64,000 nt of DNA from Pelagomonas calceolata. Its lineage: Eukaryota > Sar > Pelagophyceae > Pelagomonadales > Pelagomonadaceae. Of this stretch, positions 1-64,000 are shown piece after piece. A program made the position numbers and the translations under genes. The stretch covers positions 2,294,001 to 2,358,000 of the forward strand of contig CAKKNE010000004.1 of assembly GCA_918797485.1 (NCBI GenBank), in the 5' to 3' direction. Position 1 is the stretch's first letter. Every line of letters starts with the position of its first letter. The notes under the pieces are model-generated. The model did not search any database and was not told the origin of the DNA. It was given only the letters and a program-made list of their open reading frames with translations.

Positions 1-1458
1 TTCAGCTGCCGGTGGTTCCACTGCCGACGCTGGGGCTTCCGCGCCGGACGCCTCTTCGGCGGCGGGCGCCTCCGCGACGGCCGGCAGCGCCGCGTCGCCG
101 GGCCGCACGCGCGCCGCGAAGGCGTCGTCCGGCGTGGACGCGGGCACGACGACCGTGTCCCCGGGCGTCACCACGGGCGGCATGCCGGCGGCGCGCGTCT
201 TCTCCGCCGGCGGCGCGGGCGCGGGCACGGCCGGCGTCACGGCGGCCGCCGCCGGCGCGACGGCCGGCGTCGGCGCAGCTGCCGCGGCCGGCGCGACCGC
301 GGGCGTCGGCGCGGCCGGACGCACGACGACGGCCGGCGTCGGCGCGGGCGTCGACTCCCAGGGCCGCTCGCCGTCGTGCTCCGGCAGCACGACGCCCTCG
401 TCCTCATCGTCCTGCTGGTCGCCACCTTCGTCGTCCGAGGACTCGGCGAAGTAGCCCGCGGGCCGCTCGCGCCGCGGCGGCGGGGCGGCCGCGGGCGGCG
501 CGGGCGCGCGCGGCGGCGGCGGCAGGACGCCGCGGAGGACGAGCCGCGCCATCTCCTCTCTCAACCTCTCGTTCTCCGCGCGCAACCTATCTGTTTCCGT
601 CGACATCTGCTCGCCGACGACGACGGCCAGCGCGCCCAGGGCCTTGGACTGGGGCACCGGCCGGTCCGGGTCGGCCGGCGGCGGCGGCCTCGGTTGCGGT
701 TTTTGCGCCTCGGCCTTCTTCGCCGTGCGCAGCGCCAGGACCTGGCCCTCGAGCGCGCCGACTCGAGATAGCAACGCCGCGACGTCGTCCTGCTTCTGAA
801 GAGGCGGCTCCTGCTTCGGCTTCACGACTTTGTCCAGGGGCTTCGACGCGGGCCCGACGTTGCTCCGCAACACTTGCGCGACGCGGCCGCCGCCCGCCGC
901 CAGCACCGTCGAGTCCAACAAAGCGTCGTGGCGCTTCCGCAATGCATCTAAATCAGCTTGTAAACGTTGGGCCTTCGCGTCCTTGGCGCGCGCCAACTCG
1001 GCCGCCGCCGCGGCGTCGCCCCGCGTCCGCGTCGTGCGCTCGCGGACGCGAGAGGCTTCTGCTCTAGCAGAAGCCGCCCTAGCTTCCGCAGCGGCCCGGC
1101 CCGCGTCGGCGGCCACGGACCGCGCGCGCGCGTCCGCCATGCGGTTGCTCGCGTCTTTGAGTGCTGCCCTGAGCGCCTCGGCGTCCCGCAGCGCCGCGAT
1201 GGTCTCGTCGCGCTCGACCTCGACCTGCTTGCGCAGCCGCTCGTTGTCCCGCATCGCCGCGGCTGCCTCGCGCTCCAACCGATCGATCTTCTCCGCTTGC
1301 GAATGTTGGATGTCCTCGGGGGCCCATCGAAAGGCCGCCTCCTGGCGGTCGTTCTCGTCGCCCTTGACGGGGACAGCCTTGGGCACCTTGGCCTGCGACT
1401 CCGCGACGGCGCCATCGATGACGTCGGCCACGATTTCGCCGGTCGCTAGGTCCGCCAT
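1..1458 (-). CDS. Coiled-coil, Ala/Pro-rich protein (C-terminus beyond window)
   Basis: An uninterrupted frame runs from the ATG at 1458 to the first base of the window, 486 codons with no stop, so the C-terminus is missing. Residues about 50-185 are rich in Glu, Arg and Ala with heptad-like spacing (RLEREAAAAMRDNERLRKQ), typical of a long coiled coil. A second short coil (TDRLRAENERLREEMARL) is followed by a proline tract, an acidic patch (SSDDEGGDQQDDEDEG) and low-complexity TPAV/AP repeats. No enzymatic motif is visible. Such proteins are usually scaffolds, but that is inference. The CTAG-armed element at 1641 lies 182 bp upstream. Frame choice rests on the ATG and on coding-like composition. 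Confidence 0.75.
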   Translation of the reverse strand, partial: MADLATGEIVADVIDGAVAESQAKVPKAVPVKGDENDRQEAAFRWAPEDIQHSQAEKIDRLEREAAAAMRDNERLRKQVEVERDETIAALRDAEALRAALKDASNRMADARARSVAADAGRAAAEARAASARAEASRVRERTTRTRGDAAAAAELARAKDAKAQRLQADLDALRKRHDALLDSTVLAAGGGRVAQVLRSNVGPASKPLDKVVKPKQEPPLQKQDDVAALLSRVGALEGQVLALRTAKKAEAQKPQPRPPPPADPDRPVPQSKALGALAVVVGEQMSTETDRLRAENERLREEMARLVLRGVLPPPPRAPAPPAAAPPPRRERPAGYFAESSDDEGGDQQDDEDEGVVLPEHDGERPWESTPAPTPAVVVRPAAPTPAVAPAAAAAPTPAVAPAAAAVTPAVPAPAPPAEKTRAAGMPPVVTPGDTVVVPASTPDDAFAARVRPGDAALPAVAEAPAAEEASGAEAPASAVEPPAAE

Positions 1459-1640
1459 GGTCCTCGCTGCCTGTTGGGTTGCCCTCCAGCCCAGCGGCGA
1501 ACGGGCAGCCCTTCGCAAACGACACACCTTGAGCCCAACCGTGTCCTCTAGCGCTCGACTTGTCGCTGGATTTGTCCCAGCAGTCCGTTCACTGGCATGT
1601 AGTGCGTGGGGGACCGGCGGGTGAGGAGGCGCTGCGCTTG

Positions 1641-1662
1641 CTAGTGTCTTACAGGCCGCTAG
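1641..1662 (-). promoter_or_regulatory. CTAG-armed upstream element, copy 1
   Basis: Imperfect palindrome: CTAG arms around a TGTCTTACA core. Strand is given so that '+' reads CTAGCGG - TGTAAGA - CACTAG. It lies in the divergent intergenic region between the coiled-coil gene (182 bp to its ATG at 1458) and the SNARE gene (208 bp to 1871). Confidence 0.75.
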
Positions 1663-1870
1663 ATAGCTCCAAATAATGCTCAGTCCGCGCGGGCCAAACA
1701 CTAGGCGCATTCATTCGGACAGGAGACGCATTCACCCGAGGAGGACGCGCTTTGACGAGTTCCTCCCCGGCCGGCCTCACGCGGACTCAGCCGGACCGGA
1801 GGCGCGCCACACAAGTGCGCAGCTCAGCAGCACTCTTCCGGCGCCCGCACCAGCGGCCGACGCGACAGCC

Positions 1871-2158
1871 ATGTCGGCCCGCGAGCGCCTCGCGGCCCAG
1901 GACGCGCAGCTCGAGCGCCTCGGCGCCGGCGTCGACCGCATCCGGAACCTCGGCGAGACGATGCATGACGAGACCCGCCAACAACTGGGCTTGCTGGATC
2001 AGTTGGAGGGCGACGTCGACAAGACGACGTCCGGCATCCGCGAGGAAACGAAGCACGCGGAAGACGTCGCCGTGAGCGGCCAGACCTTCTACATGTACGT
2101 CTGCATCGCGATCCTGATCCTGGTCATGGTCCTCGAGCTCATCATCGGCCTGCAGTAG
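1871..2158 (+). CDS. Tail-anchored Q-SNARE-like protein
   Basis: A 95-residue protein from the ATG at 1871. Residues about 10-65 form a heptad-spaced SNARE-motif helix (GETMHDETRQQLGLLDQLEG and following DVDKTTSG), close in pattern to Qc or Bet1/SYP5-type SNAREs. Residues about 73-94 are a strongly hydrophobic C-terminal anchor with almost no lumenal tail. The family drives membrane fusion in the secretory or endosomal pathway as part of a four-helix bundle. I cannot fix the zero-layer residue or the subfamily by eye, so Qb versus Qc and the compartment are open. There is no N-terminal regulatory domain. The 3' end lies 35 bp from that of the opposing fragment at 2194. Confidence 0.7.
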   Translation: MSARERLAAQDAQLERLGAGVDRIRNLGETMHDETRQQLGLLDQLEGDVDKTTSGIREETKHAEDVAVSGQTFYMYVCIAILILVMVLELIIGLQ

Positions 2159-2193
2159 GTAGTAGGCCACCCCTGTTCGTTAAATCTTGATAG

Positions 2194-2532
2194 TTACGTT
2201 AGTCTTGTTCGCCAGAAGTGTTTCGAGGGGCCGTTGAAGTGCAAAAGGCACGCCGTCGAGCCGCCGGCGAGGAGCGAGTCCTCCGGGGCGTCCTTACGGC
2301 GCGCCGACGGCGTTAAGCGAAACGCGTTCGTCACAAGCTCGGCGCAGTAGTCGAGCGTGAGGCGTGACTCTCCCGCGACGCCGCGCGTGAAGTAGGTCGT
2401 GAACTTGCCTTGGTCGGTGCGGCCCGACGTTTTTTGTGAGGTCAACGCGGTCTGCGTCATGCGCAAGAGGTCCGCGACCCGGCCGCCAAAGACGCCGGTG
2501 TTCGCGTAGCGTAGGCGCGGCGGATCTGCGCA
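2194..2532 (-). pseudogene. Glycosyltransferase fragment (PLOD/procollagen-type GT domain, C-terminal part)
   Basis: An open frame of about 112 codons that follows directly on an in-frame TAA and has no ATG until 2460. It reads RLRYANTGVFGGRVADLLR, then TDQGKFTTYFTRG and LTLDYCAELVTNAFRL. This resembles the acceptor half of the glucosyltransferase domain of lysyl hydroxylases and related collagen glycosyltransferases (YxNSGxxxG, then DDQxxFTxxY, then LDxxxxIFQ), as I recall that family. The DxD-bearing N-terminal half is absent. The frame is cut off 46 bp from the CTAG-armed element at 2578, beyond which the carrier gene starts on the other strand. Most likely a decayed 3' fragment; an unrecognised upstream exon cannot be excluded. 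Confidence 0.45.
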
Positions 2533-2577
2533 TTATCCTCTAAGCCGACAGAGTTTAGTGCACTAGTGAGCCCCGAG

Positions 2578-2599
2578 CTAGCGGCATGTAAGGCACTAG
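2578..2599 (+). promoter_or_regulatory. CTAG-armed upstream element, copy 2
   Basis: CTAGCGG left arm, ATGTAAGG core, CACTAG right arm followed by CAAGC. It lies 135 bp upstream of the mitochondrial carrier ATG at 2735. Confidence 0.75.
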
Positions 2600-2734
2600 C
2601 AAGCTTCCTCCTTTGAATGGCAAGTCCTGCCCAAACGCTGCGCACGGCCTGCGATACGTTTCGGTCCGATCTCTATTCTTCTCCACTCGGCGACTCCACC
2701 TCTTTGGTTGCAACCGGTGCAGCAGTGCGGCAGC

Positions 2735-3574
2735 ATGGACTCCTTGCTAAGTGGCAGCCTAGCCGGCATCGTCGCGGACGTCGCCACGCACCCGCTCGGC
2801 ACGGTGAAGACAAGGCTCCAGGTGCAGGGCGCCTCGGCATCATCGCTCACGCGCTACGGCGGCGTCGCGCAGGGCCTGACGCGAATCTTAACAAAAGAAG
2901 GCGTCGGCGCGCTCTACAAGGGCGTCGGCGTCGTCGTGGCGACCGCGGCACCAGCCCAGGGCCTGTTCTTCCTGGGGAACGACACGGCGCGCGAGGCGCT
3001 GCGGCCGCACCTGCCCGCGGCGGCCGCCAGTTTCGCGGCTGGCTGCGTCGCGCAGCTCTGCGGGTCCTTGTGCTGGGTGCCGATGGATACGGTGAAGGAA
3101 CGGCTGCAAGTAGAAGGGCAGCTCAAGCGCGGGTCCAAGGCCGAGCTCGGCGGCTCCTGGAACGCGGTCCGAACGATCCTGCGGCGGGAAGGGTTGCGGG
3201 GATTCTACCCGGCGTATTGGGTCCACCAGGCGACCTGGGCCCCGTTTAACGGCCTGTTCTTCGCCATCTACGAGGCATGCAAGGACGCCGGTGTCCACGG
3301 CCTGGGCAGCGGCGTGGTCGCTGGCGTTGCGGCGGGCTTTTTAACAAACCCGATGGACCTGGTGAAGACGCGGCTGCAGGTGGCCCGAACCGACCCCAGT
3401 ACGTTTGCCTACGCCGGCGCGTTCGACTGCGTGGGGCAGATCCTGCGCCGGGAAGGGCCCCGCGCGTTCCTCGACGGGGCGATCGCGCGCTGCGCGACCG
3501 TCGCCCCCAGATTGACGATCTGCGTCCTCGTGAAGGACGCGATCGCGCCGGGCGTCAAGGAGGTGCTCGGCTAG
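2735..3574 (+). CDS. Mitochondrial carrier family (SLC25) protein
   Basis: 279 residues with the threefold carrier layout: three repeats of about 90 residues, each with a Px(D/E)xx(K/R) signature at the end of an odd-numbered helix. These are PLGTVKTRLQ (residues about 25), PMDTVKERLQ (about 120) and PMDLVKTRLQ (about 210). The first repeat has Gly where the acidic residue is usual. Matching GVGALYKG and GLRGFYPAYW matrix-helix segments follow repeats 1 and 2. The family exchanges metabolites across the inner mitochondrial membrane; the substrate cannot be named from sequence alone. The start is the first ATG; a 9-codon upstream extension begins only with TTG. No intron. Confidence 0.9.
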   Translation: MDSLLSGSLAGIVADVATHPLGTVKTRLQVQGASASSLTRYGGVAQGLTRILTKEGVGALYKGVGVVVATAAPAQGLFFLGNDTAREALRPHLPAAAASFAAGCVAQLCGSLCWVPMDTVKERLQVEGQLKRGSKAELGGSWNAVRTILRREGLRGFYPAYWVHQATWAPFNGLFFAIYEACKDAGVHGLGSGVVAGVAAGFLTNPMDLVKTRLQVARTDPSTFAYAGAFDCVGQILRREGPRAFLDGAIARCATVAPRLTICVLVKDAIAPGVKEVLG

Positions 3575-3641
3575 TTTTGTTGTTTATAAGTATATACACG
3601 TGTACTTGGGGCGGGGGGGTCGCGATCGCGCGCGGGGCCTA

Positions 3642-4022
3642 CTACTTCGGGATCGAGCGCGTCGGGATGTAGTAGAACCACAAGTACGCAATGACCGCCG
3701 GGTAGACCACGAAGAAGATGCCGAGGCGCAGCGCGACGAGGCAGTTGCACGGCTCGGGCGTCGGCTTCGTCTCGGGCGTGACCGGCTCCGGCGCCTTCGA
3801 GAAGTAGCCCGTCAGGCGCTTGAAGGGGCTCGCCCCCGTCGCTTCCTTGCCGCAGGAGCCGGGCACGCGCCCGAAGGGGCTCGCCTCCGTCGCGTCCGTG
3901 GCGGACGGCGTGGGCGTGGCGCTCAGGCCGCCCTCCTCGATGCGGCGCGCTATTTCATCCTTTTTTATCGTGAGATATCTAGCCCTGGGTTTTCCAATGT
4001 CGGCGGTCGGAGGCGTTTCTTA
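3642..4022 (-). CDS. Small C-tail membrane protein, 5' end unresolved
   Basis: The frame is open from a TAA upstream at 4023-4025 down to the stop at 3642, about 126 codons, without any usable ATG, so a short 5' exon is probably missing. A GTAAG donor-like site at 4022 and an AG near 3980 are visible. The protein reads DEIARRIEEGG, then a Ser/Thr/Pro/Gly linker with two ASPF(G/K)R copies, then CNCLVALRLGIFFVVYPAVI, a single membrane segment, with a short polar tail. I do not recognise the family. The opposite strand is noncoding and the gene is convergent with the carrier, 67 bp away. Confidence 0.4.
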
Positions 4023-4109
4023 CGGCTTCAGAGAAGTATTATCCCAGGCAGACGGGCGCTTTGAGATGCGGACAGACGCAAGCTCGCGCCGCGGGCGTGG
4101 TTTCTACGA

Positions 4110-4160
4110 GGTACGGTATGGTGGTACCGTAGGTACCTTATATGGTATACCTGGTATACC
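4110..4160. repeat. GGTAC/GGTATAC palindromic cluster
   Basis: Repeated GGTACC and GGTATACC half-palindromes (for example GGTACGGTATGG, GGTACCGTAGGTACC, GGTATACCTGGTATACC) that can fold into a hairpin. It sits between the small membrane gene and the 3' end of the channel gene. Function unknown. Confidence 0.4.
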
Positions 4161-4267
4161 TTGCCATTATTATTGGCATTACCGCAGTAACCTCGCCGGG
4201 ATAAACTAGATTATCACTCTGGTCGGCACGCGGCAGACACGGTACTAGCGAATAAAACTTACAAAAA

Positions 4268-6277
4268 TTAAGACGTCTCCACCGCCTGCCCCCGTCGCTT
4301 CCGCGCCAGCAGCATGCGGAACTTCGGTCTAATGACTTTCGCCGCGACCTGCCTTACCAATAGATCGTAGGACCGCTTCGCCGCCGCGGTCGCCGCCGTC
4401 CGGAATATAGCATACTCCTCCACAATATGCAGGAGGTCCGCGAGGGGCACGAAGTAGACCTGGGAGTGGCTCTTCGCGCTGCACCCGTAGAGCCACACCT
4501 TGGCCGACGTATGGAGGCAGCAGTCGTCTCCAATCGCGTCGTTGTTCCCGCAGAACACTAATAACTTCGGCCAGGGCGTCGCGCGCTGGAAGGTGAACAA
4601 CCGACCGTCCGCCACCACCCGCAGCCCGTCCGCGGGCGCGCCTTGATCAAAAACGTGGTCGCCGGGGCCGTGGAGCTCATCCCTCATACAGCGCGCCACC
4701 GCTAACAAGGCCATGGTCTTCTTGGCCGGGGCGAACGTACGACATCTCCCCAAAACCTGGACGCGCGCCGCCGCCTCGACGTGCGTCCTCAAGCGCGGCG
4801 GTAGCTTCGCCAACAACCCCGTGTACTTGGCCGTCAGTAATCGATTATGCATGAAGATTAAATGAGCTCGTGCCTTCGTTCGAGCCTCCTGGGGCACGGC
4901 GTGGCGCTCCAAGTACCTATCAAGCACCTTGAGCTGGGCCTTCTTGTCGGGGTCGTCAGAACTGATCTCTTCCATGACGGCCTTGACCTGGCCGATGATG
5001 ATCGCGATAAAAGCAATGGCCACGATCTTCACCCCAATCAGAAAGACGGACTGCAGGAGGTTCGGCCTCGCGGTTGGATGGAACAAAAACGCCGAGGCTC
5101 GCTCCAGCACGGCCCAGTGCAGCGCGAACAGGATCTGCCGCCCGACGGACGCGTCCTTGAGCGCTTCGGGCGGGGCGAAGCGCCGGTGCATCGCGACACT
5201 ACCACCCCAGTCGTTCTCCGTCCTACTGGCGACGCCCCAGAATGCGCACCCAATGAAGTGCATGGCAAGAAAATAAATAAAAACAATAGAAAGCATCTTC
5301 GAGGTCCCAGGGGTCAACCACCCTAAGTCAATCGTCTCGTCGACGACGTCCCTGACCCTTAACATCTTGAGCATGCGGAACACTTTACAAATCTTCAGCA
5401 TCTGGATGAACTTGCAGATCTTCGCAATGCATAGTTGGTCGTCCCCAAACAATACAGACAAAGTATCCAAAGGTATCGAGGCAATAAAGTCGACCCAGAA
5501 CCACCCTCTCAGGTAGTTCAGCGCGATCAGCCTCAAGTCCATGACTACTTCTGCTCCTCTTCTATATCCAGTCACAAAGCCCAGTCCCAAGTCCACCACA
5601 AAGCATAATTCTACAACGACGTTGATCGACTTGAGTGATCCAGGAACCTTCCTGTTGGAGTAAAAAGCCATCTCGATCGGAGCGACGACCATGGTGTAGC
5701 AAACCAGCAAAAAAATAATCGTCGTCCAGGCCGCGTGCTCCTTCGATTGCGGATCAAACACCCATTCGCTCGAGGTGTTGTACTCCTCCTGCTTGGCCGT
5801 CATTTCCAGGATCGCTTGGCTCGCGTTCTCGCCGTGCATGATCGACGTCGGTTGCACTTTGACTCTTCGACGTTTCTTCTTTTTGCAGCACCAGCTTTCG
5901 AAGTCGTGGCGGTGTCTATCCAACGTTTTTAGTGCCGAGTGCACGGCGGGGCTTCTACCCTCTTCATGAGCGTCTGCCACGAGCCGTAATTTGGACTGGA
6001 AGTTCAGAGACCGCGAGAGGTGCCGGTGCGACTTATTGGCCGACGCCTGCTGCTGCCAAGACGCCATGCGCTCGCGTCGCGTCTGTGGCGTCGGCGGTTC
6101 ACTCATTGTTGTCTGTGGCGTGGCCGGGACGTCCGAGCCCTGCGTTTTCCGCTTCGCTTCATTTAACCGCTGCCGCTGCGCGGGCGTCAGGCTGCCACAG
6201 CTTTCCAAAGCTCGCACGGAGGCGGCGAAGCTCGCGGCGGCCGCCTCGACCAAGGCTAGCGACGCGTCGACGTCCAT
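4268..6277 (-). CDS. CNG/EAG-like cation channel subunit with altered pore
   Basis: 669 residues. The basic N-terminal region (to about 160) is followed by six hydrophobic segments: S1 near 183-205 (TTIIFLLVCYTMVVAPIEM), S2 near 215-240, S3 near 255-275, and an S4-like KICKFIQMLKICKVFRMLK near 285-310 with Lys/Arg every third or fourth residue. S5 follows near 330-350, then a pore loop and S6 near 410-430. A C-linker and a cyclic-nucleotide-binding-like beta-roll follow (about 490-610). The family conducts K+ or mixed cations at the plasma membrane. Oddly, the pore loop reads LHWAVLERASAFLFHPTARP and has no GYG, GFG or similar filter. The protein may be a non-conducting or modulatory subunit. 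ATG at 6277, no intron. Confidence 0.8.
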   Translation of the reverse strand: MDVDASLALVEAAAASFAASVRALESCGSLTPAQRQRLNEAKRKTQGSDVPATPQTTMSEPPTPQTRRERMASWQQQASANKSHRHLSRSLNFQSKLRLVADAHEEGRSPAVHSALKTLDRHRHDFESWCCKKKKRRRVKVQPTSIMHGENASQAILEMTAKQEEYNTSSEWVFDPQSKEHAAWTTIIFLLVCYTMVVAPIEMAFYSNRKVPGSLKSINVVVELCFVVDLGLGFVTGYRRGAEVVMDLRLIALNYLRGWFWVDFIASIPLDTLSVLFGDDQLCIAKICKFIQMLKICKVFRMLKMLRVRDVVDETIDLGWLTPGTSKMLSIVFIYFLAMHFIGCAFWGVASRTENDWGGSVAMHRRFAPPEALKDASVGRQILFALHWAVLERASAFLFHPTARPNLLQSVFLIGVKIVAIAFIAIIIGQVKAVMEEISSDDPDKKAQLKVLDRYLERHAVPQEARTKARAHLIFMHNRLLTAKYTGLLAKLPPRLRTHVEAAARVQVLGRCRTFAPAKKTMALLAVARCMRDELHGPGDHVFDQGAPADGLRVVADGRLFTFQRATPWPKLLVFCGNNDAIGDDCCLHTSAKVWLYGCSAKSHSQVYFVPLADLLHIVEEYAIFRTAATAAAKRSYDLLVRQVAAKVIRPKFRMLLARKRRGQAVETS

Positions 6278-6378
6278 CCTGGGCTGCCCTCCTGGCTGCC
6301 CCTAGGCTGCTGGCAACCTCTGCGCAGTGCACGCGGCGCTGACGTGCGCGTAACGCCGAGCTCGTCGAACAAAAATTG

Positions 6379-6400
6379 CTAGTATGTTACCGGCCGCTAG
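6379..6400 (-). promoter_or_regulatory. CTAG-armed upstream element, copy 3
   Basis: CTAG arms, core TATGTTACC. It lies almost exactly midway between two divergent genes: 101 bp to the channel ATG (6277) and 103 bp to the GT8-like ATG (6504). Confidence 0.7.
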
Positions 6401-6503
6401 CGTGGCGCGACGCGCAAAAAAACGCCGTGCGCGGCGCGGAAGCGCTCGAAAAATTAGCGGGGCAGCCTCCGGCTGCACCCTTCGCAGCCATGCGCCGGAA
6501 CCG

Positions 6504-7655
6504 ATGATGAATAGAGGCATAGCATGGGCCCTGCTGGCCGCCGCCGCCCGCGCCGCGTCGACGACGCAGCCCGTGGACCTCTTCTTCGCCATCGACGCGC
6601 CCTACTACCTGGCCATGGTGGCCTGCGCCATGCGGGCGGCGTACGAGCGCACGAACGCAAGTTACCGCTTCTTCGTCCTCCACCGCCATCCATTAACCTC
6701 GAAGCAGATCTGCGCCGCGTCGAAACTCGCGCTCGGGTCGCACTTCGAGGGCTGTTCAACCTTCACGCATGAGCGGGAAGAGACGTCTTGTGAAATAGGC
6801 AAAAAAAACCTCGCCACGGTCAACACCATCGAACTGGTGAAATCGCCGCGCGTGCTCGACGAGATCTACCGGCTTACCGAACTAGATTTCAAGTCGCGGA
6901 AACATGGAGACTGCACGAACCGCGGGGATCTGGTGAACCTGTTTAATCTCGCGCCGGACGCCATCGACCAGTTCCTGTTGCCGCTAGGCGTGACGCGAGC
7001 GGTCTACCTGGACGCGGACGCCTGGCCGGATTCGGATTTTGGGAAGTTTTACGACGCAGCGTCAGAAAAATATACGGCGGTCGCGTTGGCGCGGCGGCGG
7101 AAGCGCTGTGTCCAAGCGGGCGCGACGAAGTGGGAGCGCAAGATGGGGTTAAGTGGCGCGAACTGGAGCGAGGGCTTCCGCCAGGACCTGCCTTATGTTT
7201 ATGAACGATTAGGTAAAACTCTGTACGACCTGGATCAGCGACGGTGGCGCGCCGACTGCTTCCACGTGCCCTCATTAAAACGGTACTGCGAGCTTGGTGT
7301 GGCGGACAGAGTCGTCGACGCGCTGAAGCGCCAGACGCGGGGCGACGGCTCGAAATTGTGGACCTGCGGCCTCCAGCAGCCTCCCTTGTTACTCGCGCTC
7401 GCGAACCGGACGGCGATCCTGCGGCGCGACGATCTGGAGATAGTCGACCCCGCGAAGGGCATCGAGGCCTGCGCCGAGCGGAACCCGAAAATTTCGGTGC
7501 ATTCCGAGAACAAGAACAGCCTGCGGACGCGCGCGATGCGAAGGGAGGGAGGCGACCGCGACGCGGCGCTGGGGGCGCTCCTGAAGCGCCTCGAAAGCGG
7601 CGACGCGGAGGCGTGCGGCGCGCGGCCGTGGCGCGAGAAGAAGGGCTCTGAGTAA
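6504..7655 (+). CDS. Secretory-pathway GT8-like glycosyltransferase
   Basis: 383 residues from the ATG at 6504; a second ATG follows at 6507. The N-terminus NRGIAWALLAAAARA is a signal peptide or short anchor. The body starts with PVDLFFAIDAPYYLAMVACA, the nucleotide-binding strand of GT-A folds. It contains the metal-binding VYLDADAWPDSDF at about residue 167, equivalent to the DxD strand of GT8-type enzymes. Conserved aromatic and Cys positions later (WRADCFHVPSLKRYC) suggest a lumenal, disulphide-bonded enzyme. The family moves a sugar from a UDP-sugar to an acceptor in the ER or Golgi; neither donor nor acceptor can be told. No intron. Confidence 0.7.
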   Translation: MMNRGIAWALLAAAARAASTTQPVDLFFAIDAPYYLAMVACAMRAAYERTNASYRFFVLHRHPLTSKQICAASKLALGSHFEGCSTFTHEREETSCEIGKKNLATVNTIELVKSPRVLDEIYRLTELDFKSRKHGDCTNRGDLVNLFNLAPDAIDQFLLPLGVTRAVYLDADAWPDSDFGKFYDAASEKYTAVALARRRKRCVQAGATKWERKMGLSGANWSEGFRQDLPYVYERLGKTLYDLDQRRWRADCFHVPSLKRYCELGVADRVVDALKRQTRGDGSKLWTCGLQQPPLLLALANRTAILRRDDLEIVDPAKGIEACAERNPKISVHSENKNSLRTRAMRREGGDRDAALGALLKRLESGDAEACGARPWREKKGSE

Positions 7656-7807
7656 TGTGTGCGGTTGTGTAGTGCGATGCGGTCAAACGCGAGCGGCCGC
7701 GGCGCGCGTAAACCTCTCGTATCCGCACGGGGGGGCGTGCTTATGGCGTTTGCGATGGCTTTGCATCGCGAAGACGACTGTAAAGAGATATCGCGCGAAT
7801 TACCTCG

Positions 7808-7829
7808 CTAGTGTCTTACCGAGCGCTAG
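7808..7829 (-). promoter_or_regulatory. CTAG-armed upstream element, copy 4
   Basis: CTAGTGTCTTAC, then CGAG, then CGCTAG. The 383 bp between the GT8-like stop and the next ATG hold nothing else that I recognise. The element lies 209 bp upstream of the ATG at 8039. Confidence 0.7.
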
Positions 7830-8038
7830 CTCGGCTGTGACTTGTGGCGGCGGGGCTTTTAGAGGCCGTGCGCTGCCCGATAACGCCAACCAGTCTTTGT
7901 GCGAAGCACTCCCCGGCTGTGAACGAGCCCTCGTCGAGCGCTGAGGCCACACCGACGGCCTAAAGGGGAAGTGCACTAGTGCATTGCAATCGTCGCCGCG
8001 CGCGCGCACGCGACCGCAGCGATAGTGAAGCCGCAGTG

Positions 8039-10714
8039 ATGGGCGCCCTCGCCGCCCTCGTCGGCCTCGACGCCGAGCCGGAACCGGCGGCGCCCAAGTT
8101 CGCCGACGCGCAAGCGTTCCTCGACGCGGTCAAGGAACGCTACCCGAAAGGAACAAGAATATACGAGCACTTCAAAATCGCCATGGCGGCCTACGGTGCG
8201 GGGCCTAAAACTACGGCGGCGAAGGAATTGCTCGTGCGCGAGGTGTCGTGCTGCTTCATCACGAGCCCGGACCTGGCGGTGGCCTTCGACGAATTTTATG
8301 GAGCGGCGCTGGGCATGAGCGCGGTGCGCCGGCCGCCGCGCGTCGAGCGGGCCACGTCGCCTATCCAGAGAATTGGAGCAGGGCGCCACGAAATGGGGTC
8401 GCGGTCGAACTCGCCGCGGCCGACGGACGGGTGGGAGCTGGACGCGGAGACGGCGGCGCTCTGCGCCCGCCGGAAGCAGCCGCCGCCCGCGTCCATCCGC
8501 CACCTGGCGGCCGTGGAGAACCGACCGTCGAAGCTCGCGACGGCGATGCGCGTGGCCCTCGGCACGCCCCAGGGCGACTACGAGCGGCCCCGGGCGATCG
8601 CGGCGGCGATGGCCGAGCTCCCTTCTTGTACACCCGCGGCGAAGAACGAGTTGTTTCTCTTGGCGGCGGAGCTGGCCCGGGGCGCGCGGATCGTTACGGC
8701 GCGCTACGACGCGCCGTTTGACCGCGACGACCTCGATCTGAAGAGCGACGAGCGGCTCAAGGTGACGCTCGAAGCCCGGACGTGCCGCTTTCAGTTGGTG
8801 CGCGCCGTCCAGAAGCTGAACGGCTGCGACTGTGGCTCGCTCTCGATGGTGTGTTCGATCGGCCACCAGGGGCAGCCGTTCCTGCTCTTCAAGATCGGCG
8901 GCGGCGACCACAAGGAACCTTCTTCTTACGAGGCGGCGAGCCGGAAAATAACTTTACTGATGACGCGCCTCGGCCTAAAGAGCGCGCGGCACGTCGACCT
9001 GCTGGCCGTGATCCTGGCCGTCGCCGACCCGACGTGCCTCGCGTGGCGCGGGCAGAAGAACTACTTCCGCCCAACCACTCAGTACATCGTGGGCGCCTTC
9101 GTGCGCCTCGGCGCGCTGGAGCCCCTTCACCCAAATGCAGACGAGTGGCTCCTCCAGGCGCTCCACAAGCACGGGGGCGAGGACTGGGACGCGGTCGTCC
9201 GGGACCCGGCCTTCGATGCATTACGACGGGGCCGGAACGTGCCTACGTTGAAAGCGGCGCTCGCGCGGCTCGTGGGCGCGGACCTCGACGTGGCGAAGCC
9301 CCGAACAGCTCCGGCGCCGGCGCCGCCGCCGGCGCCTCTGGTGAATCCGGCCGAGTGGGCCCAGTGCTCGCGGTGCGAGAAGTGGCGCTTGTTGCCCAAG
9401 GGCGTCGCCGCGGCGTCGCTGCCGGATGATTGGAGGTGCGGCGCTCTCAACGTCTCCTGTGAAAAGCCGCAGTGTTCGTTCGAAGAGGACGAGACGTGCC
9501 CCTGCCATACAAGTACAGAGGATATTAGTGTCGTCCTGGTGACGCACGATAATAAAGTGGCGCGCACGTACTGCTCGCCCAATTCAGCAGGTATAGTGTA
9601 CGGTCTCTCCCCCGCGGCCACGCGCGAGTGGTGCCTCGCGGCCAAAGCTACGGGGCGGACGGCTACGTTATGTTTTGCGAAGGACCGACGGCTACTCAGT
9701 AATCCGGTCGACGCGGATTCTAATAGAGTGTGGGCCCTCTTCGAGACGCAAGGGACCGCAGTCCAGAAGTGGTGGGGCGCCACAGTACTAAAAGAGACCG
9801 GCGGCTACGGCGACCAGCGCAAGTACGACGTCGTTTATGACGACGGCTCGCGCGCGACGATCCTGGCGAACACGCTCTTCGCCGCGCCGCCGCCGGGCGT
9901 CCAGATCAAGACGAAGCAGCCGAACCCCAAGGCCGCCAAGCTCCTCAAGCGGCTCAACGCCTGGCACGGGGTCCGCGAGAAGAACGCCGCGAAGAAGGCC
10001 TCGGGGCCGCCCCGCGAGGTCCGCGAGACGCTGGACCGGGTCGTGGCCCACGTCTCGTCTCCTGATGAAGCGCCGTCGGCCGCGGCCGTGGCCTGGAAGG
10101 GGCCGCGCGCCATCTCGCGCCTCGGCGTCGACATGGTCGCCAAGGTGGTGAATGGGGCGCGGCCCGCGGCCAAGCGCGCCGCGCCGCTGGCGCCGGCGCC
10201 AAAGCCGCACGTCGCGTCTGAGACCTCGGCGTGGCTCGCAGTCTGCACCGATCTACTCGCCGCCGTCGGGGGATCGCGGAACGGCATCATGGGCATGCGC
10301 GGCCGGCTCGTGGGTGCCGGCTTCCGCTGCGGCAATCCGGTGGCGGGAAAGTCGTACTACGACATCTCGGTGCCGCTGACCTTTCCCTGCTACTACGACG
10401 TCGCCGGCAAGAACTACACGTCGATGCAGGACGTGATACGATCGAAGCCACAACTCACCAAGTACTTTCAGGGCTGCCTGGCACTGGCTCAAGCCGGTGG
10501 AGCGTACCGCACGGAGTCCGACCGCGAGGGCGAGGCGAGGGCTCCGCCCTCGCGGCGCGTTGGGGTAACACCCAAGCCGACGGCCTGCATCGTCGCGGCG
10601 AGTTTCACGCAGCCGGCCGCGACGCGCTCGAAGCGCAAGGCGACGCCGGAGCCGACGCCTGTCGCGAAGGTCCACAAGGTGACGCCTGTTGAGGCTGCCT
10701 CTTCCTCGCTCTGA
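8039..10714 (+). CDS. PAH-like / CW zinc-finger chromatin protein (large paralogue)
   Basis: 891 residues; the 20-codon upstream extension starts only with GTG. Residues about 18-90 (DAQAFLDAVKERYPKGTRIY to LAVAFDEFYG) resemble the paired amphipathic helix of Sin3. Residues about 437-482 are a CW-type zinc finger (WAQCSRCEKWRLLP, then LPDDWRCG, then a further Cys pair), which in known proteins reads methylated H3K4. Near 565-610, VQKWWGATVLKETGG and KYDVVYDDGSRA look Tudor/Agenet-like. A C-terminal module near 725-810 contains GMRGRLVGAGFRCGNPVAGK. I infer a histone-mark reader linked to a co-repressor-type scaffold. The next gene downstream is a smaller paralogue. Single exon. Confidence 0.7.
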   Translation: MGALAALVGLDAEPEPAAPKFADAQAFLDAVKERYPKGTRIYEHFKIAMAAYGAGPKTTAAKELLVREVSCCFITSPDLAVAFDEFYGAALGMSAVRRPPRVERATSPIQRIGAGRHEMGSRSNSPRPTDGWELDAETAALCARRKQPPPASIRHLAAVENRPSKLATAMRVALGTPQGDYERPRAIAAAMAELPSCTPAAKNELFLLAAELARGARIVTARYDAPFDRDDLDLKSDERLKVTLEARTCRFQLVRAVQKLNGCDCGSLSMVCSIGHQGQPFLLFKIGGGDHKEPSSYEAASRKITLLMTRLGLKSARHVDLLAVILAVADPTCLAWRGQKNYFRPTTQYIVGAFVRLGALEPLHPNADEWLLQALHKHGGEDWDAVVRDPAFDALRRGRNVPTLKAALARLVGADLDVAKPRTAPAPAPPPAPLVNPAEWAQCSRCEKWRLLPKGVAAASLPDDWRCGALNVSCEKPQCSFEEDETCPCHTSTEDISVVLVTHDNKVARTYCSPNSAGIVYGLSPAATREWCLAAKATGRTATLCFAKDRRLLSNPVDADSNRVWALFETQGTAVQKWWGATVLKETGGYGDQRKYDVVYDDGSRATILANTLFAAPPPGVQIKTKQPNPKAAKLLKRLNAWHGVREKNAAKKASGPPREVRETLDRVVAHVSSPDEAPSAAAVAWKGPRAISRLGVDMVAKVVNGARPAAKRAAPLAPAPKPHVASETSAWLAVCTDLLAAVGGSRNGIMGMRGRLVGAGFRCGNPVAGKSYYDISVPLTFPCYYDVAGKNYTSMQDVIRSKPQLTKYFQGCLALAQAGGAYRTESDREGEARAPPSRRVGVTPKPTACIVAASFTQPAATRSKRKATPEPTPVAKVHKVTPVEAASSSL

Positions 10715-11016
10715 CGAAGGTCGCGCGGCGGGGTTGACGCCGGACTGAGGGGCCCTCCTCCTCTCGCCAGGTAGTATCTGTGCCATAAGATTGTGCCATT
10801 ATAATGGATGAGTGCCGGTGGTATAGCGGAGATGCGAGCACAGCGCGGAGCTTGCGGGTTTTTCACGCTTTTGCGACTTTTGAGCGCGCGCATACGTACC
10901 TTACGGTGGGCGTGAGACGTTGAATCGTCGTTGACAAACGCGACCGCGCAAACGACCTCAATCGGCGGCGTTTACAACTCGTATTGTGCTCGGCGGTTTT
11001 GTGCCAATTGAAAATT

Positions 11017-12189
11017 ATGGAGGCGCTAGAGGCGCTAGGCGGCGAGCCGATGGCGCGGGACCCCGATCGGCGCGTCAGCATCGCGCCGCAGACATCTCGC
11101 TCATTATCAGACTCGACGGCCGAGCTACCACCGCCCGTGACCGTGCTCCCGGCCGTGAGGCGGAGCCGCATCGTGAGCCCGGCGCCTCCGCGCACGCCGC
11201 GGCCTGAAAAGAGCAGCACCACCGGCGATTTCATCGCGACGCTCAAGGCGCGGTACCCCAAGGGCACCGTCGCGCACTCGCGCTTCACGAAGGCACTATC
11301 CATCTACGCGGCGAGCTCCCGCGACGCGGCGGCCGCGCAACTGCTCTCGCAGGAGGTCGGAGACATTTTCGTGGACGAGCCGGGCCTCGCCCGGGCCTTC
11401 CAGTCGTTCTTCGATGAGCCGGGCGCCGACCCGAGGCGCATGTCGCTCGACACCCCGGTCAAGTCGCCGACCCTGCTGGACGTGCTCAACGCCGCGCCGC
11501 CGCCCCTGGGCGCGCGCGTCAACGGCAAAGGCGAGACGGTCGTCCGCTTAAAGGCACCGCCCAAGGCCAAGCCGCCCCAAGACAAGCACAACCTCGTCGG
11601 CCGCGAGGTGCGCAAGCCCTACTCGGAGTGGTGCTATTCCGAATGGCACTTCGGCGACGTCGTGCGCTGCAGCAGGCCGGGCCACTACGTCATCGCCTGG
11701 GACGAGCGGACCGGCCCCGAGACGTACGACACACGTCAAGTCATCACGATGCTCTCGCCCGATAGTGATGAGATCACCGACGCAGTACAATACCGCGAGA
11801 AGTACGAGGCGTTTCCGGTCGGGACGCGCGTCGAGGTCTGGTGGAGCGAGTCCGGCAACCCCGAGGATGGTGGGTGGTGGGACGCCGTCGTCTCATACGC
11901 CGGCGACGTCTACGAGGTCGAGTGGATCGACGACCCGGGCGTCTTCCACCGCGCGGACTTTCAGGCCGTCCGGGCGCCGGGATCGTCCCCCGCCCGCGGT
12001 GCCGCGCCGAAGAAGGCCCCCGTATGGTCGCCCAACGCGCGCGCCGCGCCGGCGGCCTCCTACGCCATGCTCGGGTTCGGTCAGCCCGCGGCACCCGAGC
12101 AGAATTCCGAGCAGGCGCCGCCGCCGGCGACCGGCTCCGGCCGCGCGGCCAAGCAAGAGGCGGCGCGGCGCATCCGCGAGCAGTCGTAG
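11017..12189 (+). CDS. PAH-like / Tudor-like chromatin protein (small paralogue)
   Basis: 390 residues from the ATG at 11017; the longer frame begins with TTG. Residues about 70-140 (DFIATLKARYPKGTVAHSRF to GLARAFQSFFDEPG) match the PAH-like domain of the gene just upstream position by position (AxLKxRYPKGT against DAVKERYPKGT). The central part has two Tudor/Agenet-like segments: VVRCSRPGHYVIAWDERTG, and VGTRVEVWWSESG with GWWDAVV and YEVEWIDDPGVFH. There is no CW finger. The tail is disordered and Ala/Pro-rich. Function is inferred only from domain type. The 302 bp separating the two paralogues carry no CTAG-armed element. The 3' end converges on the SNF2 gene, 60 bp away. Confidence 0.65.
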   Translation: MEALEALGGEPMARDPDRRVSIAPQTSRSLSDSTAELPPPVTVLPAVRRSRIVSPAPPRTPRPEKSSTTGDFIATLKARYPKGTVAHSRFTKALSIYAASSRDAAAAQLLSQEVGDIFVDEPGLARAFQSFFDEPGADPRRMSLDTPVKSPTLLDVLNAAPPPLGARVNGKGETVVRLKAPPKAKPPQDKHNLVGREVRKPYSEWCYSEWHFGDVVRCSRPGHYVIAWDERTGPETYDTRQVITMLSPDSDEITDAVQYREKYEAFPVGTRVEVWWSESGNPEDGGWWDAVVSYAGDVYEVEWIDDPGVFHRADFQAVRAPGSSPARGAAPKKAPVWSPNARAAPAASYAMLGFGQPAAPEQNSEQAPPPATGSGRAAKQEAARRIREQS

Positions 12190-12249
12190 GAAGATACTGT
12201 ATACTACTTACTATAATAGATATGGCGCCTCGCCTCCCGATATATCTCC

Positions 12250-15090
12250 TCACTCACTGGAGATGGCCTCGGGCTTCACTGGGACCGGTACCGGCGGCAT
12301 CGTGGCGTCGGCGTCGTCCGCGCCGACGTCGACGACGTCGCCGCGCGCCTCGGCGAGGCGCTCGCGCTCCCGGAGGAGCTCCTCGGCGGACTTCTGCGGG
12401 CCGATCTCGAGGTCGTCCGCCTCGGCATTCGCCGTCCTATACTCCTCGAGCGCCTTCGAGAGTGCGGCCGCGACCGACGCCGCGTCGGGCGCCGCCTCGG
12501 CGCCGACCTCGTCTAGTGGGTCGCCCGACGCCATGACGCGCTCGTTCACGGCGCGCTTCCGCGCCGCCAGGTCCAGGATGTCCCTATCGACCGTTCCCTC
12601 CGCGACGAGGCGGTACACGTCGACGGGCTTCGTCTGTCCTATGCGGTGCGCTCTGTCTTCGGCCTGGCGGTCGATCTCCGGATTAAAGTCGACGTCGTGG
12701 ATCACGACGGCGTCGGCGCCCGTCAGGTTGATGCCCAGGCCGCCCGCGCGCGTCGAGAGCAGGAATATCTTCGCGGACGACGTGCCGTCGTTGAACGCGG
12801 CGACCATGCCCTGGCGCTCCGCGATGGGCGTGTTGCCGTCCAGCCGACACGTGCCCAGGTCCAGATCATTACATAATTCGACCATCAAATCCAGCAGCCG
12901 CGTCCACTGCGAGAACAGCAGCACGCGCCGGCCCTGCGTCCGCACCAAATCGGGCAGCAACGTCCTCAATTCCTTGAACTTCGCCGACTCGTACAAGACT
13001 TCAGGCTTCAGGCACAGGTCCCTTAACCCCGGCATCGACGCCTCCGCACAAATGCAGTGGATGCTGAAGTCATCGTAACTCTCAAGTTCGCTCGTGACGC
13101 GGCTCAGGTCGGCCTGGGCCCCGAAGAAGCCCGCGTAGACGCACTCCCGGGCGACGCGAGCGCGCTGCTCGTCCGTGTACTTGTCGAGCTTGAGTAATAA
13201 CGGATGGTTCGCCGCCTTGCGCAGCGCCGTGAACAGGTGCTGGTCGCTGCCGTACTCCTTCGTCTTCCCGACGACGCTGAGGTAGGCCTTGCGCTGTTTC
13301 GAATCGAGCTCGACCGACCTGATGTGCGACGTCTTCGGCGGCAGCGACTGCAGCACGTCCTGCTTCACCCGCCGCAGACAAAACGGCGCCAGCAGCTCCC
13401 TTAGTTTCTTCACGCCTCCGACCGAGTCCATGGCCGCGATGACCTCCTCGAGCCGGTCCGTCACGCGGCAGTCTCGAAATAGATCGGGCATCAGGAATAG
13501 TAGTAAAGAGAGTAGATCGAGCGGCCGGTTCATGATCGGCGTGCCCGATAATACGGTCCGCGACCGCGCCCCTAACCGACGTAAGTGGCGGCTCCGCGAC
13601 GCGTCCGGGTTCCTTAGGTTGTGACCCTCATCTAATACGACGTGGGCCCAGGGCGCGTTACTACGAAAAAAGGCTCGGTCCTCCTCGCAGGCCTCGCGCT
13701 CCCACCACGTGTAGGTCGTGAGGATGACGTGCGCGTTTCGCACGTCGCGGTCCGCCCGCAAGTGTGCTCTTTCTTGCTGCGAGCCGTGGTAGACGACGAC
13801 GCGCTTCTCGTAGGGCGCCCATCTTGAAAACTCGCGCTGCCAGTTTCCTAAAGTAGACGCCGGCACCACGACGACGTCCCGGCCGTCGTAGCCCGGGTCC
13901 TGCGCCAGTTTTCTCGCCCTTGACGCCGCCAAATAAGCGATGGTCTGGATCGTCTTGCCCAGGCCCATGTCGTCGGCCAGGACGCCGTTCGCGCCGACGC
14001 GCTCCAGTAATAACAACCAGTTCACGCCGACGATCTGGTGCGGCCGTAGCTTCAGGTCCGGCCCGCAGCACCGTTTTACCTCATTCTGGTCCAGCGGCTT
14101 AAAATCTGTGGAACTAGTGGAGGAGACCATCTCGCCGGCACACAACGCGCCGTGCCGCGTCGACGACGCTAGACCGGCCGACCTCAGCTCCGTGATCAGC
14201 TTCGCCGCGTACGCGCCGCACTCACTTAATAATCTTTCAGCCCTTTTGTGCGCCGCGTCGTCGTCCTCCTCTTCATCATCCGACGTCCGGTGACCGTCGC
14301 TCAAATCCCCCGCGAGGTCTACATGCTGCTCGCGCTCCACATCAATAATCGGCTCGCGCTCGACGTCGATAATCTCGGGCGACACGCGCGGCGGCTGGAC
14401 CACGACGCGCGGCGTCCGCTCCCGGGGCTTGCCCGCGCGCTTGCGCGCCGCGAGAGCGTCCAGCTTCGACTTCCTATCATCAGCAACGACCTCGACGTCA
14501 GAACCCGAGTCGCTCGGCAGCGACTGCATCTCGTCCTCCTCGGAATCGTCGTCCGTGTCGCCCAGGTACTCCGCTTCTTCTTCCTCTTCCTCCTCGCTCT
14601 CCTCGGCGAAGGCGCCGCGCCGCTTCTTCGGCGGGGGCTTTTTGGTTTTCGAGGCCTTCTCCCGGGCCAGGTGCGCCGCGCCCTTCCGCGCGTTGCGCCG
14701 CACTTCGGCGTCGGTCTTTGGCTTGCTCATCCACGGCGTGGGTTCCTCTTCCTCCTCCTGGTACGCGAACTTCGCGAACGGCGCGACGTTGCTCTTCTTG
14801 TTGCCCGTCGCCTCGGGGATCAGCGAGTCGCGGCCGCCGTCGTCGTCGTCGTCGCTGCTCTCTTCAATAATGCGGCGCTTCTTCTTCGGCTGGTTCTTCT
14901 CTCGCTCCAGCCGCTCGGCCTCTTCTAGCCGCGCCTGGGCTTGTTTGTAGCGCGCCTCGATGTCCCGCTTCTCGAGGAGGTCCGCCGTCGCGAGACCCGC
15001 GCTGCGAATGACCTCCTTCATGGTCTTGATGGAGACCTTGGTGGGCTCCGTCTCCATCGCTGTCGGCGGGTGCGGCGCCGCGGGTTCCAT
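12250..15090 (-). CDS. SNF2-family chromatin remodeller, Fun30/SMARCAD1 type
   Basis: 946 residues. The N-terminal third is acidic and disordered, with several SDDDDD and EEEEEE runs and basic clusters. The ATPase follows: motif I DDMGLGKTIQT, motif II LDEGHNLRNP (a DEGH box), motif III SGTPIMNRPLDLL, then QWTRLLDLMVEL, RLDGNTPIAERQ, STRAGGLGINLTGAD and motif VI RQAEDRAHRIGQTKPV. DEGH in place of DEAH, together with LFLMPDLF and the SIHCICAE segment, points to the Fun30/SMARCAD1 group, which moves nucleosomes in silencing and DNA end resection. Start at the ATG at 15090; 44 upstream codons begin with GTG. Single exon. The element at 15274 is 183 bp upstream. Confidence 0.9.
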   Translation of the reverse strand: MEPAAPHPPTAMETEPTKVSIKTMKEVIRSAGLATADLLEKRDIEARYKQAQARLEEAERLEREKNQPKKKRRIIEESSDDDDDGGRDSLIPEATGNKKSNVAPFAKFAYQEEEEEPTPWMSKPKTDAEVRRNARKGAAHLAREKASKTKKPPPKKRRGAFAEESEEEEEEEAEYLGDTDDDSEEDEMQSLPSDSGSDVEVVADDRKSKLDALAARKRAGKPRERTPRVVVQPPRVSPEIIDVEREPIIDVEREQHVDLAGDLSDGHRTSDDEEEDDDAAHKRAERLLSECGAYAAKLITELRSAGLASSTRHGALCAGEMVSSTSSTDFKPLDQNEVKRCCGPDLKLRPHQIVGVNWLLLLERVGANGVLADDMGLGKTIQTIAYLAASRARKLAQDPGYDGRDVVVVPASTLGNWQREFSRWAPYEKRVVVYHGSQQERAHLRADRDVRNAHVILTTYTWWEREACEEDRAFFRSNAPWAHVVLDEGHNLRNPDASRSRHLRRLGARSRTVLSGTPIMNRPLDLLSLLLFLMPDLFRDCRVTDRLEEVIAAMDSVGGVKKLRELLAPFCLRRVKQDVLQSLPPKTSHIRSVELDSKQRKAYLSVVGKTKEYGSDQHLFTALRKAANHPLLLKLDKYTDEQRARVARECVYAGFFGAQADLSRVTSELESYDDFSIHCICAEASMPGLRDLCLKPEVLYESAKFKELRTLLPDLVRTQGRRVLLFSQWTRLLDLMVELCNDLDLGTCRLDGNTPIAERQGMVAAFNDGTSSAKIFLLSTRAGGLGINLTGADAVVIHDVDFNPEIDRQAEDRAHRIGQTKPVDVYRLVAEGTVDRDILDLAARKRAVNERVMASGDPLDEVGAEAAPDAASVAAALSKALEEYRTANAEADDLEIGPQKSAEELLRERERLAEARGDVVDVGADDADATMPPVPVPVKPEAISSE

Positions 15091-15273
15091 CGCTGCGGCG
15101 CGCGTACGCGGCGAGGCGAATGCGCTTGAGACCGGTCCTCCTGGACACTGAGCGCTGCGGTTACGCACGCGCAGCGCGACAGCAATGCAGCGCAGCACTT
15201 TGCTGTGCTCAGCCACCTCCACAGCGCACCGATGGGCGAGCTAAAGCGACTGACAAGACGCGCCAAATTAACT

Positions 15274-15293
15274 CTAGCGCCGTAAGACACTAG
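15274..15293 (+). promoter_or_regulatory. CTAG-armed upstream element, copy 5
   Basis: 20 bp form: CTAGCGCC, GTAAGA, CACTAG, followed by CAG. It serves a divergent pair: 183 bp to the SNF2 ATG (15090) and 280 bp to the cyclase ATG (15574). The rest of the 483-bp intergenic region shows nothing recognisable. Confidence 0.75.
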
Positions 15294-15573
15294 CAGTTTG
15301 AACGCGATGGTCCAAAGGCGTAGAAATTGCGTTCATAGCCGTCACGCCGCGCCGCGAGGCCAAGCACGCCCTCCCGAACAACCGTGCGGGGCGAGCTTGC
15401 TACAAGGTACATGTGATCAGGGAGACGCCTTGCATTCGACGCGCACGGCTGCCCACCGCAGCGCCGGTTGCAGCGCGCGTGGTCCCGACGGCGCGCGCCC
15501 GCCCGCGCGCAGCGCCGACGCCGCGCGGACGCGCCCGCGACGACTGAACACCACAGGAGGGACATAGGCAAAG

Positions 15574-18494
15574 ATGATGCGCGCGACGCTGACGCGCAAG
15601 AGTCAAAAGGCCGAGGCGCGGCGCCGCTCCTCGAAGATCTGGAGCGACCTCGAAACATTAAGAGAGGAGCGGCGCCAGTCCAAGGCCGCGCCGACGACGA
15701 AGAGAGAACGCGTCCTCGAGCAACTACGAGCGAGGTCCCTGGCGGTCTGCGAATCCTCAAAATTCATGACCTTCATGACCGTGCTGACGCTCTACGCTTT
15801 ATTTGGGGACGACGCGAAGCTGTGTCTGGCCGATAGCACCGCGGACGATGCCTTCGTCGTGGCCGCAATCATGTGCATCATCTTCTTCGGCGTCGAGATC
15901 GTGCTGCAGTGCTTCGCCTACGCGTGGTACTTCCGGGGCTTTTATTTTTGGGTGGACCTCGCTTCCACTCTCAGTATCCTTACTGAGATTCCCGCGGTGA
16001 TGGCGGAGGTCGCCATACTAGTCGGTGGGAGCGGCGGCGAGAGCGCCGAGATGCTCAAGGCGGGCAAGGTCTTGCGCGGCGTCCTCGTGCGATCTTCTGA
16101 CCTTTCTGCGACGTTCGTTCGATTCCGGGGCCGTTCGGACCGCGCCGCGATGCCGTCGCCGCGACGCCTCGACGTCGTCGCACGGCATTCCCGTCACTCC
16201 GCGGCCGTTAGAGAGTGTACAAGAGCCTCGGATCGAAGCCTCACGCGTCACCCACGCAGGCTGGAAGGGTCGGTACCAAAGCGACAAAAATAATTAGGAT
16301 CGTACGTTTAGTAAGGATGGTCCGCGTCGTCAAATTATACAGGATGACGGGCGACGTCGACGAGCTACGCAGAGATGATTCTTCATTGGAGCCTTCTTCT
16401 GTCGGCAAAAAATTAACTGAGAGACAAACCGTAAGGTTAATAAGCATGATGCTGTCCATGATATTGGTGCTGCCCTGGTTGTATACGGATTCGTTATTGG
16501 ACAACGCGCACAACTTCCAGCACGACTTCCTCAAGCATCTCCACCAGTACCCGCAGGCATACAACTTTAGTGGAGGTATTTCTGTGGAAGACTTCCGGGA
16601 GCAGGTCCGGTTCTATGGAAGGGAGTCGTACGAATTGGGCTATCCTCTAGCCTACCTCGAAGTGTGCGAACCCCAACCTTCAGATGGTAGATGGTCGTCG
16701 TGCCGGAGCAACGGTCATATAAATGTATTTGAACACTCTGAGCTGAGAAGCTGGTTAACCGAAGGTGATCAGAAATGGAGTTCATTAGTGACGAACCCCG
16801 TCAATGGGCTTGACAAGCCGGGGGTCAGCGGCGCGAGAAGGCGAGCGCGGAACGTGTTATTGAAGCGCCTGAAGCATAGAGATATGGAGTACTTTGTAGC
16901 AAGTGTTGTCGGTTGTTATAATGCCTCAGCACAGATCATGGATGGTTTCCTTACGAGAGAACCGACGAAGATATCCGAATCAACAGCAGGCGGCGCGTTG
17001 GGCCGCGGCGCGCGATGTGATGTGCATGGGAACTGCAAGAAACCGGCCGAGAAGTTTGATGATTATCGTTCAAAAATGGAGCAGCCCACTTGTGTCAGTA
17101 CGGCGGCTTTCTCCTTACGGTCGCAAACTAGACTGTTGGCTGGTCTGCAATTAGTGAAGACCTTTGTGATTATGCTCCTCATTGTGGGTGGCAGTGTAGC
17201 CTTCAACGCCGACGCCCAGGTCTATGTCATCGGTCCCATCGAGCGGATGATGGCTCTCGTCGAGAAACTGTCAGAAAATCCATTAGGTGCTACACACCTA
17301 GACCTCACCTATGATGACGACAAAAAGGTGAGGGACCAAGGCTACGAGACCGTATTGTTGGAACAGACGCTGGAGCGAGTCGGCGAGTTATTACAAGTGG
17401 GGTTTGGGGCCGCCGGAGCCGAAATCATCGGGAAGAACATGGCCGTGCACTCGTCCTTGAATCCGATGGTGCCGGGTAAAAAAATAACGGCCATCTACGG
17501 CTTTTGTGACATTCGGCGGTTCACGGACACGACGGAGTGCCTGCAGGAGGACGTCATGGCCTACGTGAATCGACTTGGTAGTTTAGTGCACGGCTCTGCT
17601 CACAGTTATTTCGGTGCCGCGAACAAAAATGTCGGCGACGCCTTCTTGGTGTCGTGGAAATTGTGCGATGGCGAACTAAGTGGTTTTTCGTCCTTTGACG
17701 ATCAAGCGTCGGAAGAACAGAGATTGAAGGCTAATCAAGATATAAAGTGCTCGATCGGCAAGGGGCGGAAAGTGTCTCCATCTCAATTGGCCGACGCGGC
17801 CATCTGTTCATTTTTAAGATGCCAATTAGATTTGGAAGAGGCGAATCGCGAGGGCGAGCTCCGGGAGTACTCTCAACGGCCGTCCGTGCAACAACGGTTC
17901 GGGAATGGGTTCGCCGTCAAAATGGGCTTCGGCATGCACGTGGGCTGGGCCGTCGAGGGCGCTATTGGTTCGTCTTTGAAGATTGATGCCACTTATCTAA
18001 GTCCGCATGTGGAGATGAGTGATCGGCTCGAGGCCGCGTCGAAGGTCTTTGGCACGCCCCTCAATTTGTCGCATTGGCTGCGGAACTTGGCCTCACCGTC
18101 ATTATCTGCCGTAACTAGACCGGTGGCGCGCTTAAAAGCCGACGGCGTGTCCTCTCCCTTCGACGTGTTTGCGTTAGATGTTACCGACAGGGTGTCGAAC
18201 TTTGGGCGCCAGTTCTGCGACGCCGAAGATTCGAAGGGCGACTTCGTGGACTGGGCCCACGCCGACGTCTTGAAGGTGCAGGCGTCGCTCCACCCCTTGT
18301 TCCGGTCGACGTGGAAGCAGGGCTACGAGGCGTTTTTGAAAGGCGACTGGGCTCTGGCGCGAAAGATGTTTGCGGAGGCGGCCCGCCTCAAGCCGGGCGA
18401 CGGGCCCGCCGCCTACCTCCTGTCTGTCATGGCGCGTTACAACAACGCGCCGCCGGCCGGCTGGGACGGCGCGCACGTCCTCGACGGCTTCTAG
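15574..18494 (+). CDS. Voltage-sensor-like / class III nucleotide cyclase fusion
   Basis: Two exons, 15574-16068 and 16260-18494 (191-bp GT-AG intron, phase 0), giving 909 residues. S1-S3-like helices lie at about 62-146. The junction completes a textbook S4, KIIRIVRLVRMVRVVKLYR at 173-192, with a basic residue every third position. A fifth membrane helix (about 220-240) precedes a roughly 230-residue extracytoplasmic part with NxS/T sites. A sixth helix follows, then a HAMP-like linker, and the class III catalytic domain (about 570-770): FCDIRRFTDTTE metal site, NKNVGDAF with Lys as in adenylyl cyclases, and a purine-site Asp in KIDATYLSP. The usual Asn-Arg pair region reads VEMSDRLE. A TPR-like tail ends the protein. 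Channel-linked cyclases are known in ciliates and apicomplexans; no K+ filter is seen here. Confidence 0.8.
16069..16259 (+). other. Intron of the cyclase gene
   Basis: GT at 16069 and AG at 16258-16259. Removal joins KAGK to AGRVGTKATK and restores the S4 helix. It lacks the terminal inverted repeats of the introners further along. Confidence 0.75.
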
Positions 18495-18719
18495 AACAAC
18501 ATATCCCCTCCCCCTGTTCCTCCCCTTGTAGACCCCTGTGCCTCGTCTAAGATGTGTCTGCTATCTTGCTTGTGCGGCTTTTTTTCAGCCTGCGCGGACC
18601 AGGCCTACCACCGAGGTATGAGGTACTTTACCGATACCTTACCGGGCCGCGGGCGCAGCTTAAAAACGCGAGCTTAGAAATCGCTGCCTTGAGCGCATCG
18701 CTGCGTCTTCGGACCCGCG

Positions 18720-18840
18720 CTTGCAAGGACGCGGCCAGCATAACGCCATCGACGCGTCGCCGCAGCATCTCAGATTTCTGCCTTGCAGAGAAGTGGCCAG
18801 CAAAACGCCATCGACGCGCCGCGGCAGCAATCAGACCACC
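18720..18840. repeat. Tandem duplication in 5' leader
   Basis: Two copies about 62 bp apart, each with GGCCAGCAWAACGCCATC, then GACGCG and CAGCA-TCAGA. The array ends 12 bp before the ATG at 18853. The 358 bp between the cyclase stop and this ATG hold nothing else that I recognise. Confidence 0.65.
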
Positions 18841-18852
18841 ACCAGCCTTGCG

Positions 18853-19068
18853 ATGCCGGACGCCGAGGCCATCCGCCGGCGTTTTGACAAAATAAACTAC
18901 GAGGAGCCCAAGACGGCCGAAGACCACCCTTATGTAGCGGCGTGCCTCCTCTTCGTTTTTGTCTTCTTCTTCGTCTCGGTGCTGAGCACGTTCCTGAACT
19001 CGTCGGCGCAGTACCAGAAAGAGCTCGCCGCGGCGGAGGCCAGGAAGAAGGCGAAGAAGGACGAGTGA
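18853..19068 (+). CDS. Small single-pass membrane protein
   Basis: 71 residues. A polar N-terminus (MPDAEAIRRRFDKINYEEP) is followed by one hydrophobic helix at about 29-48 (ACLLFVFVFFFVSVLSTFL) and a charged, Lys-rich C-terminal coil (QYQKELAAAEARKKAKKDE). I do not recognise the family. The size and the basic cytosol-like tail would suit a small ER or mitochondrial membrane subunit. The stop lies 8 bp before the next ATG, so the two genes sit head to tail with almost no spacer. Confidence 0.6.
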   Translation: MPDAEAIRRRFDKINYEEPKTAEDHPYVAACLLFVFVFFFVSVLSTFLNSSAQYQKELAAAEARKKAKKDE

Positions 19069-19076
19069 GCCCACTG

Positions 19077-19784
19077 ATGCGTCTTCCGCTGATGCTGATG
19101 GCGTTGGCCGCGTCGGCGCTGCGGCCTTACCCGAACCCCAGGCCGCGCGCATCGTCGCGGCGCGCCGCGACGTCATCGCTGGGCTACGACCTCTCGCGCG
19201 CCGTCGAGGATGACCTCGGCGCGCTGCCGCCGCTCTCGCGCGACGTTCTTGCCGGCGGCACGGAGCCGGCGAACCAGGGCGAGACCGCGTGCGGCCTCTA
19301 CTTCGAGCAGCTGCGGCCAATTTTCCGCGAGAAACGACCGGCGATCTTCGCGACGGCGCTGGGAGGCCTGCCCGTGTTTTCATCTGAGGACGCATTGGAC
19401 CTGACCTCGGGCTGGCCCGCGTTCCGGCGACCGATCGCGCCGGACCACGTCGTATTAAAACCGGACGGCGACACAGCCTTCGAGTGCCTCTGCGCTCGGT
19501 CCGGAGCCCACCTCGGCCACCGCGTGTCGGAAGACTACTACTGCATCAACGCCGCGGCGCTGGTCGTGCTGCAGCCCGGCGATGCGTTGCCAATCGGCGC
19601 GGTGCCGGGCGCGCGCGTGGAGGAGTTGCCGCCGGTGCTGGCGGCGGTGCTGGGGGGTAGCGACGACCCGGCGGACTGCGGCGTCAAGGGCCACGCCGTG
19701 ATCGTCCACAAGGGCGGCAACCCGACCAGCGACGACCCGTCGGAGGCGCCCGGGGTGCGCGTCGGCTGCTGCGTCCTCGCGTGA
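19077..19784 (+). CDS. MsrB-like protein with N-terminal targeting sequence
   Basis: 235 residues. The N-terminus MRLPLMLMALAASALRPYPN looks like a signal or bipartite targeting peptide. The core reads PVFSSEDALDLTSGWPAFRRP, then CLCARSGAHLGHRVSEDYYC and INAAAL. This fits the methionine-R-sulfoxide reductase B signature (FSSxxKFxSGxGWPSF, then CxxCGAHLGH, then RYCINSAAL). The catalytic Cys is at residue 156. The zinc-binding pairs are degraded: the first CxxC is replaced by TALGG, and the second reads CARS. If active, it would reduce Met-R-sulfoxide. Loss of zinc ligands occurs in some MsrB proteins, so activity is plausible but unproven. Confidence 0.65.
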   Translation: MRLPLMLMALAASALRPYPNPRPRASSRRAATSSLGYDLSRAVEDDLGALPPLSRDVLAGGTEPANQGETACGLYFEQLRPIFREKRPAIFATALGGLPVFSSEDALDLTSGWPAFRRPIAPDHVVLKPDGDTAFECLCARSGAHLGHRVSEDYYCINAAALVVLQPGDALPIGAVPGARVEELPPVLAAVLGGSDDPADCGVKGHAVIVHKGGNPTSDDPSEAPGVRVGCCVLA

Positions 19785-19876
19785 GGGGTCGCCTACCACA
19801 AGCCTGTCGCTCCTCCCCTGTATCCCTCCTTCCCGTCTGGGTAGAGTCGAGCCCTGATTGATCACATAGTCTGTTA

Positions 19877-20464
19877 CTACCAGAGGCTCCGCGACGACTG
19901 GGCGAGCCCCTGGGCGAGCGCGGGCGGGTCCGCCATGTGGCTGTTGTGGTGCCACTGCGTCGCGCCATCCAAGCCGCCGCGCAGCGGCGCGTAGCGCGTC
20001 TCAAGTTGCTTCTGGACGTGGGCCGTCTCGCGGCAGCAGCGGCGGCCCCTCCCCAACCACGCGCGCGCCGCCCGCGACTGGAGTAATTCCGGAGGCGGCG
20101 GCGTGATCGGGCGTACTGGCGAGAACCAGGGCCTCCCGTACTGTGAAGACGCCGTCGGTGCCGGGCCGAACTGGCGCGGCGCGACTATTCTCGTATGCCG
20201 CCCCATGCACTCCTTCATGAGTTTGTGCGACGTGAAGTCGTTGCCACGTACTGAAGGAGGCGGCGTTTGTGTCCGCGTGTGGTCTCGAAAAAGATGGGCG
20301 TACGTCGACGTGTGCAGCATGCGGCCGCGGTCGGCCGCGAGGCGCCGCCTCTGTCTCACGACGCCGTGGGCCGCGGCCTCGACGACGCGCGCCGCCTCCC
20401 GTAATTCGTGCTTGCGCGCGGCGCCGGAGTGCGTCGGGACGGGCACGTGGTAGGCGAGGTTCAT
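19877..20464 (-). CDS. Hypothetical basic protein
   Basis: 195 residues from an ATG at 20464. It is rich in Arg, His and Pro, with no membrane segment and no motif I recognise. Segments such as YHVPVPTHSGAARKHELREA and GNDFTSHKLMKECMGRHTRI read like genuine coding sequence. The opposite strand offers no better frame. It is convergent with the MsrB-like gene, 92 bp away. A further 3' exon cannot be excluded. Confidence 0.5.
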   Translation of the reverse strand: MNLAYHVPVPTHSGAARKHELREAARVVEAAAHGVVRQRRRLAADRGRMLHTSTYAHLFRDHTRTQTPPPSVRGNDFTSHKLMKECMGRHTRIVAPRQFGPAPTASSQYGRPWFSPVRPITPPPPELLQSRAARAWLGRGRRCCRETAHVQKQLETRYAPLRGGLDGATQWHHNSHMADPPALAQGLAQSSRSLW

Positions 20465-20544
20465 GCTTGTCGCGCGATGCCGGATTCCTCGCGGCTCGTC
20501 GATGGCGTGGGGCTGCCCGCTCTCGGTTTTGCCTCCTGAGCACC

Positions 20545-20592
20545 GGCGCTACGCGTCGAGGGCGCTACGCGTCGAGGGCGCTACGCGTCGAG
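20545..20592. repeat. 16-bp tandem repeat, three exact copies
   Basis: Unit GGCGCTACGCGTCGAG at 20545-20560, 20561-20576 and 20577-20592. The surrounding gap 20465-20931 contains no gene or CTAG-armed element that I can see. Confidence 0.9.
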
Positions 20593-20931
20593 GGCGGCTC
20601 GGGGGCGCTCTGGCTGCTCTCCCGCGCGTTGCCGTCCGGACGGGGCCAGTTTGGGCTGCCTTTCAAGGACGCTCTCAGAGAGCGCTGTGGCACACCCCGC
20701 ACTGCATTCAAAGCGCCGCGGCGCCGCAGATGTATCGAAGCGTGGGGCTCCGCGCACTAGTCCTCGAGCACCGCAACAACAAATGCGACCGACGACAGCG
20801 TCGCAACACGGCCGCGGCTCCCGCGCGAGACGCGTAGACTCTCTGATGATCACGAAGAGGGCGACATGACGGACCCGTGCGCTAGCACACGGGCGGAGGA
20901 GAAGAAGACACGAAGTCCACAACACAACTGC

Positions 20932-22839
20932 TTACCCCTCGGAGCCCGACGAGCGCGCCCTGAGCAACGGGTCCGGCGACAACGGCTCGACTGGAGGGGG
21001 AGACACCTCGACGCCCTCCTCGACAGCTTCGGCCGGCGGCCGCCGCAACCTCCTCAATCTTTTAGGGAGCACTGAGCGAAAGTCCTTCACGAAGTCGTCG
21101 ATGGCCAAGTTATCGGCGACGGACGCGTGCAGATGGACGGGGACATAATCAGGCTGCCACTCGTCGGCGCCGAAGATGTGGGCATGTGCCAAAGCCGCCA
21201 GGAACATTTCCACACAAACGAGAAAATTCTGGAACGCGAGAGCTGCACTTCTATCAGACAAGTTCGTACTACTGCCAAGGACGTCGAACCTAACGGCTAA
21301 TTGGATGGCCACGCCCTGGAACCACGTCATGAACACCACGCCTTTCACCGCAAGGAACTTCGGCCACGGCCGATAAGCTCTTAACCTCGGACTGAGATGG
21401 GTGGCGTGGAAGAATTTTAGTAGAGCGGTCAACGCTACTGACACGGAGACATTCAGTAAAACTAAAATCCAGAAGGACGCCGTTCGATAATCGATGAGTT
21501 CGGAGCCGTCATCTAGTAAATAGTCGAGCAGAGATAGGACAGGTTTTGCTACCACGAATTGGAGCGTGCCGAGCTTGCACTGTTCGAGGAACGTCCTACC
21601 GGGTACTCGTAATCGCCCACATAGAGAACAGGGAGCTTCCAAGGTAGCCGGTAACTCATCAAGAGCGGCAGCCTCGCCATGACCGTTCCCCAGCACCGCC
21701 ACTAAAAATGAAAAAAACATGTGGACGCAATAGGCCTCATAAACACTGCTGACGAGTAGTATTTTCGTAGCGGCATTAGGCAAGACAATCGCCATCCAAC
21801 TACACAGCGCGTAGATGGGAACCATCCAGAGGATAGCTAGTACTTTCCTTTGCGCGTCCGGCCGCGCCATCTGCGTCGCATGAGCATACACATGTCGTAA
21901 TGTGAGGATGGTGGCGAACAACGCGAAGAAACCCGAAATCCAGACCCTCAACAACGTGTTCTGGTGCATGAATCTAGAGTCATTTCTTTCTTCGTTTCTC
22001 TTCACCTCAGCCTCCGAAGCGGCCACGCGAGCTGTTATCGTCTGCGCCGCCGTCTCCAAGTCCTTGGTCGACTGGGCCAGTCGTATTTCGTGGCGTTTTT
22101 CCTCTTCGTTCAACTGATGAATGGCCTTGAGGGCCGTGCGGTTTATGGATTCGTACAGACCTTTTTCTAAACGTGATGCGAGCTTATCAGCTTTATCAGC
22201 GGCCGCTTGCAACCTTAGAGCCGCCTTGGCGGAGCTCTGGGAAGCGCTCTCAGACGCGTTCTGGGCCCTTTGGGCTTTGATCAGTGCGGAAGTGGCGGCG
22301 TCGGCGATTAACGCGATTGATGACTGCGTAGCTTGTTGTGAGGCGGCGAGCATCTCCCTCTGCGCGGTATCCAATGATAAATTGAACTGCTGTGCCCGCT
22401 GTATCCAATCAGTGTTATGCCGCTCAATTATCAGAGATGTTTTTTGTTCATCAGCAGCAGTCTGCCGATCGACGTCCGCGTGGACCGTTCTCACGAGTAA
22501 TTCGGCGGTCGCGTTCTGCCTAGCTTCGCTCGCCTTCGTAGTTTTGGCCACCACGTCGAGCGCGCGGCGCACCTCTTCTTGTAATGACTCGTCCGTCACG
22601 ACGATCGCGTGCTGCTCCCGATAGGCCTCAAATGCTTTCGTCGTCTCCTCCAACTTATGCTTCGTCCGGTCCAGTTCGCGCTGCGTCGCCGCGGCCCGCC
22701 GTTCGAGCGCGTCCAACCGAGATGAAGACGACCGCGCGCCGATCATGACGGCCAGCCCGATCAATACGGCGCCCGCGGCGGCGTAGAGGCCCATCCTTTT
22801 ACGCTCGCGCGGCGGCTCGCTTTGTACAGGCGCCATCAT
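20932..22839 (-). CDS. Coiled-coil protein with TMEM184/OST-alpha-like membrane domain
   Basis: 635 residues. A membrane anchor at about 15-35 (MGLYAAAGAVLIGLAVMIGA) is followed by roughly 270 residues of coiled coil, Gln/Ala/Glu-rich with several NxT/S sites. Then come about seven hydrophobic helices beginning at SGFFALFATILTLRHVYAHA. The segment QRKVLAILWMVPIYALCSWM and the following YEAYCVHMFFSFLVAVLG match the signature region of the organic solute transporter alpha/TMEM184 family as I know it. The tail is basic and then acidic. The substrate is unknown. Start at the ATG at 22839 (a second one follows); 68 upstream codons begin with TTG. Fusion of a long coiled coil to this domain is unusual. 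Confidence 0.75.
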   Translation of the reverse strand: MMAPVQSEPPRERKRMGLYAAAGAVLIGLAVMIGARSSSSRLDALERRAAATQRELDRTKHKLEETTKAFEAYREQHAIVVTDESLQEEVRRALDVVAKTTKASEARQNATAELLVRTVHADVDRQTAADEQKTSLIIERHNTDWIQRAQQFNLSLDTAQREMLAASQQATQSSIALIADAATSALIKAQRAQNASESASQSSAKAALRLQAAADKADKLASRLEKGLYESINRTALKAIHQLNEEEKRHEIRLAQSTKDLETAAQTITARVAASEAEVKRNEERNDSRFMHQNTLLRVWISGFFALFATILTLRHVYAHATQMARPDAQRKVLAILWMVPIYALCSWMAIVLPNAATKILLVSSVYEAYCVHMFFSFLVAVLGNGHGEAAALDELPATLEAPCSLCGRLRVPGRTFLEQCKLGTLQFVVAKPVLSLLDYLLDDGSELIDYRTASFWILVLLNVSVSVALTALLKFFHATHLSPRLRAYRPWPKFLAVKGVVFMTWFQGVAIQLAVRFDVLGSSTNLSDRSAALAFQNFLVCVEMFLAALAHAHIFGADEWQPDYVPVHLHASVADNLAIDDFVKDFRSVLPKRLRRLRRPPAEAVEEGVEVSPPPVEPLSPDPLLRARSSGSEG

Positions 22840-23113
22840 CGGTGTCTTGGCGGACCGGCGGCGCGGCGACGCTTGGCCTTCCAAACGTTCGCGCCGCGCC
22901 GGGGCCTCGACGGCGGGCGGCGGCGGCGAGTACTTCGCCGTCTCGCACAGCGCACGTTGGGCTGTTAGCCTCTGTACGCGTTGACGGGGTCTCGCGCTGG
23001 CCCTAGGACACCTCAGTCGTGTAAGGCACCGACGCGTTGACAAATTACGTCACGCGCACGTGTTTTTAAGGCGCAATGAGGCCCTAAAGCGGCGGATGCG
23101 CAACGACCCGCAG

Positions 23114-23134
23114 CTAGCGGCCGTAACACACTAG
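23114..23134 (+). promoter_or_regulatory. CTAG-armed upstream element, copy 6
   Basis: CTAGCGG, CCGTAACA, CACTAG, followed by CAAGC. It lies in a divergent region: 188 bp to the GPN2 ATG (23323) and 274 bp to the TMEM184-like ATG (22839). Confidence 0.75.
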
Positions 23135-23322
23135 CAAGCAAAAGCCCAGGACAAATTTCGCCAAATTGATCCAGTTTGGCGGCACACGAAGGCCAGCGAC
23201 AGCATCTATCGCTTCCCAACAAACTACGAGCGGCGCTGCGTCGGATTCTCGCATCGCGCAGCACCAAAGCACCAGCAAGCAGCCATCCAGCCGCCGCGCC
23301 GCCGCCGCGCTGCACGCCAGCG

Positions 23323-24378
23323 ATGCCTTTATACGGCGCCGTCGTCGTCGGCCCGCCCGGCGCGGGCAAGTCGACCTTCTGCGCGGGCCTGTGCCGCTAC
23401 TTGTCGTTAGCGGAGCGGCCCTGCGCGCTCGTCAACTTGGATCCCGCGTGTGAAGGCGAAGGATTAACGAAGTTCGCTATTGATGTAAGGGACTTCGTGA
23501 GTGTTGATGCTGTGATGAAAGACCAGAAGCTGGGCCCGAATGGTGCCTTGCGGTATTGTCTAGAACAGCTGTGGAAGAGCAATTGGTTGAAGGATCAAAT
23601 TACAAGTTTGGAGGAGGACGACTGCTTTCCTTATGTGGTGTTTGACTGTCCGGGGCAGACGGAACTCTACGTCCACGACCATTCACTAAGAGGCATCCTC
23701 GATGATGTCAGAAGAGAATTCGACGCGCGGTTCACGGCGGCCCACTTGGTGGACGTCGCCCAGTGCGCCGTGCCTACTTCTTATGTTGCTGCCTGTTTAC
23801 TCTCATTGACGGCGATGCTGCGGTTGGAACTACCGCATATCAATATCTTGACCAAGATGGACATGGCTAATAGATATGACCTGGCCATGCCCCTCGAATT
23901 TTTTAGAGAGGCCCAGGAGCTGCATCGCATCGCGCCGTTCTGCGGCGTGCAGCCTTGTAGCCTAGATGAGGATAATGTCGAAGAGGAACCGTCAGCTTAT
24001 GCTCGACAACTGCAAAAACTCTCAGGGAAGATCTGCGAGTTGGTCGATGACTTCTCGTTGGTGTGTTATGAACCTCTAGATGTGTCCGACGGGGAGTCCG
24101 TCGCGAAAGTGGTGCGATTACTAGATAAGTGCAACGGCCACCCGTGCGGCGTCCACGCGCCTCAATCACTTATAGAGGACGCTACCGAATTGTTCTTGTT
24201 ACATCGGGGCGGCACGGACGGTCCTTCAATAAGTGTGGACGGCGACAATAGGGGCGCGGCGGGGAGGGATCGGGAGCCTCGACGAGCGCCGCGGACAGTG
24301 CGGACTCATAACATCGGGGCGCCGCCGCCCGACGTCGGTCAGCGCGGGCCGGGGTCGTTCTCGTGGTACGCTTCGTAA
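23323..24378 (+). CDS. GPN2: GPN-loop GTPase, GPN2 type
   Basis: 351 residues. The P-loop GPPGAGKSTFC at 9-19 is followed by VNLDPACEG. The family-defining GPN insertion is in KLGPNGALRYCLEQL, G3 is FDCPGQTELY, and the guanine-specificity motif is ILTKMDM. The segment KICELVDDFSLVCYEPLDVS, with the DKCNGH that follows, fits GPN2 better than GPN1 or GPN3. GPN proteins dimerise and act in assembly and nuclear import of RNA polymerase II. The last 45 or so residues (Gly/Arg/Pro-rich) are an extension without known function. Single exon. The start codon is the first ATG after the leader. Confidence 0.9.
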   Translation: MPLYGAVVVGPPGAGKSTFCAGLCRYLSLAERPCALVNLDPACEGEGLTKFAIDVRDFVSVDAVMKDQKLGPNGALRYCLEQLWKSNWLKDQITSLEEDDCFPYVVFDCPGQTELYVHDHSLRGILDDVRREFDARFTAAHLVDVAQCAVPTSYVAACLLSLTAMLRLELPHINILTKMDMANRYDLAMPLEFFREAQELHRIAPFCGVQPCSLDEDNVEEEPSAYARQLQKLSGKICELVDDFSLVCYEPLDVSDGESVAKVVRLLDKCNGHPCGVHAPQSLIEDATELFLLHRGGTDGPSISVDGDNRGAAGRDREPRRAPRTVRTHNIGAPPPDVGQRGPGSFSWYAS

Positions 24379-24641
24379 TAGTCTCTGTGTTTTTCTTTTT
24401 TTTAGCGGTGGCCCGCGCGTACGTCGATCGGCTGGCGGGCGTGTGCGCCGACGAGATCGCCGGCAAGCGGTTCCGGAGGGTTCGCTCGACGACGCGGCCA
24501 GAGCGGAGATTACCGGTTGAACTTCACTATTCGGGGGTCAGTCGGAGAGGTCTGTTTTCAAAAGCCATCCGCCAAGGCCTGTATACATGTATACTATATA
24601 TATTTATATATACATACATATATATATATATATACGGATTC

Positions 24642-24661
24642 CTAGTGTGTCGATACGCTAG
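24642..24661 (-). promoter_or_regulatory. CTAG-armed element, degenerate copy 7
   Basis: CTAG arms with core TGTGTCGATACG. It shares GTGTCGATACGCTAG with the copy at 26259. No gene start lies within 1.8 kb downstream, so this is the only copy without a client gene. Confidence 0.45.
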
Positions 24662-24875
24662 ATCACTAGGTCTTGCGGCTCGCCAAAATACACCAGCGAT
24701 TGACGCCGCCTTCTACCGTCCAAATGGTACATCATATCAACTCCAGCCCAGTTTTCATACACAATCGACGGAACCGGAGCCGACGGCCCGCGCTCGGAGG
24801 GCGGGAGAAGAATTCTACTAGACAACTCTCGCGTTTATGTTCGTTTCCTTCCGTTTGTTGATGGGAGAGTCCATT

Positions 24876-25380
24876 TAGGCCGGATGAACACGTACTCATC
24901 TACATTAGGGGCTCCGTTAGAGCCTCGCGATTCGTCATCTTCGCGACCACACGTTTGTACCAAAACGAGCTAGAATCCTGAATCTGCGAGTATCAGCGAC
25001 GACACCATCCAGATGGACCATAACGCCGTTGTTCTATTCACGATCGACCGACTTGCCCGTTCTCCGCGGACGACGGTGCGTACGCGGGGCACTGAATTGG
25101 CCCCAGACCGGTGAGTTGTGAAATAAATTCGCGTTTCAGGCGGTTCGGTTATGGGACGGGCCATCCTACCGGGATGAACATGTACTACATTGAATTATCT
25201 CTTCCGAAGGCTCCCGGCGGCTCGGCCACTGCGCGCCCCAAGATCTCGCTCAGATGGATTTTTTGCCTGGACCTACGACCATCAGCCCGTGTACCTTCAC
25301 CATGGACCATAACGCGATCATTTGTTTCATGATCGACGGACTTACGCGAGGTCCAGATAAAGATGTTCACGTCCCGAGCG
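24876..25380. repeat. Diverged tandem duplication, about 290-bp unit
   Basis: Matching landmarks about 290 bp apart: CCGGATGAACACGTACT near 24879 and CCGGGATGAACATGTACT near 25169; ATGGACCATAACGC near 25013 and 25302; CACGATCGACCGACTT near 25039 and CATGATCGACGGACTT near 25328. On the minus strand both copies can be read as S-I-(V/M)...ALWS(I/M), which hints at an old coding origin, now full of frame breaks. Confidence 0.55.
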
Positions 25381-26210
25381 CGGGCAGCCAAAAGTACCCT
25401 TCTTATAATGTAGATGGCATATACTTGTAATTGACTATCGGTGGGGTAGTATGGGACCCACCGAGACCGCTACGGCGACTACTGGGGGCCCTCGGGTAAT
25501 TGCGTATTTGACGGTGACGGGGTGCCATCGGGCCCAAATAATTTACTTTTTTCGGATGCAGATCGGCTCGCGGACTCTCTCTGGGATAGGTCTAGGGTCG
25601 GGTAGTCGCCTAGACCGCATGCGCCGGTTCTTGGGGCTCTCCGGAGAGCTCTGGATCCAAAACATTGGAGACTTGGGCTGGAGACAGATGTGTGGCTGAG
25701 GACCTGTACTGATATGTATCCACCGATGGAAGCGCCCGCGTACGCGGCGTAGGCGATTGCACGCGACTAACACCGACCCTAGGCGACCCCAGGGAGACCT
25801 GCTGGCCGCAAATCGACTGGATTCCATCGACGCGACGGTCATGGCGGGACCGTCAATATCGCGAATTAAAAAAATTAATTTTTTCGCCCCTCAGTAAGTG
25901 TCCCATTGACCTCTTTGGACCATGAGCGAACCGAACGATACTCATACGACTGCATGGCGCTTCGTTCGCCGAAGACAGGCCCGTGGCTCGCCGCCGCGCC
26001 GCCGCGCGACCGCGCGTTATAGGAGGGAGTGCAAGCCCCCGGAGCCCTGAGTTTTTTCAAAAACCCTTCCCGGTTTTCAAAAGCTTTTCAATAGTTTACT
26101 ATGCCAGAATAGTCAAATCTCCCTTAATCTCCGCTCTGGCCGCCGTGGGCGCGCCCGGCGTCGACAGCATCTACCGCCCCCCGCCGGCGAGCGCTCCGGG
26201 GAGAGCTCAG

Positions 26211-26255
26211 GCTCAGGCTAATTACGTCGCGGGGTCCCACGTACCCCTCCCGCTC
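26211..26255. repeat. Dispersed repeat, copy A
   Basis: About 45 bp containing GGCTAATTACGTCGCGGGGT and then ACGTACCCCTCCCGCTC. It is nearly identical to 36540-36584. Confidence 0.65.
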
Positions 26256-26258
26256 GTA

Positions 26259-26280
26259 CTAGTATGTGTCGATACGCTAG
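26259..26280 (-). promoter_or_regulatory. CTAG-armed upstream element, variant copy 8
   Basis: CTAG arms with core TATGTGTCGATACG. It lies 209 bp upstream of the primase ATG (26490), within the distance range of the canonical copies. Confidence 0.55.
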
Positions 26281-26489
26281 GTTTAACTGGGATTAGTCGA
26301 GTTTGAAAAGCGGGACCGGTTCCGCTCGCCACTCTCGCCCGCGCTCGACGCAGCGAGCCTGCATTGTATAGCTGCGCAGCGCTCCGACGCCGCGCCGCGC
26401 ATCCGCGCCGCGAAACGCGCCCTACGCCCCGCATTCACAACTGTGCCGCGCTCAGCCCACAGACGCCGCAGCAGCGCGCAAAACCGAAA

Positions 26490-27921
26490 ATGTCCGCCAT
26501 GGACCTCGATCAACCGGGCGCCGGCTGGGCCTCGGGCCCCCAGTTCGACCCCGACTTATTACGATTGTACTACGCGCGCCTCTTCCCGTACGACCAGTGG
26601 TGTAAGTGGATGGCGTACAACAGCGACGAGCCGGGCACGGGCTCCCAACTAGCGCGAAGGGAGCTCTCGCTCACGTTGGCCGACGACGTCTACATCCGCT
26701 ACCAGTGCTTCACGAACGCGAAGGAAATGAAGACGTTGATGACGAAGCGCCAGCCGCACAAGATCGACATCGGCGCCGTGTTTAACTGCGTGCCCCGAGA
26801 TCATTTGAGCGTGAAGAACTTCCGGCCCGAATCGAGGGAGTTGGTCTTCGACATTGACCTGTCGGATTACGACGACGTGCGGACGTGCTGCCAGGTCGGC
26901 GACGCGGCGTGGAAAGGCGCTTCAATCTGGTGCTTACGCCGTCGACGCGCTTCGATTTTGAGCCGTTCCGGACCGCGGCGCGTCGGAGAGAGAGAAAGCG
27001 CGCGGTCGCGACGGCGTCCGTGCCACACAGGGCGCTACCGTATGTAAAAAATGCTGGCAGTACATGACCTGCGCCGTCAAGGTCTGCGAGAGTGCGTTGC
27101 GGGAGGATTTTGGATTTGAGCACATTGTGTGGATCTACTCGGGTCGCAGAGGTGTCCATTGCTGGGTCTGCGACGAGACGGCTCGCGAGTTGACGAACGA
27201 CGCTCGTCTAGCGATCATCAAGTACTTTTCTGTGGTCTCAGGAAATGAAAATCAAGCGAAGAAGACGCAGTTATCTTCCCCTTTGCACCCTTCCCTGGAA
27301 CGCGCCTACAGATTGCTTGAGCCGTTGTTCGTGGAGCACGTCATCGGTGAGAACGGTCAAGGTTTACTTGCTTCATCAGAGAGATGGGAGACGCTACTCA
27401 AGACTCTACCCGAAGAGATCGGCGGCCAAATCTCGAAGCATTGGGAAAAAAATGGAAATGACACCTCTCCGCTCGAGAAGTGGGAGGCCTTGAAAGGATT
27501 ATGCGTCTCGGAGAAACCTAATCAAGCGAAGAAGCAGAAGCGCACGTCTGTTCCCGAACTCTGGAAGTACGAGACCGTTTTTAGTCAGTGCTATCCCCGC
27601 TTAGACGAGAACGTGTCCAAACATAGAAACCACTTGCTGAAGAGCCCCTTCGCGGCGCACCCGAAGACCGGGCGGGTTTGTGTGCCCTTTGATGCTAAGA
27701 AGGTGTCTACGTTCGATCCTACGACTGTGGTCACACTAAGGCAGCTCGCTTATGAACTAGATCAGCACTCCGGCGATGACGTACTGGACCTGGACAAGAC
27801 GTCCCTGGCGCACTCGGTACGCTTCTTCGAGAAGGACTTCTTACATCCGATGATGAGGGCGTGGGGGCGCGCGCGGCGCGACGACGCCGAGTACGCGGCG
27901 GCGCTCAAGGGCGACTTCTAG
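26490..27921 (+). CDS. PRIM1: DNA primase small (catalytic) subunit
   Basis: Exons 26490-26894 and 27031-27921 give 431 residues, close to the usual 420. The catalytic acidic pair is in ELVFDIDLSDYDDVRTCC (near 121-123). The spliced junction reads CCQ-GATVCKKCWQYMTCAVKV, restoring the conserved Cys-x-x-Cys-Trp of PRIM1. Then follow HIVWIYSGRRGVHCWVCDE (nucleotide-binding His and Arg) and RLDENVSKHRNHLLKSPFAA with HPKTGRVCVPFD. It makes RNA primers in the Pol alpha-primase complex in the nucleus. The first exon alone would read on into unrelated sequence, so the intron is required. Confidence 0.95.
26895..27030 (+). other. Intron of the primase gene
   Basis: 136 bp, GT at 26895, ending TGCCACACAG. 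The 3' end resembles the introner end CCACACAG, but I see no matching 5' inverted repeat and no clean 8-bp duplication. Confidence 0.85.
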
Positions 27922-28058
27922 GGGCTTGCTTATCCTTGGGTAAGGTGTCGTCTTAGTTATCTTGTCGTCTTCGCGCTCTTGCTTCACTTGCAGCAGGCTG
28001 GTGCCATTTGTTCTCCCAGCGCTCGCGCAAAACCACAACGATCTCCGCCTCCTCAACC

Positions 28059-28802
28059 ATGTCTCAGACGTCGACAATTGTCCATTCTGTCTCTTCGACA
28101 CAAAAGAGCGCCCCGGCGCCCGCCTCGACGGCGAAAAACCTCTCCCTAGCTCTAGCTGTGCTACTCAGCATCGCCGTCATCGGCGCGCCCAAGTCTCCCC
28201 AGGGGTGCCTGGCGCCGACGGCCGCGCCGACGCTGGCTCCGACGATCAGCGGCCTCCGCAAGCCCACCGCGGTGCCTACGAGCGACCGCGCGCCGACGGC
28301 CGTGCCGACTACTCAGGACCTCAAGACGCCCACGGCCGTGCCCACCGCGGAGCTCAAGCCTACGGCCGTGCCCACGACGGATCTCAAGCCCACGGGAGTC
28401 CCGACCTCGGAGCTCGCCCCGACGGCGGTGCCGACTATTGAGGCCAAGCCCACGGCGGTACCCACCGCGGAGTGCAAGCCCACGGCGGTGCCCACTACTA
28501 CGGAGCTCAAGCCCACGGGAGTCCCGACCTCGGGGCGCGCCCCGACGGCGGTGCCGACTATCGAGGCCAAGCCCACGGCGGTGCCCACCACGGAGTGCAA
28601 GCCCACCGGCGTGCCCACTACGGCCGTGCCCACTACTACGGAGCTCAAGCCCACGGGAGTCCCGACCTCGGAGCGCGTCCCGACGGCGGTGCCGACTACT
28701 GAGGCCAAGCCCACGGCGGTGCCCACCACGGAGCTCAAGCCCACGGGAGTCCCGACCTCGGAGCGCAAGCCGACGGCCGCGCCGACGACGCAGGAGCTGT
28801 AA
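28059..28802 (+). CDS. Single-pass protein with long Pro/Thr (PT) repeat ectodomain
   Basis: 247 residues. A Ser/Thr-rich N-terminus is followed by one hydrophobic segment at about 27-43 (LSLALAVLLSIAVIGA). About 190 residues of 9-11-residue repeats follow, of the type KPTAVPTTEL and KPTGVPTSER, ending TAAPTTQEL. Such PT repeats occur in extracellular or wall-associated proteins of algae and oomycetes and are likely O-glycosylated. At DNA level the repeats are imperfect, and the minus strand has a shadow frame made by the same repeats. Start at the ATG at 28059. Confidence 0.65.
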   Translation: MSQTSTIVHSVSSTQKSAPAPASTAKNLSLALAVLLSIAVIGAPKSPQGCLAPTAAPTLAPTISGLRKPTAVPTSDRAPTAVPTTQDLKTPTAVPTAELKPTAVPTTDLKPTGVPTSELAPTAVPTIEAKPTAVPTAECKPTAVPTTTELKPTGVPTSGRAPTAVPTIEAKPTAVPTTECKPTGVPTTAVPTTTELKPTGVPTSERVPTAVPTTEAKPTAVPTTELKPTGVPTSERKPTAAPTTQEL

Positions 28803-28938
28803 TAGGCTCCGCGCGCCGGCGAGTCGCGCGCCTCTCGCGCCTCGCGAAGAACCCCACGCCCTCCGCCTGGACGGAGTTCCCCGCTCATATGATGCTTCCC
28901 GCGTATAATTTCTCATAGATATTTCGGACTGCCTTGCG

Positions 28939-28959
28939 CTAGCGGCCGTAAGACACTAG
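28939..28959 (+). promoter_or_regulatory. CTAG-armed upstream element, copy 9
   Basis: CTAGCGG, CCGTAAGA, CACTAG, followed by CAAGC. It lies 195 bp upstream of the methyltransferase ATG (29155), in a 352-bp gap that holds nothing else recognisable. Confidence 0.8.
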
Positions 28960-29154
28960 CAAGCTGCCAGACTGGTGTGGCTGGCTTGCATCAGTATACA
29001 GTGCAAGGTTGCGGTCGTTTTGGGGTCGCTTCAATCAGCATAGCTCGCTGGGGACGACGCCGGCAAACCACACGAACGCTACGTGCGCATTGCACACCAC
29101 ACACTAAGCGCTGCAAGGCAGTGCTGCAAAAGACAAGAGCAAGCTACGCCATCG

Positions 29155-29940
29155 ATGCGACGCGCGCTCACATTACTCACCAAGCGCGGCATGGCAGCGA
29201 CGAAGACGCACTACGACCGCGTCGCGGCGAGCTACCACGACGCCTACTTCTACAGCGACGCTTATGAAATGTGGCAGCGCGACGAGGTGCTGCAGCGCTT
29301 GGAACTGCGGCCGCACCACCGCGTCGCCGACGTTGGCGGCGGCACGGGTCGCTTCGTCGGCCTCCTCAAGGACGCCGCGGGGCTTTCTACAAAACCGATA
29401 TGTGTGGACCCGAGCGCTGCGATGCTCGAAGCTTGTGAACGCAAAGACGTCGCCTTTGTGCAGAGCGACGCCCGCGCCTACGTCGACGGCCTGCCACCGA
29501 AGGCGCTGGACCGCGTTTTACTGAAGGAGGTCGTCCACCACTTTGGTGATGACGAGCTCGCGTCGATCTGCGCCGGGCTCCACAAAGCCTTGGATGGGAA
29601 CGGCCGCGTGGTCGTCTGCACGCGGCCGCGCGACGACGTCGAGTACCCGTTCTTCGAGGCCGCGCGCGACGTCTGGCGTGCGGCGCAGCCGTCCGCGGAC
29701 CACTTCGTCGACGCCTTCGAGAAGCACGGGTTTTCATGCCGCGTGGACGTCGCGGCTTATCCAGCGGTGATTGACCGGGAGGTCTGGCTCGGGATGATGC
29801 GGAATAGGTTTTGGTCGACCTTCGCCGGCTTCTCCGACGGGGAGCTGGCCGCGGGCGTCGCCGAGGTCGCGGCGGCGCATCCGCCGGGGCCCACCGCCTT
29901 CGAGGAGCGGGTCGTGTTCATCGTGGCGGACGCCGTGTGA
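29155..29940 (+). CDS. Class I SAM-dependent methyltransferase
   Basis: 261 residues. Motif I VADVGGGTGRFVGLL binds SAM. The acidic strand-2 residue is in ICVDPSAAMLEACE, followed by FVQSDARAYVDGLP and the post-motif ALDRVLLKEVVHHFG. The fold matches UbiE/Methyltransf_11-type small-molecule enzymes; the substrate is unknown. The first 12 residues before MAATKTHYDRV are basic and hydrophobic and could be a mitochondrial presequence, or the true start may be at 29191. Single exon. Confidence 0.85.
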   Translation: MRRALTLLTKRGMAATKTHYDRVAASYHDAYFYSDAYEMWQRDEVLQRLELRPHHRVADVGGGTGRFVGLLKDAAGLSTKPICVDPSAAMLEACERKDVAFVQSDARAYVDGLPPKALDRVLLKEVVHHFGDDELASICAGLHKALDGNGRVVVCTRPRDDVEYPFFEAARDVWRAAQPSADHFVDAFEKHGFSCRVDVAAYPAVIDREVWLGMMRNRFWSTFAGFSDGELAAGVAEVAAAHPPGPTAFEERVVFIVADAV

Positions 29941-30028
29941 TCTCTGTTGTGCGTGTAAGAGGGCATGTTACGCTATGGACACAGAGAAGGAGGGGGGTCG
30001 GCCTTCGTGCCGATCTAAGGATGGGAGC

Positions 30029-30975
30029 CTAGCACGCCGGATAGCACTTGCAGCACGTCGTCGTATGAGGCGCGTTGGGGAACTTCTGGCACAGGTCCGT
30101 GCAGTCCGTGAGGCCGTTGATCCCCTTCGCGCAGCGAGCCTTGGGGACCTGCGCGCAAATCAACCCGTGAGTCGGGCCACGTAAAATTTTGATTTCCACA
30201 CACAGTTGGGGACGGGAATCGGAGGCTGGCCCGGCGGGGAGTAAAACGCCCGCGGCCGCCCGGTCATACCCCCTTCGCCACACTTCGCGCACGGGTCGTC
30301 CGGGCACGTGATGCCACCTTTCGCGGTGGACCCGGTCTGGGGGCAGCCGCCGCCGCCGCAGCTGATCGAACCGTCCGCGGTGATGCCCGTCTGAATGCAA
30401 TCCCCTCCCGAGCACGTGACCGATCCCGTCGTGACAGTATTGCTCTGGTCGCCTGTGAACCGACCGGTGAGTTCCGTCTACGTAAAAATAGGACACTGGC
30501 GACGCGCAGCCTCCATTGGGGCACTCGATGTCGTCCGGGTTCTTAAGCCGCAGACCGGGCGGTACTCTCTCGTGCACGGCTTCGTGCACGGTCCTTCCGT
30601 GTACGTCGCCCCCGCCTTGTCCGCGTAGCACTTGTTCACGTATTCGACGCCGTCGGAGCCGCAGACCGGCATGAACTCCCTGGTACACGGCGTGGTCTGA
30701 GCCTGAGCGTCCGGAGAGCATTCGCCATCCGTGAACGGCATTCTCGCGCCCTGCGCCTGGCAAGCGTTCCCGTACGTCTTCCCGTTCTCGCCGCAGACGG
30801 GCGCCCATATCATGGGGCACATGAAAAGGTTCGCGCCCGGGAGCCGGTTGACGCTTACGGCCGCCGACGCGCCGACGACGAGGGCGACCGCGGCGACCGC
30901 GGCGATGATTCTGCGCCCTACTAGCTTCTTCGGCGTCGCGGCGGAGCGTTCGTCGATGGTGCCATAGCTCTCCAT
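30029..30975 (-). CDS. Membrane-anchored Kazal-type protease-inhibitor protein
   Basis: Start at the ATG at 30975; the longer frame begins with TTG. A short cytosolic part is followed by an anchor (RRIIAAVAAVALVVGASAAV). Two complete Kazal domains follow (CPMIWAPVCGENGKTYGNAC and CTREFMPVCGSDGVEYVNKC) and a third that stops after CTREYRPVCG. Then come about 19-residue Cys modules (IECPNGGC, VTCSGGDC, ISCGGGGC, ITCPDDPC) and a Cys-rich end (DLCQKFPNAPHTTTCCKCYP). The frame changes at about 30550 without a splice site I can find, at an introner 30453-30507, and at an introner 30149-30213. Kazal domains inhibit serine proteases outside the cell. The unexplained shift makes a partly decayed gene possible. 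Confidence 0.6.
30149..30213 (-). mobile_element. Introner A, acting as an intron
   Basis: Element 30149-30205 has inverted ends CTGTGTGTGGAAATCAA and TTGATTTGCGCGCAG. It is flanked by the 8-bp duplication GTCCCCAA (30206-30213 and 30141-30148). Taking GT of the upstream duplication as donor and the terminal CAG as acceptor removes 65 bp and restores the frame (PIP-VPKARC). Confidence 0.8.
30453..30507 (-). mobile_element. Introner B (degenerate), acting as an intron
   Basis: A 55-bp segment with inner sequence TTTTTACG, ACTCACCGG and end GGTTCACAG, like introner A. Removal from GC (30507) to AG (30453) joins the Cys modules in frame (NGGC-DQSNTVTTGS). The flanking duplication is poor (5 of 8). 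Confidence 0.55.
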
Positions 30976-31168
30976 TCTACAGCTGCTTGGCCTGAGAGTT
31001 AATTCTACCGGCGGAGTCGGAAGACGGTAAGCTGGTGACGGCTGGAAATGATGAGGCCCAGGACTCGTCGCCAACTATTCTCTTAGCGCCTATGCTCGGC
31101 GTCTGCGCACGGAAAAAGTGTGAAAAAACCCGTCAGTTCCAGTACTCTTAGTACAAATTACACACACA

Positions 31169-33098
31169 CTACGAGGACTCTTCAACCCCCGTCGCCGCCA
31201 CGACCTCCACGAAAAGCTCCCGCAGCAGCGTCGTCGCGTACGCCCCCGACGGCAGCTCGAAGTCCAACGTGAAACCGTCCTCGACGTGTGCGAAGGAAAA
31301 CGCCCCGGCCGTCACAACAGCCTCCCGCGTCGCGCCCTTGACGCCGAGGCGCCGGAAGGACTCGCTGTCGAGGCCGTCCGCGCGGAGCTGGGCCCGCATC
31401 GCGCGGCCCGCCGGCGTGGATTCGTCCGGCGCGTCGACGGCCGAGCCAATCAAAGGCAGCGCGGCCGGCACGTCGCCGGCGCCGCACGCCGCCGCGGCGC
31501 CTTGATTGAACAGGAACGCCTGGTACGCGTGCGCCCACATCGTCCGCGCGGCGTGCGGCGCCGCTTTGATTGCCTTGGCGGCGTCGCCGGTGCGCACGTA
31601 GGCCTGGGCCACGTCCCGCGCCGGGGACGAGCGCGGGAGCGCGTTGGAGAGCTTCTTCGCGGCAGCTCTAGCGAAATTATCAGTTGAGATGCCCTGGACG
31701 ACGTCCCTTAGATTTTCGTTCGTGGCGAAGTCGGACAAAGCCGACGCGCAGACGACGCGGAAGGCCTCCGCCGCGTCGCCCTGTAACAGGGCCCGCCCGA
31801 TCTTCCAGGTCGCCGGCGGCGTTCCTTCCTGAGCGTCGTCGCGGCCGACGCGCTGCGGGCCGAAGACGTTGAGGCACCGCGGGGCCGCGGCGAAGCGTTT
31901 CAGGGACTGATCTCGGGCGTCATCGGAGACAACGCGGAGCCGGAAGGCGTTGCCCCGCAGCCGGCCGGCGTTGAGCGCCCGCTCGGTGACAGATAACGGC
32001 CAGAGCGTCGCGTCGTCCACTCGGAGACCGCCGCCGTCCGCAACGACGCGCGCCAGGACGCGGCACGCCGTCGCGTCGCGCGACTTGCCCAAATCCACGG
32101 TCAGGAACTGGCGCGTCACCGCGCGGCGGTCCTTGACGCCGGCCGTCGCGAGCGCGCCCGCCGGCAGGCCGAGGCGGCGGCCGGCGGCCCGGATGACGGC
32201 AAAGGCCTCGGCGTTGCGCTTTTCCAGGACGCACCGCACGACGAGCGGCCAGCGCGGGCCGTCGCGCCGCCGCTTCCGGCCGCCGCGCCAGCGCGCCGAG
32301 ATCGTGCCCCCGTCGAGCCTGTGTGGATATCAAATTTCGGGCGCCCCACGCCATCGACGCGACGTCGTCCCCGTGACCGCGCCTGCTCGATGGCGTAGAA
32401 CCTAACTCACTGGTTGACTTCCACACAGCGTCGAGCGTCTTCGTCTCGCAGGCGCGGAACGCCGCGGCCAGCGTCGTGTGCACGGCGCGCCGCGCGTCCT
32501 TGTCGGCGGGGGCCTCAATAGTTGCGGTGGCCTTGTTGCCGCGCGTCCGCCCGAAGCGCTGGAGCCGCTCGACGTCTTCTGCGAAGAGGATCGTCGCGAG
32601 GGGCTTCAGGCGCAGATCCGCCTCCACGACACCGCTCTCGAGCCGGACCCGCGTCCAGGGGAACCCCGTTTCCAGCGCGAGGCGGAGGTTCAGGCGGTTG
32701 CCGCCGTCCGGCAGCGCCACGGATATTGGGGAGGCTCCCACGCCGTCGCGCAGGACCTGGTCCTTTGCGGCGGCGTCGAAGGCCCGGAGCGCGTCTAGTG
32801 TCGCCTCGCCTAGCGTCGCGAGCGCGTCCTCACCATCGCTCTCGTTCGCCTCCGCGGCCGGTTGTTGCTGCCGACTGTCGAGCTTTGCGGCGAGGTCTTC
32901 CAGCGCCGGCTTCAGCGTCGCCTCGGGCGCCCGCGTCATGGCCTCGGACGCCCGCTGGCCGTCCTCGTCGACCTCGTCGACGACGAAATCTTCGGCGCGC
33001 CGCTTGATCGTGCAGCGCGGCAAGAGCTCGTCTAGGCTCGCGTCGGCGCGGCCCCGGAAGGCGAGGCGCGCCTGGTCCGGGAGGCCGGCGGCAGCCAT
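31169..33098 (-). CDS. tRNA pseudouridine synthase D / Pus7 family
   Basis: Exons 33098-32437 and 32318-31169 give 603 residues. The N-terminal CTIKRRAEDFVVDEV is the family's first conserved block. The catalytic block TAGVKDRRAVTRQFL (near residue 285) carries the nucleophilic Asp. FGPQRVG and the AFLFNQGAAA region complete the TruD fold. The enzyme converts uridine to pseudouridine in tRNA, and in eukaryotes also in mRNA and snRNA. An acidic insert of about 80 residues lies after the first block. The intron is an introner; without its removal the two halves are in different frames. The start gives MAAAGLPDQARLAFRG; upstream codons begin with GTG or lie beyond the leader. Confidence 0.9.
32319..32436 (+). 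mobile_element. Introner C, acting as an intron (gene on minus strand)
   Basis: Element 32319-32428 has inverted ends CTGTGTGGATATCAAAT and GTTGACTTCCACACAG and the 8-bp duplication CGTCGAGC (32311-32318, 32429-32436). On the gene strand the intron begins with GC of GCTCGACG and ends with CAG. Removal (118 bp) joins KT-LDGGTISARW in frame, so this is a GC-AG intron. Inside is a second inverted repeat (CGCCATCGA and TCGATGGCG). Confidence 0.85.
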
Positions 33099-33313
33099 TT
33101 TATGCTTGTTTGTTGTCGACCGCTGCGTTGCACGGCGTGCAGCGTGCGTGCAGCCCCTGCAGCCTGCAGTGCTCTCTGGGTGACTGGCAATAATTGCCGT
33201 TTGCTCTGCCAGTGCCAGCAGCGGCTTTGCTACTATCAATGCGTATTTCTACGGTACGAGCGGTGCAAATAGTGCGAGTTATCAGAGCCTCGTCGCCTGC
33301 TAGCTCAGGATGC

Positions 33314-33334
33314 CTAGTGTCTTACAGCCGCTAG
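33314..33334 (-). promoter_or_regulatory. CTAG-armed upstream element, copy 10 (with extra CTAG)
   Basis: CTAGTGTCTTACAGCCGCTAG, preceded by a further CTAG at 33300-33303 and the linker CTCAGGATGC. It is shared by TruD (215 bp to 33098) and the P2 gene (459 bp to 33794). Confidence 0.75.
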
Positions 33335-33574
33335 GGTCAGACACAAAAACACACGGAGACGCTCCCATCGCATCGGGAGGCATCGGTTTATGACTCTTAG
33401 CGGGCCAACGGAGCTCGCGCACAACCCCGCACGCTTGACAGCGAGGCTCACCAAAACTTGACTTTTTGTGCGCCCCAGCGTCGTCGCTACATCCTGTGAG
33501 CAGCCGGTGCTCTCAGTATCGTTTCCTTCGAGCCGTGTGCAGCCTTGGTGCGAAGCTCAGCCGCTCGCTCGCCG

Positions 33575-33580
33575 TATAAA
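33575..33580 (+). promoter_or_regulatory. Possible TATA box of the P2 gene
   Basis: TATAAA in CCGTATAAAGCC, 214 bp before the ATG, followed 16 bp later by CGCCATCGAG. The only TATA-like sequence that I find suitably placed in the 695-bp TruD-P2 intergenic region. Confidence 0.35.
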
Positions 33581-33793
33581 GCCCTCTGGACGCCATCGAG
33601 CGGAGAGGGGCTAAAAGCAGCGCGAGCGGCAGACGGCACTCACCGTCGGCCCGCCGAGACGCCTCGCCGAGACGCCATCGCCGCGACCGCACACGCTCAC
33701 CGTCGCTTCGCAACGCAGGTCCGTCACCGGCTTAAACACGTTTGGCTCCGCGCGACGGGACCAGACCGCCACCGACGTAGCTACGCGGAGACG

Positions 33794-33994
33794 ATGAAGT
33801 ACGTGTCGACCTATCTGATGCTCGTCATGGGCGGCAACGACAGCCCGTCGGCCGCCGACGTGACGGCGGCCCTCGAGAAGGTCGGCGTTGATGTGGATGC
33901 GGCGGACCTCAAGAGGTTCCTGGCCGGCGTCGAGGGCAAGGACCTCGCGGAGCTCATGGCCGCGGGCAAGGAGAAGCTCGCGAAGTTCGGCGGC

Positions 33995-34025
<31 letters not shown>

Positions 34026-34144
34026 GCGGCGACGCCGCGGAGGAGAAGGAGGAGGAGAAGAAGGAGGAGGAAGAGGAGGAGGAGATCGACATGGCCGGCG
34101 GCATGGACATGTTCGGCGGCGACGGCGGTGGCGACGACTATTGA
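33794..34144 (+). CDS. RPLP2: 60S acidic ribosomal protein P2
   Basis: 116 residues. MKYVSTYLMLVMGGNDSPSA with the downstream VTAALEKVGVDVDAADLKRF is the dimerisation domain of the stalk protein P2. It is followed by GKDLAELMAAGKEKLAKFGG, a glycine hinge and an acidic stretch. The usual C-terminal peptide (SDDDMGFGLFD type, the elongation-factor contact) is replaced by IDMAGGMDMFGGDGGGDDY. It acts in the ribosomal stalk with P0 and P1. Single exon. The leader is long (over 200 bp if the TATA-like box is used). Confidence 0.9.
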
Positions 34145-34422
34145 GTAAAGAGTGTTCCGTTATGTGCCGCGACGACTGGTTTGTTGTGCCGTCGTGCAGC
34201 CAGGCCTCTTCGGGAGGAGTGCTCGGAAGGTCCGCCGAGCCACGCCGAGCAATGGTCCTGCGGATTTTCATCACAATCTCACAACTTGGGCATCTCGCAC
34301 TGTCCCAGGCACTGACATTAATCAGTTTCCGGCATCGCTGTGCCGTGCAGAGCATCGCAGGCACCACATTAATCGAACCAGCACGCGTTGACGCTGCCTC
34401 GCAACAGCACAACCACCACAAG

Positions 34423-35995
34423 ATGGCCAGCCTAGCCGCATCCGCTGCACGAAAGTCGGCCCATGTTGCTCCCTCTTCCCGGCCGCTACCACCCGCCTCA
34501 AGCACCGACGCTTGCCCACCTGCGGCACCAGACAACGACGAGGGCGAGGAGGAGGAGGAGGAGGAGGAGGAGGAGGAGGAGCTTAGCCTCGAGGACCTGC
34601 GGCGGAAGCTCCAGCGGCGCGAGGTCCTCCTCGACGGAGCGGGAGTGCCTGGCGAAGTGCGTGCTCGGCTGTTCTTCCAACAGGAAGCAAGTGCGAGCTC
34701 TGGCAGGCGTAACAGTCGGTGTGGAAATCAACCAGTGAAACGCACGGGGCGCCTGATTTGATTTCCACACAGGTAAGGGCCGGCTCTAGGATGTACCTGC
34801 TCAACATCCAGAAGCGCGAAGCGCGAGGGCCCCTCATTGCGTTGGGGGCCGCCGGCAAGAACCTAGTCCGCGGCGCCTTCGGCGGCCGCTTCGACTTGCA
34901 CGTGCAGTTCCAGAAAACTGCGAAGCCGCCGGTCGTCTGGGTCTGCGGCGCCGACGACGCGCTGCCGGCGGTCGGGCCGTGGACGCCGCCGCAGCTGCGG
35001 GCGGACGACGCGCGGGCGGCGGCGCGGCGCGCGCGCGAGGACGAGGCGCGGGCGCGGGAGCGCCAGTTGTTGGACGACGCCGCGGCGCAACAGCAAGCGC
35101 GCGCCGCGGCCCGCCAGGCGGCGCGCGCGAAGATCGCGGCCGAGCGCGAGGAGCGCGAGCGCCGCGAGCGCGCGGACGCCGCGGCCAAGGCCGAAGCAAA
35201 GCGGGCGCGCGATGCGAAGCGCGCTGCAACGCGGCGCGATCTTGCTGCGGCGCGGCTAGCGGAGGCGCGGACGGCCCTCGAGCGGCGCAATGAGCCGAGC
35301 CGCATCGTGATCGACGTGGCGAACGTGGGCCACTGGAACGCATCGTCCGACAGTGGGGTCACGTTCAACTGGGACCAGGTCGCGGAGGTTTTTCAGTATT
35401 ATAAAAGAAAGGGCCTCAGACCGAGCGGATTTCTGTCGGTTCATACCAATAACCGCAACCCCATGCCTCGGAACTGGCCGTTCAAGGACTGCGTCGCCGT
35501 CGCGGCCGGCCGCGACGGCGAGCGCGACGTCGACGACCGCTTCCTGCTCCACCAGTCGAAGGAGCACCACTGCTCGATCCAGTGCACAAATCAAATCTCG
35601 CGACGGCGCACCCGACTCACTGATTGATTTGCACACAGGCTCGATCGTGACGAACGACAATTTCAGGGGTTGGGAGGAGCGGCTCCCCGACGAGGACGCC
35701 GCGTTCCTCGAGCGCTTCCGGAACGAGCTGCACGTCAACTACGTCTTCGTCGGCCCACGGAGGGGATCGCGTGAAACCTCGTCCCACGCGCTTTCCGCGA
35801 GTGGACGATGCTTAAGAGAACTTTGCGCTCCAGCGAAAACGAGACCGACGGCGTACTTCAGGTTAAATCTATGCGCCGTAGGAGCCGTGCGACCCGCTCG
35901 ACGAGCTGTGCAAGGCGAACTACGAGAACGAGAGCGACGACGCGTGGCTGGCGCAGATCTCGGGGATCATTGCGGATTCGTCTTCGGAGGAGTAA
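34423..35995 (+). CDS. NYN/PIN ribonuclease, Regnase (ZC3H12A)-like
   Basis: A multi-exon gene. The 3' part is clear: an Ala/Arg/Glu coiled coil (about 35000-35290), then IVIDVANVGHWNASSDSGVT, FNWDQVAEVFQYYKRKG and DVDDRFLLHQSKEHH. After introner E this runs into CSIVTNDNFRGWEERLPDED, and after a second intron (about 35749-35881) into EPCDPLDELCKANYENESDD and the stop at 35995. The order of Asp motifs and the final DPL block match Zc3h12a-type RNases, which cut RNA in the cytosol. Introner D splits the gene at 34709-34772. The first exon (ATG at 34423; acidic EEEE run, LSLEDLRRKLQRREVLLDGA) is tentative, since its frame does not join cleanly. Confidence 0.65.
34709..34772 (-). mobile_element. 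Introner D, acting as an intron (gene on plus strand)
   Basis: Element 34717-34772 has ends CGGTGTGGAAATCAA and TTGATTTCCACACAG. The duplication is decayed (GTAACAGT before, GTAAGGGC after). Compared with A and E the inner sequence is inverted. A GT-AG splice from 34709 to 34772 gives ALAG-VRAGSRMYLLNIQK. Confidence 0.7.
35572..35638 (+). mobile_element. Introner E, acting as an intron
   Basis: Element 35580-35638 has ends CAGTGCACAAATCAA and TTGATTTGCACACAG and an exact 8-bp duplication GCTCGATC (35572-35579, 35639-35646). Removing 67 bp from GC to CAG joins HHC-SIVTNDN in frame: again a GC-AG intron whose donor is in the duplication. Confidence 0.85.
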
Positions 35996-36039
35996 GCTTA
36001 CTTAAACCGTCGCTTTCAGGGCTCGTGGAGAAATGCGGG

Positions 36040-36060
36040 CTAGCGGCTGTAAGACACTAG
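36040..36060 (+). promoter_or_regulatory. CTAG-armed upstream element, copy 11
   Basis: CTAGCGG, CTGTAAGA, CACTAG, followed by CAAG. It lies 187 bp upstream of the ATG at 36248. Confidence 0.75.
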
Positions 36061-36247
36061 CAAGACAAGTGCCCATTTTTTACACCGCGCGCCGGGCGCC
36101 CGAGCGCGCATATCGACTCAGAGCGACCACCGCTACACACGTCTCAAAGCGCGAGTGAACGTCGCATCTCTGGGCGTAAACAAAAAGCCTCTCAGTGGCA
36201 AGTTAAAACAAGGCCATCCGCCCGCGCCAAGCGCCGTCGACGACGAT

Positions 36248-36454
36248 ATGTCCTACGGCGCGCCCGTCGACGGCTGGACTCCCGACAGACGCTCGGCGCT
36301 CGGCCTCGCCGCGGCCGAACACTCGCCCGCCGCGTTCGAGACCGTCGACTTTGCGGAGCAGCTGGACAACTTAGAGAACGACCTGCTCGTCGAGCGGCAG
36401 CAGCAGCGACGCCACGAGGAGCAGGAGGAGAAGGAGGAGATGATTACTAGGTAA
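36248..36454 (+). CDS. Small Gln/Glu-rich protein, probably 5' exon only
   Basis: 68 codons, MSYGAPVDGWTPDRRSALGL to QQQRRHEEQEEKEEMITR. The sequence is soluble, with a short charged helix, and I recognise no family. The stop codon lies inside CTAG|GTAAGAG, a near-perfect 5' splice site, so the gene may continue after an intron; I could not find a convincing second exon before 36780. The frame is open upstream too, but without another ATG. Confidence 0.45.
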   Translation: MSYGAPVDGWTPDRRSALGLAAAEHSPAAFETVDFAEQLDNLENDLLVERQQQRRHEEQEEKEEMITR

Positions 36455-36539
36455 GAGTTGTTCCGTTATTCTGCGTTGCTCGCTGGGTGGGATACTGCTG
36501 TATATCGATAATCGTGAGGCTGAGGCTCGTGAGGCTGAG

Positions 36540-36584
36540 GCTGAGGCTAGTTACGTCGCAGGGTTCCCCGTACCCCTCCCGCTC
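36540..36584. repeat. Dispersed repeat, copy B
   Basis: GGCTAGTTACGTCGCAGGGT and then CGTACCCCTCCCGCTC, nearly identical to 26211-26255. It is preceded by GTGAGGCTGAGGCT triplications. The 325 bp from 36455 to 36779 hold no clear gene. Confidence 0.65.
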
Positions 36585-36779
36585 CCCCCGGGCCCACCCG
36601 TCCGGCTGGACTAGGACGCAAGGGCTGAGTCACAGGGACTCGCACGCCCCCCCTTCTTTTGGGACGACCCCCGTCAGGATGTGGAACTGGCCACTGGCTC
36701 CTCTTTTACGACGAGCCGGAAATCAAGTGGTGAGAGAGATGCCCTCGCACACCAGGCCGAGCAATCCTGAAGCGTGCGG

Positions 36780-36800
36780 CTAGTGTCTTACTCACGCTAG
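36780..36800 (-). promoter_or_regulatory. CTAG-armed upstream element, copy 12
   Basis: CTAGTGTCTTACTCACGCTAG. It lies 94 bp upstream of the ATG at 36895, the shortest single-gene distance. Confidence 0.7.
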
Positions 36801-36894
36801 CTAACAGTAGCGCTTGCTCTCTGATCCATTCGCAGCCGCCTTACAGCCGTGCAAACGCGCAACGCTCCTCCCGCAGCCTCATTTGCTCTCACAA

Positions 36895-37434
36895 ATGAAG
36901 CTGCTCCTCGTGCTCCTCACAACAAGCTACGCCGAGACGCTCGTCGAACAGGCGTCCAACCCCCACATCCAAGACGCGACGTGCGCCGAGGGTGCGTTCG
37001 CCGACCTGCTGGAGCGACCATACCTCTCACCGCTCAAGACCCAAGGCGACACCTTGCAGGGCGTAACGTCCGCGAGGACGCCGGGCGGCGCCCGCGTCAC
37101 GCTGTACGGTTTCAAGCAGCCGAAGCGGTTATCGGCGGCCGAGCTGCCGTTCTCCGTGGCGCCGGTCCAGTGGCCGAGGAATGACCCGCGGCTGCTCGTC
37201 GATGCGGCGGCACCTCATCCTGACTCGTGGTTCGAGGGCTACGCCTGGCGCGTCGTCGGCGCGTCGACGCCGTGCGGCGTCGTCCACCTCGGCTGGCTTT
37301 ACTCGGACGGGTCGACGGAGTTCCTCGCGCTCATCGCGCGGCCCGCGACGGACGGCGAGGCCGTCTGGAGCGTCGGCAACCCGGCGCACGCGGCGCTCGC
37401 GGCGCTGCTCGTCGCATCCGCTGGGAGAACCTAA
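36895..37434 (+). CDS. Secreted or lumenal protein of unknown function
   Basis: 179 residues. KLLLVLLTTSYAETLVEQAS is a good signal peptide with a likely cut after SYA. The mature part has three Cys and reads EGAFADLLERPYLSPLKTQG, VTLYGFKQPKRLSAAELPFS, SWFEGYAWRVVGASTPCGVV and GWLYSDGSTEFLALIARPAT. The last segments look like a beta-rich fold. No family recognised. Its stop is only 12 bp from that of the convergent HD gene. Confidence 0.6.
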   Translation: MKLLLVLLTTSYAETLVEQASNPHIQDATCAEGAFADLLERPYLSPLKTQGDTLQGVTSARTPGGARVTLYGFKQPKRLSAAELPFSVAPVQWPRNDPRLLVDAAAPHPDSWFEGYAWRVVGASTPCGVVHLGWLYSDGSTEFLALIARPATDGEAVWSVGNPAHAALAALLVASAGRT

Positions 37435-37446
37435 TCTGTGTTGAAT

Positions 37447-38181
37447 TTAAAACCCCACGACCTCACGCGCTCGCTCGCGCCAGGCGGCGAGCCACTCGTG
37501 GCCCGGCGCGGCGCGGCGCTTGCCCGGCGCCGTCCGGACGTACTCGTCCCGCAGCCGCAGCAGCTTCTCGTCGCAGTGCTCCGCCACCTCGCGCGCGATA
37601 TTTAACGACCCGCGTACCCCTCGCTCTCGCGCGTACGCCGCGCAGCGCTCGAGGCCGCGCACGCCGATGGCGTCGATCTTATCGGCGTCAGAGACGCAAT
37701 GCCGCAACACCTGGTAATGTTGTGGCAGCGCGGCCCAGGCCGGCACCTCACCGCGTGCGAGCGCCTTGGCCTCGCGCGAGTACGACACGGCGCCCATTAT
37801 TTGTACGACGGCGGCCGCGTCTGATGCCGACAAGGTCTCCGCCAGGAAGCGGTCTCGTCTCTCAATACACGCGCGGCCCGCGTCCGTCGCCGGGTCGACG
37901 TACTTGTGGTCGCAGACGTCGTGGAGGAGCGCGGCGACCTCGACGACGCGCGCGTCGTCGCCGCCGAGCTCAGCATAGATCGCGAGCGCCAGCGCGCGGA
38001 CCCGTTTCGCGTGCGCCAGGCCGTGGCTCTCGCCGCGCGCCTCGAGTTCCGACCGCGCGAACGCCAGCGTCCGCGGGCACGGGTCCGCCGAGGCGGGGTC
38101 GGCGGCCGGCGACGGCAGACCTTCGAACAGCGCGGCCGCGGCGGCGTCTGATGAGCGCTTCAGCGGTTGACTCGCGTCCAT
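37447..38181 (-). CDS. HD-domain phosphohydrolase
   Basis: 244 residues from the ATG at 38181; in-frame ATGs also exist at 38220 and 38397, the latter adding an Arg-rich stretch that could be an organelle presequence. The metal-binding His is in SHGLAHAKRVRALALAIYAE, the HD pair in VAALLHDVCDHKYVDP, and the later Asp in VSDADKIDAIGVRGLER. The order H...HD...D and the length suit the small YedJ-like HD hydrolases. Substrate unknown, probably a nucleotide or phosphoester. Confidence 0.8.
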   Translation of the reverse strand: MDASQPLKRSSDAAAAALFEGLPSPAADPASADPCPRTLAFARSELEARGESHGLAHAKRVRALALAIYAELGGDDARVVEVAALLHDVCDHKYVDPATDAGRACIERRDRFLAETLSASDAAAVVQIMGAVSYSREAKALARGEVPAWAALPQHYQVLRHCVSDADKIDAIGVRGLERCAAYARERGVRGSLNIAREVAEHCDEKLLRLRDEYVRTAPGKRRAAPGHEWLAAWRERAREVVGF

Positions 38182-38605
38182 GGTCTCGTTCTCGCTGAGT
38201 GCGCGGCGCGTCGTCGGCATCAGTATCTGGGCTGCTGCCCTGGACCGCAATTTGGTGCGCGCCGCGTGCCGCGAAGTGTTAAGTTGGCGCAACGTCGCTC
38301 GTGAGAGTCGTGCTTCGTCTTCAAAAAGAAAAGGCAGTCCGCGGGCGTGGGCGCGCCGCGGTGTGAGCTGAGGAGCAATTTGCGGCAAAGTGAGCATTTT
38401 GCGCAGGGTCCAAACAGGCCGCTGGCTCACTTTTGCGCGCCGAAAAGAAAGCAGCAGCGCTTCACAGCCCCTGTCACGCGCTTAGACGAGCCAGAAGCTC
38501 GAACGGTCGGCGCGCCCGACAACACAGCCACGACCAGAGCAAGCGCCAGTTGGCCTCCGCAAACGAATTCCCGCCGCGCGACGCACGCAACAAACACCAG
38601 CAACC

Positions 38606-39784
38606 ATGGGCCAGGCCGCCTCCGCCGAACTACGAACGGCCCAGGCCACCATCTCCACCTTAACGAAGGACCTCGCCGCGGCGCGGTCGACGCTCGCCGC
38701 GACCGAGGCCACGGTGCAGCAGGCCAAGAGCGAAGCGGTCGTGCGCGGCGCGCAGAGTGTTGGTTCTCAATTAGTGGACGGCGTGATCGCGCGCCAGGCC
38801 CTCGAGCGCGAACTCGAGGAGGCGAAGCGCTCGGCGAGAGTACGGGCCGGCGAGCTCGAGCGGGCGCAGCTAGAGTTGAAGAAAGCGAGGGACGACATGA
38901 TCAAGAAGACGGGCGACGCTAAACTGAAAGCGCTCGAGTCGGAACCGCGCGGCGCGCGAGGTGGCGACGCCATCGACGCCGCGCAGTTGGTGAGGACCGC
39001 GTCGCAGACGTTGCTCGAGGACGAATCCGGCATGGAGGACCCCGTGTTCGGGCGGTTGCTGCTGTCTACTCCCGCACAACGCGTGTATCGGGCGGACCCG
39101 CGGACGCTCTGGGCCGGCACGAGACTGTGGGAGAAGCAGCGCGCCTTCCGGGAAGCCAGAGCGGCCGAGATCGCCGCCTACAAGAAGAAGCACCCCGAGG
39201 GGGGCTGGCCCGGCGTCGTGACCGTCGTCCAGGATGAAGGTGTAGGCGCCGTGGTGGACGGCCAGCATAGGCTGGGCGCGGCTTGGTTACTATCCAAGGA
39301 AGATTCGTTACCAGAAGCCTTGCAGGGCATTCTGGTCGACGTGCGGCCGTCCACATCCGACGACGACGCTAAAAAACTGTTCGCGGAGATTAATTTGAGC
39401 GAGCCGGTGCCGCTAGTTGATTTGCCGACCGAAGACGGCGCGTCGGAGGATTTGAGGCAGCGGTTGGATCAGGCGGCGGAGGCTTTGGCCCAGAAGTGGC
39501 CGGCCATGTTCCGGCCGTCGCGGTCGTGCCGGCCGCCCCACTTGAACATCGACCTGCTGCGGGACGAGTTGTTTAGGAGCGGTGTTGTGGTTGATGGGGA
39601 TTTGACGGCGTGGTTAATGACTCAAAACGACGCGCTGGGTGCGCGCGACGACAAATGGTGGGCCTCGTCATCAGTACGGTGCCGCGCGGCCTCCAAGTCC
39701 GCGCGGGCGAACGCGCTGGCGAAGGCCCGCGACGCGGGCTTCTACCTGGGGCTGACCTGGGACTGGCTCGCCGCGGCCGAGTGA
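38606..39784 (+). CDS. DGQHR-motif (ParB/Srx-like fold) protein with coiled coil
   Basis: 392 residues. MGQAAS could accept N-myristoylation on Gly2. Residues about 10-110 are coiled coil (AKSEAVVRGAQS, LERELEEAKRSARVRAGELE). The central VVTVVQDEGVGAVVDGQHRL with GAAWLL carries the DGQHR motif, better known from bacterial DNA-modification (DndB-type) and ParB-like proteins. The C-terminal part is helical with several Trp. The biochemical role is unknown; the motif suggests a nucleotide-binding or ParB/sulfiredoxin-like fold. The 424-bp region shared with the divergent HD gene lacks a CTAG-armed element. Confidence 0.65.
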   Translation: MGQAASAELRTAQATISTLTKDLAAARSTLAATEATVQQAKSEAVVRGAQSVGSQLVDGVIARQALERELEEAKRSARVRAGELERAQLELKKARDDMIKKTGDAKLKALESEPRGARGGDAIDAAQLVRTASQTLLEDESGMEDPVFGRLLLSTPAQRVYRADPRTLWAGTRLWEKQRAFREARAAEIAAYKKKHPEGGWPGVVTVVQDEGVGAVVDGQHRLGAAWLLSKEDSLPEALQGILVDVRPSTSDDDAKKLFAEINLSEPVPLVDLPTEDGASEDLRQRLDQAAEALAQKWPAMFRPSRSCRPPHLNIDLLRDELFRSGVVVDGDLTAWLMTQNDALGARDDKWWASSSVRCRAASKSARANALAKARDAGFYLGLTWDWLAAAE

Positions 39785-39852
39785 GTAACCTCCGATTGCT
39801 TGTGGATCTTCATGTGCACGTTTCTTACGCACGGGTCGCGTGGAAGCGTCTG

Positions 39853-39874
39853 CTAGTGTCTTACGGCGCGCTAG
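39853..39874 (-). promoter_or_regulatory. CTAG-armed upstream element, copy 13
   Basis: CTAGTGTCTTACGGCG, then CGCTAG. It lies 182 bp upstream of the SAM50 ATG (40057). Confidence 0.75.
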
Positions 39875-40056
39875 CGCCGAGATTTCAGACGCGCTCGCGT
39901 TTTCAGCCGCTCAGCGCCTCAGCGCAACGAGCAGCGCGCAAGGCTGCTATACAACGCGTAGCGCGAGACGCCTTCGACGCGGCGGCATCGCTGCGACGGA
40001 ACCGAGCTCGACCCATCTAGAGAGCAAAACCAGGCACCAGCCCAGTAGCCCAAACG

Positions 40057-41391
40057 ATGGAGAAAGAGCCAATCGCAGTGCAAGGCATCAAGATCACGGG
40101 CCTCCGCCGCTACCCGCAGTCCTTAGTGCAGCAAGAGCTCAAAAAAGTACATCAGGCGCAGACCTTCGGCGCGCTGCTGGAAGAAATAGACGCCGCGACT
40201 CAAAATCTGAACCAGACGGACCTGTTCGATGACGTAAAAACGAGCATCGGCGGCGCCGACGCGCAGGGCGTACATGTAACGATCCACCTGAGCGAGAAGA
40301 AGCCGTACAAGCTGAAGGTCGGCGCCACCACCTCCGGCGCCGCCGACGAGGTGCGCTACGAGGCGGCGGGCACGCTGCGCGGCTTCCTACGCATGGGAGA
40401 GCTCGCGACGGCGACGGTCACGAAGTCGCCGAAGCACGGTCTGGAGCTCGCGTTCGGGCTGCGGCGGCCCGTCGCGACGCCGCTCGCAGTACTAGGCCTG
40501 GCCGAATCCATCGTATCCGTCGACGTCGAGGTGGGCGGCCGCGAGGCGCCGTGGGCGCCGGCCACCTCATCGACACCGGGCCGCCGCGTCGACGGCCGGG
40601 CCGTGCGCTGCGCGTGCGCGGCGCGCGACGGCAGCCGGCGGCTGGTGGTGGAGGTCGCGCGGCGTGTTGGTGTGGATGATGACGCCTTCTCCGAGTCGAC
40701 GAAGTGCGCCCTCTCCTATGCTCTCAGAGCGGACGGCCGCGACGCCGCGGCGGCGCCGACGGACGGCGCCTGCGCTGACGCCAGCGTGGAGGTCGCGGGC
40801 TTGGGCGACGCGGGCGACGCGCGCTTCGTCAAGGCGGAGGGCGCCCTCCAGAACCACATCCGTGTGACAAAACTACAAAACGGCTTCGTGGCCTTGGGCG
40901 GCGTCGCGCGCGTCGGCGCGGCCCTGCCGCTGTTCGGGAATGGTGTGTTGGACCTCGCCATGCCGGACCGGTTTTACCTGGGCGGGCCGCTGCGATTGCG
41001 GGCCTTCGAGCGCTGCGGCGTCGGCGCGCGGTCGCCGCGGGCGCGCGGCGCCCCGTTGCTCGCGGGCGACGCGACGGCGTTACCGGCCGTCGGCGGCGCG
41101 CTGCTCTGGGCGGCGTCGCTCATATTAAGCGCGCCGGTCCCGGGCGACCTCGGGAGGCACGGCCTGCGAGCTTTAGCGTTCCTCGACGCGGGCGGGCTCC
41201 TCGCGCCCGGCGCGCGCGCTTCACTCACATCGCTGATGGCCGAGACGCGGCTCTCCTGCGGATTGGGCCTAGCCCTCGCGCCGGCGGCGTTCGCGCGCCT
41301 CGAGCTGAACTACGGCTGGGTGCTCCGCGCGCGGCCGGGCGACGTCGCCAAGGGGCTCCAGTTCGGCGTGTCGGCGGCGTTCGGGAGCTGA
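40057..41391 (+). CDS. SAM50: SAM50/TOB55 (Omp85 family) outer-membrane insertase
   Basis: 444 residues. The N-terminus holds one POTRA-like domain (KITGLRRYPQSLVQQELKKV, DLFDDVKTSIGGADAQGVHV). The rest is a beta-barrel with alternating hydrophobic strands. Near residue 305, PDRFYLGGPLRLRAFERCGV fits the family's (R/K)FxLGGxxxLRGF signature that forms loop 6. In mitochondria this protein inserts beta-barrel proteins into the outer membrane. A plastid Omp85 is the alternative, but one POTRA favours SAM50. Single exon; convergent with the next gene, 19 bp apart. Confidence 0.85.
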   Translation: MEKEPIAVQGIKITGLRRYPQSLVQQELKKVHQAQTFGALLEEIDAATQNLNQTDLFDDVKTSIGGADAQGVHVTIHLSEKKPYKLKVGATTSGAADEVRYEAAGTLRGFLRMGELATATVTKSPKHGLELAFGLRRPVATPLAVLGLAESIVSVDVEVGGREAPWAPATSSTPGRRVDGRAVRCACAARDGSRRLVVEVARRVGVDDDAFSESTKCALSYALRADGRDAAAAPTDGACADASVEVAGLGDAGDARFVKAEGALQNHIRVTKLQNGFVALGGVARVGAALPLFGNGVLDLAMPDRFYLGGPLRLRAFERCGVGARSPRARGAPLLAGDATALPAVGGALLWAASLILSAPVPGDLGRHGLRALAFLDAGGLLAPGARASLTSLMAETRLSCGLGLALAPAAFARLELNYGWVLRARPGDVAKGLQFGVSAAFGS

Positions 41392-41410
41392 GTACTTATA
41401 AGTTGTATTA

Positions 41411-42460
41411 TTAGCCGAACCGGAGGTGCTGGGCGAGGACGCTGCGGATGTCCTCGAGGTCTAGCTCTTCGGAGGAAATGAGATACTGCTCATGGTCGCG
41501 CGTATTCGTCGGTTCTTGCCGGAAAAGGTCGCCAGAGAACGACATGAAGATGGAACGAATCTCGACCTGCCCTTTCGTAACGACCACGGTGGGCGGCTTT
41601 CCGGTGCCCGCGCCGTAGAGAGTGGGTACCCTGTCATTGCCCGGGCTGTCGGCGTCGGTCCCAACAAATACAGCGGTAGAGATTTCAAAATAGTTGTCTC
41701 GTTTACGAGTATCACGCCAGCCGATACCTGCACCACTGCCCCGTACGTACGGCGTAAAGCTGTTGAAAAGTTCGCAGTTCATAGGGAGCATTCCGCGTAG
41801 CGAGGGATACTGAGGAAAGCACTTGAAGTATCCCTCACCTATCGGCGCGCCCCCAGAGAGTGTTCCAAAGGTAGAGTCCCTACCGAGAATGGCCACGCGT
41901 CCGTCGCTCTTGCGGATCACGTAGTACGTGACCCCGAGCCGTGAGGCTTCCGGCGGAAACATATCGTCGTCGGAGCAATCGACCGCACAACGCAGGCCCT
42001 CGATGAGTATGCCGTCCTGCTCGTGATACTCAGTCACGCCGCTGCGGAACACGTCCCGCGCCTCGCGCGCCACCGAGCAGATGGAGCGGCCCTTCTGGCG
42101 GATCTCGACGTGCACAAGGTGGTCGTCGAGGTCCAGCAGCGGCCGCGGCGAATAGCAATCGAGGTACTTGTGGATAAAGTAGTCCCGCGGATGGCGCATC
42201 ATCACCGCCTTCCGGAGCGCCTCCGACGACGCGACGGCCGGCCACTGCTGCTCGCAGAGCATGAGCCAAAGCTCCCGCGAGCACGCCCTCACCTTAGAAT
42301 TGAGGCTGCATTCCCCGACTAGCTCGACCTCTCTCAGCGCAAGGTAGCTCATTGCTCGGGCACAGCAGCTGTCGGGCAGCGCCTGCAAGGTGCCGCTGCT
42401 CCCTTTACTTGTGTACCTTAGCTTGCCTCTATGCATTACCATCGTCGCTTCACTCTGCAT
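41411..42460 (-). CDS. Hypothetical protein, possibly F-box-like
   Basis: 349 residues from the ATG at 42460. The N-terminal LPDSCCARAMSYLALREVEL with KVRACSRELWLMLCEQQW resembles an F-box helix set (LPxxxxxxxxxYLxxxEL...C+xxxxxxxxxxxW). The remainder has Trp/Tyr-rich beta segments (YFKCFPQYPSLRGMLPMNCE, GAGIGWRDTRKRDNYFEIST) without a family I know. If the F-box is real, it would link a substrate to an SCF ubiquitin ligase. Divergent from OLA1, sharing the element at 42680 (219 bp). Confidence 0.6.
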   Translation of the reverse strand: MQSEATMVMHRGKLRYTSKGSSGTLQALPDSCCARAMSYLALREVELVGECSLNSKVRACSRELWLMLCEQQWPAVASSEALRKAVMMRHPRDYFIHKYLDCYSPRPLLDLDDHLVHVEIRQKGRSICSVAREARDVFRSGVTEYHEQDGILIEGLRCAVDCSDDDMFPPEASRLGVTYYVIRKSDGRVAILGRDSTFGTLSGGAPIGEGYFKCFPQYPSLRGMLPMNCELFNSFTPYVRGSGAGIGWRDTRKRDNYFEISTAVFVGTDADSPGNDRVPTLYGAGTGKPPTVVVTKGQVEIRSIFMSFSGDLFRQEPTNTRDHEQYLISSEELDLEDIRSVLAQHLRFG

Positions 42461-42575
42461 TTTGATGCTGTCCCCGCCGCGAATGGACGAACCAAATTTT
42501 GAGGCTGCGCAATGGACAGAGTCCCTTTTGAGGCAAGCGCAATGGACCGGGACTCAATTTTGATGCTGCCCCACT
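42461..42575. repeat. Imperfect tandem repeat in a promoter region
   Basis: Four units starting TTTTGA(T/G)GC at 42461, 42498, 42527 and 42559, three of them containing GCGMAATGGAC-type segments. It lies directly upstream of the ATG at 42460. Confidence 0.55.
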
Positions 42576-42679
42576 CAAACCGACTGGGCGCGAGAGCGAC
42601 GCCCCGCACCCGAGGTTCACGGGACGCGTATGCGTGGGTCCAAGAGGGCAGCTTTCTGAAGAGCACTACTCATCGAAAC

Positions 42680-42700
42680 CTAGCGGCATGTAGACACTAG
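42680..42700 (+). promoter_or_regulatory. CTAG-armed upstream element, copy 14 (with extra CTAG)
   Basis: CTAGCGG, CATGTAGA, CACTAG, followed by GGATGCCTAG (42701-42710) and CAAGC. 190 bp to the OLA1 ATG (42891) and 219 bp to the divergent ATG (42460). Confidence 0.75.
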
Positions 42701-42890
42701 GGATGCCTAGCAAGCGAGCCTGTCGACAAAATCGATCGACGTCGCGAGCGCTGCACACTTGCACCAGTCGAATTGCTAGTGCAATCCATACGCCGTCGAG
42801 CTACAACACAGCTCGTTGCACGAAGCGTGTCGTGCGTACAAGCAGGTAACTCCTTGCAGAGGCAGCAAGCCACACCTCATACCATACAAG

Positions 42891-44111
42891 ATGCCGCCCA
42901 AAGCAAAGGGTAAAGGCGAGGTCAACGAGGCCGGCCAGGCCGGCGCCTCGAAGTGGGGCCGCGTGAAGACCAATTTAAAGATGGGCGTCGTGGGCCTGCC
43001 CAACGTCGGCAAGTCGTCTTTATTTAACTTACTGACGGAGCAGGGCGCGGCCGCCGAGAACTTCCCGTTCTGCACCATCGACCCGAACGAGGCGCAGTGC
43101 GGCGTGCCTGATCAGCGCTTCAAGTGGCTCTGTGATCTCTACAAGCCTCCTTCGAAGGTCCCGGCCAAGTTACTGGTGACTGATATTGCTGGGCTCATAA
43201 AGGGCGCTTCAGAAGGTGCTGGATTGGGCAATGCGTTCTTGTCACACATCCAGGCCGTCGACGGCATCTACCATTGCGTTCGCGCGTTCGAGTCTGACGA
43301 AGTGATTCACGTCGACGATAGCGTGGATCCCGTGCGCGATCTCGAGACTATCCAGTCGGAGTTGTGCAAGAAGGACTTGGCCTACGTCAAGAAACAAATC
43401 ACAGCGCATGAAACGGCAAAGCAAGGCCAGAAGGCTCCCAAACTATCAGAAAGTTATATCTCAGCGAGGGATAAAATAGTAGCTCACTTGGAAGAGGACA
43501 AGCCGGCGTTCATGGCGGGGTTCACGGATAGCGAGATCGCCGACTTCAAGGTCTGCGCTCCGGCCTTGATAACGACGAAACCCATCATCTACTTAGTAAA
43601 CCTCTCGAAGAAAAACTTCATCGCCAAAAAATCGAAATGGTTACCTAGAATTGCGGACTGGGTCACCAGTCATGGTGGCGGCACGGTCATTCCCTTTTCG
43701 GTGGAATACGAGGAGGAGGTGTTTGGCGCCTTCCAGGCGGGCGGTGCCGCGGCGAAGCAGGAAGTCATTGCCGCGCACCAGGGCACGAAGTCCGTCCTAC
43801 CTCGGATCATCAAGTGCGGCTACAAGGAACTGAATTTGATCTACTTCTTCACGGCGGGCGAGAAGGAAGTGCGGGCCTGGAACATCTACAACGGCTCATT
43901 AGCACCGCAGGCCGCGGGCGCCATCCATTCGGACTTCGAGCGCGGCTTCATCAAGGCCGAGCTCTGCGCCTACGACGACTTCAAGGAGCACTGCGGCGGC
44001 AAGGCGTCCATGGCCAATTTGAAATCTCTGGGCAAGTACCGCCAGGAGGGCAAGAACTACGTCGTGAAAGATGGCGACATCATCGAGTTCAAATTTAACG
44101 TTAGCAAATAA
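42891..44111 (+). CDS. OLA1: Obg-like ATPase 1 (YchF/OLA1)
   Basis: 406 residues (human about 396). G1 is MGVVGLPNVGKSSLFNLLTE, and NFPFCTIDPNEAQC and TDIAGLIKGASEGAGLGN are the switch regions. The specificity loop is YLVNLSKKNF, the altered G4 (NxxE type) that makes this family prefer ATP. A coiled-coil insertion and a C-terminal TGS domain (LIYFFTAGEKEVRAWNIYNG) follow. Cytosolic, ribosome-associated, linked to stress control of translation. The start is the ATG giving MPPKAKGKGEV; upstream codons begin with TTG. Confidence 0.95.
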   Translation: MPPKAKGKGEVNEAGQAGASKWGRVKTNLKMGVVGLPNVGKSSLFNLLTEQGAAAENFPFCTIDPNEAQCGVPDQRFKWLCDLYKPPSKVPAKLLVTDIAGLIKGASEGAGLGNAFLSHIQAVDGIYHCVRAFESDEVIHVDDSVDPVRDLETIQSELCKKDLAYVKKQITAHETAKQGQKAPKLSESYISARDKIVAHLEEDKPAFMAGFTDSEIADFKVCAPALITTKPIIYLVNLSKKNFIAKKSKWLPRIADWVTSHGGGTVIPFSVEYEEEVFGAFQAGGAAAKQEVIAAHQGTKSVLPRIIKCGYKELNLIYFFTAGEKEVRAWNIYNGSLAPQAAGAIHSDFERGFIKAELCAYDDFKEHCGGKASMANLKSLGKYRQEGKNYVVKDGDIIEFKFNVSK

Positions 44112-44139
44112 CCTAGTTCTTATGGGGGGGGCGCGGCTC

Positions 44140-44340
44140 TAGGGCCGCGGCGACGGCGTCTAGGCGGCGAACGCGGGCGAACGCCGGCCGGCGCATCGCG
44201 GCGATGGCATCTAGGCGGCGAACGCCGGCGCATCGCGGCGATGGCATCTAGGCGGCGAACGCCGGCGCATCGCGGCGATGGCGTTAGGCGGCGAACGCCG
44301 GCGCATGGCACCGATGGCGTCTACGCGTGAAACGCCGGCG
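44140..44340. repeat. GC-rich tandem repeat derived from a gene's 3' end
   Basis: Four to five units of about 40 bp (GATGGCATCTAGGCGGCGAA, then CGCCGGCGCATCGCG). The last unit contains the stop codon and final codons of the minus-strand gene at 44321. Read on that strand, each unit repeats an PAF(A/H)A-stop ending. It fills the space between OLA1 and that gene. Confidence 0.8.
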
Positions 44341-45526
44341 CGAGCCGCCCCTCGAGCTCGTCCAGGTCCGGGGCGGGCTCGAGGACGAGGTGCCCCAGCG
44401 CCGCCGGCGCTGCTTCAGGCGACGCGTCGTGCGCGCCGAGCACCAACTCGCCGCGCGCCCAGGCCTCCATGCCCCAGGTCGCCGCGTCGCCCGTCGCCGA
44501 TTTTCCACTCTTCGCGTCCCGCACGACGAGCAATTGCCCCGCGCCCCGCGCCGTCCGCGTCGCCACGACGCCGAGGGGGAGCTGCCGTCTCCCTTTGAGT
44601 GACCCAAACGCGAAGGGCCAGCGGCTCCGCGCGACGGGGCGATACGTGCACGGTACGACTCGGCGGAGGACGCCGGGTTCTAACAGAGGCAGCGGCAGCG
44701 AGAAGCGCCAGCCCGCGGGAGACGGGGGAAAGAGCGGCAGCGCGGCCGCGGCCATTGGTATCTGCTCGTCCAGCTCGAGGGTATCGTGGTGGAGCATATC
44801 CTCGGAAGGAGACGCCTCGACCGGGCAGACTCGTGGAGGCGCCCCTATTTCAATGAGGACGAGGCCGCCAGGGCCCCGCGCTTGCTCAAGCCCGCGGGGC
44901 ACGCCGACGGCGTGGCATTGATAAATGCGCATCCGGCACCGCGGGAGCTTGCTGAATAGGACCGCCGTGGCGCGCGCGGCGCGTTGCAACACCGGATGGC
45001 TCGGGTGCGCCGCGGCGAGCCGTTGCGTCGCCTTTTGTAGTACCGCACAATCAATAAGCACCACGTCGCCGTCCTTGAAGGGCAACCGCGCGAAGCGCTT
45101 CGCGGCGGCGGCAGTCGCCTGGAAAGCGCAGGGCGCCAAATGGACGCCGTTGACGAGCGGGTGCACGCGGGCGTCCCTTAGTAAATGCGTCTCGTCCACG
45201 AACCGCCGCCGCTCGCGGGCCAGTATAGGAGAGACGAAGCCGCGCCAGCTCCGGCAGACGCGCGCGCAGTCCCTCAGGCAGCTCTCGCGCACCTCCGTCG
45301 CCGCGTCTTGCAGCGTGCTGCGGCGCGGGTCCGCGGAGTAGGCGAAGCTGTGCCAGCCGAGGACGTGCGTCCTCAAGCAATCGGTGAGCCGCGCGTCCTG
45401 CGACATGGCTGGCGCCGTGGCGGGCCGCTGCGGCGCCGGCGCGCTGCCCGCGGGCGTGGCGGTAGGCCGCTGCGGCGGCCGCGGGCTGCCCGATGCAGCC
45501 CTCGCGTCGCACGCCGCTGGTTTCAT
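44321..45526 (-). CDS. Hypothetical protein, possibly F-box-like
   Basis: 401 residues from an ATG at 45526. After a Pro/Ala-rich start, LTDCLRTHVLGWHSFAYSAD and CLRDCARVCRSWRGFVSPIL resemble the end of an F-box helix bundle (C+xWR). Later parts are beta-like (GGLVLIEIGAPPRVCPVEAS, GWRFSLPLPLLEPGVLRRVV). No catalytic motif. The C-terminal sequence lies in a locally amplified repeat (44140-44340). Confidence 0.6.
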   Translation of the reverse strand: MKPAACDARAASGSPRPPQRPTATPAGSAPAPQRPATAPAMSQDARLTDCLRTHVLGWHSFAYSADPRRSTLQDAATEVRESCLRDCARVCRSWRGFVSPILARERRRFVDETHLLRDARVHPLVNGVHLAPCAFQATAAAAKRFARLPFKDGDVVLIDCAVLQKATQRLAAAHPSHPVLQRAARATAVLFSKLPRCRMRIYQCHAVGVPRGLEQARGPGGLVLIEIGAPPRVCPVEASPSEDMLHHDTLELDEQIPMAAAALPLFPPSPAGWRFSLPLPLLEPGVLRRVVPCTYRPVARSRWPFAFGSLKGRRQLPLGVVATRTARGAGQLLVVRDAKSGKSATGDAATWGMEAWARGELVLGAHDASPEAAPAALGHLVLEPAPDLDELEGRLAPAFHA

Positions 45527-45779
45527 AGAACCAACGAGTCGGCGTGTGAGTTCCAGACGCGAGTTTCCAGGCTAGTGGGCTCGCTGCCAGCGAAGAGTGG
45601 GGGAGGAGCGCAGCGCGTCCTAGTTCGTCGCCGGCTGCGTGGGCTGGTACTTTTGCGAGTTTCGACCACGCCTCCCAAGCCTCCCAAGCCACGCGCTAAT
45701 TTCTCGGAGGAGCCGATCGTTCGAACGGCCGGCGGCCGCGGTGGAAGAATTCTCTAATTATGGTCAAGTTAAAGGGCCG

Positions 45780-47159
45780 TCAGACGCTCCGCCGCCGCAG
45801 CGCCGCGGCCCGCCGCCGGAACTGGGGCCGCGCCGGCGAGCCGGGCGGCAGCGACCGCCGCCGCGCCGTCTCGCGCGAGACCGCGTCCGCATCCAACAAA
45901 GGGTCCCCGTTGACGTCGACGAGGAGCGGCGCGTCCTCGTCGATCGGTAGTAACCGCTGGTTGCCGAGGGCGTTCGACGGAAATTGAGAGAACAAGGGAA
46001 AGACCTTGACCGGCGCGTTCACCTTAAACGTCGCCGCGAGCTGGGGCGGCGGCGCCGCGAAGGGGTCGTCGTCACCGGACGTCATGTCGTCGAGCGCGTC
46101 GTCGGCCTTGTTGAGGGGCGGACTCGCGACGCGGTCGTCATCGTCGTCCGAGTCGTCGGGCGCCGCCTGCTCCTCCATAAAATCATAACGCCAGCTCCAG
46201 TCGGTGTTGTTCGAGGGCGTCTCGCCGCGGAAGGTCAGCTCGGCCTCATCTTCCTCAGTGGAGGCGCAGTCATCGTCCTCGAGCCGCACGGTATCCTCAC
46301 AATCCTCCTCCAAATACTCGAGGAGCTTCGTGCGCGTCACGCAGCGCATCATCGCCGGCTCGAAGAGCGCGTCAACCTCGGGCGACGCCTCCTTGGCGGA
46401 CGCAGATAACACTGAAGGCGACGTCTGCGGCGAGACGACGGTCGGGCTTCTTGGAGTGGGCATGGGCGACGGGTCCAGGATGGTCAGTTCCTCGGGACTC
46501 GACCCGGTCTGGGGCGTGTCGTTGATGATCGGCGTGGCGTCGTTGATCAGCGGCAGCTGGTGGGGCGTCGCGGCGGGCGCGACGGCCGCCGTGCGCCTTA
46601 GTGTGCGCTTGAGGCGCTCGTCCGAGCCCGGCGTGAGTGATGTTAATACCAAGGCGCCGTCGTGCCTCCCGGAATTCGAGTAGGGCGCGGACCGCGGCGC
46701 CCTCCTGGACCGCCGGTTCGGCGTGCCCTCGAATTCGGGCGAGGGCGTCACGGTCTGTGGATCAAGCTTCTTCCCGATGTCGGGCGACGCGAAATCCCAC
46801 GCGTTCGACCGGCGGTTGAGCTTCCTCGCTTTCCGTCTCGCTCTTCTCTTCTGCGCCGGCGACGGCTGCTTCAGCTCGACGTGCTGCGCTTCCAAGGTCG
46901 ACTCCGGCGAGATCGTCGCTATTCGTACGCGCCGCCTCCTCAAATTCGGCGGCGCCGCGCCCGTGTCGGGCCTTTTCATGGGTTTGTGCTTCGGCTTCGG
47001 CGGCCGCTTCTTCCTCTCTGATGACCACTTCTGAGTAGTATTCGTGCGGTCGCGCAGGGGCTCGCGCTTCTGCGACGAGGGCAGCCGCGGCAGCGCCTCC
47101 GCACCAAACAGCGTCCGCCGCGGGCCCAGGTCCCGCAGCGCGTCGATGGGCTGGGCCAT
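45780..47159 (-). CDS. Large disordered Ser/Pro/acidic protein
   Basis: 459 residues from the ATG at 47159; the upstream 27 codons begin with GTG. The N-terminus MAQPIDALRDLGPRRTLFGA is followed by basic runs (KKRPPKPKHKPMKRP), SP/TP sites in large number (SPAQK, TPSPEFEG, SPEELT, SPMPTPRSPT, SPQTSPS) and a central acidic part. The C-terminus is PPGSPARPQFRRRAAALRRR. Multiple SP/TP sites suggest a proline-directed kinase substrate, perhaps nuclear. No fold recognised. Confidence 0.6.
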   Translation of the reverse strand: MAQPIDALRDLGPRRTLFGAEALPRLPSSQKREPLRDRTNTTQKWSSERKKRPPKPKHKPMKRPDTGAAPPNLRRRRVRIATISPESTLEAQHVELKQPSPAQKRRARRKARKLNRRSNAWDFASPDIGKKLDPQTVTPSPEFEGTPNRRSRRAPRSAPYSNSGRHDGALVLTSLTPGSDERLKRTLRRTAAVAPAATPHQLPLINDATPIINDTPQTGSSPEELTILDPSPMPTPRSPTVVSPQTSPSVLSASAKEASPEVDALFEPAMMRCVTRTKLLEYLEEDCEDTVRLEDDDCASTEEDEAELTFRGETPSNNTDWSWRYDFMEEQAAPDDSDDDDDRVASPPLNKADDALDDMTSGDDDPFAAPPPQLAATFKVNAPVKVFPLFSQFPSNALGNQRLLPIDEDAPLLVDVNGDPLLDADAVSRETARRRSLPPGSPARPQFRRRAAALRRRSV

Positions 47160-47523
47160 CCGACTCCGCGTCGCCCGGGGCAACGGGCCGCGCAGCTGGT
47201 GCGCCAGGGCCGCGCCGTCGAGGCCGGCGTCTCGGCGCACTGCCGCACTCGTCTTGACGCTGCGGCTGGCGGCACGCCGGCCGCGGAGGCTGCCCCTGGG
47301 GTGCTCGTGGGCGGCTCCACCAGCTGTGGGTTGGCCTCGTGCACGGTGTGATGTTCACTGGTCGCAAATGTCCAGCAAGACCAGTCCACCAAGACCTAAC
47401 CGGTTTCACTGCACCATGGGCGCGGCGGATCCGGATCTCTCCAGGGCCTCTCGCAGCCCGCTGGGCGTGTATCCTCATCCTCCGTACCCGTCCCGGAGGT
47501 CTTCGTAGGAAATAAAATGCTTG

Positions 47524-47546
47524 CTAGTATCTTTACAGGCCGCTAG
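47524..47546 (-). promoter_or_regulatory. CTAG-armed upstream element, copy 15
   Basis: 23-bp form CTAGTATCTTTACAGG, then CCGCTAG. It serves a divergent pair: 167 bp to the NOL8-like ATG (47714), 364 bp to 47159. Nothing else recognised in 47160-47713. Confidence 0.75.
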
Positions 47547-47713
47547 CTGCGTTTTGTGCGCGTAGGCGTAGTGAGTGCAACCCCCCCGTAGGCGGCCTCT
47601 CGGCACAATTACGACACTGCACGCAGTTGGTCAACCGCTGCTGCGCGAGGAGATCGCTGGCGTTTGTGCCACACAGCGCAGCAGCTCTGCGGCAGCTCGC
47701 ACTGCTGCCCAGG

Positions 47714-49579
47714 ATGGCCACGACGCGCCTCCACGTTGCCGGCCTCGCGCCTAACACGAGCGCTGACGACCTCCGCCAATTGTTTTCCGGCGTGGCGCGC
47801 GTCGCCAAGGCGACGATCCCGCCGCCGCGGGACCCGCAGCTGCCGCGCGGCTACGCGTTCGTAGAAGTGAACGCCGCGGACGCCGACGCCTGCGTCGCGG
47901 CCTACGACAACGCGACGTGGCGGGGCGGCCGCAAGCTCGCCGTCGCGCGGGCGCGGCCCGACTTCAAGCGACGGCGCGAGCTCGAGCGTGACGACGAGGA
48001 GGCGGCGCTGGCAAAGTCCGCCGACGCGCGGGCCGACCGGTTGCGGCGGCGCCGCGTCGTCGTGCGGCCGCCGCCGGCGCGCCGCGCGCCCTGCTTCCGC
48101 GGGCGTGTGTCGACGCGCTTCGCTAATATAGAGCCGGCGCCGCTCGCGGCCCTCGACTGGGGCGCCGTGCCGCGGCCGGTGCCACGGGCGCGGTCGCCGC
48201 GGACGGTCACGTCAACACCGCTTCCGCCGGAGGAGTCCGAGTCCGAGTCGGACGGCGGCGCGGCGACCGCGCTCGCGGCGCCGGCGTCGCCGGCGTCGCC
48301 GGAGGCGCCGGAATCCTCCGAGTCGGAGTCTGACGGCGGCGCGCCGGCGCTGCGCGCTTCCCCGCCAGCGCCGGCGCCGCGGGCGGATTCGGACGACGAC
48401 GGCGGCCCAGTCGACTTCGAGGCCGAACGGCGCCAGGCGCAGCGCATCTTCGAAGAGCTCCTGGCGCCCGCGGCGCCCGCAGCGCCCGACGATGTCGCAG
48501 CGCTGCGAGCGCGCGTCGAGGCTGAGCGACGCCGCGTGACCGCGCTTCGCGAGGCCGACGACGGTGACAGCTCGGAGAGCGAGAGCTCCGAGAGCGACGG
48601 CGATGGCGCGGGGCCCGATGCCGTCGCGGCGCTGCGCGCACGCGTCGAGGAGGAGCGGCGCCGCGTGGCTGCTCTCCGCGAGGACGAGGACAGCTCCGAG
48701 AGTGAGAGCTCGGAGAGCGACGGCGACGCTGCTCGCGAATCTGACCCTCTGGAGACGGAGAGCGAGAGCGACGACGGCGCGGCTCGTGAAGCTGATGCCC
48801 CGGCAGCGATGGAAGAGAGCGAAAGCGAAAGCAGCGGCGCGGCGCCGGCACCTCCATACGCACGCTCGGCGGCCGCGGCAGCAAGACTTGCGAGGAGAGG
48901 CGAGGAGCGCGACAGCGACACGGACGAGTCCGACGCGCCCCCGGAACGGGCCGAGAGCGAGAGCGGCGACGGCGCGGTCGCCACGGCCGACGACGCCGCC
49001 TGGGAAGATGCCCTCACCGCCGCCGCGGCGCCACCGCCCATGCGTGCCGCGAGCGCGAGCGACGACGACGACGCTGCCGACGAAGACGAGGAGCCCGCCG
49101 AGCCGCCCGCCGCCGCCCCCGCACCGAGCACGTTCAGCTTCGGCTTCGGGCAAGCGGAAGAGCCCGCACAGCCCTCGGATGGCGGGACCGTCCTGCCGGG
49201 CACGGCGTCGTGGCGCGCCTTGCGCGACATCTTCTCGAGCACGAAGAAGAAGGAGTTCGTCGGGTCGGACGGAACGTCCGTCGCGCTGCCCTTCGCGGCG
49301 GCCGGCGGCGCGGTCGCGCATAGCTTCGGGTTCGACGCCGAGGTAGAGGCGGTGGCGGAGGAGGAGGCGCCGGCGCCGGCGACCAAGGGCACGACGGGCC
49401 TCTGGGCCGGACTCGACAAAGCGCAGGCGTTGTCGCTGGCGTCGCTCCGCGCGGCCCAGGCCGATTCCGCAAAATTAGATGCGGCCTGGGAGGCCGAGAA
49501 GGACGGCCTGCAGCAGGCCTACAAGAAGGCCCACAAGAAGGCGGCCGCGCGGAAGCGGCGGCGACTAGGCGAGAAATAA
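47714..49579 (+). CDS. NOL8-like nucleolar RRM protein
   Basis: 621 residues. One N-terminal RRM at about 4-85: RNP2 LHVAGLAPN, RNP1 GYAFVEVN, ending with TWRGGRKLAVARARPDFKRR, which fits the NOL8 arrangement (KWKGGxLxxxxAKxxF). The rest is low complexity with many SESE/SESD and DDD runs. It includes a direct duplication of about 41 residues (VAALRARVEAERRRVTALRE...SSESESSESDGD). The basic C-terminal tail KKAHKKAAARKRRRLGEK suits nucleolar retention. Inferred role in ribosome biogenesis. Single exon; its stop is 14 bp from that of the convergent lipase gene. Confidence 0.75.
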   Translation: MATTRLHVAGLAPNTSADDLRQLFSGVARVAKATIPPPRDPQLPRGYAFVEVNAADADACVAAYDNATWRGGRKLAVARARPDFKRRRELERDDEEAALAKSADARADRLRRRRVVVRPPPARRAPCFRGRVSTRFANIEPAPLAALDWGAVPRPVPRARSPRTVTSTPLPPEESESESDGGAATALAAPASPASPEAPESSESESDGGAPALRASPPAPAPRADSDDDGGPVDFEAERRQAQRIFEELLAPAAPAAPDDVAALRARVEAERRRVTALREADDGDSSESESSESDGDGAGPDAVAALRARVEEERRRVAALREDEDSSESESSESDGDAARESDPLETESESDDGAAREADAPAAMEESESESSGAAPAPPYARSAAAAARLARRGEERDSDTDESDAPPERAESESGDGAVATADDAAWEDALTAAAAPPPMRAASASDDDDAADEDEEPAEPPAAAPAPSTFSFGFGQAEEPAQPSDGGTVLPGTASWRALRDIFSSTKKKEFVGSDGTSVALPFAAAGGAVAHSFGFDAEVEAVAEEEAPAPATKGTTGLWAGLDKAQALSLASLRAAQADSAKLDAAWEAEKDGLQQAYKKAHKKAAARKRRRLGEK

Positions 49580-49593
49580 TAAGGTGATGAGTG

Positions 49594-51882
49594 TTAGCAC
49601 CCGATCTCCCGAGGCGACGCGGGCCGCTCGGGCGACTGCGGCTTCGTGCAAACTCTGGAGGCTCTGGAGGGTGACGACGTGGTGGCCGCGTCGACGATGA
49701 TCTGCGTCGGCGGACTCGAGCGCGACGCGGGCGTGCCGGGCCGCGCCGGCGGCTGGACGGCACACAACGCCGCGACCGACTTGAGCCGTCCCCTTAAATC
49801 CAGATTCTCGGAACGCAGCCTTTCTAACCTAGTTTGCAAACGACGGTACTCCCACTCCAATTGTCTATAAGAAGGTGAATCCCGGTGGACCTCCGTCGTC
49901 GAAAAAGCCACCTTCCGCCGCTCCGGACTGCCGTCGTCGTGCCCCACGCCGTGGACGTCCCGGCCTATAGCTGAATTCGGCAAATTGTTCTCCGGAGCGA
50001 GTGCACCCAGGTCCCCGAAGGACCGTCGTCGTTCCGCACGCAGCGTCGCCCAGCAGTCGGCCAAACAAGACTCGAGCCGCACCATGCGCGTGATGCGGCA
50101 GACGTGGGGCCATAAAGCTCGCTTCCCGCCTCTTAAGTAGTGCTTCATGTCCGCGACGCTCGGGTTGCAAATCACTTTAAATCCGACGCTCTCGCCGAAG
50201 GTGAAGCGCGGAGACACCGTGACGTCGCCGTGGTACTTCTGCGAGAAGACTTTTCGCACGGAATTGCCATATAAAGTGGGCATCAGTCCCAATTGGGAAA
50301 GCATCGTCGCGCGCATCCTCACCGACAGTTCGGCGGCGCCGGTCCACCTTTCATAGTGCCTAGCTAACGACGGCACGGCCCAGTGCTCTTCGACTCGAGC
50401 GCTATCGTCCACAATAGGCTTGACGTGGAAGTTCACTTGCGCGACGACGAAGTTCGAGACGTTGAAGAGGGTCGCCATGCGCTTGAACGGGACATCTGCT
50501 TGGATACTACCATCAATCCACGACACGCCGTCGACCTCAAAAGGCCTTACGTTTCCTTGGTCGTCCTTCGCTTCGAGGCGCTGCGGCCGCATGATGCCCG
50601 GCAATGCACAAGATGCGGCCACCGCTGAACTCAGAGTGACGTGCGGCGTCGTCACGTGGTTCATGAGCAGTCTTTGCGCCGAACCGGCCCCTAAAACCCT
50701 CTGAGCTTGGACAGATATACATAAAACCTTCTTCGTGCGGTTGTAGGCCTCCTCGAAGGTGATCGTGCCCCAGTAAAAATCACAAACACGCTTGAACTGG
50801 TCCCGATCAACTAAAACTCTTTTCGAGGCGAACGTGACCAACTGTCTGAAGAGAGGAGGAAAGAAGTGCAATCCCTCGGACTTTTGCGTACCATCTCGCT
50901 TGTAGTCCGTCGACACGTGGGGCACCAAGATGTCCCGCAACAGCTCTTTGCGGGTCTTGCAGCCGAACATCGCCGCCATGATGGCACCACCGGAAGTGCC
51001 ACTAACAACATGTATATGTTCGTACAAACCGGCCTCGATCAACCCCAGGATGTGGCCGCCGTGGTACATGGTCACGGCGCCGCCCCCTGACAAGCATAAC
51101 GCCGTGACGCCGACGGTCCTCCTCACTTGATCGAAGAACCGAGCCTTCTCATCTACAGGTACACTTTGTGTGGCGGCGACCTTCTCCAGCGACGAACAGA
51201 CCTCGTCCAAGTAAGCATCCACAAGTCTTTTCGTCCGCAACGGCGACCGCGCGGGGTACCACTGCCGGTCCTCGATACCGAGGTGGTTTCGCTTCACGCA
51301 GCCCGACAGCGCGAACCGCAACGTCCGGAACCCGTCTCGCGACGAGGCGTCCCGGGCCGCCGCCAAATCGTCGATCGCTCGCCTTAAAAGAGCCGCGGCG
51401 GGCATGTCGCTCTCGTCGTCGACCCAATCATCTTCCGTTATTTCCGACGCGTTCCTTTCATATTCAGACCAGTTGTCCGCCGTCTGCAGCGCTTCTAACC
51501 GTCGCCGCCACGGCGGCTGGCGGTACCACAGCTTTGTTATCAAAGTGTACGCGTTCTTCGCGACCCGCAACAATATCAACAGTGATAGCGACAGCGCGAT
51601 CATCACCAATTGATAGACGACATAGACGCCCTGGATGCACGCCAGCACGAAGGACAGGCCCACCCAGAGCGCGGCTAAGGGCACTCTGACAAATAGCCCC
51701 GGCGCGAGGAGTAATATTAATGTAACGCAACTGACGGTCGCGGCGTTCCAGTACTTGTTCAGGGGCGCCGGCGTGTATTCATTCATGAGATCGTGGCGGT
51801 TCAGATGCTGGAGCTGCTGGGCGCGCTCCCCGATGAAATGCGCCGTCTGGTTCAGGAGGCGCTGTCCGGGGAACGACGGCAT
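49594..51882 (-). CDS. Patatin-like triacylglycerol lipase (TGL3/4/5-SDP1 type)
   Basis: 762 residues. Two or three hydrophobic helices near 45-105 precede WYRQPPWRRRLEALQTADNW, typical of the DUF3336 region of SDP1/TGL lipases. The patatin core follows: oxyanion loop LCLSGGGAVTMYHGGH (near 264), nucleophile GTSGG (near 297) and the dyad Asp in SWIDGSIQADVPFKR (near 452). The enzyme would hydrolyse storage triacylglycerol at lipid droplets. The C-terminal 150 residues are disordered with one coiled-coil stretch. ATG at 51882; an internal ATG at 51786 is an alternative. The element at 52068 is 185 bp upstream. Confidence 0.9.
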   Translation of the reverse strand: MPSFPGQRLLNQTAHFIGERAQQLQHLNRHDLMNEYTPAPLNKYWNAATVSCVTLILLLAPGLFVRVPLAALWVGLSFVLACIQGVYVVYQLVMIALSLSLLILLRVAKNAYTLITKLWYRQPPWRRRLEALQTADNWSEYERNASEITEDDWVDDESDMPAAALLRRAIDDLAAARDASSRDGFRTLRFALSGCVKRNHLGIEDRQWYPARSPLRTKRLVDAYLDEVCSSLEKVAATQSVPVDEKARFFDQVRRTVGVTALCLSGGGAVTMYHGGHILGLIEAGLYEHIHVVSGTSGGAIMAAMFGCKTRKELLRDILVPHVSTDYKRDGTQKSEGLHFFPPLFRQLVTFASKRVLVDRDQFKRVCDFYWGTITFEEAYNRTKKVLCISVQAQRVLGAGSAQRLLMNHVTTPHVTLSSAVAASCALPGIMRPQRLEAKDDQGNVRPFEVDGVSWIDGSIQADVPFKRMATLFNVSNFVVAQVNFHVKPIVDDSARVEEHWAVPSLARHYERWTGAAELSVRMRATMLSQLGLMPTLYGNSVRKVFSQKYHGDVTVSPRFTFGESVGFKVICNPSVADMKHYLRGGKRALWPHVCRITRMVRLESCLADCWATLRAERRRSFGDLGALAPENNLPNSAIGRDVHGVGHDDGSPERRKVAFSTTEVHRDSPSYRQLEWEYRRLQTRLERLRSENLDLRGRLKSVAALCAVQPPARPGTPASRSSPPTQIIVDAATTSSPSRASRVCTKPQSPERPASPREIGC

Positions 51883-52067
51883 CGCTGCGCACCGCTGTTC
51901 CTCTCTGGCGAGATGATGGTGCTCTCCCTACTCCGCAACGCGCGCACCAATGGATGCAGCACGTTTCTTGAGCACTCGGCCGACAACTGTAGCTTCCGCG
52001 AAGCTAGCCTAGGCCGGAGGTGCCTCGCACGCGGCCCAGATCGGTGAGCGCACTAATGCAAAGGGGG

Positions 52068-52089
52068 CTAGCGGCCTGTAAGACACTAG
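52068..52089 (+). promoter_or_regulatory. CTAG-armed upstream element, copy 16
   Basis: CTAGCGG, CCTGTAAGA, CACTAG, followed by CAAAAGC. The only adjacent start is the lipase ATG at 51882 (185 bp) on the minus strand, so here the element points away from its gene. The flanking 301-bp gap has nothing else. Confidence 0.75.
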
Positions 52090-52183
52090 CAAAAGCAAGA
52101 TTAAAACGCATCACGTCTATGAGGCCTCTCGAGAGGTGTACCTGGATCGATGTGCCAGAGAAATCACATCTATGCGGCACCTC

Positions 52184-53989
52184 TTAGCGCCGTGCTTTGC
52201 CGCTATGGGGGGCAAAAACGACATCATAAAATTCGAAATTAAATACTCGTCCACGAAGACTCGGAACTCGTGATTGGACGGTTCCTTCCAAAAAGTACAA
52301 TCGCGAAGCGACGAGCCGCGGGCCCGCGTCGCGGCCCTCACGGTTCCCGGCCGAGCATTTCGCCAGCGCCGCGTCGCCGCGAAGATCCGCGTTGAACGGA
52401 GGCGGGCTCGACGTCACGTCCACTGCCCTCGATCGCTCCGTGAGCATCGAGCGGAACTTCGCCAACGGGTCGCTGCACGCGCTCAGCGCGCTTGCAAAGA
52501 CGACCATGACCTTCTCGCGCGCGACGCGCGCCATTTTCGTCCGCGGGACGTACGAAGCGTCCTGCTCTCTGTCTAGGCGCTTTAGCGAGTCCGAGCGGAC
52601 GCCGGCGACGAGCGAGACCAGGGACCAGCTCCTTTCATGGCGCGCCTCGTCGTCGCGTAGCAGACACGCGCACAATGCCAACGCGTGATCGGGGCCGATC
52701 TGGGTGCCTTCGAGGCTAAACGTAACAACACGGAGCGAGGCGTTGGCGTAGTTCGTCCTCACTTTTTCGAGGGAGTACCACCCGGCCCCGCAGGCAGATT
52801 GACAGACGAACTCGTACGAGCAACCATCAACTGAGGCCGCGCAGCAGTCGCTGTGGTCCACAGTGTCCGCGACGCAGTCGGGGTCCGTCGCGGCCACCGC
52901 CGCGGCCGTCACCTCGGCGGGCACGCCTCTCACGCAGATGCATTCGACGACGTTCAGTCTTCGGAGCTCGTCGTACACGTCGCGCTCGGTGCTGGTCCAG
53001 GCGTCACCAGTGGAGTCGCAGCCCTCGCGGCAGATGACGACACCTTTGGCACCGCACCTCAAGCGCGCGATAACTTCCCCGCAGACGACGGCCATCAACG
53101 AGCCGCGGTCCTGTTTCCGGCGCTTTTCGTCGTTGGCCGGCACATTCTTGCGGACCTTCGGGTGAATCGGGTCATGAAAAATGTGCGGCACCACTTTGTC
53201 GGCGCCTCGCACCATGCGCCCGCCGTCGATGGCGAGGCGCACACCGCAGAGTTGCGCGATTTTGTCGCCGGACTGGTACACCTTCGCCATGTACCCAGGA
53301 ATCTCGGCCGGCTTCGAGCTGGGCCGCGTGTCAGCTAAATTGATCTCCCCTACGAGGCGGAGTCTTCCAAACAACTTCTCGAGGTCCCGCCGCCGTGACT
53401 CGGCGGGGGCCCGGCGCAGCTCCGCGTCGCCGCCGAAGGGCGCGTAGCGTTCAGGCCGCGGCGCCTCGCCGCCGCCGAACGGCGCGCCGCCCCCGGGCCG
53501 CTCGCCGCGCGACAGCGCGTGCGCCTCGAGGTCGTCGTCGACGCGCGGGCGCCGCGGCGCGGGCGGCGGCGGCGGCGGCGCGCCGTCGTCCGAGTCGAGC
53601 GCGTCGACGTCGATGGGCGTCTCCGGCGGCGCGCGCGGCGACGGCGGCGTCGGCGCGGGCGCGTCGTCGTCGACGTCGACGTCGATCGGTGCTTCGGCGT
53701 CGACGTCGATGGTTTCGGCTTTGGGGGGCTTCTTGCGCGGCGGCGGCGGCGCCGGGGCGGCGGCCTCGTCGTCCGACGAGTCCGAGGAGACGTCGTGCTT
53801 GCGCCGCTTCGGCCGCGGCGCGGGCGCCGGCGGGGGTTCGTCGTCGGACGAGGCCTCCGCGAAGCGCAGCTCGCCGTCCGACGACGCCGACTCGAAGAGC
53901 AGCTCGTCGTCGTTGTCTGGCGGCGGCAGCACGTTGGTGGGAGTCCCGTCGCCATTGTCGTCGGTCACCATCGATGCCATAGCGCTCAT
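52184..53989 (-). CDS. Hypothetical acidic protein with Cys-rich globular C-terminus
   Basis: 601 residues from the ATG at 53989. The first 190 are disordered, dominated by Asp/Pro/Ala (SSDDEPPPAP, TIDVDAEAPIDVDVDDDAP) with a nuclear-type basic cluster RPKRRKHD. The remainder looks globular: EIPGYMAKVYQSGDKIAQLC, AVVCGEVIARLRCGAKGVVI, CREGCDSTGDAWTSTERDVY and DCVADTVDHSDCCAASVDGC contain many Cys, possibly metal-binding. No family recognised. The shared 509-bp region upstream (53990-54498) shows no CTAG-armed element and nothing else that I recognise. Confidence 0.6.
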   Translation of the reverse strand: MSAMASMVTDDNGDGTPTNVLPPPDNDDELLFESASSDGELRFAEASSDDEPPPAPAPRPKRRKHDVSSDSSDDEAAAPAPPPPRKKPPKAETIDVDAEAPIDVDVDDDAPAPTPPSPRAPPETPIDVDALDSDDGAPPPPPPAPRRPRVDDDLEAHALSRGERPGGGAPFGGGEAPRPERYAPFGGDAELRRAPAESRRRDLEKLFGRLRLVGEINLADTRPSSKPAEIPGYMAKVYQSGDKIAQLCGVRLAIDGGRMVRGADKVVPHIFHDPIHPKVRKNVPANDEKRRKQDRGSLMAVVCGEVIARLRCGAKGVVICREGCDSTGDAWTSTERDVYDELRRLNVVECICVRGVPAEVTAAAVAATDPDCVADTVDHSDCCAASVDGCSYEFVCQSACGAGWYSLEKVRTNYANASLRVVTFSLEGTQIGPDHALALCACLLRDDEARHERSWSLVSLVAGVRSDSLKRLDREQDASYVPRTKMARVAREKVMVVFASALSACSDPLAKFRSMLTERSRAVDVTSSPPPFNADLRGDAALAKCSAGNREGRDAGPRLVASRLYFLEGTVQSRVPSLRGRVFNFEFYDVVFAPHSGKARR

Positions 53990-54498
53990 GACAAAGCGCG
54001 TCGTCCGCGCTCGATTTGAATACTCAGCTCTCCTCTCAGCAGTCTAGTTTTTGGGTTGCTCCTGTCTCAGGAGCGGCGCCGCTGCTTCGAGACCACCAAA
54101 TCGGCAATAGCGCTGCTCGCGTGCTCCTTTCGCGTTCCTGAGAGCGCCCTCTACGCGCGGTGCTGATTCCGTCCACCAGCCTTGTGCCTTGCAATTGCCC
54201 AGTCCAGCTATCGACTTTGGAGGGAGCGGCTTACGCAACCCGCACGCGACCTAAGGGAAGGAAGGGAGGGCTCGAAAGAACTGCTCTTGAGGCCGGAACA
54301 CACCTCGGACTGGCTCAGATTTCAGGCGATACCCGCACGTTAACACAGCGCCCATCCTGCCGTCCTGTGGGCCGTGGGCGCGTCCGCGCGGCAAAAATAG
54401 AGGATGCGGAACCCGTCATTTGCGCGAGCTAAGCGCGCTTAGTTGAAAACTCGGCTGCCGGGGGCTGCCGGCCGGCCCAGACAGTAAGGGGTCCAGCC

Positions 54499-55933
54499 AT
54501 GGCCACACTTGAGGAGCGCAAGGCGAAGCGACGCGAGCAGAAGAAGTTGTACAAGCGAGAGGAAAGAGCACGGGAAAACGCTGAGAAAGCCAAGACGCAC
54601 GCTCGGATCCTGCATTTACGCGCCAACTACTCGAAAAAACGACCGCGCGCCGACGCCGACGACGCCGAGGACGCGCAGCCTGCCGCGGCGCCCCGGGCGC
54701 CGGCCGTGCGGCCCGTGGTCCCGCCGGCACGACCGCTGACGGCGACCCCGTCGCGGCGCCGGCGCACTCCTTCGCGAGACGAGGTTGTGGATGGGAGGCC
54801 ATCGCTGCCGCCGCAGCCGGCGCTCACTGCACCCGTGGAGCGCACGGAAGCTAGGCCGCCGTCCCCAGAGCCCACGGCGGTCCACGCCGTTCCTCCCGAG
54901 CCCGGGCCAAACGACACTGTCAGACTGCAATATACAAGGTCGGCTTGCATGGAAGCTGGGGACGATCCAGTGCAGGCGGGCACATACATGGGCATCGTCG
55001 TGGAGACAAAGGGCGCCAAGGCCAAAGTGTACTGGTACGAAGTCGACGGCGAGCCTTATCCTGGCGATTTGGACAACCCTTCGTGGGAGCTGATAGAAGG
55101 GCTGGAAGTGGTGAGCGTAGGGGACCACAGCTCTCGCTTCAGGAAGCCCACCGCCTTTTTGCACGAAAATGCTGCCGTTGTCAGCGACAACGAATCGGAC
55201 GACGACGATGACGACAACACGCGCGGTCGAAGGGCGAACTCCTCGAAGATTACGGCGGCCGCCAAGGCTGCCGGATTGGTCGTAGTGACACTCGAGCACC
55301 ACGGCAACAATTCTCACCGGAGGCGCACGCTGGGGCCGGGCGGATTTAAGCCTGATGCTGGAGATGCCAAGGCCATACGCTGCGTGCCTCTGTCAACGAG
55401 CCTACCACTTCTCGCGCACAGAGGACTGCCATTACATCGAGCACCCTACCCATGCGACGCCGCGTCATCAAAATTCGTGACACTTCGCTTCGTACGTCGA
55501 GCGCCAACCGTCGCCTCGCACGCAGGTCGAGGTCCCGCGCGAGACCGCCGCCGCGGTGGTCGTCGTGATCGACTCCCATGCCTTGGAGGACATCCCTGGT
55601 AAATCTCAGTACGCCACCAACCTCTGCAAGGCAGCTGGGACGCGCGGCGTGCCGAACTACCTCTTCCTCGTCCTCCCACAGGACGGGTCGTTCAATTTCC
55701 TCATGAACGAGCCGAACTACATGATCAACATCCCGCAATACCTCTTGCTGAACGTGCTCGCGAAACGGGCCGGCAAGAAGCTCTACAAGAAAAACGTAGG
55801 TTGCAAGTGGGACGCCGAGGACCTGAAGATCGCCGAGAAGGGCATGTGCGACGCCGAGGACCTCGTGAAGACGATCGCGCCGTACGCGCGCGCGCACGCG
55901 GAGAAGCTCGCCCAGGCCGTATCGCGCGAGTAG
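54499..55933 (+). CDS. Two-exon protein: basic coil, Tudor-like region, unknown C-terminal domain
   Basis: Model: exons 54499-55383 and 55526-55933 (142-bp GT-AG intron, phase 0), 430 residues. The N-terminus KAKRREQKKLYKREERAREN is a basic coil. A Pro/Arg linker follows, then a Tudor-like stretch (GTYMGIVVETKGAKAKVYWY, EPYPGDLDNPSWELIEGLEV). The second exon gives VVVVIDSHALEDIPGKSQYA, GTRGVPNYLFLVLPQDGSFN and NFLMNEPNYMINIPQYLLLN, a well-structured domain I do not recognise. Without splicing, exon 1 reads on to 55602 in Arg-rich sequence of poor coding quality. The two parts could also be separate genes. Confidence 0.55.
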
Positions 55934-55949
55934 CGGTGAGTAAGGACTA

Positions 55950-56080
55950 CCTACGAATAACGAATTCGGCCGCGACGAAGAACGAATTACGAATTTTTTG
56001 GCAGCGAGTTCCGAGAAACGAATTTCCTCAATTACGACTCCCGAGTCTTGCTCGACGAATTCTTATGACGAATTTATGAT
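55950..56080. repeat. ACGAATT short-repeat cluster
   Basis: Seven or more ACGAATT/AACGAAT copies, spaced irregularly over about 120 bp, just downstream of the preceding gene and before the element at 56099. The area is locally AT-rich. No gene in 55934-56369. Confidence 0.55.
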
Positions 56081-56098
56081 GTCGGTTTTGCCCCCTAG

Positions 56099-56120
56099 CT
56101 AGCGGCCTGCAAGACACTAG
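56099..56120 (+). promoter_or_regulatory. CTAG-armed upstream element, copy 17 (with extra CTAG)
   Basis: CTAGCGG, CCTGCAAGA, CACTAG, followed by GGATGCCTAG (56121-56130) and CAAC. 249 bp upstream of the ATG at 56370. Confidence 0.75.
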
Positions 56121-56369
56121 GGATGCCTAGCAACAAGTGCAGCTGCAACACAGGCCGCAAAGCAGAGCGCAAGCGGCAGTTTTAGAGCCGACGACCTATC
56201 ACGCACACCCATTCATTCACATATATCGACGCGCTGCAAGTGCTGAGCCACCGAGCCGCGCGGAACTAGCTCCGCTGCCAGCGAACTCTTCGGTGCCGCA
56301 AGAACTCGCTTGCGCCGCGAAGCCATCGCCGCGGGACAAACAAGACGCCTCGCCGCACGTAGCCGCACT

Positions 56370-57989
56370 ATGCCGCACCCGTACGCCATCGTAGCGCTAC
56401 TATCTACAGCCTCGGCGCTGCTGCCGCGCCTCGCGCCGCGACAGCAACGACGGGCACCCGTCCGCTTGGTTCTTGCAGGCCGGCAGCGCTGGAGCGACCG
56501 CCGGACGAACCAAGCGATCGTCAGCAAGTGGCGCCGATCGCCGGAGCCCGAGATTGTGTATGAGGTCGACCGCAAGTGCGTCGCGAAGCATTTACCGCGC
56601 GGCGCCGACGCGGCGTACCTCCGCGACGTGCTCAGCGACGCGTTCGGGCCCCTGGCGTCGGTCGAGGTCGCGCCCGGCGACGTCGCCTACGTCGTCTTCG
56701 AGCGCAGCGAGGACGCCGCCGCGGCCACAAAAACAAGCGTGCGCGTGCGGAGCGGCGCCGGCGAGCGGACGCTCGACTGCGAGCCCTACGTCCAGAGGCG
56801 CGACGCGCCGCGGGGCGCGTCGACGCACCTGGTCGTGGGCAACGTGCCCTACGCCTGCGGCGACGATTTATTAAGGCGCGTCTTCGCCGACGCGGGCTGT
56901 CCCCCGCTGCAGCTGCGGCGGCCGAAGGACGGCGTCGCGTTTTTGGACTTCAAGGACCGCGCGACGGCGGCGCGCGCCGCGCGGCTCCACGGCACGCGCG
57001 TGCTGGGGCGGGCGCTCCGCGTCGACTGGGACGTCGTCCCGGAGGCGCCGCGGCCGCGGGACCGCCCCCCGAAGAACGCGACGTCGCTCGCGTCGCACCG
57101 GCGGCCCCGGGCGCCGAAGCGCGCGGCGCCGAAGGCGGCCGACCCGCCTTCGGTGAAGAAGCGCCCCGCCGCGACGCGCCGCGCCGCGTCGGCCGAGGCG
57201 CGCGTCGGCGCCGCGCTGGCGCACGCCGAGACCGCCCGGGACCTCGCCGAGACGTCCGGGGAGACGGCGGCGCGCGCCGCGGCGGCGGCGGCCGCCGCAG
57301 CCTGGCAGGAGGCCGACGCGCTGCGCACCGAGAACCGGCGGCTGCGGAGCCGGCTGCCGCGGCGGGCCACGTGGCAGCCGGCGCCCTTCGAGGTCGTGCT
57401 CGGGCCGGGCGCGCGGCCGCGCGACGTCGTGCGCGCGCGCGTCGACAACGAGCGCGACGTCGAGATCGTCGTGCCCGACGGCGCCGGCGCGGGCTGCGTC
57501 CTGCGCGTGCGCGGCGCGCTGCGGTGCGAGGTGCCGCGCGGGTCCTACGTCGGCGCGCCCGTCGCCGTGCCGCTGCCGGAGGCGGACTCGCAGCTGCGGG
57601 TCGTCGTGGCCGTGCCGCCGGGCCGCGGCCCCGGCGACGCGCTCTACGTCGCCTGGCCGGTCGACGTCGTGAGCGTGCCCGGGGACCGGTCGCTCCTGCC
57701 GCCGCCGGCCGTGGCGCTGCCGCCGCCCCTCTCGGACGACCCGCCGCGCCTCGCGCCGCCGGCGGCGCACCAGGCGCTCGTGGCCGCGACGCCGGACCCG
57801 CTGTTGGACGAGGCGGCCGCGCTCCGCGACGAGAACGCGGACCTGAGGAGACAGCTCCTCGCGATGCGCCGCTTGCTGCGGACGACGTCGGAGCTGTTCT
57901 TGGCGTCGCAGGCGTCTGGAACGGACATGCCGCTGGCGCTCGGGGAGGGGGACGAGACGTGGGACGAGCCGGAGGAGGACTCGGCCTAA
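56370..57989 (+). CDS. Two-RRM RNA-binding protein, probably plastid-targeted
   Basis: 539 residues. MPHPYAIVALLSTASALLPR has a signal-peptide core ending ASA, then a basic stretch (RLAPRQQRRAPVRLVLAGRQ). This is the bipartite plastid presequence pattern of heterokont algae, although Leu replaces the usual Phe after ASA. RRM-like domains lie at about 65-140 (VAKHLPRGADAAYLRDVLSD) and 150-225 (THLVVGNVPYACGDDLLRRV, DGVAFLDFKDRATAARAARL). Ala-rich coils, a beta-rich region with two similar segments (VVLGPGARPRDVVRARV, VVVAVPPGRGPGDALYVAWP) and a final acidic tail follow. Single exon of very high GC; other long frames here are shadows. Confidence 0.7.
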   Translation: MPHPYAIVALLSTASALLPRLAPRQQRRAPVRLVLAGRQRWSDRRTNQAIVSKWRRSPEPEIVYEVDRKCVAKHLPRGADAAYLRDVLSDAFGPLASVEVAPGDVAYVVFERSEDAAAATKTSVRVRSGAGERTLDCEPYVQRRDAPRGASTHLVVGNVPYACGDDLLRRVFADAGCPPLQLRRPKDGVAFLDFKDRATAARAARLHGTRVLGRALRVDWDVVPEAPRPRDRPPKNATSLASHRRPRAPKRAAPKAADPPSVKKRPAATRRAASAEARVGAALAHAETARDLAETSGETAARAAAAAAAAAWQEADALRTENRRLRSRLPRRATWQPAPFEVVLGPGARPRDVVRARVDNERDVEIVVPDGAGAGCVLRVRGALRCEVPRGSYVGAPVAVPLPEADSQLRVVVAVPPGRGPGDALYVAWPVDVVSVPGDRSLLPPPAVALPPPLSDDPPRLAPPAAHQALVAATPDPLLDEAAALRDENADLRRQLLAMRRLLRTTSELFLASQASGTDMPLALGEGDETWDEPEEDSA

Positions 57990-58100
57990 TTGATGTTTTG
58001 TTGAACTTGAAACTTGGCCCGGGGCGTGCGGTCACGCAGGGAGGCGCCGGCTCCGCAGCTAGGCTGCCTAGCTCTAAGCAAAGCAAAAACTTGACAAAAC

Positions 58101-58904
58101 TTAACACAAAAACAGCATGACTAGACGGAAGAGACCCTCCGGGAGCCCAGGTCTCGAAGGCTCGGCGCCGTCGCCCTCGAGCAGGAACGCGGCGAGCGCC
58201 AGGGTCTCCGGCTCGACGCAGAAGACGGGCCTTGCGCGATTCTGCGCCACGAGCCACCGTAGCTCGACGAACGGCAGCCGCGCCTCCCTCACGAGGACGC
58301 GAATGCCGCCTCCGGCCCGGACGCGCCTCAAGTAGGCCGCGACCGCGGCGGCATCCCTTGCTTCTGACTGCTCGGCGAGGTCCCCGGGCTTCTGGCCGTC
58401 GCGCGTGATGCGGTCGAGGTGTTCGAGATCCGCTCCCTTCCGCACAAGGTACTCCGTCACCGCGAGCCTTCCCTCCATCGCCGCGTCGTGGAGCGGCGTC
58501 CAGCCGAGCTCGTCCTCGGCGTGCAGGAATTCGGGCACGAGGCGCAGGATCGTGCGCAGCGCCTCGACGTTGCCCCGCCGCGCGGCGACGTGTGCGAGCG
58601 TTGCGCTGTGCAGCCCCGGCGCCCGCGCCAGCGCCTCGCCGCCCGCCCGGAGCATGTGCGCGCACAGCCGCTCGTGGCCGAGGTCCAGGGCCCGGTGCAG
58701 CAGCGTCGGCGTCCGGAAGTCGTCGTACGGCTGCCGGAAGTCGACGTCGCCCAGCGCTTCGATGCCTCGCACATCTCCTGCATCGATGAGGCTGCGCAGC
58801 GGGTCGGGGACGACGACATTGCTCGCATGAGTGCTTGCGGCGGTGGCGGGCTGCAATTCGTCGAGGGAGAGGGCTGGCAGCGATGTGGCAAGGTCTGGCT
58901 GCAT
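58101..58904 (-). CDS. Ankyrin-repeat protein
   Basis: 267 residues from the ATG at 58904; the frame extends upstream only from a TTG. At least four ankyrin-type repeats span about 40-180: DPLRSLIDAGDVRGIEALGD, TPTLLHRALDLGHERLCAHM, ATLAHVAARRGNVEALRTIL and GWTPLHDAAMEGRLAVTEYL with VRKGADL. The C-terminus is a helical segment ending RPGLPEGLFRLVMLFLC. Ankyrin arrays bind partner proteins, and the partner is unknown. Stop 111 bp from the convergent RRM gene. Confidence 0.85.
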   Translation of the reverse strand: MQPDLATSLPALSLDELQPATAASTHASNVVVPDPLRSLIDAGDVRGIEALGDVDFRQPYDDFRTPTLLHRALDLGHERLCAHMLRAGGEALARAPGLHSATLAHVAARRGNVEALRTILRLVPEFLHAEDELGWTPLHDAAMEGRLAVTEYLVRKGADLEHLDRITRDGQKPGDLAEQSEARDAAAVAAYLRRVRAGGGIRVLVREARLPFVELRWLVAQNRARPVFCVEPETLALAAFLLEGDGAEPSRPGLPEGLFRLVMLFLC

Positions 58905-59001
58905 TTTTACTGTAGAGAGAGGCTTGATGATGCTAATTGGACATTCCAAGACGTAAAAGTAGTCCAGTTTATAATAAAATGCATCCCTCTCTTGGCGCCG
59001 G

Positions 59002-59023
59002 CTAGTGGCCTACACGACGCTAG
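59002..59023 (-). promoter_or_regulatory. CTAG-armed upstream element, variant copy 18
   Basis: CTAGTGGCCTACACGACG, then CTAG: arms kept, core diverged. Divergent pair: 97 bp to 58904 and 264 bp to 59288. Confidence 0.5.
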
Positions 59024-59287
59024 AGTGAGAGAGCGACGGTCTTTTTTTGCATTTTATCCAGCACCAACTGACCCATTTATACGTAGTACATTCCTGAAAG
59101 GACCTAACGTAAACCGCTTCTCAGTGCCAGTCGCAAAAATCGCAGTCATTTGGTGGCCAGCTTTTTTGCCTCCAAGTGCAGACGAGAGCAAAACCAGCGC
59201 AAACGCCAAGAAGCGCTACACACGCAGCGCACGCCTGGGCTGCGCCATACCTGCATTAGCTGCGCACGCCTCATAACACGAGAAACG

Positions 59288-60121
59288 ATGGCCGCCGCCG
59301 CCCGCGCCACGCTCATCGGCCGCGACGACGCCCACTTCCGCGACCTGCTCGCGCGCCTGCCCGCGCACCTCGTCGCGCCGCCGGACCTCGACGAGGCCGC
59401 CGCCGAGAAGTTCTACAAGAACAAGGGCCAGAAGGCGCCCGAGGCCGAGCGCCGGGCCGCGTCGAAGCAGCGCCGGGCCGAGGCCAAGGCGCAGCGCGAC
59501 GCGAAGCGGCGCGGCGCGGGCGCCGCGCCGGCCGCCGACTTCGACGGACTGGGCGACGCCGAGGACGATCCGGCGCCGGCCGTCGAGCGGACGGGCGAGG
59601 CGATGGCCGACGTGCGGCAGCGGCTCCAGGCGCGGATCGCGGGCCTCAAGGGCACGCGCGGCGCGGGCGAGAAGAAGAAGAAACGCAAGGAGAAGACGAA
59701 GGCGGACGAGCGCCCTGCGAAGCACGCACGCACGGACGCGCCGGAGGATACGAAGGTTGGCGCGCTGCGCGACGCGCGGGCGGACCGGCCGACGCCCAAG
59801 ATGGTCCAGGGCGCTCCTGGGTCTAAAACCCGAAAGCTCAAGGGACTACTGAAGCAGGCCGAGCGCGACGCGGCGGAGGTCCGGCACCTGCGCGCGAGCG
59901 GCCAGGACGCGGCGGCCGACGACCGCCAGTGGGACGAGGCGCTCCGCGTCGCGTCGGGCGAGCGCGCCGCCGTCGACCCGGCGAAGGTGAAGAAGGCCCT
60001 GAAGCTGCGCGAGAAGAAGAAAAAGAAGTCGGCGAAGGAGTGGGCCGCGCGCGGGCGGGCGTCGGCGCGCGCGGTCGCGGCGAAGAAGGTACCCTCGGGG
60101 AAGAGAGTATATGACGACTAA
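59288..60121 (+). CDS. SURF6/Rrp14 family ribosome-biogenesis protein
   Basis: 277 residues, strongly basic. After an N-terminal helical part (DDAHFRDLLARLPAHLVAPP), the family core appears as DVRQRLQARIAGLKGTRGAG, then SKTRKLKGLLKQAERDAAEV, WDEALRVASGERAAVDPAKV and KKALKLREKKKKKSAKEWAA. The last blocks (LLKxAE, WxxALxxAxGxKVxDDxxxLKKxLKxKEKxKxKSxxEW) are typical of SURF6. It acts in nucleolar processing of pre-rRNA for both subunits. Single exon. Confidence 0.85.
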   Translation: MAAAARATLIGRDDAHFRDLLARLPAHLVAPPDLDEAAAEKFYKNKGQKAPEAERRAASKQRRAEAKAQRDAKRRGAGAAPAADFDGLGDAEDDPAPAVERTGEAMADVRQRLQARIAGLKGTRGAGEKKKKRKEKTKADERPAKHARTDAPEDTKVGALRDARADRPTPKMVQGAPGSKTRKLKGLLKQAERDAAEVRHLRASGQDAAADDRQWDEALRVASGERAAVDPAKVKKALKLREKKKKKSAKEWAARGRASARAVAAKKVPSGKRVYDD

Positions 60122-61099
60122 GACCTGTGGTGACTAAGAGCGTCGTCGTTTTGTGGATTTGGGGTAGTAGAAGCTTACTCGGTTTTGGGGACGCTAGCCT
60201 AGTCCCGGGGGGATGGACGCACTAGAACCAAGCCTCTAAAGGCCCGGATCCGGCGTCACGTCGTCACCGTCAGGTCTGGGAGCAGGGCCTGCCGAGCAAT
60301 GCACGAAACTTTACACGCGCGGTCCGCCGCGCGCGCTGCGGCGTCACCATCACCAGCCGTAGGAGTCCTGGTCCTCCCGCTCATCTATGGACGCCCAGCT
60401 GGGCGCAGCAGAGGCGTGTGATCTCTACAATCAACAACATCTCGAAGCACGCGTCCCGGCGGGCGGCGCGGCGGCGACGCCGGCTTAATTCGGTCGCGTA
60501 GACCTTTCTACGTGCTAGGCGAGCCCGGCGATCCGCCGTGGCGAGCGGTGAGCCGACAAAAAGGCTGTGATGTCAATATTGACCAACTCGCTACTCGTCC
60601 AGACAAGCCCCGGCGCTAACAAGGACTCCTCTCGAGGAGTAAGAAGCGTCCCTATGGGTCGCTGATAACTGCGTAAAGGAGCAGGCTCCAAAACACGGGT
60701 TTTCACCGCATTTAGAATAAGTATAAGCCAGCCTCCGTTCACCGAACTCGTCATTAATAGAAGTTGATCTCTATAAATGCGACGCCTGTGCCGCCCCATT
60801 GGCCCACGACACGCCTAAATGTGTGCAAAAATGTGACTGCAAATGCCTGTGGCATTGATGATCTTCGGACGACGACAACTAGGCGCGTCCTTTCCCCTCT
60901 TCCATATCAACACGTTCACTCCTATCCCCCTCCTTCCCTCTCGTGATAAGCACATTGTAGTATATTTCTGACTTGCGAACGGCCGTCGGACGCGAGTAAT
61001 GGCGTCTTTCTTGGGACGGCGTGTGATTAATATGAGGGCCGGGGACGGGACGGGGCTAGGCGCCTAGTAAAGAAAAGCATACAAATATTATGAGCCCGC
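60122..61099. other. Intergenic region of about 1 kb without recognised gene
   Basis: Both flanking genes end here (SURF6-like from the left, GRAM/VASt from the right). The region contains a 12-bp palindrome CTAGGCGCCTAG at 61056-61067 and a palindrome GCCCAGCTGGGC near 60393. A minus-strand frame at 60515-60799 reads protein-like in part (NGGWLILILNAVKTRVLEPA), but has no support. No CTAG-armed element, tRNA or clear repeat seen. Confidence 0.5.
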
Positions 61100-61240
61100 T
61101 CAGTGGTCCTTCCGCAGCACCTGGTTGATATCTTCCCGCAGGCCCTGGACCTCCAGCAGCAGCCGCGCGTTCGCCGACCGCTGCGCGAGGTAGAGCCAGA
61201 GGAAGCCCGCGGCGACGGCCCACGGCAGGTACGATGGGTG

Positions 61241-61276
<36 letters not shown>

Positions 61277-62518
61277 CCTTTCGGACGACGGCGCCGCGGC
61301 GAGGTGCGCCCGCGCAGCCGCCGCGTAGGCGTCGTAGTAGGCCTGCAGGTCGCTCCGCGACGAGCTCTCGATCTTCCGCTTGAAGATCGTGGACTTGCTC
61401 CACTTGACCTCGAACTCGAACGCGACGTCGACGCCGTCATCCCGCGGCGTCACGACCCACCGATCATGAATCGCGAAGCAGTCTCGGTACGGAATGTCCT
61501 CCATGGACAGCACGCCGTGCAGCACGAGGCCGTGGCGGCCGAAGGCCCGGCACCGTTGGATTTTGGTGGTGCGCGCGCTCTTCGGGCCCATCGGGTTGTT
61601 CAGGAGCCGCCGGAATCTCAACTCGCGGTCGTGTTCCCCGTCGGACGACGCCCACGGCGTGCACGCGACCTCCAAATCACCTTGGTCGACATGAAATTTT
61701 GTGAGCGGAAACCCACACCCATCGGCCAAAAAATGCGCGAAGAATTCGTCGACACTCACTGGCAGTTGACACGTATGCAACGTCTCCGCGAGCTTCGTGG
61801 CGTGCACTTCCGCACCAAACGCCTTGGCCGTGCTCCGCGCGTGCTCGGGCGTGTCCGCGACGTCCGGCGTTGACGGCCGCTCCTGGACGTCGGGCCCGGC
61901 GATGCCCTCGATGCGCTTCAGGAGGTCCTGCTGGGGGAGGGACTCCTGCCGGGCGACGGGCGTCTCGACGTGCGTCTCGAACTTCTCCGCCTCCTCCTTG
62001 GACTCCTGTTGCTGGGTCTCCTCCTCTTCCACGTGGCTCGACGCCGGTTCCAATACCGTTCTATACATCTCGTGGTAGGCCCTCAATAAGTTAAAGCAGT
62101 CGTCCCGGTCCCAGAAGCTCCGGAACACGTACTCTTTTCTTGCGGTAATTACTGCAATGGCATTCGGGATGAACACCGCCGTGTTCTCCTTCGTAACACA
62201 GGTCACGTGCGAATAGGGGATCTTGATCTTCTTCTCGAAGCCGAATAAGTTGGAATAGAAGCAGATGAACCGCTCCGTGACGTAGAGTCTACCGTGCAAC
62301 AGTATTTTCCTTTCGATGGCGCACGAGAAGTCCCTCCGAATGGCCCCGACGTCCCCAAATATGGTCCTGACGATCTCGTCGCGCCACGCCGCCGGGTCCT
62401 GCTTGTCCTCCTCGGTGTCTATCTCTATTTCTTTCGAGCTCGCGCGGCACGCGGGCGTCTTTATTGACGCGCTGTTCTTCCGCCCGAAGCGGTCGCTCGC
62501 GCTGGGGATCTGGCTCAT
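61100..62518 (-). CDS. GRAM/VASt-domain sterol-transfer-like protein (Lam/Aster type)
   Basis: 472 residues. The GRAM domain at about 50-130 reads DFSCAIERKILLHGRLYVTE, RFICFYSNLFGFEKKIKIPY and SHVTCVTKENTAVFIPNAIA. A disordered acidic linker leads to the VASt domain at about 235-400 (LPVSVDEFFAHFLADGCGFP, TTKIQRCRAFGRHGLVLHGV, SMEDIPYRDCFAIHDRWVVT). A ten-proline run precedes one membrane helix (YLPWAVAAGFLWLYLA) and a short coil. Lam/Ltc and Aster proteins sit in the ER at membrane contact sites and carry sterols; this one has the same order. ATG at 62518; element 195 bp upstream at 62714. Confidence 0.9.
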
Positions 62519-62713
62519 GGCTGTTATGCAGCGGCGCGCGTCGGCGGAGTAGCGCGCTCTGGCACACTCTTTTTGGGTCAGGCTTTTCAGTTCTCTCCTT
62601 GCGCGGCACGACGCGCGGCGGCTGGGTGGCGCGCTGGGAGAGGACTGTGGCAGTGGTTCTTACGCACGTCGCTAGAGGAGAAAAGCCAGCGCGCACTTTT
62701 CACTCGTGCCAGG

Positions 62714-62734
62714 CTAGTGCATTAATGCCGCTAG
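62714..62734 (-). promoter_or_regulatory. CTAG-armed upstream element, variant copy 19
   Basis: CTAGTGCATTAATGCCGCTAG: arms kept, core TGCATTAATGC, itself palindromic. Divergent pair: 195 bp to 62518 and 314 bp to 63049. Confidence 0.55.
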
Positions 62735-62948
62735 CTCACTTGGACATGTAAGCCGGCGAGATGCGTCCGCGGCTCAAATTCGGCACGGCCGTATACGATC
62801 AACGAGCCCGCGGACTGCTCTAGCGAATTACGCACACTAGCCTTCTGCTCTGCGCTTTGCCAGAGAGCTTGTCTTTTGGGCAGCCGGGAGAGCGCCGCCA
62901 TGGATCGACGTTGAGCCGCAAGCAGGAGCGGGGCAGCCTCTCTCCGCG

Positions 62949-63047
62949 GGGCAGTGGCCGCTGCAGCCTCCCGCGCCGTCGACGCGTCCGTGTGTGGGCA
63001 AAGGCAGGGCAGTGGCCGCTGCAGACTCGACGCATCCGTGTGGGCAA
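62949..63047. repeat. Tandem duplication in 5' leader
   Basis: Copy 1 62949-63001 and copy 2 63007-63047 share GGGCAGTGGCCGCTGCAG, then TCGACGC(G/A)TCCGTGTG and GGGCAA; copy 2 lacks about 12 bp in the middle. Copy 2 ends directly before the ATG at 63049. The remainder of 62519-63048 holds only the CTAG-armed element. Confidence 0.8.
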
Positions 63048-63048
63048 C

Positions 63049-63588
63049 ATGGGCTTTAGCAGGGGCATCAACTACAGGGGCTCGCAAGGCCTGAAGCGCG
63101 TGGCGACCAAGCACAAGGACCACGCCCACCGCCTGCGCGCCAAGAAGGCGCACCTCACGAGCGGCTTCGCAAAGCATTTGGATTCCCTCCGGAGCTCTTC
63201 TCGGAAATTGCTCAAGAAGCTCAAGGGCGCGAAGGTCGAGCCCGAGGAGCCCCTCGAGCCGAGCTTCGACGAGAAGCTCGATATTCTCTTTACGCGCTAC
63301 GACGCGGACCACTCGGGCGAGATCGACGCCGAGGAGCTCGTGAAGCTGCTCTGGGACCTGACGCCGCCGCGGGAGCGGCCCTTCGTCAAGCCGAACCTCG
63401 GGGACGCGAACTTCATCATGGAGCAGTGCAACGACAACGGCAACGTCGCCTACCTGTCGCGCGACGAGCTGAAGGACGCCGTGCTGCTCTGGCGGCGCAT
63501 CGAGAAGTCGACGCGGCCCTCGCCGACGGACCGGTCGCGGACGGGCCGGCAGCTCGGCGCGTGCTGCCTTAAGTTGTGTTGTGGGTAG
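63049..63588 (+). CDS. EF-hand protein with possible lipid anchors
   Basis: 179 residues from the ATG at 63049. MGFSRG could allow N-myristoylation. The basic N-terminal third (HKDHAHRLRAKKAHLTSGFA) precedes one canonical EF-hand, LFTRYDADHSGEIDAEELVK (D-x-D-x-S-G-x-I-x-x-x-E). A second, degenerate hand is in MEQCNDNGNVAYLSRDELKD. The end CCLKLCCG has four Cys that could be palmitoylated. Probably a Ca2+ sensor at a membrane. The leader contains the duplication just before the start. Confidence 0.8.
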   Translation: MGFSRGINYRGSQGLKRVATKHKDHAHRLRAKKAHLTSGFAKHLDSLRSSSRKLLKKLKGAKVEPEEPLEPSFDEKLDILFTRYDADHSGEIDAEELVKLLWDLTPPRERPFVKPNLGDANFIMEQCNDNGNVAYLSRDELKDAVLLWRRIEKSTRPSPTDRSRTGRQLGACCLKLCCG

Positions 63589-63613
63589 GCGCTCTTACTA
63601 CAGGAATAGGATC

Positions 63614-64000
63614 CTAGAAGATCTTCTGCGTGGAAGAAGGGCGCGCCTTGAGCGCGTCGAGCTTCGCACGCGTCGCCGCGTCGACGTCCTTGTCGAGGCC
63701 GAGCTCGGCGCGCACCCAGTCCGTGTGCGGGACCGGTTGAGGGGCCACTTTGCACCCCTTCTCCACGTGGGCCTCGCTGAAGGGCAGGAGGCACTTCGCC
63801 GAGACCCAGCCCTCGCCGCCCTCCGCCTCGACGCGGACGCGGCGCTCGTCCGCCGTCGCGTCGACGACCTCGACGAGCGCGTCCTGGGCGAGGACCGCGA
63901 CCTCGCGCGAGTCGAGCGCCGGGCCGGCGCGCACCGTCGCGCCGTTCGGCGCCGCGACGCGGAAGGCCTTGCCGACGCGCGACGCCGCGGGGCTCCAGTC
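63614..64000 (-). CDS. SH3-like domain protein, N-terminus beyond window
   Basis: The frame is open to the window end, 128 residues visible. VGKAFRVAAPNGATVRAGPA, LDSREVAVLAQDALVEVVDA and RRVRVEAEGGEGWVSAKCLL have the strand pattern of a bacterial-type SH3 (SH3b) domain. A short helical tail with WVRAELGLDKDVDAATRAKL follows. No catalytic motif. It converges on the EF-hand gene with 25 bp between stops. Confidence 0.6.
   Translation of the reverse strand, partial: DWSPAASRVGKAFRVAAPNGATVRAGPALDSREVAVLAQDALVEVVDATADERRVRVEAEGGEGWVSAKCLLPFSEAHVEKGCKVAPQPVPHTDWVRAELGLDKDVDAATRAKLDALKARPSSTQKIF

What the first reader, a model, noticed from the sequence alone, without database searches (positions are those of the whole stretch)
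1641..62734. A 20-23 bp CTAG-armed palindrome recurs in 19 intergenic regions
Copies at 1641, 2578, 6379, 7808, 15274, 23114, 24642, 26259, 28939, 33314, 36040, 36780, 39853, 42680, 47524, 52068, 56099, 59002 and 62714. The form is CTAGCGG, a TGTAAGA core, and CACTAG, usually followed by CAAG, in either orientation. None lies inside a coding region. Eighteen lie upstream of at least one start codon, and about half sit between divergent genes. Fifteen keep the core and four are degenerate. No transposon-like body or target duplication accompanies it. This looks like the binding site of an abundant sequence-specific promoter factor. I know of no described counterpart.
Basis: seen in the sequence. 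Interest (0 to 1): 0.88.

Follow-up and report, generated by a model that had tools for sequence, protein, structure and literature searches.

The report
Promoter dyad motif in Pelagomonas alga
A tiny ocean alga carries thousands of copies of one short, lopsided mirror-image DNA signal in the gaps where genes start, usually one per gap, which looks like the landing site of an unknown protein that marks its promoters.

Summary
All 19 copies are at the stated coordinates and one more lies at 62820; 0.07-0.08 are expected by chance in the window. The genome matches Pelagomonas calceolata RCC100. Genome-wide, CTAGCG-N4..14-CACTAG occurs 4,116 times against 43 for the reversed control, equally on both strands.

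In 184 kb around the window, 44 of 48 matrix hits lie in intergenic gaps containing a start codon, none in 37 convergent gaps, and 2 low-scoring ones in 144 kb of coding sequence. Tandem-gap hits show no strand bias (9:10); divergent-gap hits are central and almost always single. The right half is rarely without the left CTAG (3 of 93). In a second Pelagomonas lineage, 6 of 7 compared gaps have a motif in both, once flipped; motif identity is 91-95% against 46-59% in flanks in three pairs measured.

Best reading: the asymmetric dyad site of an unidentified, abundant general promoter factor. Factor and binding are inferred; no description was found in the searched papers.

The parts
1641..1662 (-). 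dyad copy, 22 bp, full core
2578..2599 (+). dyad copy, 22 bp, GTAAGG core variant, CAAG flank
6379..6400 (-). dyad copy, 22 bp, GTAACATACTAG variant, divergent gap
7808..7829 (-). dyad copy, 22 bp
15274..15293 (+). dyad copy, 20 bp, divergent gap
23114..23134 (+). dyad copy, 21 bp, divergent gap
24642..24661 (-). minor subtype (CTAGCGTATCGACACACTAG), in a 2.1 kb gap, 1.8 kb from the next predicted start
26259..26280 (-). minor subtype (CTAGCGTATCGACACATACTAG), 22 bp
28939..28959 (+). dyad copy, 21 bp, CAAG flank
33314..33334 (-). dyad copy, 21 bp, with GCATCC extension on its CACTAG side (window 33308-33313)
36040..36060 (+). dyad copy, 21 bp; overlaps the end of an unsupported ORF
36780..36800 (-). 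dyad copy, 21 bp
39853..39874 (-). dyad copy, 22 bp
42680..42700 (+). dyad copy, 21 bp, followed by GGATGCCTAGCAAG
47524..47546 (-). dyad copy, 23 bp, divergent gap
52068..52089 (+). dyad copy, 22 bp, full core, between the 3' end of one minus-strand ORF (52184) and the start of the patatin-domain ORF (51882)
56099..56120 (+). dyad copy, 22 bp, followed by GGATGCCTAGCAA
59002..59023 (-). dyad copy, 22 bp, weaker core, divergent gap
62714..62734 (-). degenerate dyad copy, 21 bp
62820..62840 (+).

Best explanation
The element is an orientation-independent, promoter-proximal DNA site. Its consensus is rCTAGCGg-N2..4-GTAAGACACTAGCAAG: an asymmetric inverted repeat of CTAG-headed half-sites with a flexible joint next to the left arm. 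The most likely mechanism is that an abundant sequence-specific protein, probably a dimer or a paired complex because both arms are nearly always present, binds the site, keeps the intergenic gap free of nucleosomes, and so licenses transcription on whichever side or sides a gene starts. This is how general regulatory factors (Reb1, Abf1, NRF1-like factors; recalled) are understood to work. One site usually serves a whole gap, including both genes of a divergent pair. Shown here: sequence, number, location, spacing rule, lack of strand bias in tandem gaps, near one-per-gap rule, conservation between lineages. Inferred: a protein binds it, the protein is one factor, and it opens chromatin.
For: 4,116 strict copies against 43 in the reversed control, 2,037 forward and 2,079 reverse. 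In 184 kb, matrix hits of score 10 or more: 48 against 2 in the reversed sequence (the matrix was built largely from copies in this same stretch). Of the 48, 25 lie in divergent gaps (24 of 36 occupied), 19 in tandem gaps (17 of 37 occupied), 0 in 37 convergent gaps, 2 in predicted introns and 2 low-scoring in 144 kb coding. One of the two 'introns' (52068) is a gap between two same-strand ORFs. Tandem orientation relative to the gene is 9 same, 10 opposite; distance to the predicted start has median 209 bp, 17 of 19 within 91-318 bp. In divergent gaps the site is central (KS p = 1e-5). Only 1 of 36 divergent gaps has two sites where independent promoters would give about 10 (p = 1e-4); over 65 gaps under 900 bp a length-based Poisson expects 8.5 with two or more, 1 observed. 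GTAAGACACTAG occurs 2,364 times (control 1), with 2,271 pattern matches having a CTAG 2-10 nt upstream; in the part of the two lists that overlaps, 90 of 93 forward copies have the partner; locally 22 of 22 AAGRCACTAG do. Orthologous copies: motif identity 0.95, 0.95, 0.91 against flank identity 0.47, 0.59, 0.46 in the three pairs measured. The genes served are mixed (SNF2, cyclic-nucleotide-type channel, PF03029 ATP-binding protein, YchF GTPase, RRM, methyltransferase, GRAM/VASt; 7 of 19 ORFs tested had no Pfam domain), as expected of a general factor.
Against: No RNA, chromatin or binding data were available. Gene models are a home-made HMM without transcripts, whose reverse strand needed a work-around. 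Convergent gaps are very short (median 39 bp, 3.6 kb in all), so their emptiness is only moderately significant on its own (p = 0.0125). In tandem gaps the fractional position of the site was not distinguishable from uniform (p = 0.88, older models), so a fixed distance to the start is not shown; two tandem sites lie 1.84 kb from the next start. In divergent gaps the CAAG side points to the nearer start in 17 of 25 (p = 0.11), a hint against full orientation neutrality. About 40% of predicted genes (44 of 109) have no copy upstream. Length variation of 18-25 bp is unusual for a single rigid dimer, and the variant half ACATACTAG lacks a CTAG partner within 18 bp in 2 of 8. The 184 kb is about 1.5 times richer in strict copies than the genome average (36 in 184 kb, against 4,116 in 32.4 Mb), so occupancy there overstates the genome.
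Confidence: 0.74

Rival explanations
1. It is a core promoter element: the place where the pre-initiation complex itself assembles (a two-way initiator), not an upstream factor site.
For: Very common; 17 of 19 tandem sites lie 91-318 bp before a predicted start codon; central in divergent gaps. The CAAG side points to the nearer start in 17 of 25 divergent-gap sites.
Against: [quoted passage not shown] Here tandem orientation is 9:10. T on the gene side falls with distance from the motif (0.21-0.22 at 0-40 bp, 0.11-0.16 beyond 160 bp), which suggests that starts lie further out.
Confidence: 0.1
2. It is a CTAG-bounded micro-cassette that is inserted, duplicated and inverted at CTAG by a nuclease, recombinase or domesticated transposase with a 4-nt CTAG stagger, and is only secondarily used by promoters.
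For: Both ends are CTAG. A 6-bp module follows the CACTAG end in either orientation (3 GGATGC and 3 GCATCC in 61 copies); in 3 of these 6 a second CTAG follows at once, in one CTTAG, in one CTAG a few bases on, in one none; CAA follows in 3. CTAG directly precedes the left arm in 2 of 61, and four of the places listed appear twice, 4 bp apart. One orthologous copy is flipped at a similar distance from the downstream gene.
Against: Copies are retained in orthologous promoters with high identity. They avoid coding sequence and convergent gaps. The CAA flank travels with the flipped copy, so a cut at CTAG alone does not explain it. No clean empty site was seen. Turnover of a binding site gives the same patterns.
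Confidence: 0.07
3. It marks replication origins or chromatin boundaries, and its promoter location is a by-product.
For: Origins and boundaries often sit in promoter gaps (general knowledge); mostly one per gap.
Against: Thousands of copies, one strict copy per about 8 kb on average, is dense for origins; the placement in start-containing gaps favours promoters.
Confidence: 0.05
4. It is the remnant of a MITE, an introner element or another transposon.
For: High copy number, inverted-repeat ends, both orientations.
Against: No homology beyond -2/+4 bp in 58 copies. The two introner-like introns seen in related contigs have TGTG../..CCCACACA-type ends and no CTAG in the printed stretches (L053 and L055). 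Only 2 of 48 hits, both low-scoring, fall in coding sequence.
Confidence: 0.02
5. It acts as RNA: a hairpin in leader or tail transcripts.
For: CTAG arms could pair.
Against: Orientation relative to tandem genes is 9:10. The arms carry a constant mismatch (CTAGCG against CACTAG), in 99 of 100 listed symmetric-pattern matches. No Rfam family reaches its gathering score in the window or the five loci tested.
Confidence: 0.01

Closest known systems
General regulatory factor sites of yeasts (Reb1, Abf1, Rap1)
   Same: Abundant, in intergenic promoter gaps of a compact genome, one site serving divergent genes (general knowledge; PMC7618759 and PMC6602560 seen only as listing with abstract start).
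   Different: Sequence unrelated as far as I recall; flexible asymmetric dyad; factor unknown.
Animal housekeeping-promoter factors (NRF1, ZNF143/THAP11, M1BP, DREF/BEAF); recalled, not searched
   Same: A long, information-rich site near broad sets of promoters.
   Different: Consensus sequences, as I recall them, differ from CTAGCG-N-GTAAGACACTAG.
Oomycete promoter elements (INR, FPR, DPEP)
   Same: Genome-wide promoter elements in stramenopiles; estimated in 7-18% of promoters each (passages of PMC3599244).
   Different: Those are strand-biased core elements at the start site; CTAG does not occur in the main text of that paper.
Heat-shock factor gapped site TTCTAGAA in Phytophthora infestans
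   Same: A stramenopile factor site with a central CTAG (passages of PMC11267843).
   Different: The TTC/GAA arms are absent; here CTAG is at the ends, not the centre.

Membership tests
General regulatory factor (GRF) type promoter site | enriched in promoter gaps, nearly absent from coding sequence | tested here: met
   184 kb: 44 of 48 in start-containing gaps, 2 of 48 in coding
General regulatory factor (GRF) type promoter site | placed in either orientation | tested here: met
   2,037/2,079 genome-wide; 9/10 relative to tandem genes; but 17 of 25 divergent-gap sites point CAAG to the nearer start (p = 0.11). Placement only, not activity
General regulatory factor (GRF) type promoter site | conserved as a unit against diverged flanks | tested here: met
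   motif identity 0.91-0.95 against flank 0.46-0.59 in the 3 pairs measured, of 5 same-orientation pairs
General regulatory factor (GRF) type promoter site | bound by a factor that excludes nucleosomes | not testable with these tools
   no chromatin or binding data held
Core promoter element (INR/TATA/DPEP type) | strand bias towards the gene | tested here: not met
   9 same, 10 opposite in tandem gaps
Core promoter element (INR/TATA/DPEP type) | fixed distance to the transcription start | not testable with these tools
   no mapped starts; start-codon distances 91-318 bp in 17 of 19, two near 1.84 kb
MITE / transposon copy | shared body between or beyond the inverted repeats | tested here: not met
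   no information beyond -2/+4 in 58 copies
MITE / transposon copy | insertion without regard to promoters, or empty sites in relatives | tested here: inconclusive
   placement argues against; no clean empty site in 7 orthologous gaps, but gaps are highly diverged
Introner element | lies in introns, with splice sites at the element ends | tested here: not met
   introner-like ends differ; 2 of 48 in predicted introns, one of them a gap between same-strand ORFs
RNA hairpin element | arms stay complementary | tested here: not met
   listing counted: CTAGCG opposite CACTAG in 99 of 100

The most novel reading that the evidence does not exclude
Promoter gaps of Pelagomonas are built from interchangeable DNA modules joined at CTAG. 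A CTAG-specific nuclease, recombinase or domesticated transposase cuts with a 4-nt stagger and can insert, duplicate or invert modules (the 14-18 bp core; the 6-bp GCATCC unit in both orientations). The same or a related protein then acts as the genome's general promoter factor.
Probability: 0.06. Interest if true: 0.9.

Novelty: new member of a known kind. Interest (0 to 1): 0.62.

Why it matters
[quoted passage not shown] A single site present at a large share of promoters would give a handle on how a compact stramenopile genome organises transcription. It would allow the factor to be caught by affinity, and promoters to be predicted and built. The flexible joint with nearly obligatory paired arms is an unusual design, and its flips and insertions between lineages make promoter-site turnover directly observable.

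Tried and rejected
RNA families: no Rfam match at gathering score in the window or in the five loci L003, L006, L032, L053 and L055. Virus-borne motif: the strict pattern had 0 matches in viral contigs. Bacterial contigs with the motif: 4 hits in genome contigs, all labelled Spirochaeta MAGs. L029, L031 and L032 proved to match the window's genome in their main blocks at 82-94%, and L030 over about 1.6 of its 8 kb at 96 and 90%. A second dyad form, CTAGTATGT..ACTAG, is real but rare (39 copies, control 0). Gene class or codon use: no GC3 difference between genes with (57) and without (41) the motif (p = 0.50); protein length 434 against 368 aa, p = 0.11. The first HMM runs gave no minus-minus neighbours because reverse introns were favoured; counts use the first models and, for placement, are superseded. 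Rows dropped: the first gene of the 184 kb was removed before counting (overlap at the edge); overlapping and foreign loci were left out of the 58- and 61-copy sets. A plastid hit of 15.7 came from a scan in which 5,000 masked bases had been replaced by A; the strict pattern has 0 matches in that plastid stretch (10 kb, half of it masked) and 0 in the 10 kb mitochondrial stretch.
Full report
WHERE IT IS. The window is C4:2294001-2358000 of a 32,445,274-base genome in 8 contigs. Six contigs are 3.9-6.3 Mb and two are 90,574 and 39,373 bases. This matches the published P. calceolata RCC100 assembly: six nuclear contigs totalling 32.4 Mb, a 90 kb plastid and a 39 kb mitochondrion, 63% GC (passages of PMC9481584). 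The species name is my inference from that match. The paper reports 16,667 genes, 0.45 introns per gene, and a peak of introner-size introns near 210 bp. Its main text has no occurrence of palindrom-, inverted repeat, motif, promoter, transcription factor or intergenic (word counts); supplements were not open to me. A 2026 paper on strain CCMP1756 (PMC13284251) likewise has no motif, promoter, transcription factor, palindrom- or CTAG in its main text.

OBSERVATION. All 19 copies are present at the stated coordinates, plus a 20th at 62820. The strict form occurs 20 times in the window against 0.07-0.08 expected. Genome-wide, CTAGYGN10CRCTAG has 2,200 matches against 22 in the reversed-pattern control, and CTAGCGN{4,14}CACTAG has 2,037 + 2,079 against 17 + 26. 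A matrix made from the 58 local copies finds 48 sites in 184 kb at score 10 or more, against 2 in the reversed sequence; most of those copies come from the same 184 kb.

ANATOMY. The element is an asymmetric dyad. The left arm is CTAGCG, usually followed by G or T, then C. The right side is a rigid block GTAAGACACTAG, followed by CAA in 27 of 61. In the 100 forward copies listed (100 of 4,116), length is 22 in 53, 21 in 25, 20 in 13 and other lengths in 9. The gap between CTAGCG and GTAA is 4 nt in 49, 3 in 15 and 2 in 9 of the 75 with GTAA, while GTAA to CTAG is 4 nt in 70 of 75. So the joint is flexible mainly on one side. The right block rarely occurs alone: 2,364 GTAAGACACTAG in the genome (control 1), and 2,271 pattern matches with CTAG 2-10 nt upstream (CTAGCTAG doublets count twice, so 2,271 slightly overstates). 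Where the two printed lists overlap, 90 of 93 forward copies have the partner. A minor subtype with GACAYACTAG tends to a nearly perfect 20-bp palindrome (24642, 26259; also L003); its ACATACTAG half lacks a CTAG partner in 2 of 8 local cases. No information extends beyond -2 and +4.

LOCATION. I built gene models for 184 kb (C4:2234001-2418000, about 0.6% of the genome) with a self-trained HMM, taking plus-strand calls from each strand. Of 48 sites: 25 in 36 divergent gaps (24 occupied), 19 in 37 tandem gaps (17 occupied), 0 in 37 convergent gaps, 2 in predicted introns, 2 low-scoring in 144 kb of coding sequence. Convergent gaps are short, so their emptiness alone has p = 0.0125. Orientation relative to tandem genes is 9:10; in divergent gaps the CAAG side points to the nearer start in 17 of 25 (p = 0.11). 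Distances to the predicted start run from 91 to 318 bp in 17 of 19 tandem sites, with two near 1.84 kb; the fractional position in tandem gaps was not distinguishable from uniform (p = 0.88, older models). In divergent gaps the site is central (p = 1e-5). Gaps with two sites are rarer than expected: 1 of 36 divergent gaps against about 10, and 1 of 65 gaps under 900 bp against 8.5; two of 32 tandem gaps of 150 bp or more have two, both in gaps over 2 kb. 65 of 109 genes with an upstream gap have a copy there. This region is about 1.5 times richer than the genome average, so a genome-wide share nearer 40% of genes is my estimate, not a count.

CONSERVATION. A strict-pattern scan of bacterial genome contigs found four hits in two 'Spirochaeta' MAGs. 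L032, L029 and L031 match the window's genome in their main blocks at 82-94%, L030 over about 1.6 kb at 96 and 90%. They therefore come at least in part from other Pelagomonas lineages (inference). Seven orthologous gaps that have a site in at least one lineage could be read in both; gaps without a site in either were not counted, and the contigs were found by the motif, so only presence on the reference side is a fair test. Six have a site scoring 10 or more in both: L032:2199, 4291, 5353, 7634 (degenerate, 14.3); L029:7907; L031:1063. One (L032:462) has it only in the MAG lineage. Of the six, five share orientation and one (5353) is flipped at a similar distance from the next aligned block. 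In the L029 pair the site has shifted relative to the upstream aligned end. In three of the five same-orientation pairs, the ones I aligned locally, motif identity is 0.95, 0.95 and 0.91 against 0.47, 0.59 and 0.46 for the flanks. One pair differs by a 1-bp indel inside the element. For L030 a copy is listed at C1:2154908-2154929, inside the aligned block.

MECHANISM. A DNA site without strand bias in tandem gaps, mostly one per gap, central between divergent genes and conserved against a diverged background is best explained as the binding site of a general promoter factor (confidence 0.74). The constant asymmetry, the near-obligatory second arm and the one-sided flexibility suggest two contacts, one rigid and one adjustable. 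On the gene side, T falls with distance from the motif, which would fit transcription starts several tens of bp outside it; this is suggestive only. Core-element, transposon, introner and RNA readings each fail at least one test (see membership table).

AN ODD FEATURE. In 6 of 61 local copies the CACTAG end is followed by GGATGC (3) or its reverse complement GCATCC (3). In 3 of the 6 a second CTAG follows at once, in one CTTAG, in one a CTAG a few bases later, in one none; CAA comes next in 3. Two orthologous pairs (L031 and L032:2199 with the reference) share the extension. A 10-bp unit in two orientations with CTAG on both sides is reminiscent of insertion with duplication of CTAG. I rate the cassette reading low but it is cheap to test.

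LITERATURE. No described counterpart was found in eight searches of the held open-access library. The four core strings gave 13 papers whose titles and abstract starts are unrelated; I did not open them. Pelagomonas + transcription factor binding + promoter gave 0 papers. Pelagophyte, Aureococcus and stramenopile queries showed nothing on this motif in their listings. Only passages of PMC9481584, PMC13284251, PMC11267843, PMC3599244 and PMC3597505 were read. Subscription journals, preprints and supplements were not searched.

Noticed in passing
L029, L030 (about 2043-3615), L031, L032: Contigs filed under two Spirochaeta MAGs (MED672 and ERR599032_bin.133) are in whole or in part Pelagomonas nuclear DNA, 82-96% identical to the window's genome in their main blocks: contamination, and a source of a second lineage.
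   Followed up: partly
L032:299-455 and 2050-2172; L003, L006, L034: A repeat of about 156 bp (TGTTACGGTGCTAGGACTAGTGGGCGG...) with dozens of copies in the genome, without an Rfam match in the loci tested; some copies lie in gaps next to the motif.
   Followed up: partly
L053:309-383 and L055:1424-1545: Introner-like repeats with TGTG../..CCCACACA-type inverted ends and an apparent 8-bp duplication (GTCGGCCG in L055), repeated in the genome.
   Followed up: no
184 kb around the window, promoter gaps of the first gene models: A second enriched promoter word, GGCTGCCC/GGGCAGCC: 22 seen, 2.5 expected.
   Followed up: no
window 24379-26489: A 2.1 kb gap without a predicted gene, holding two minor-subtype copies about 1.6 kb apart; possibly a missed gene.
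   Followed up: no
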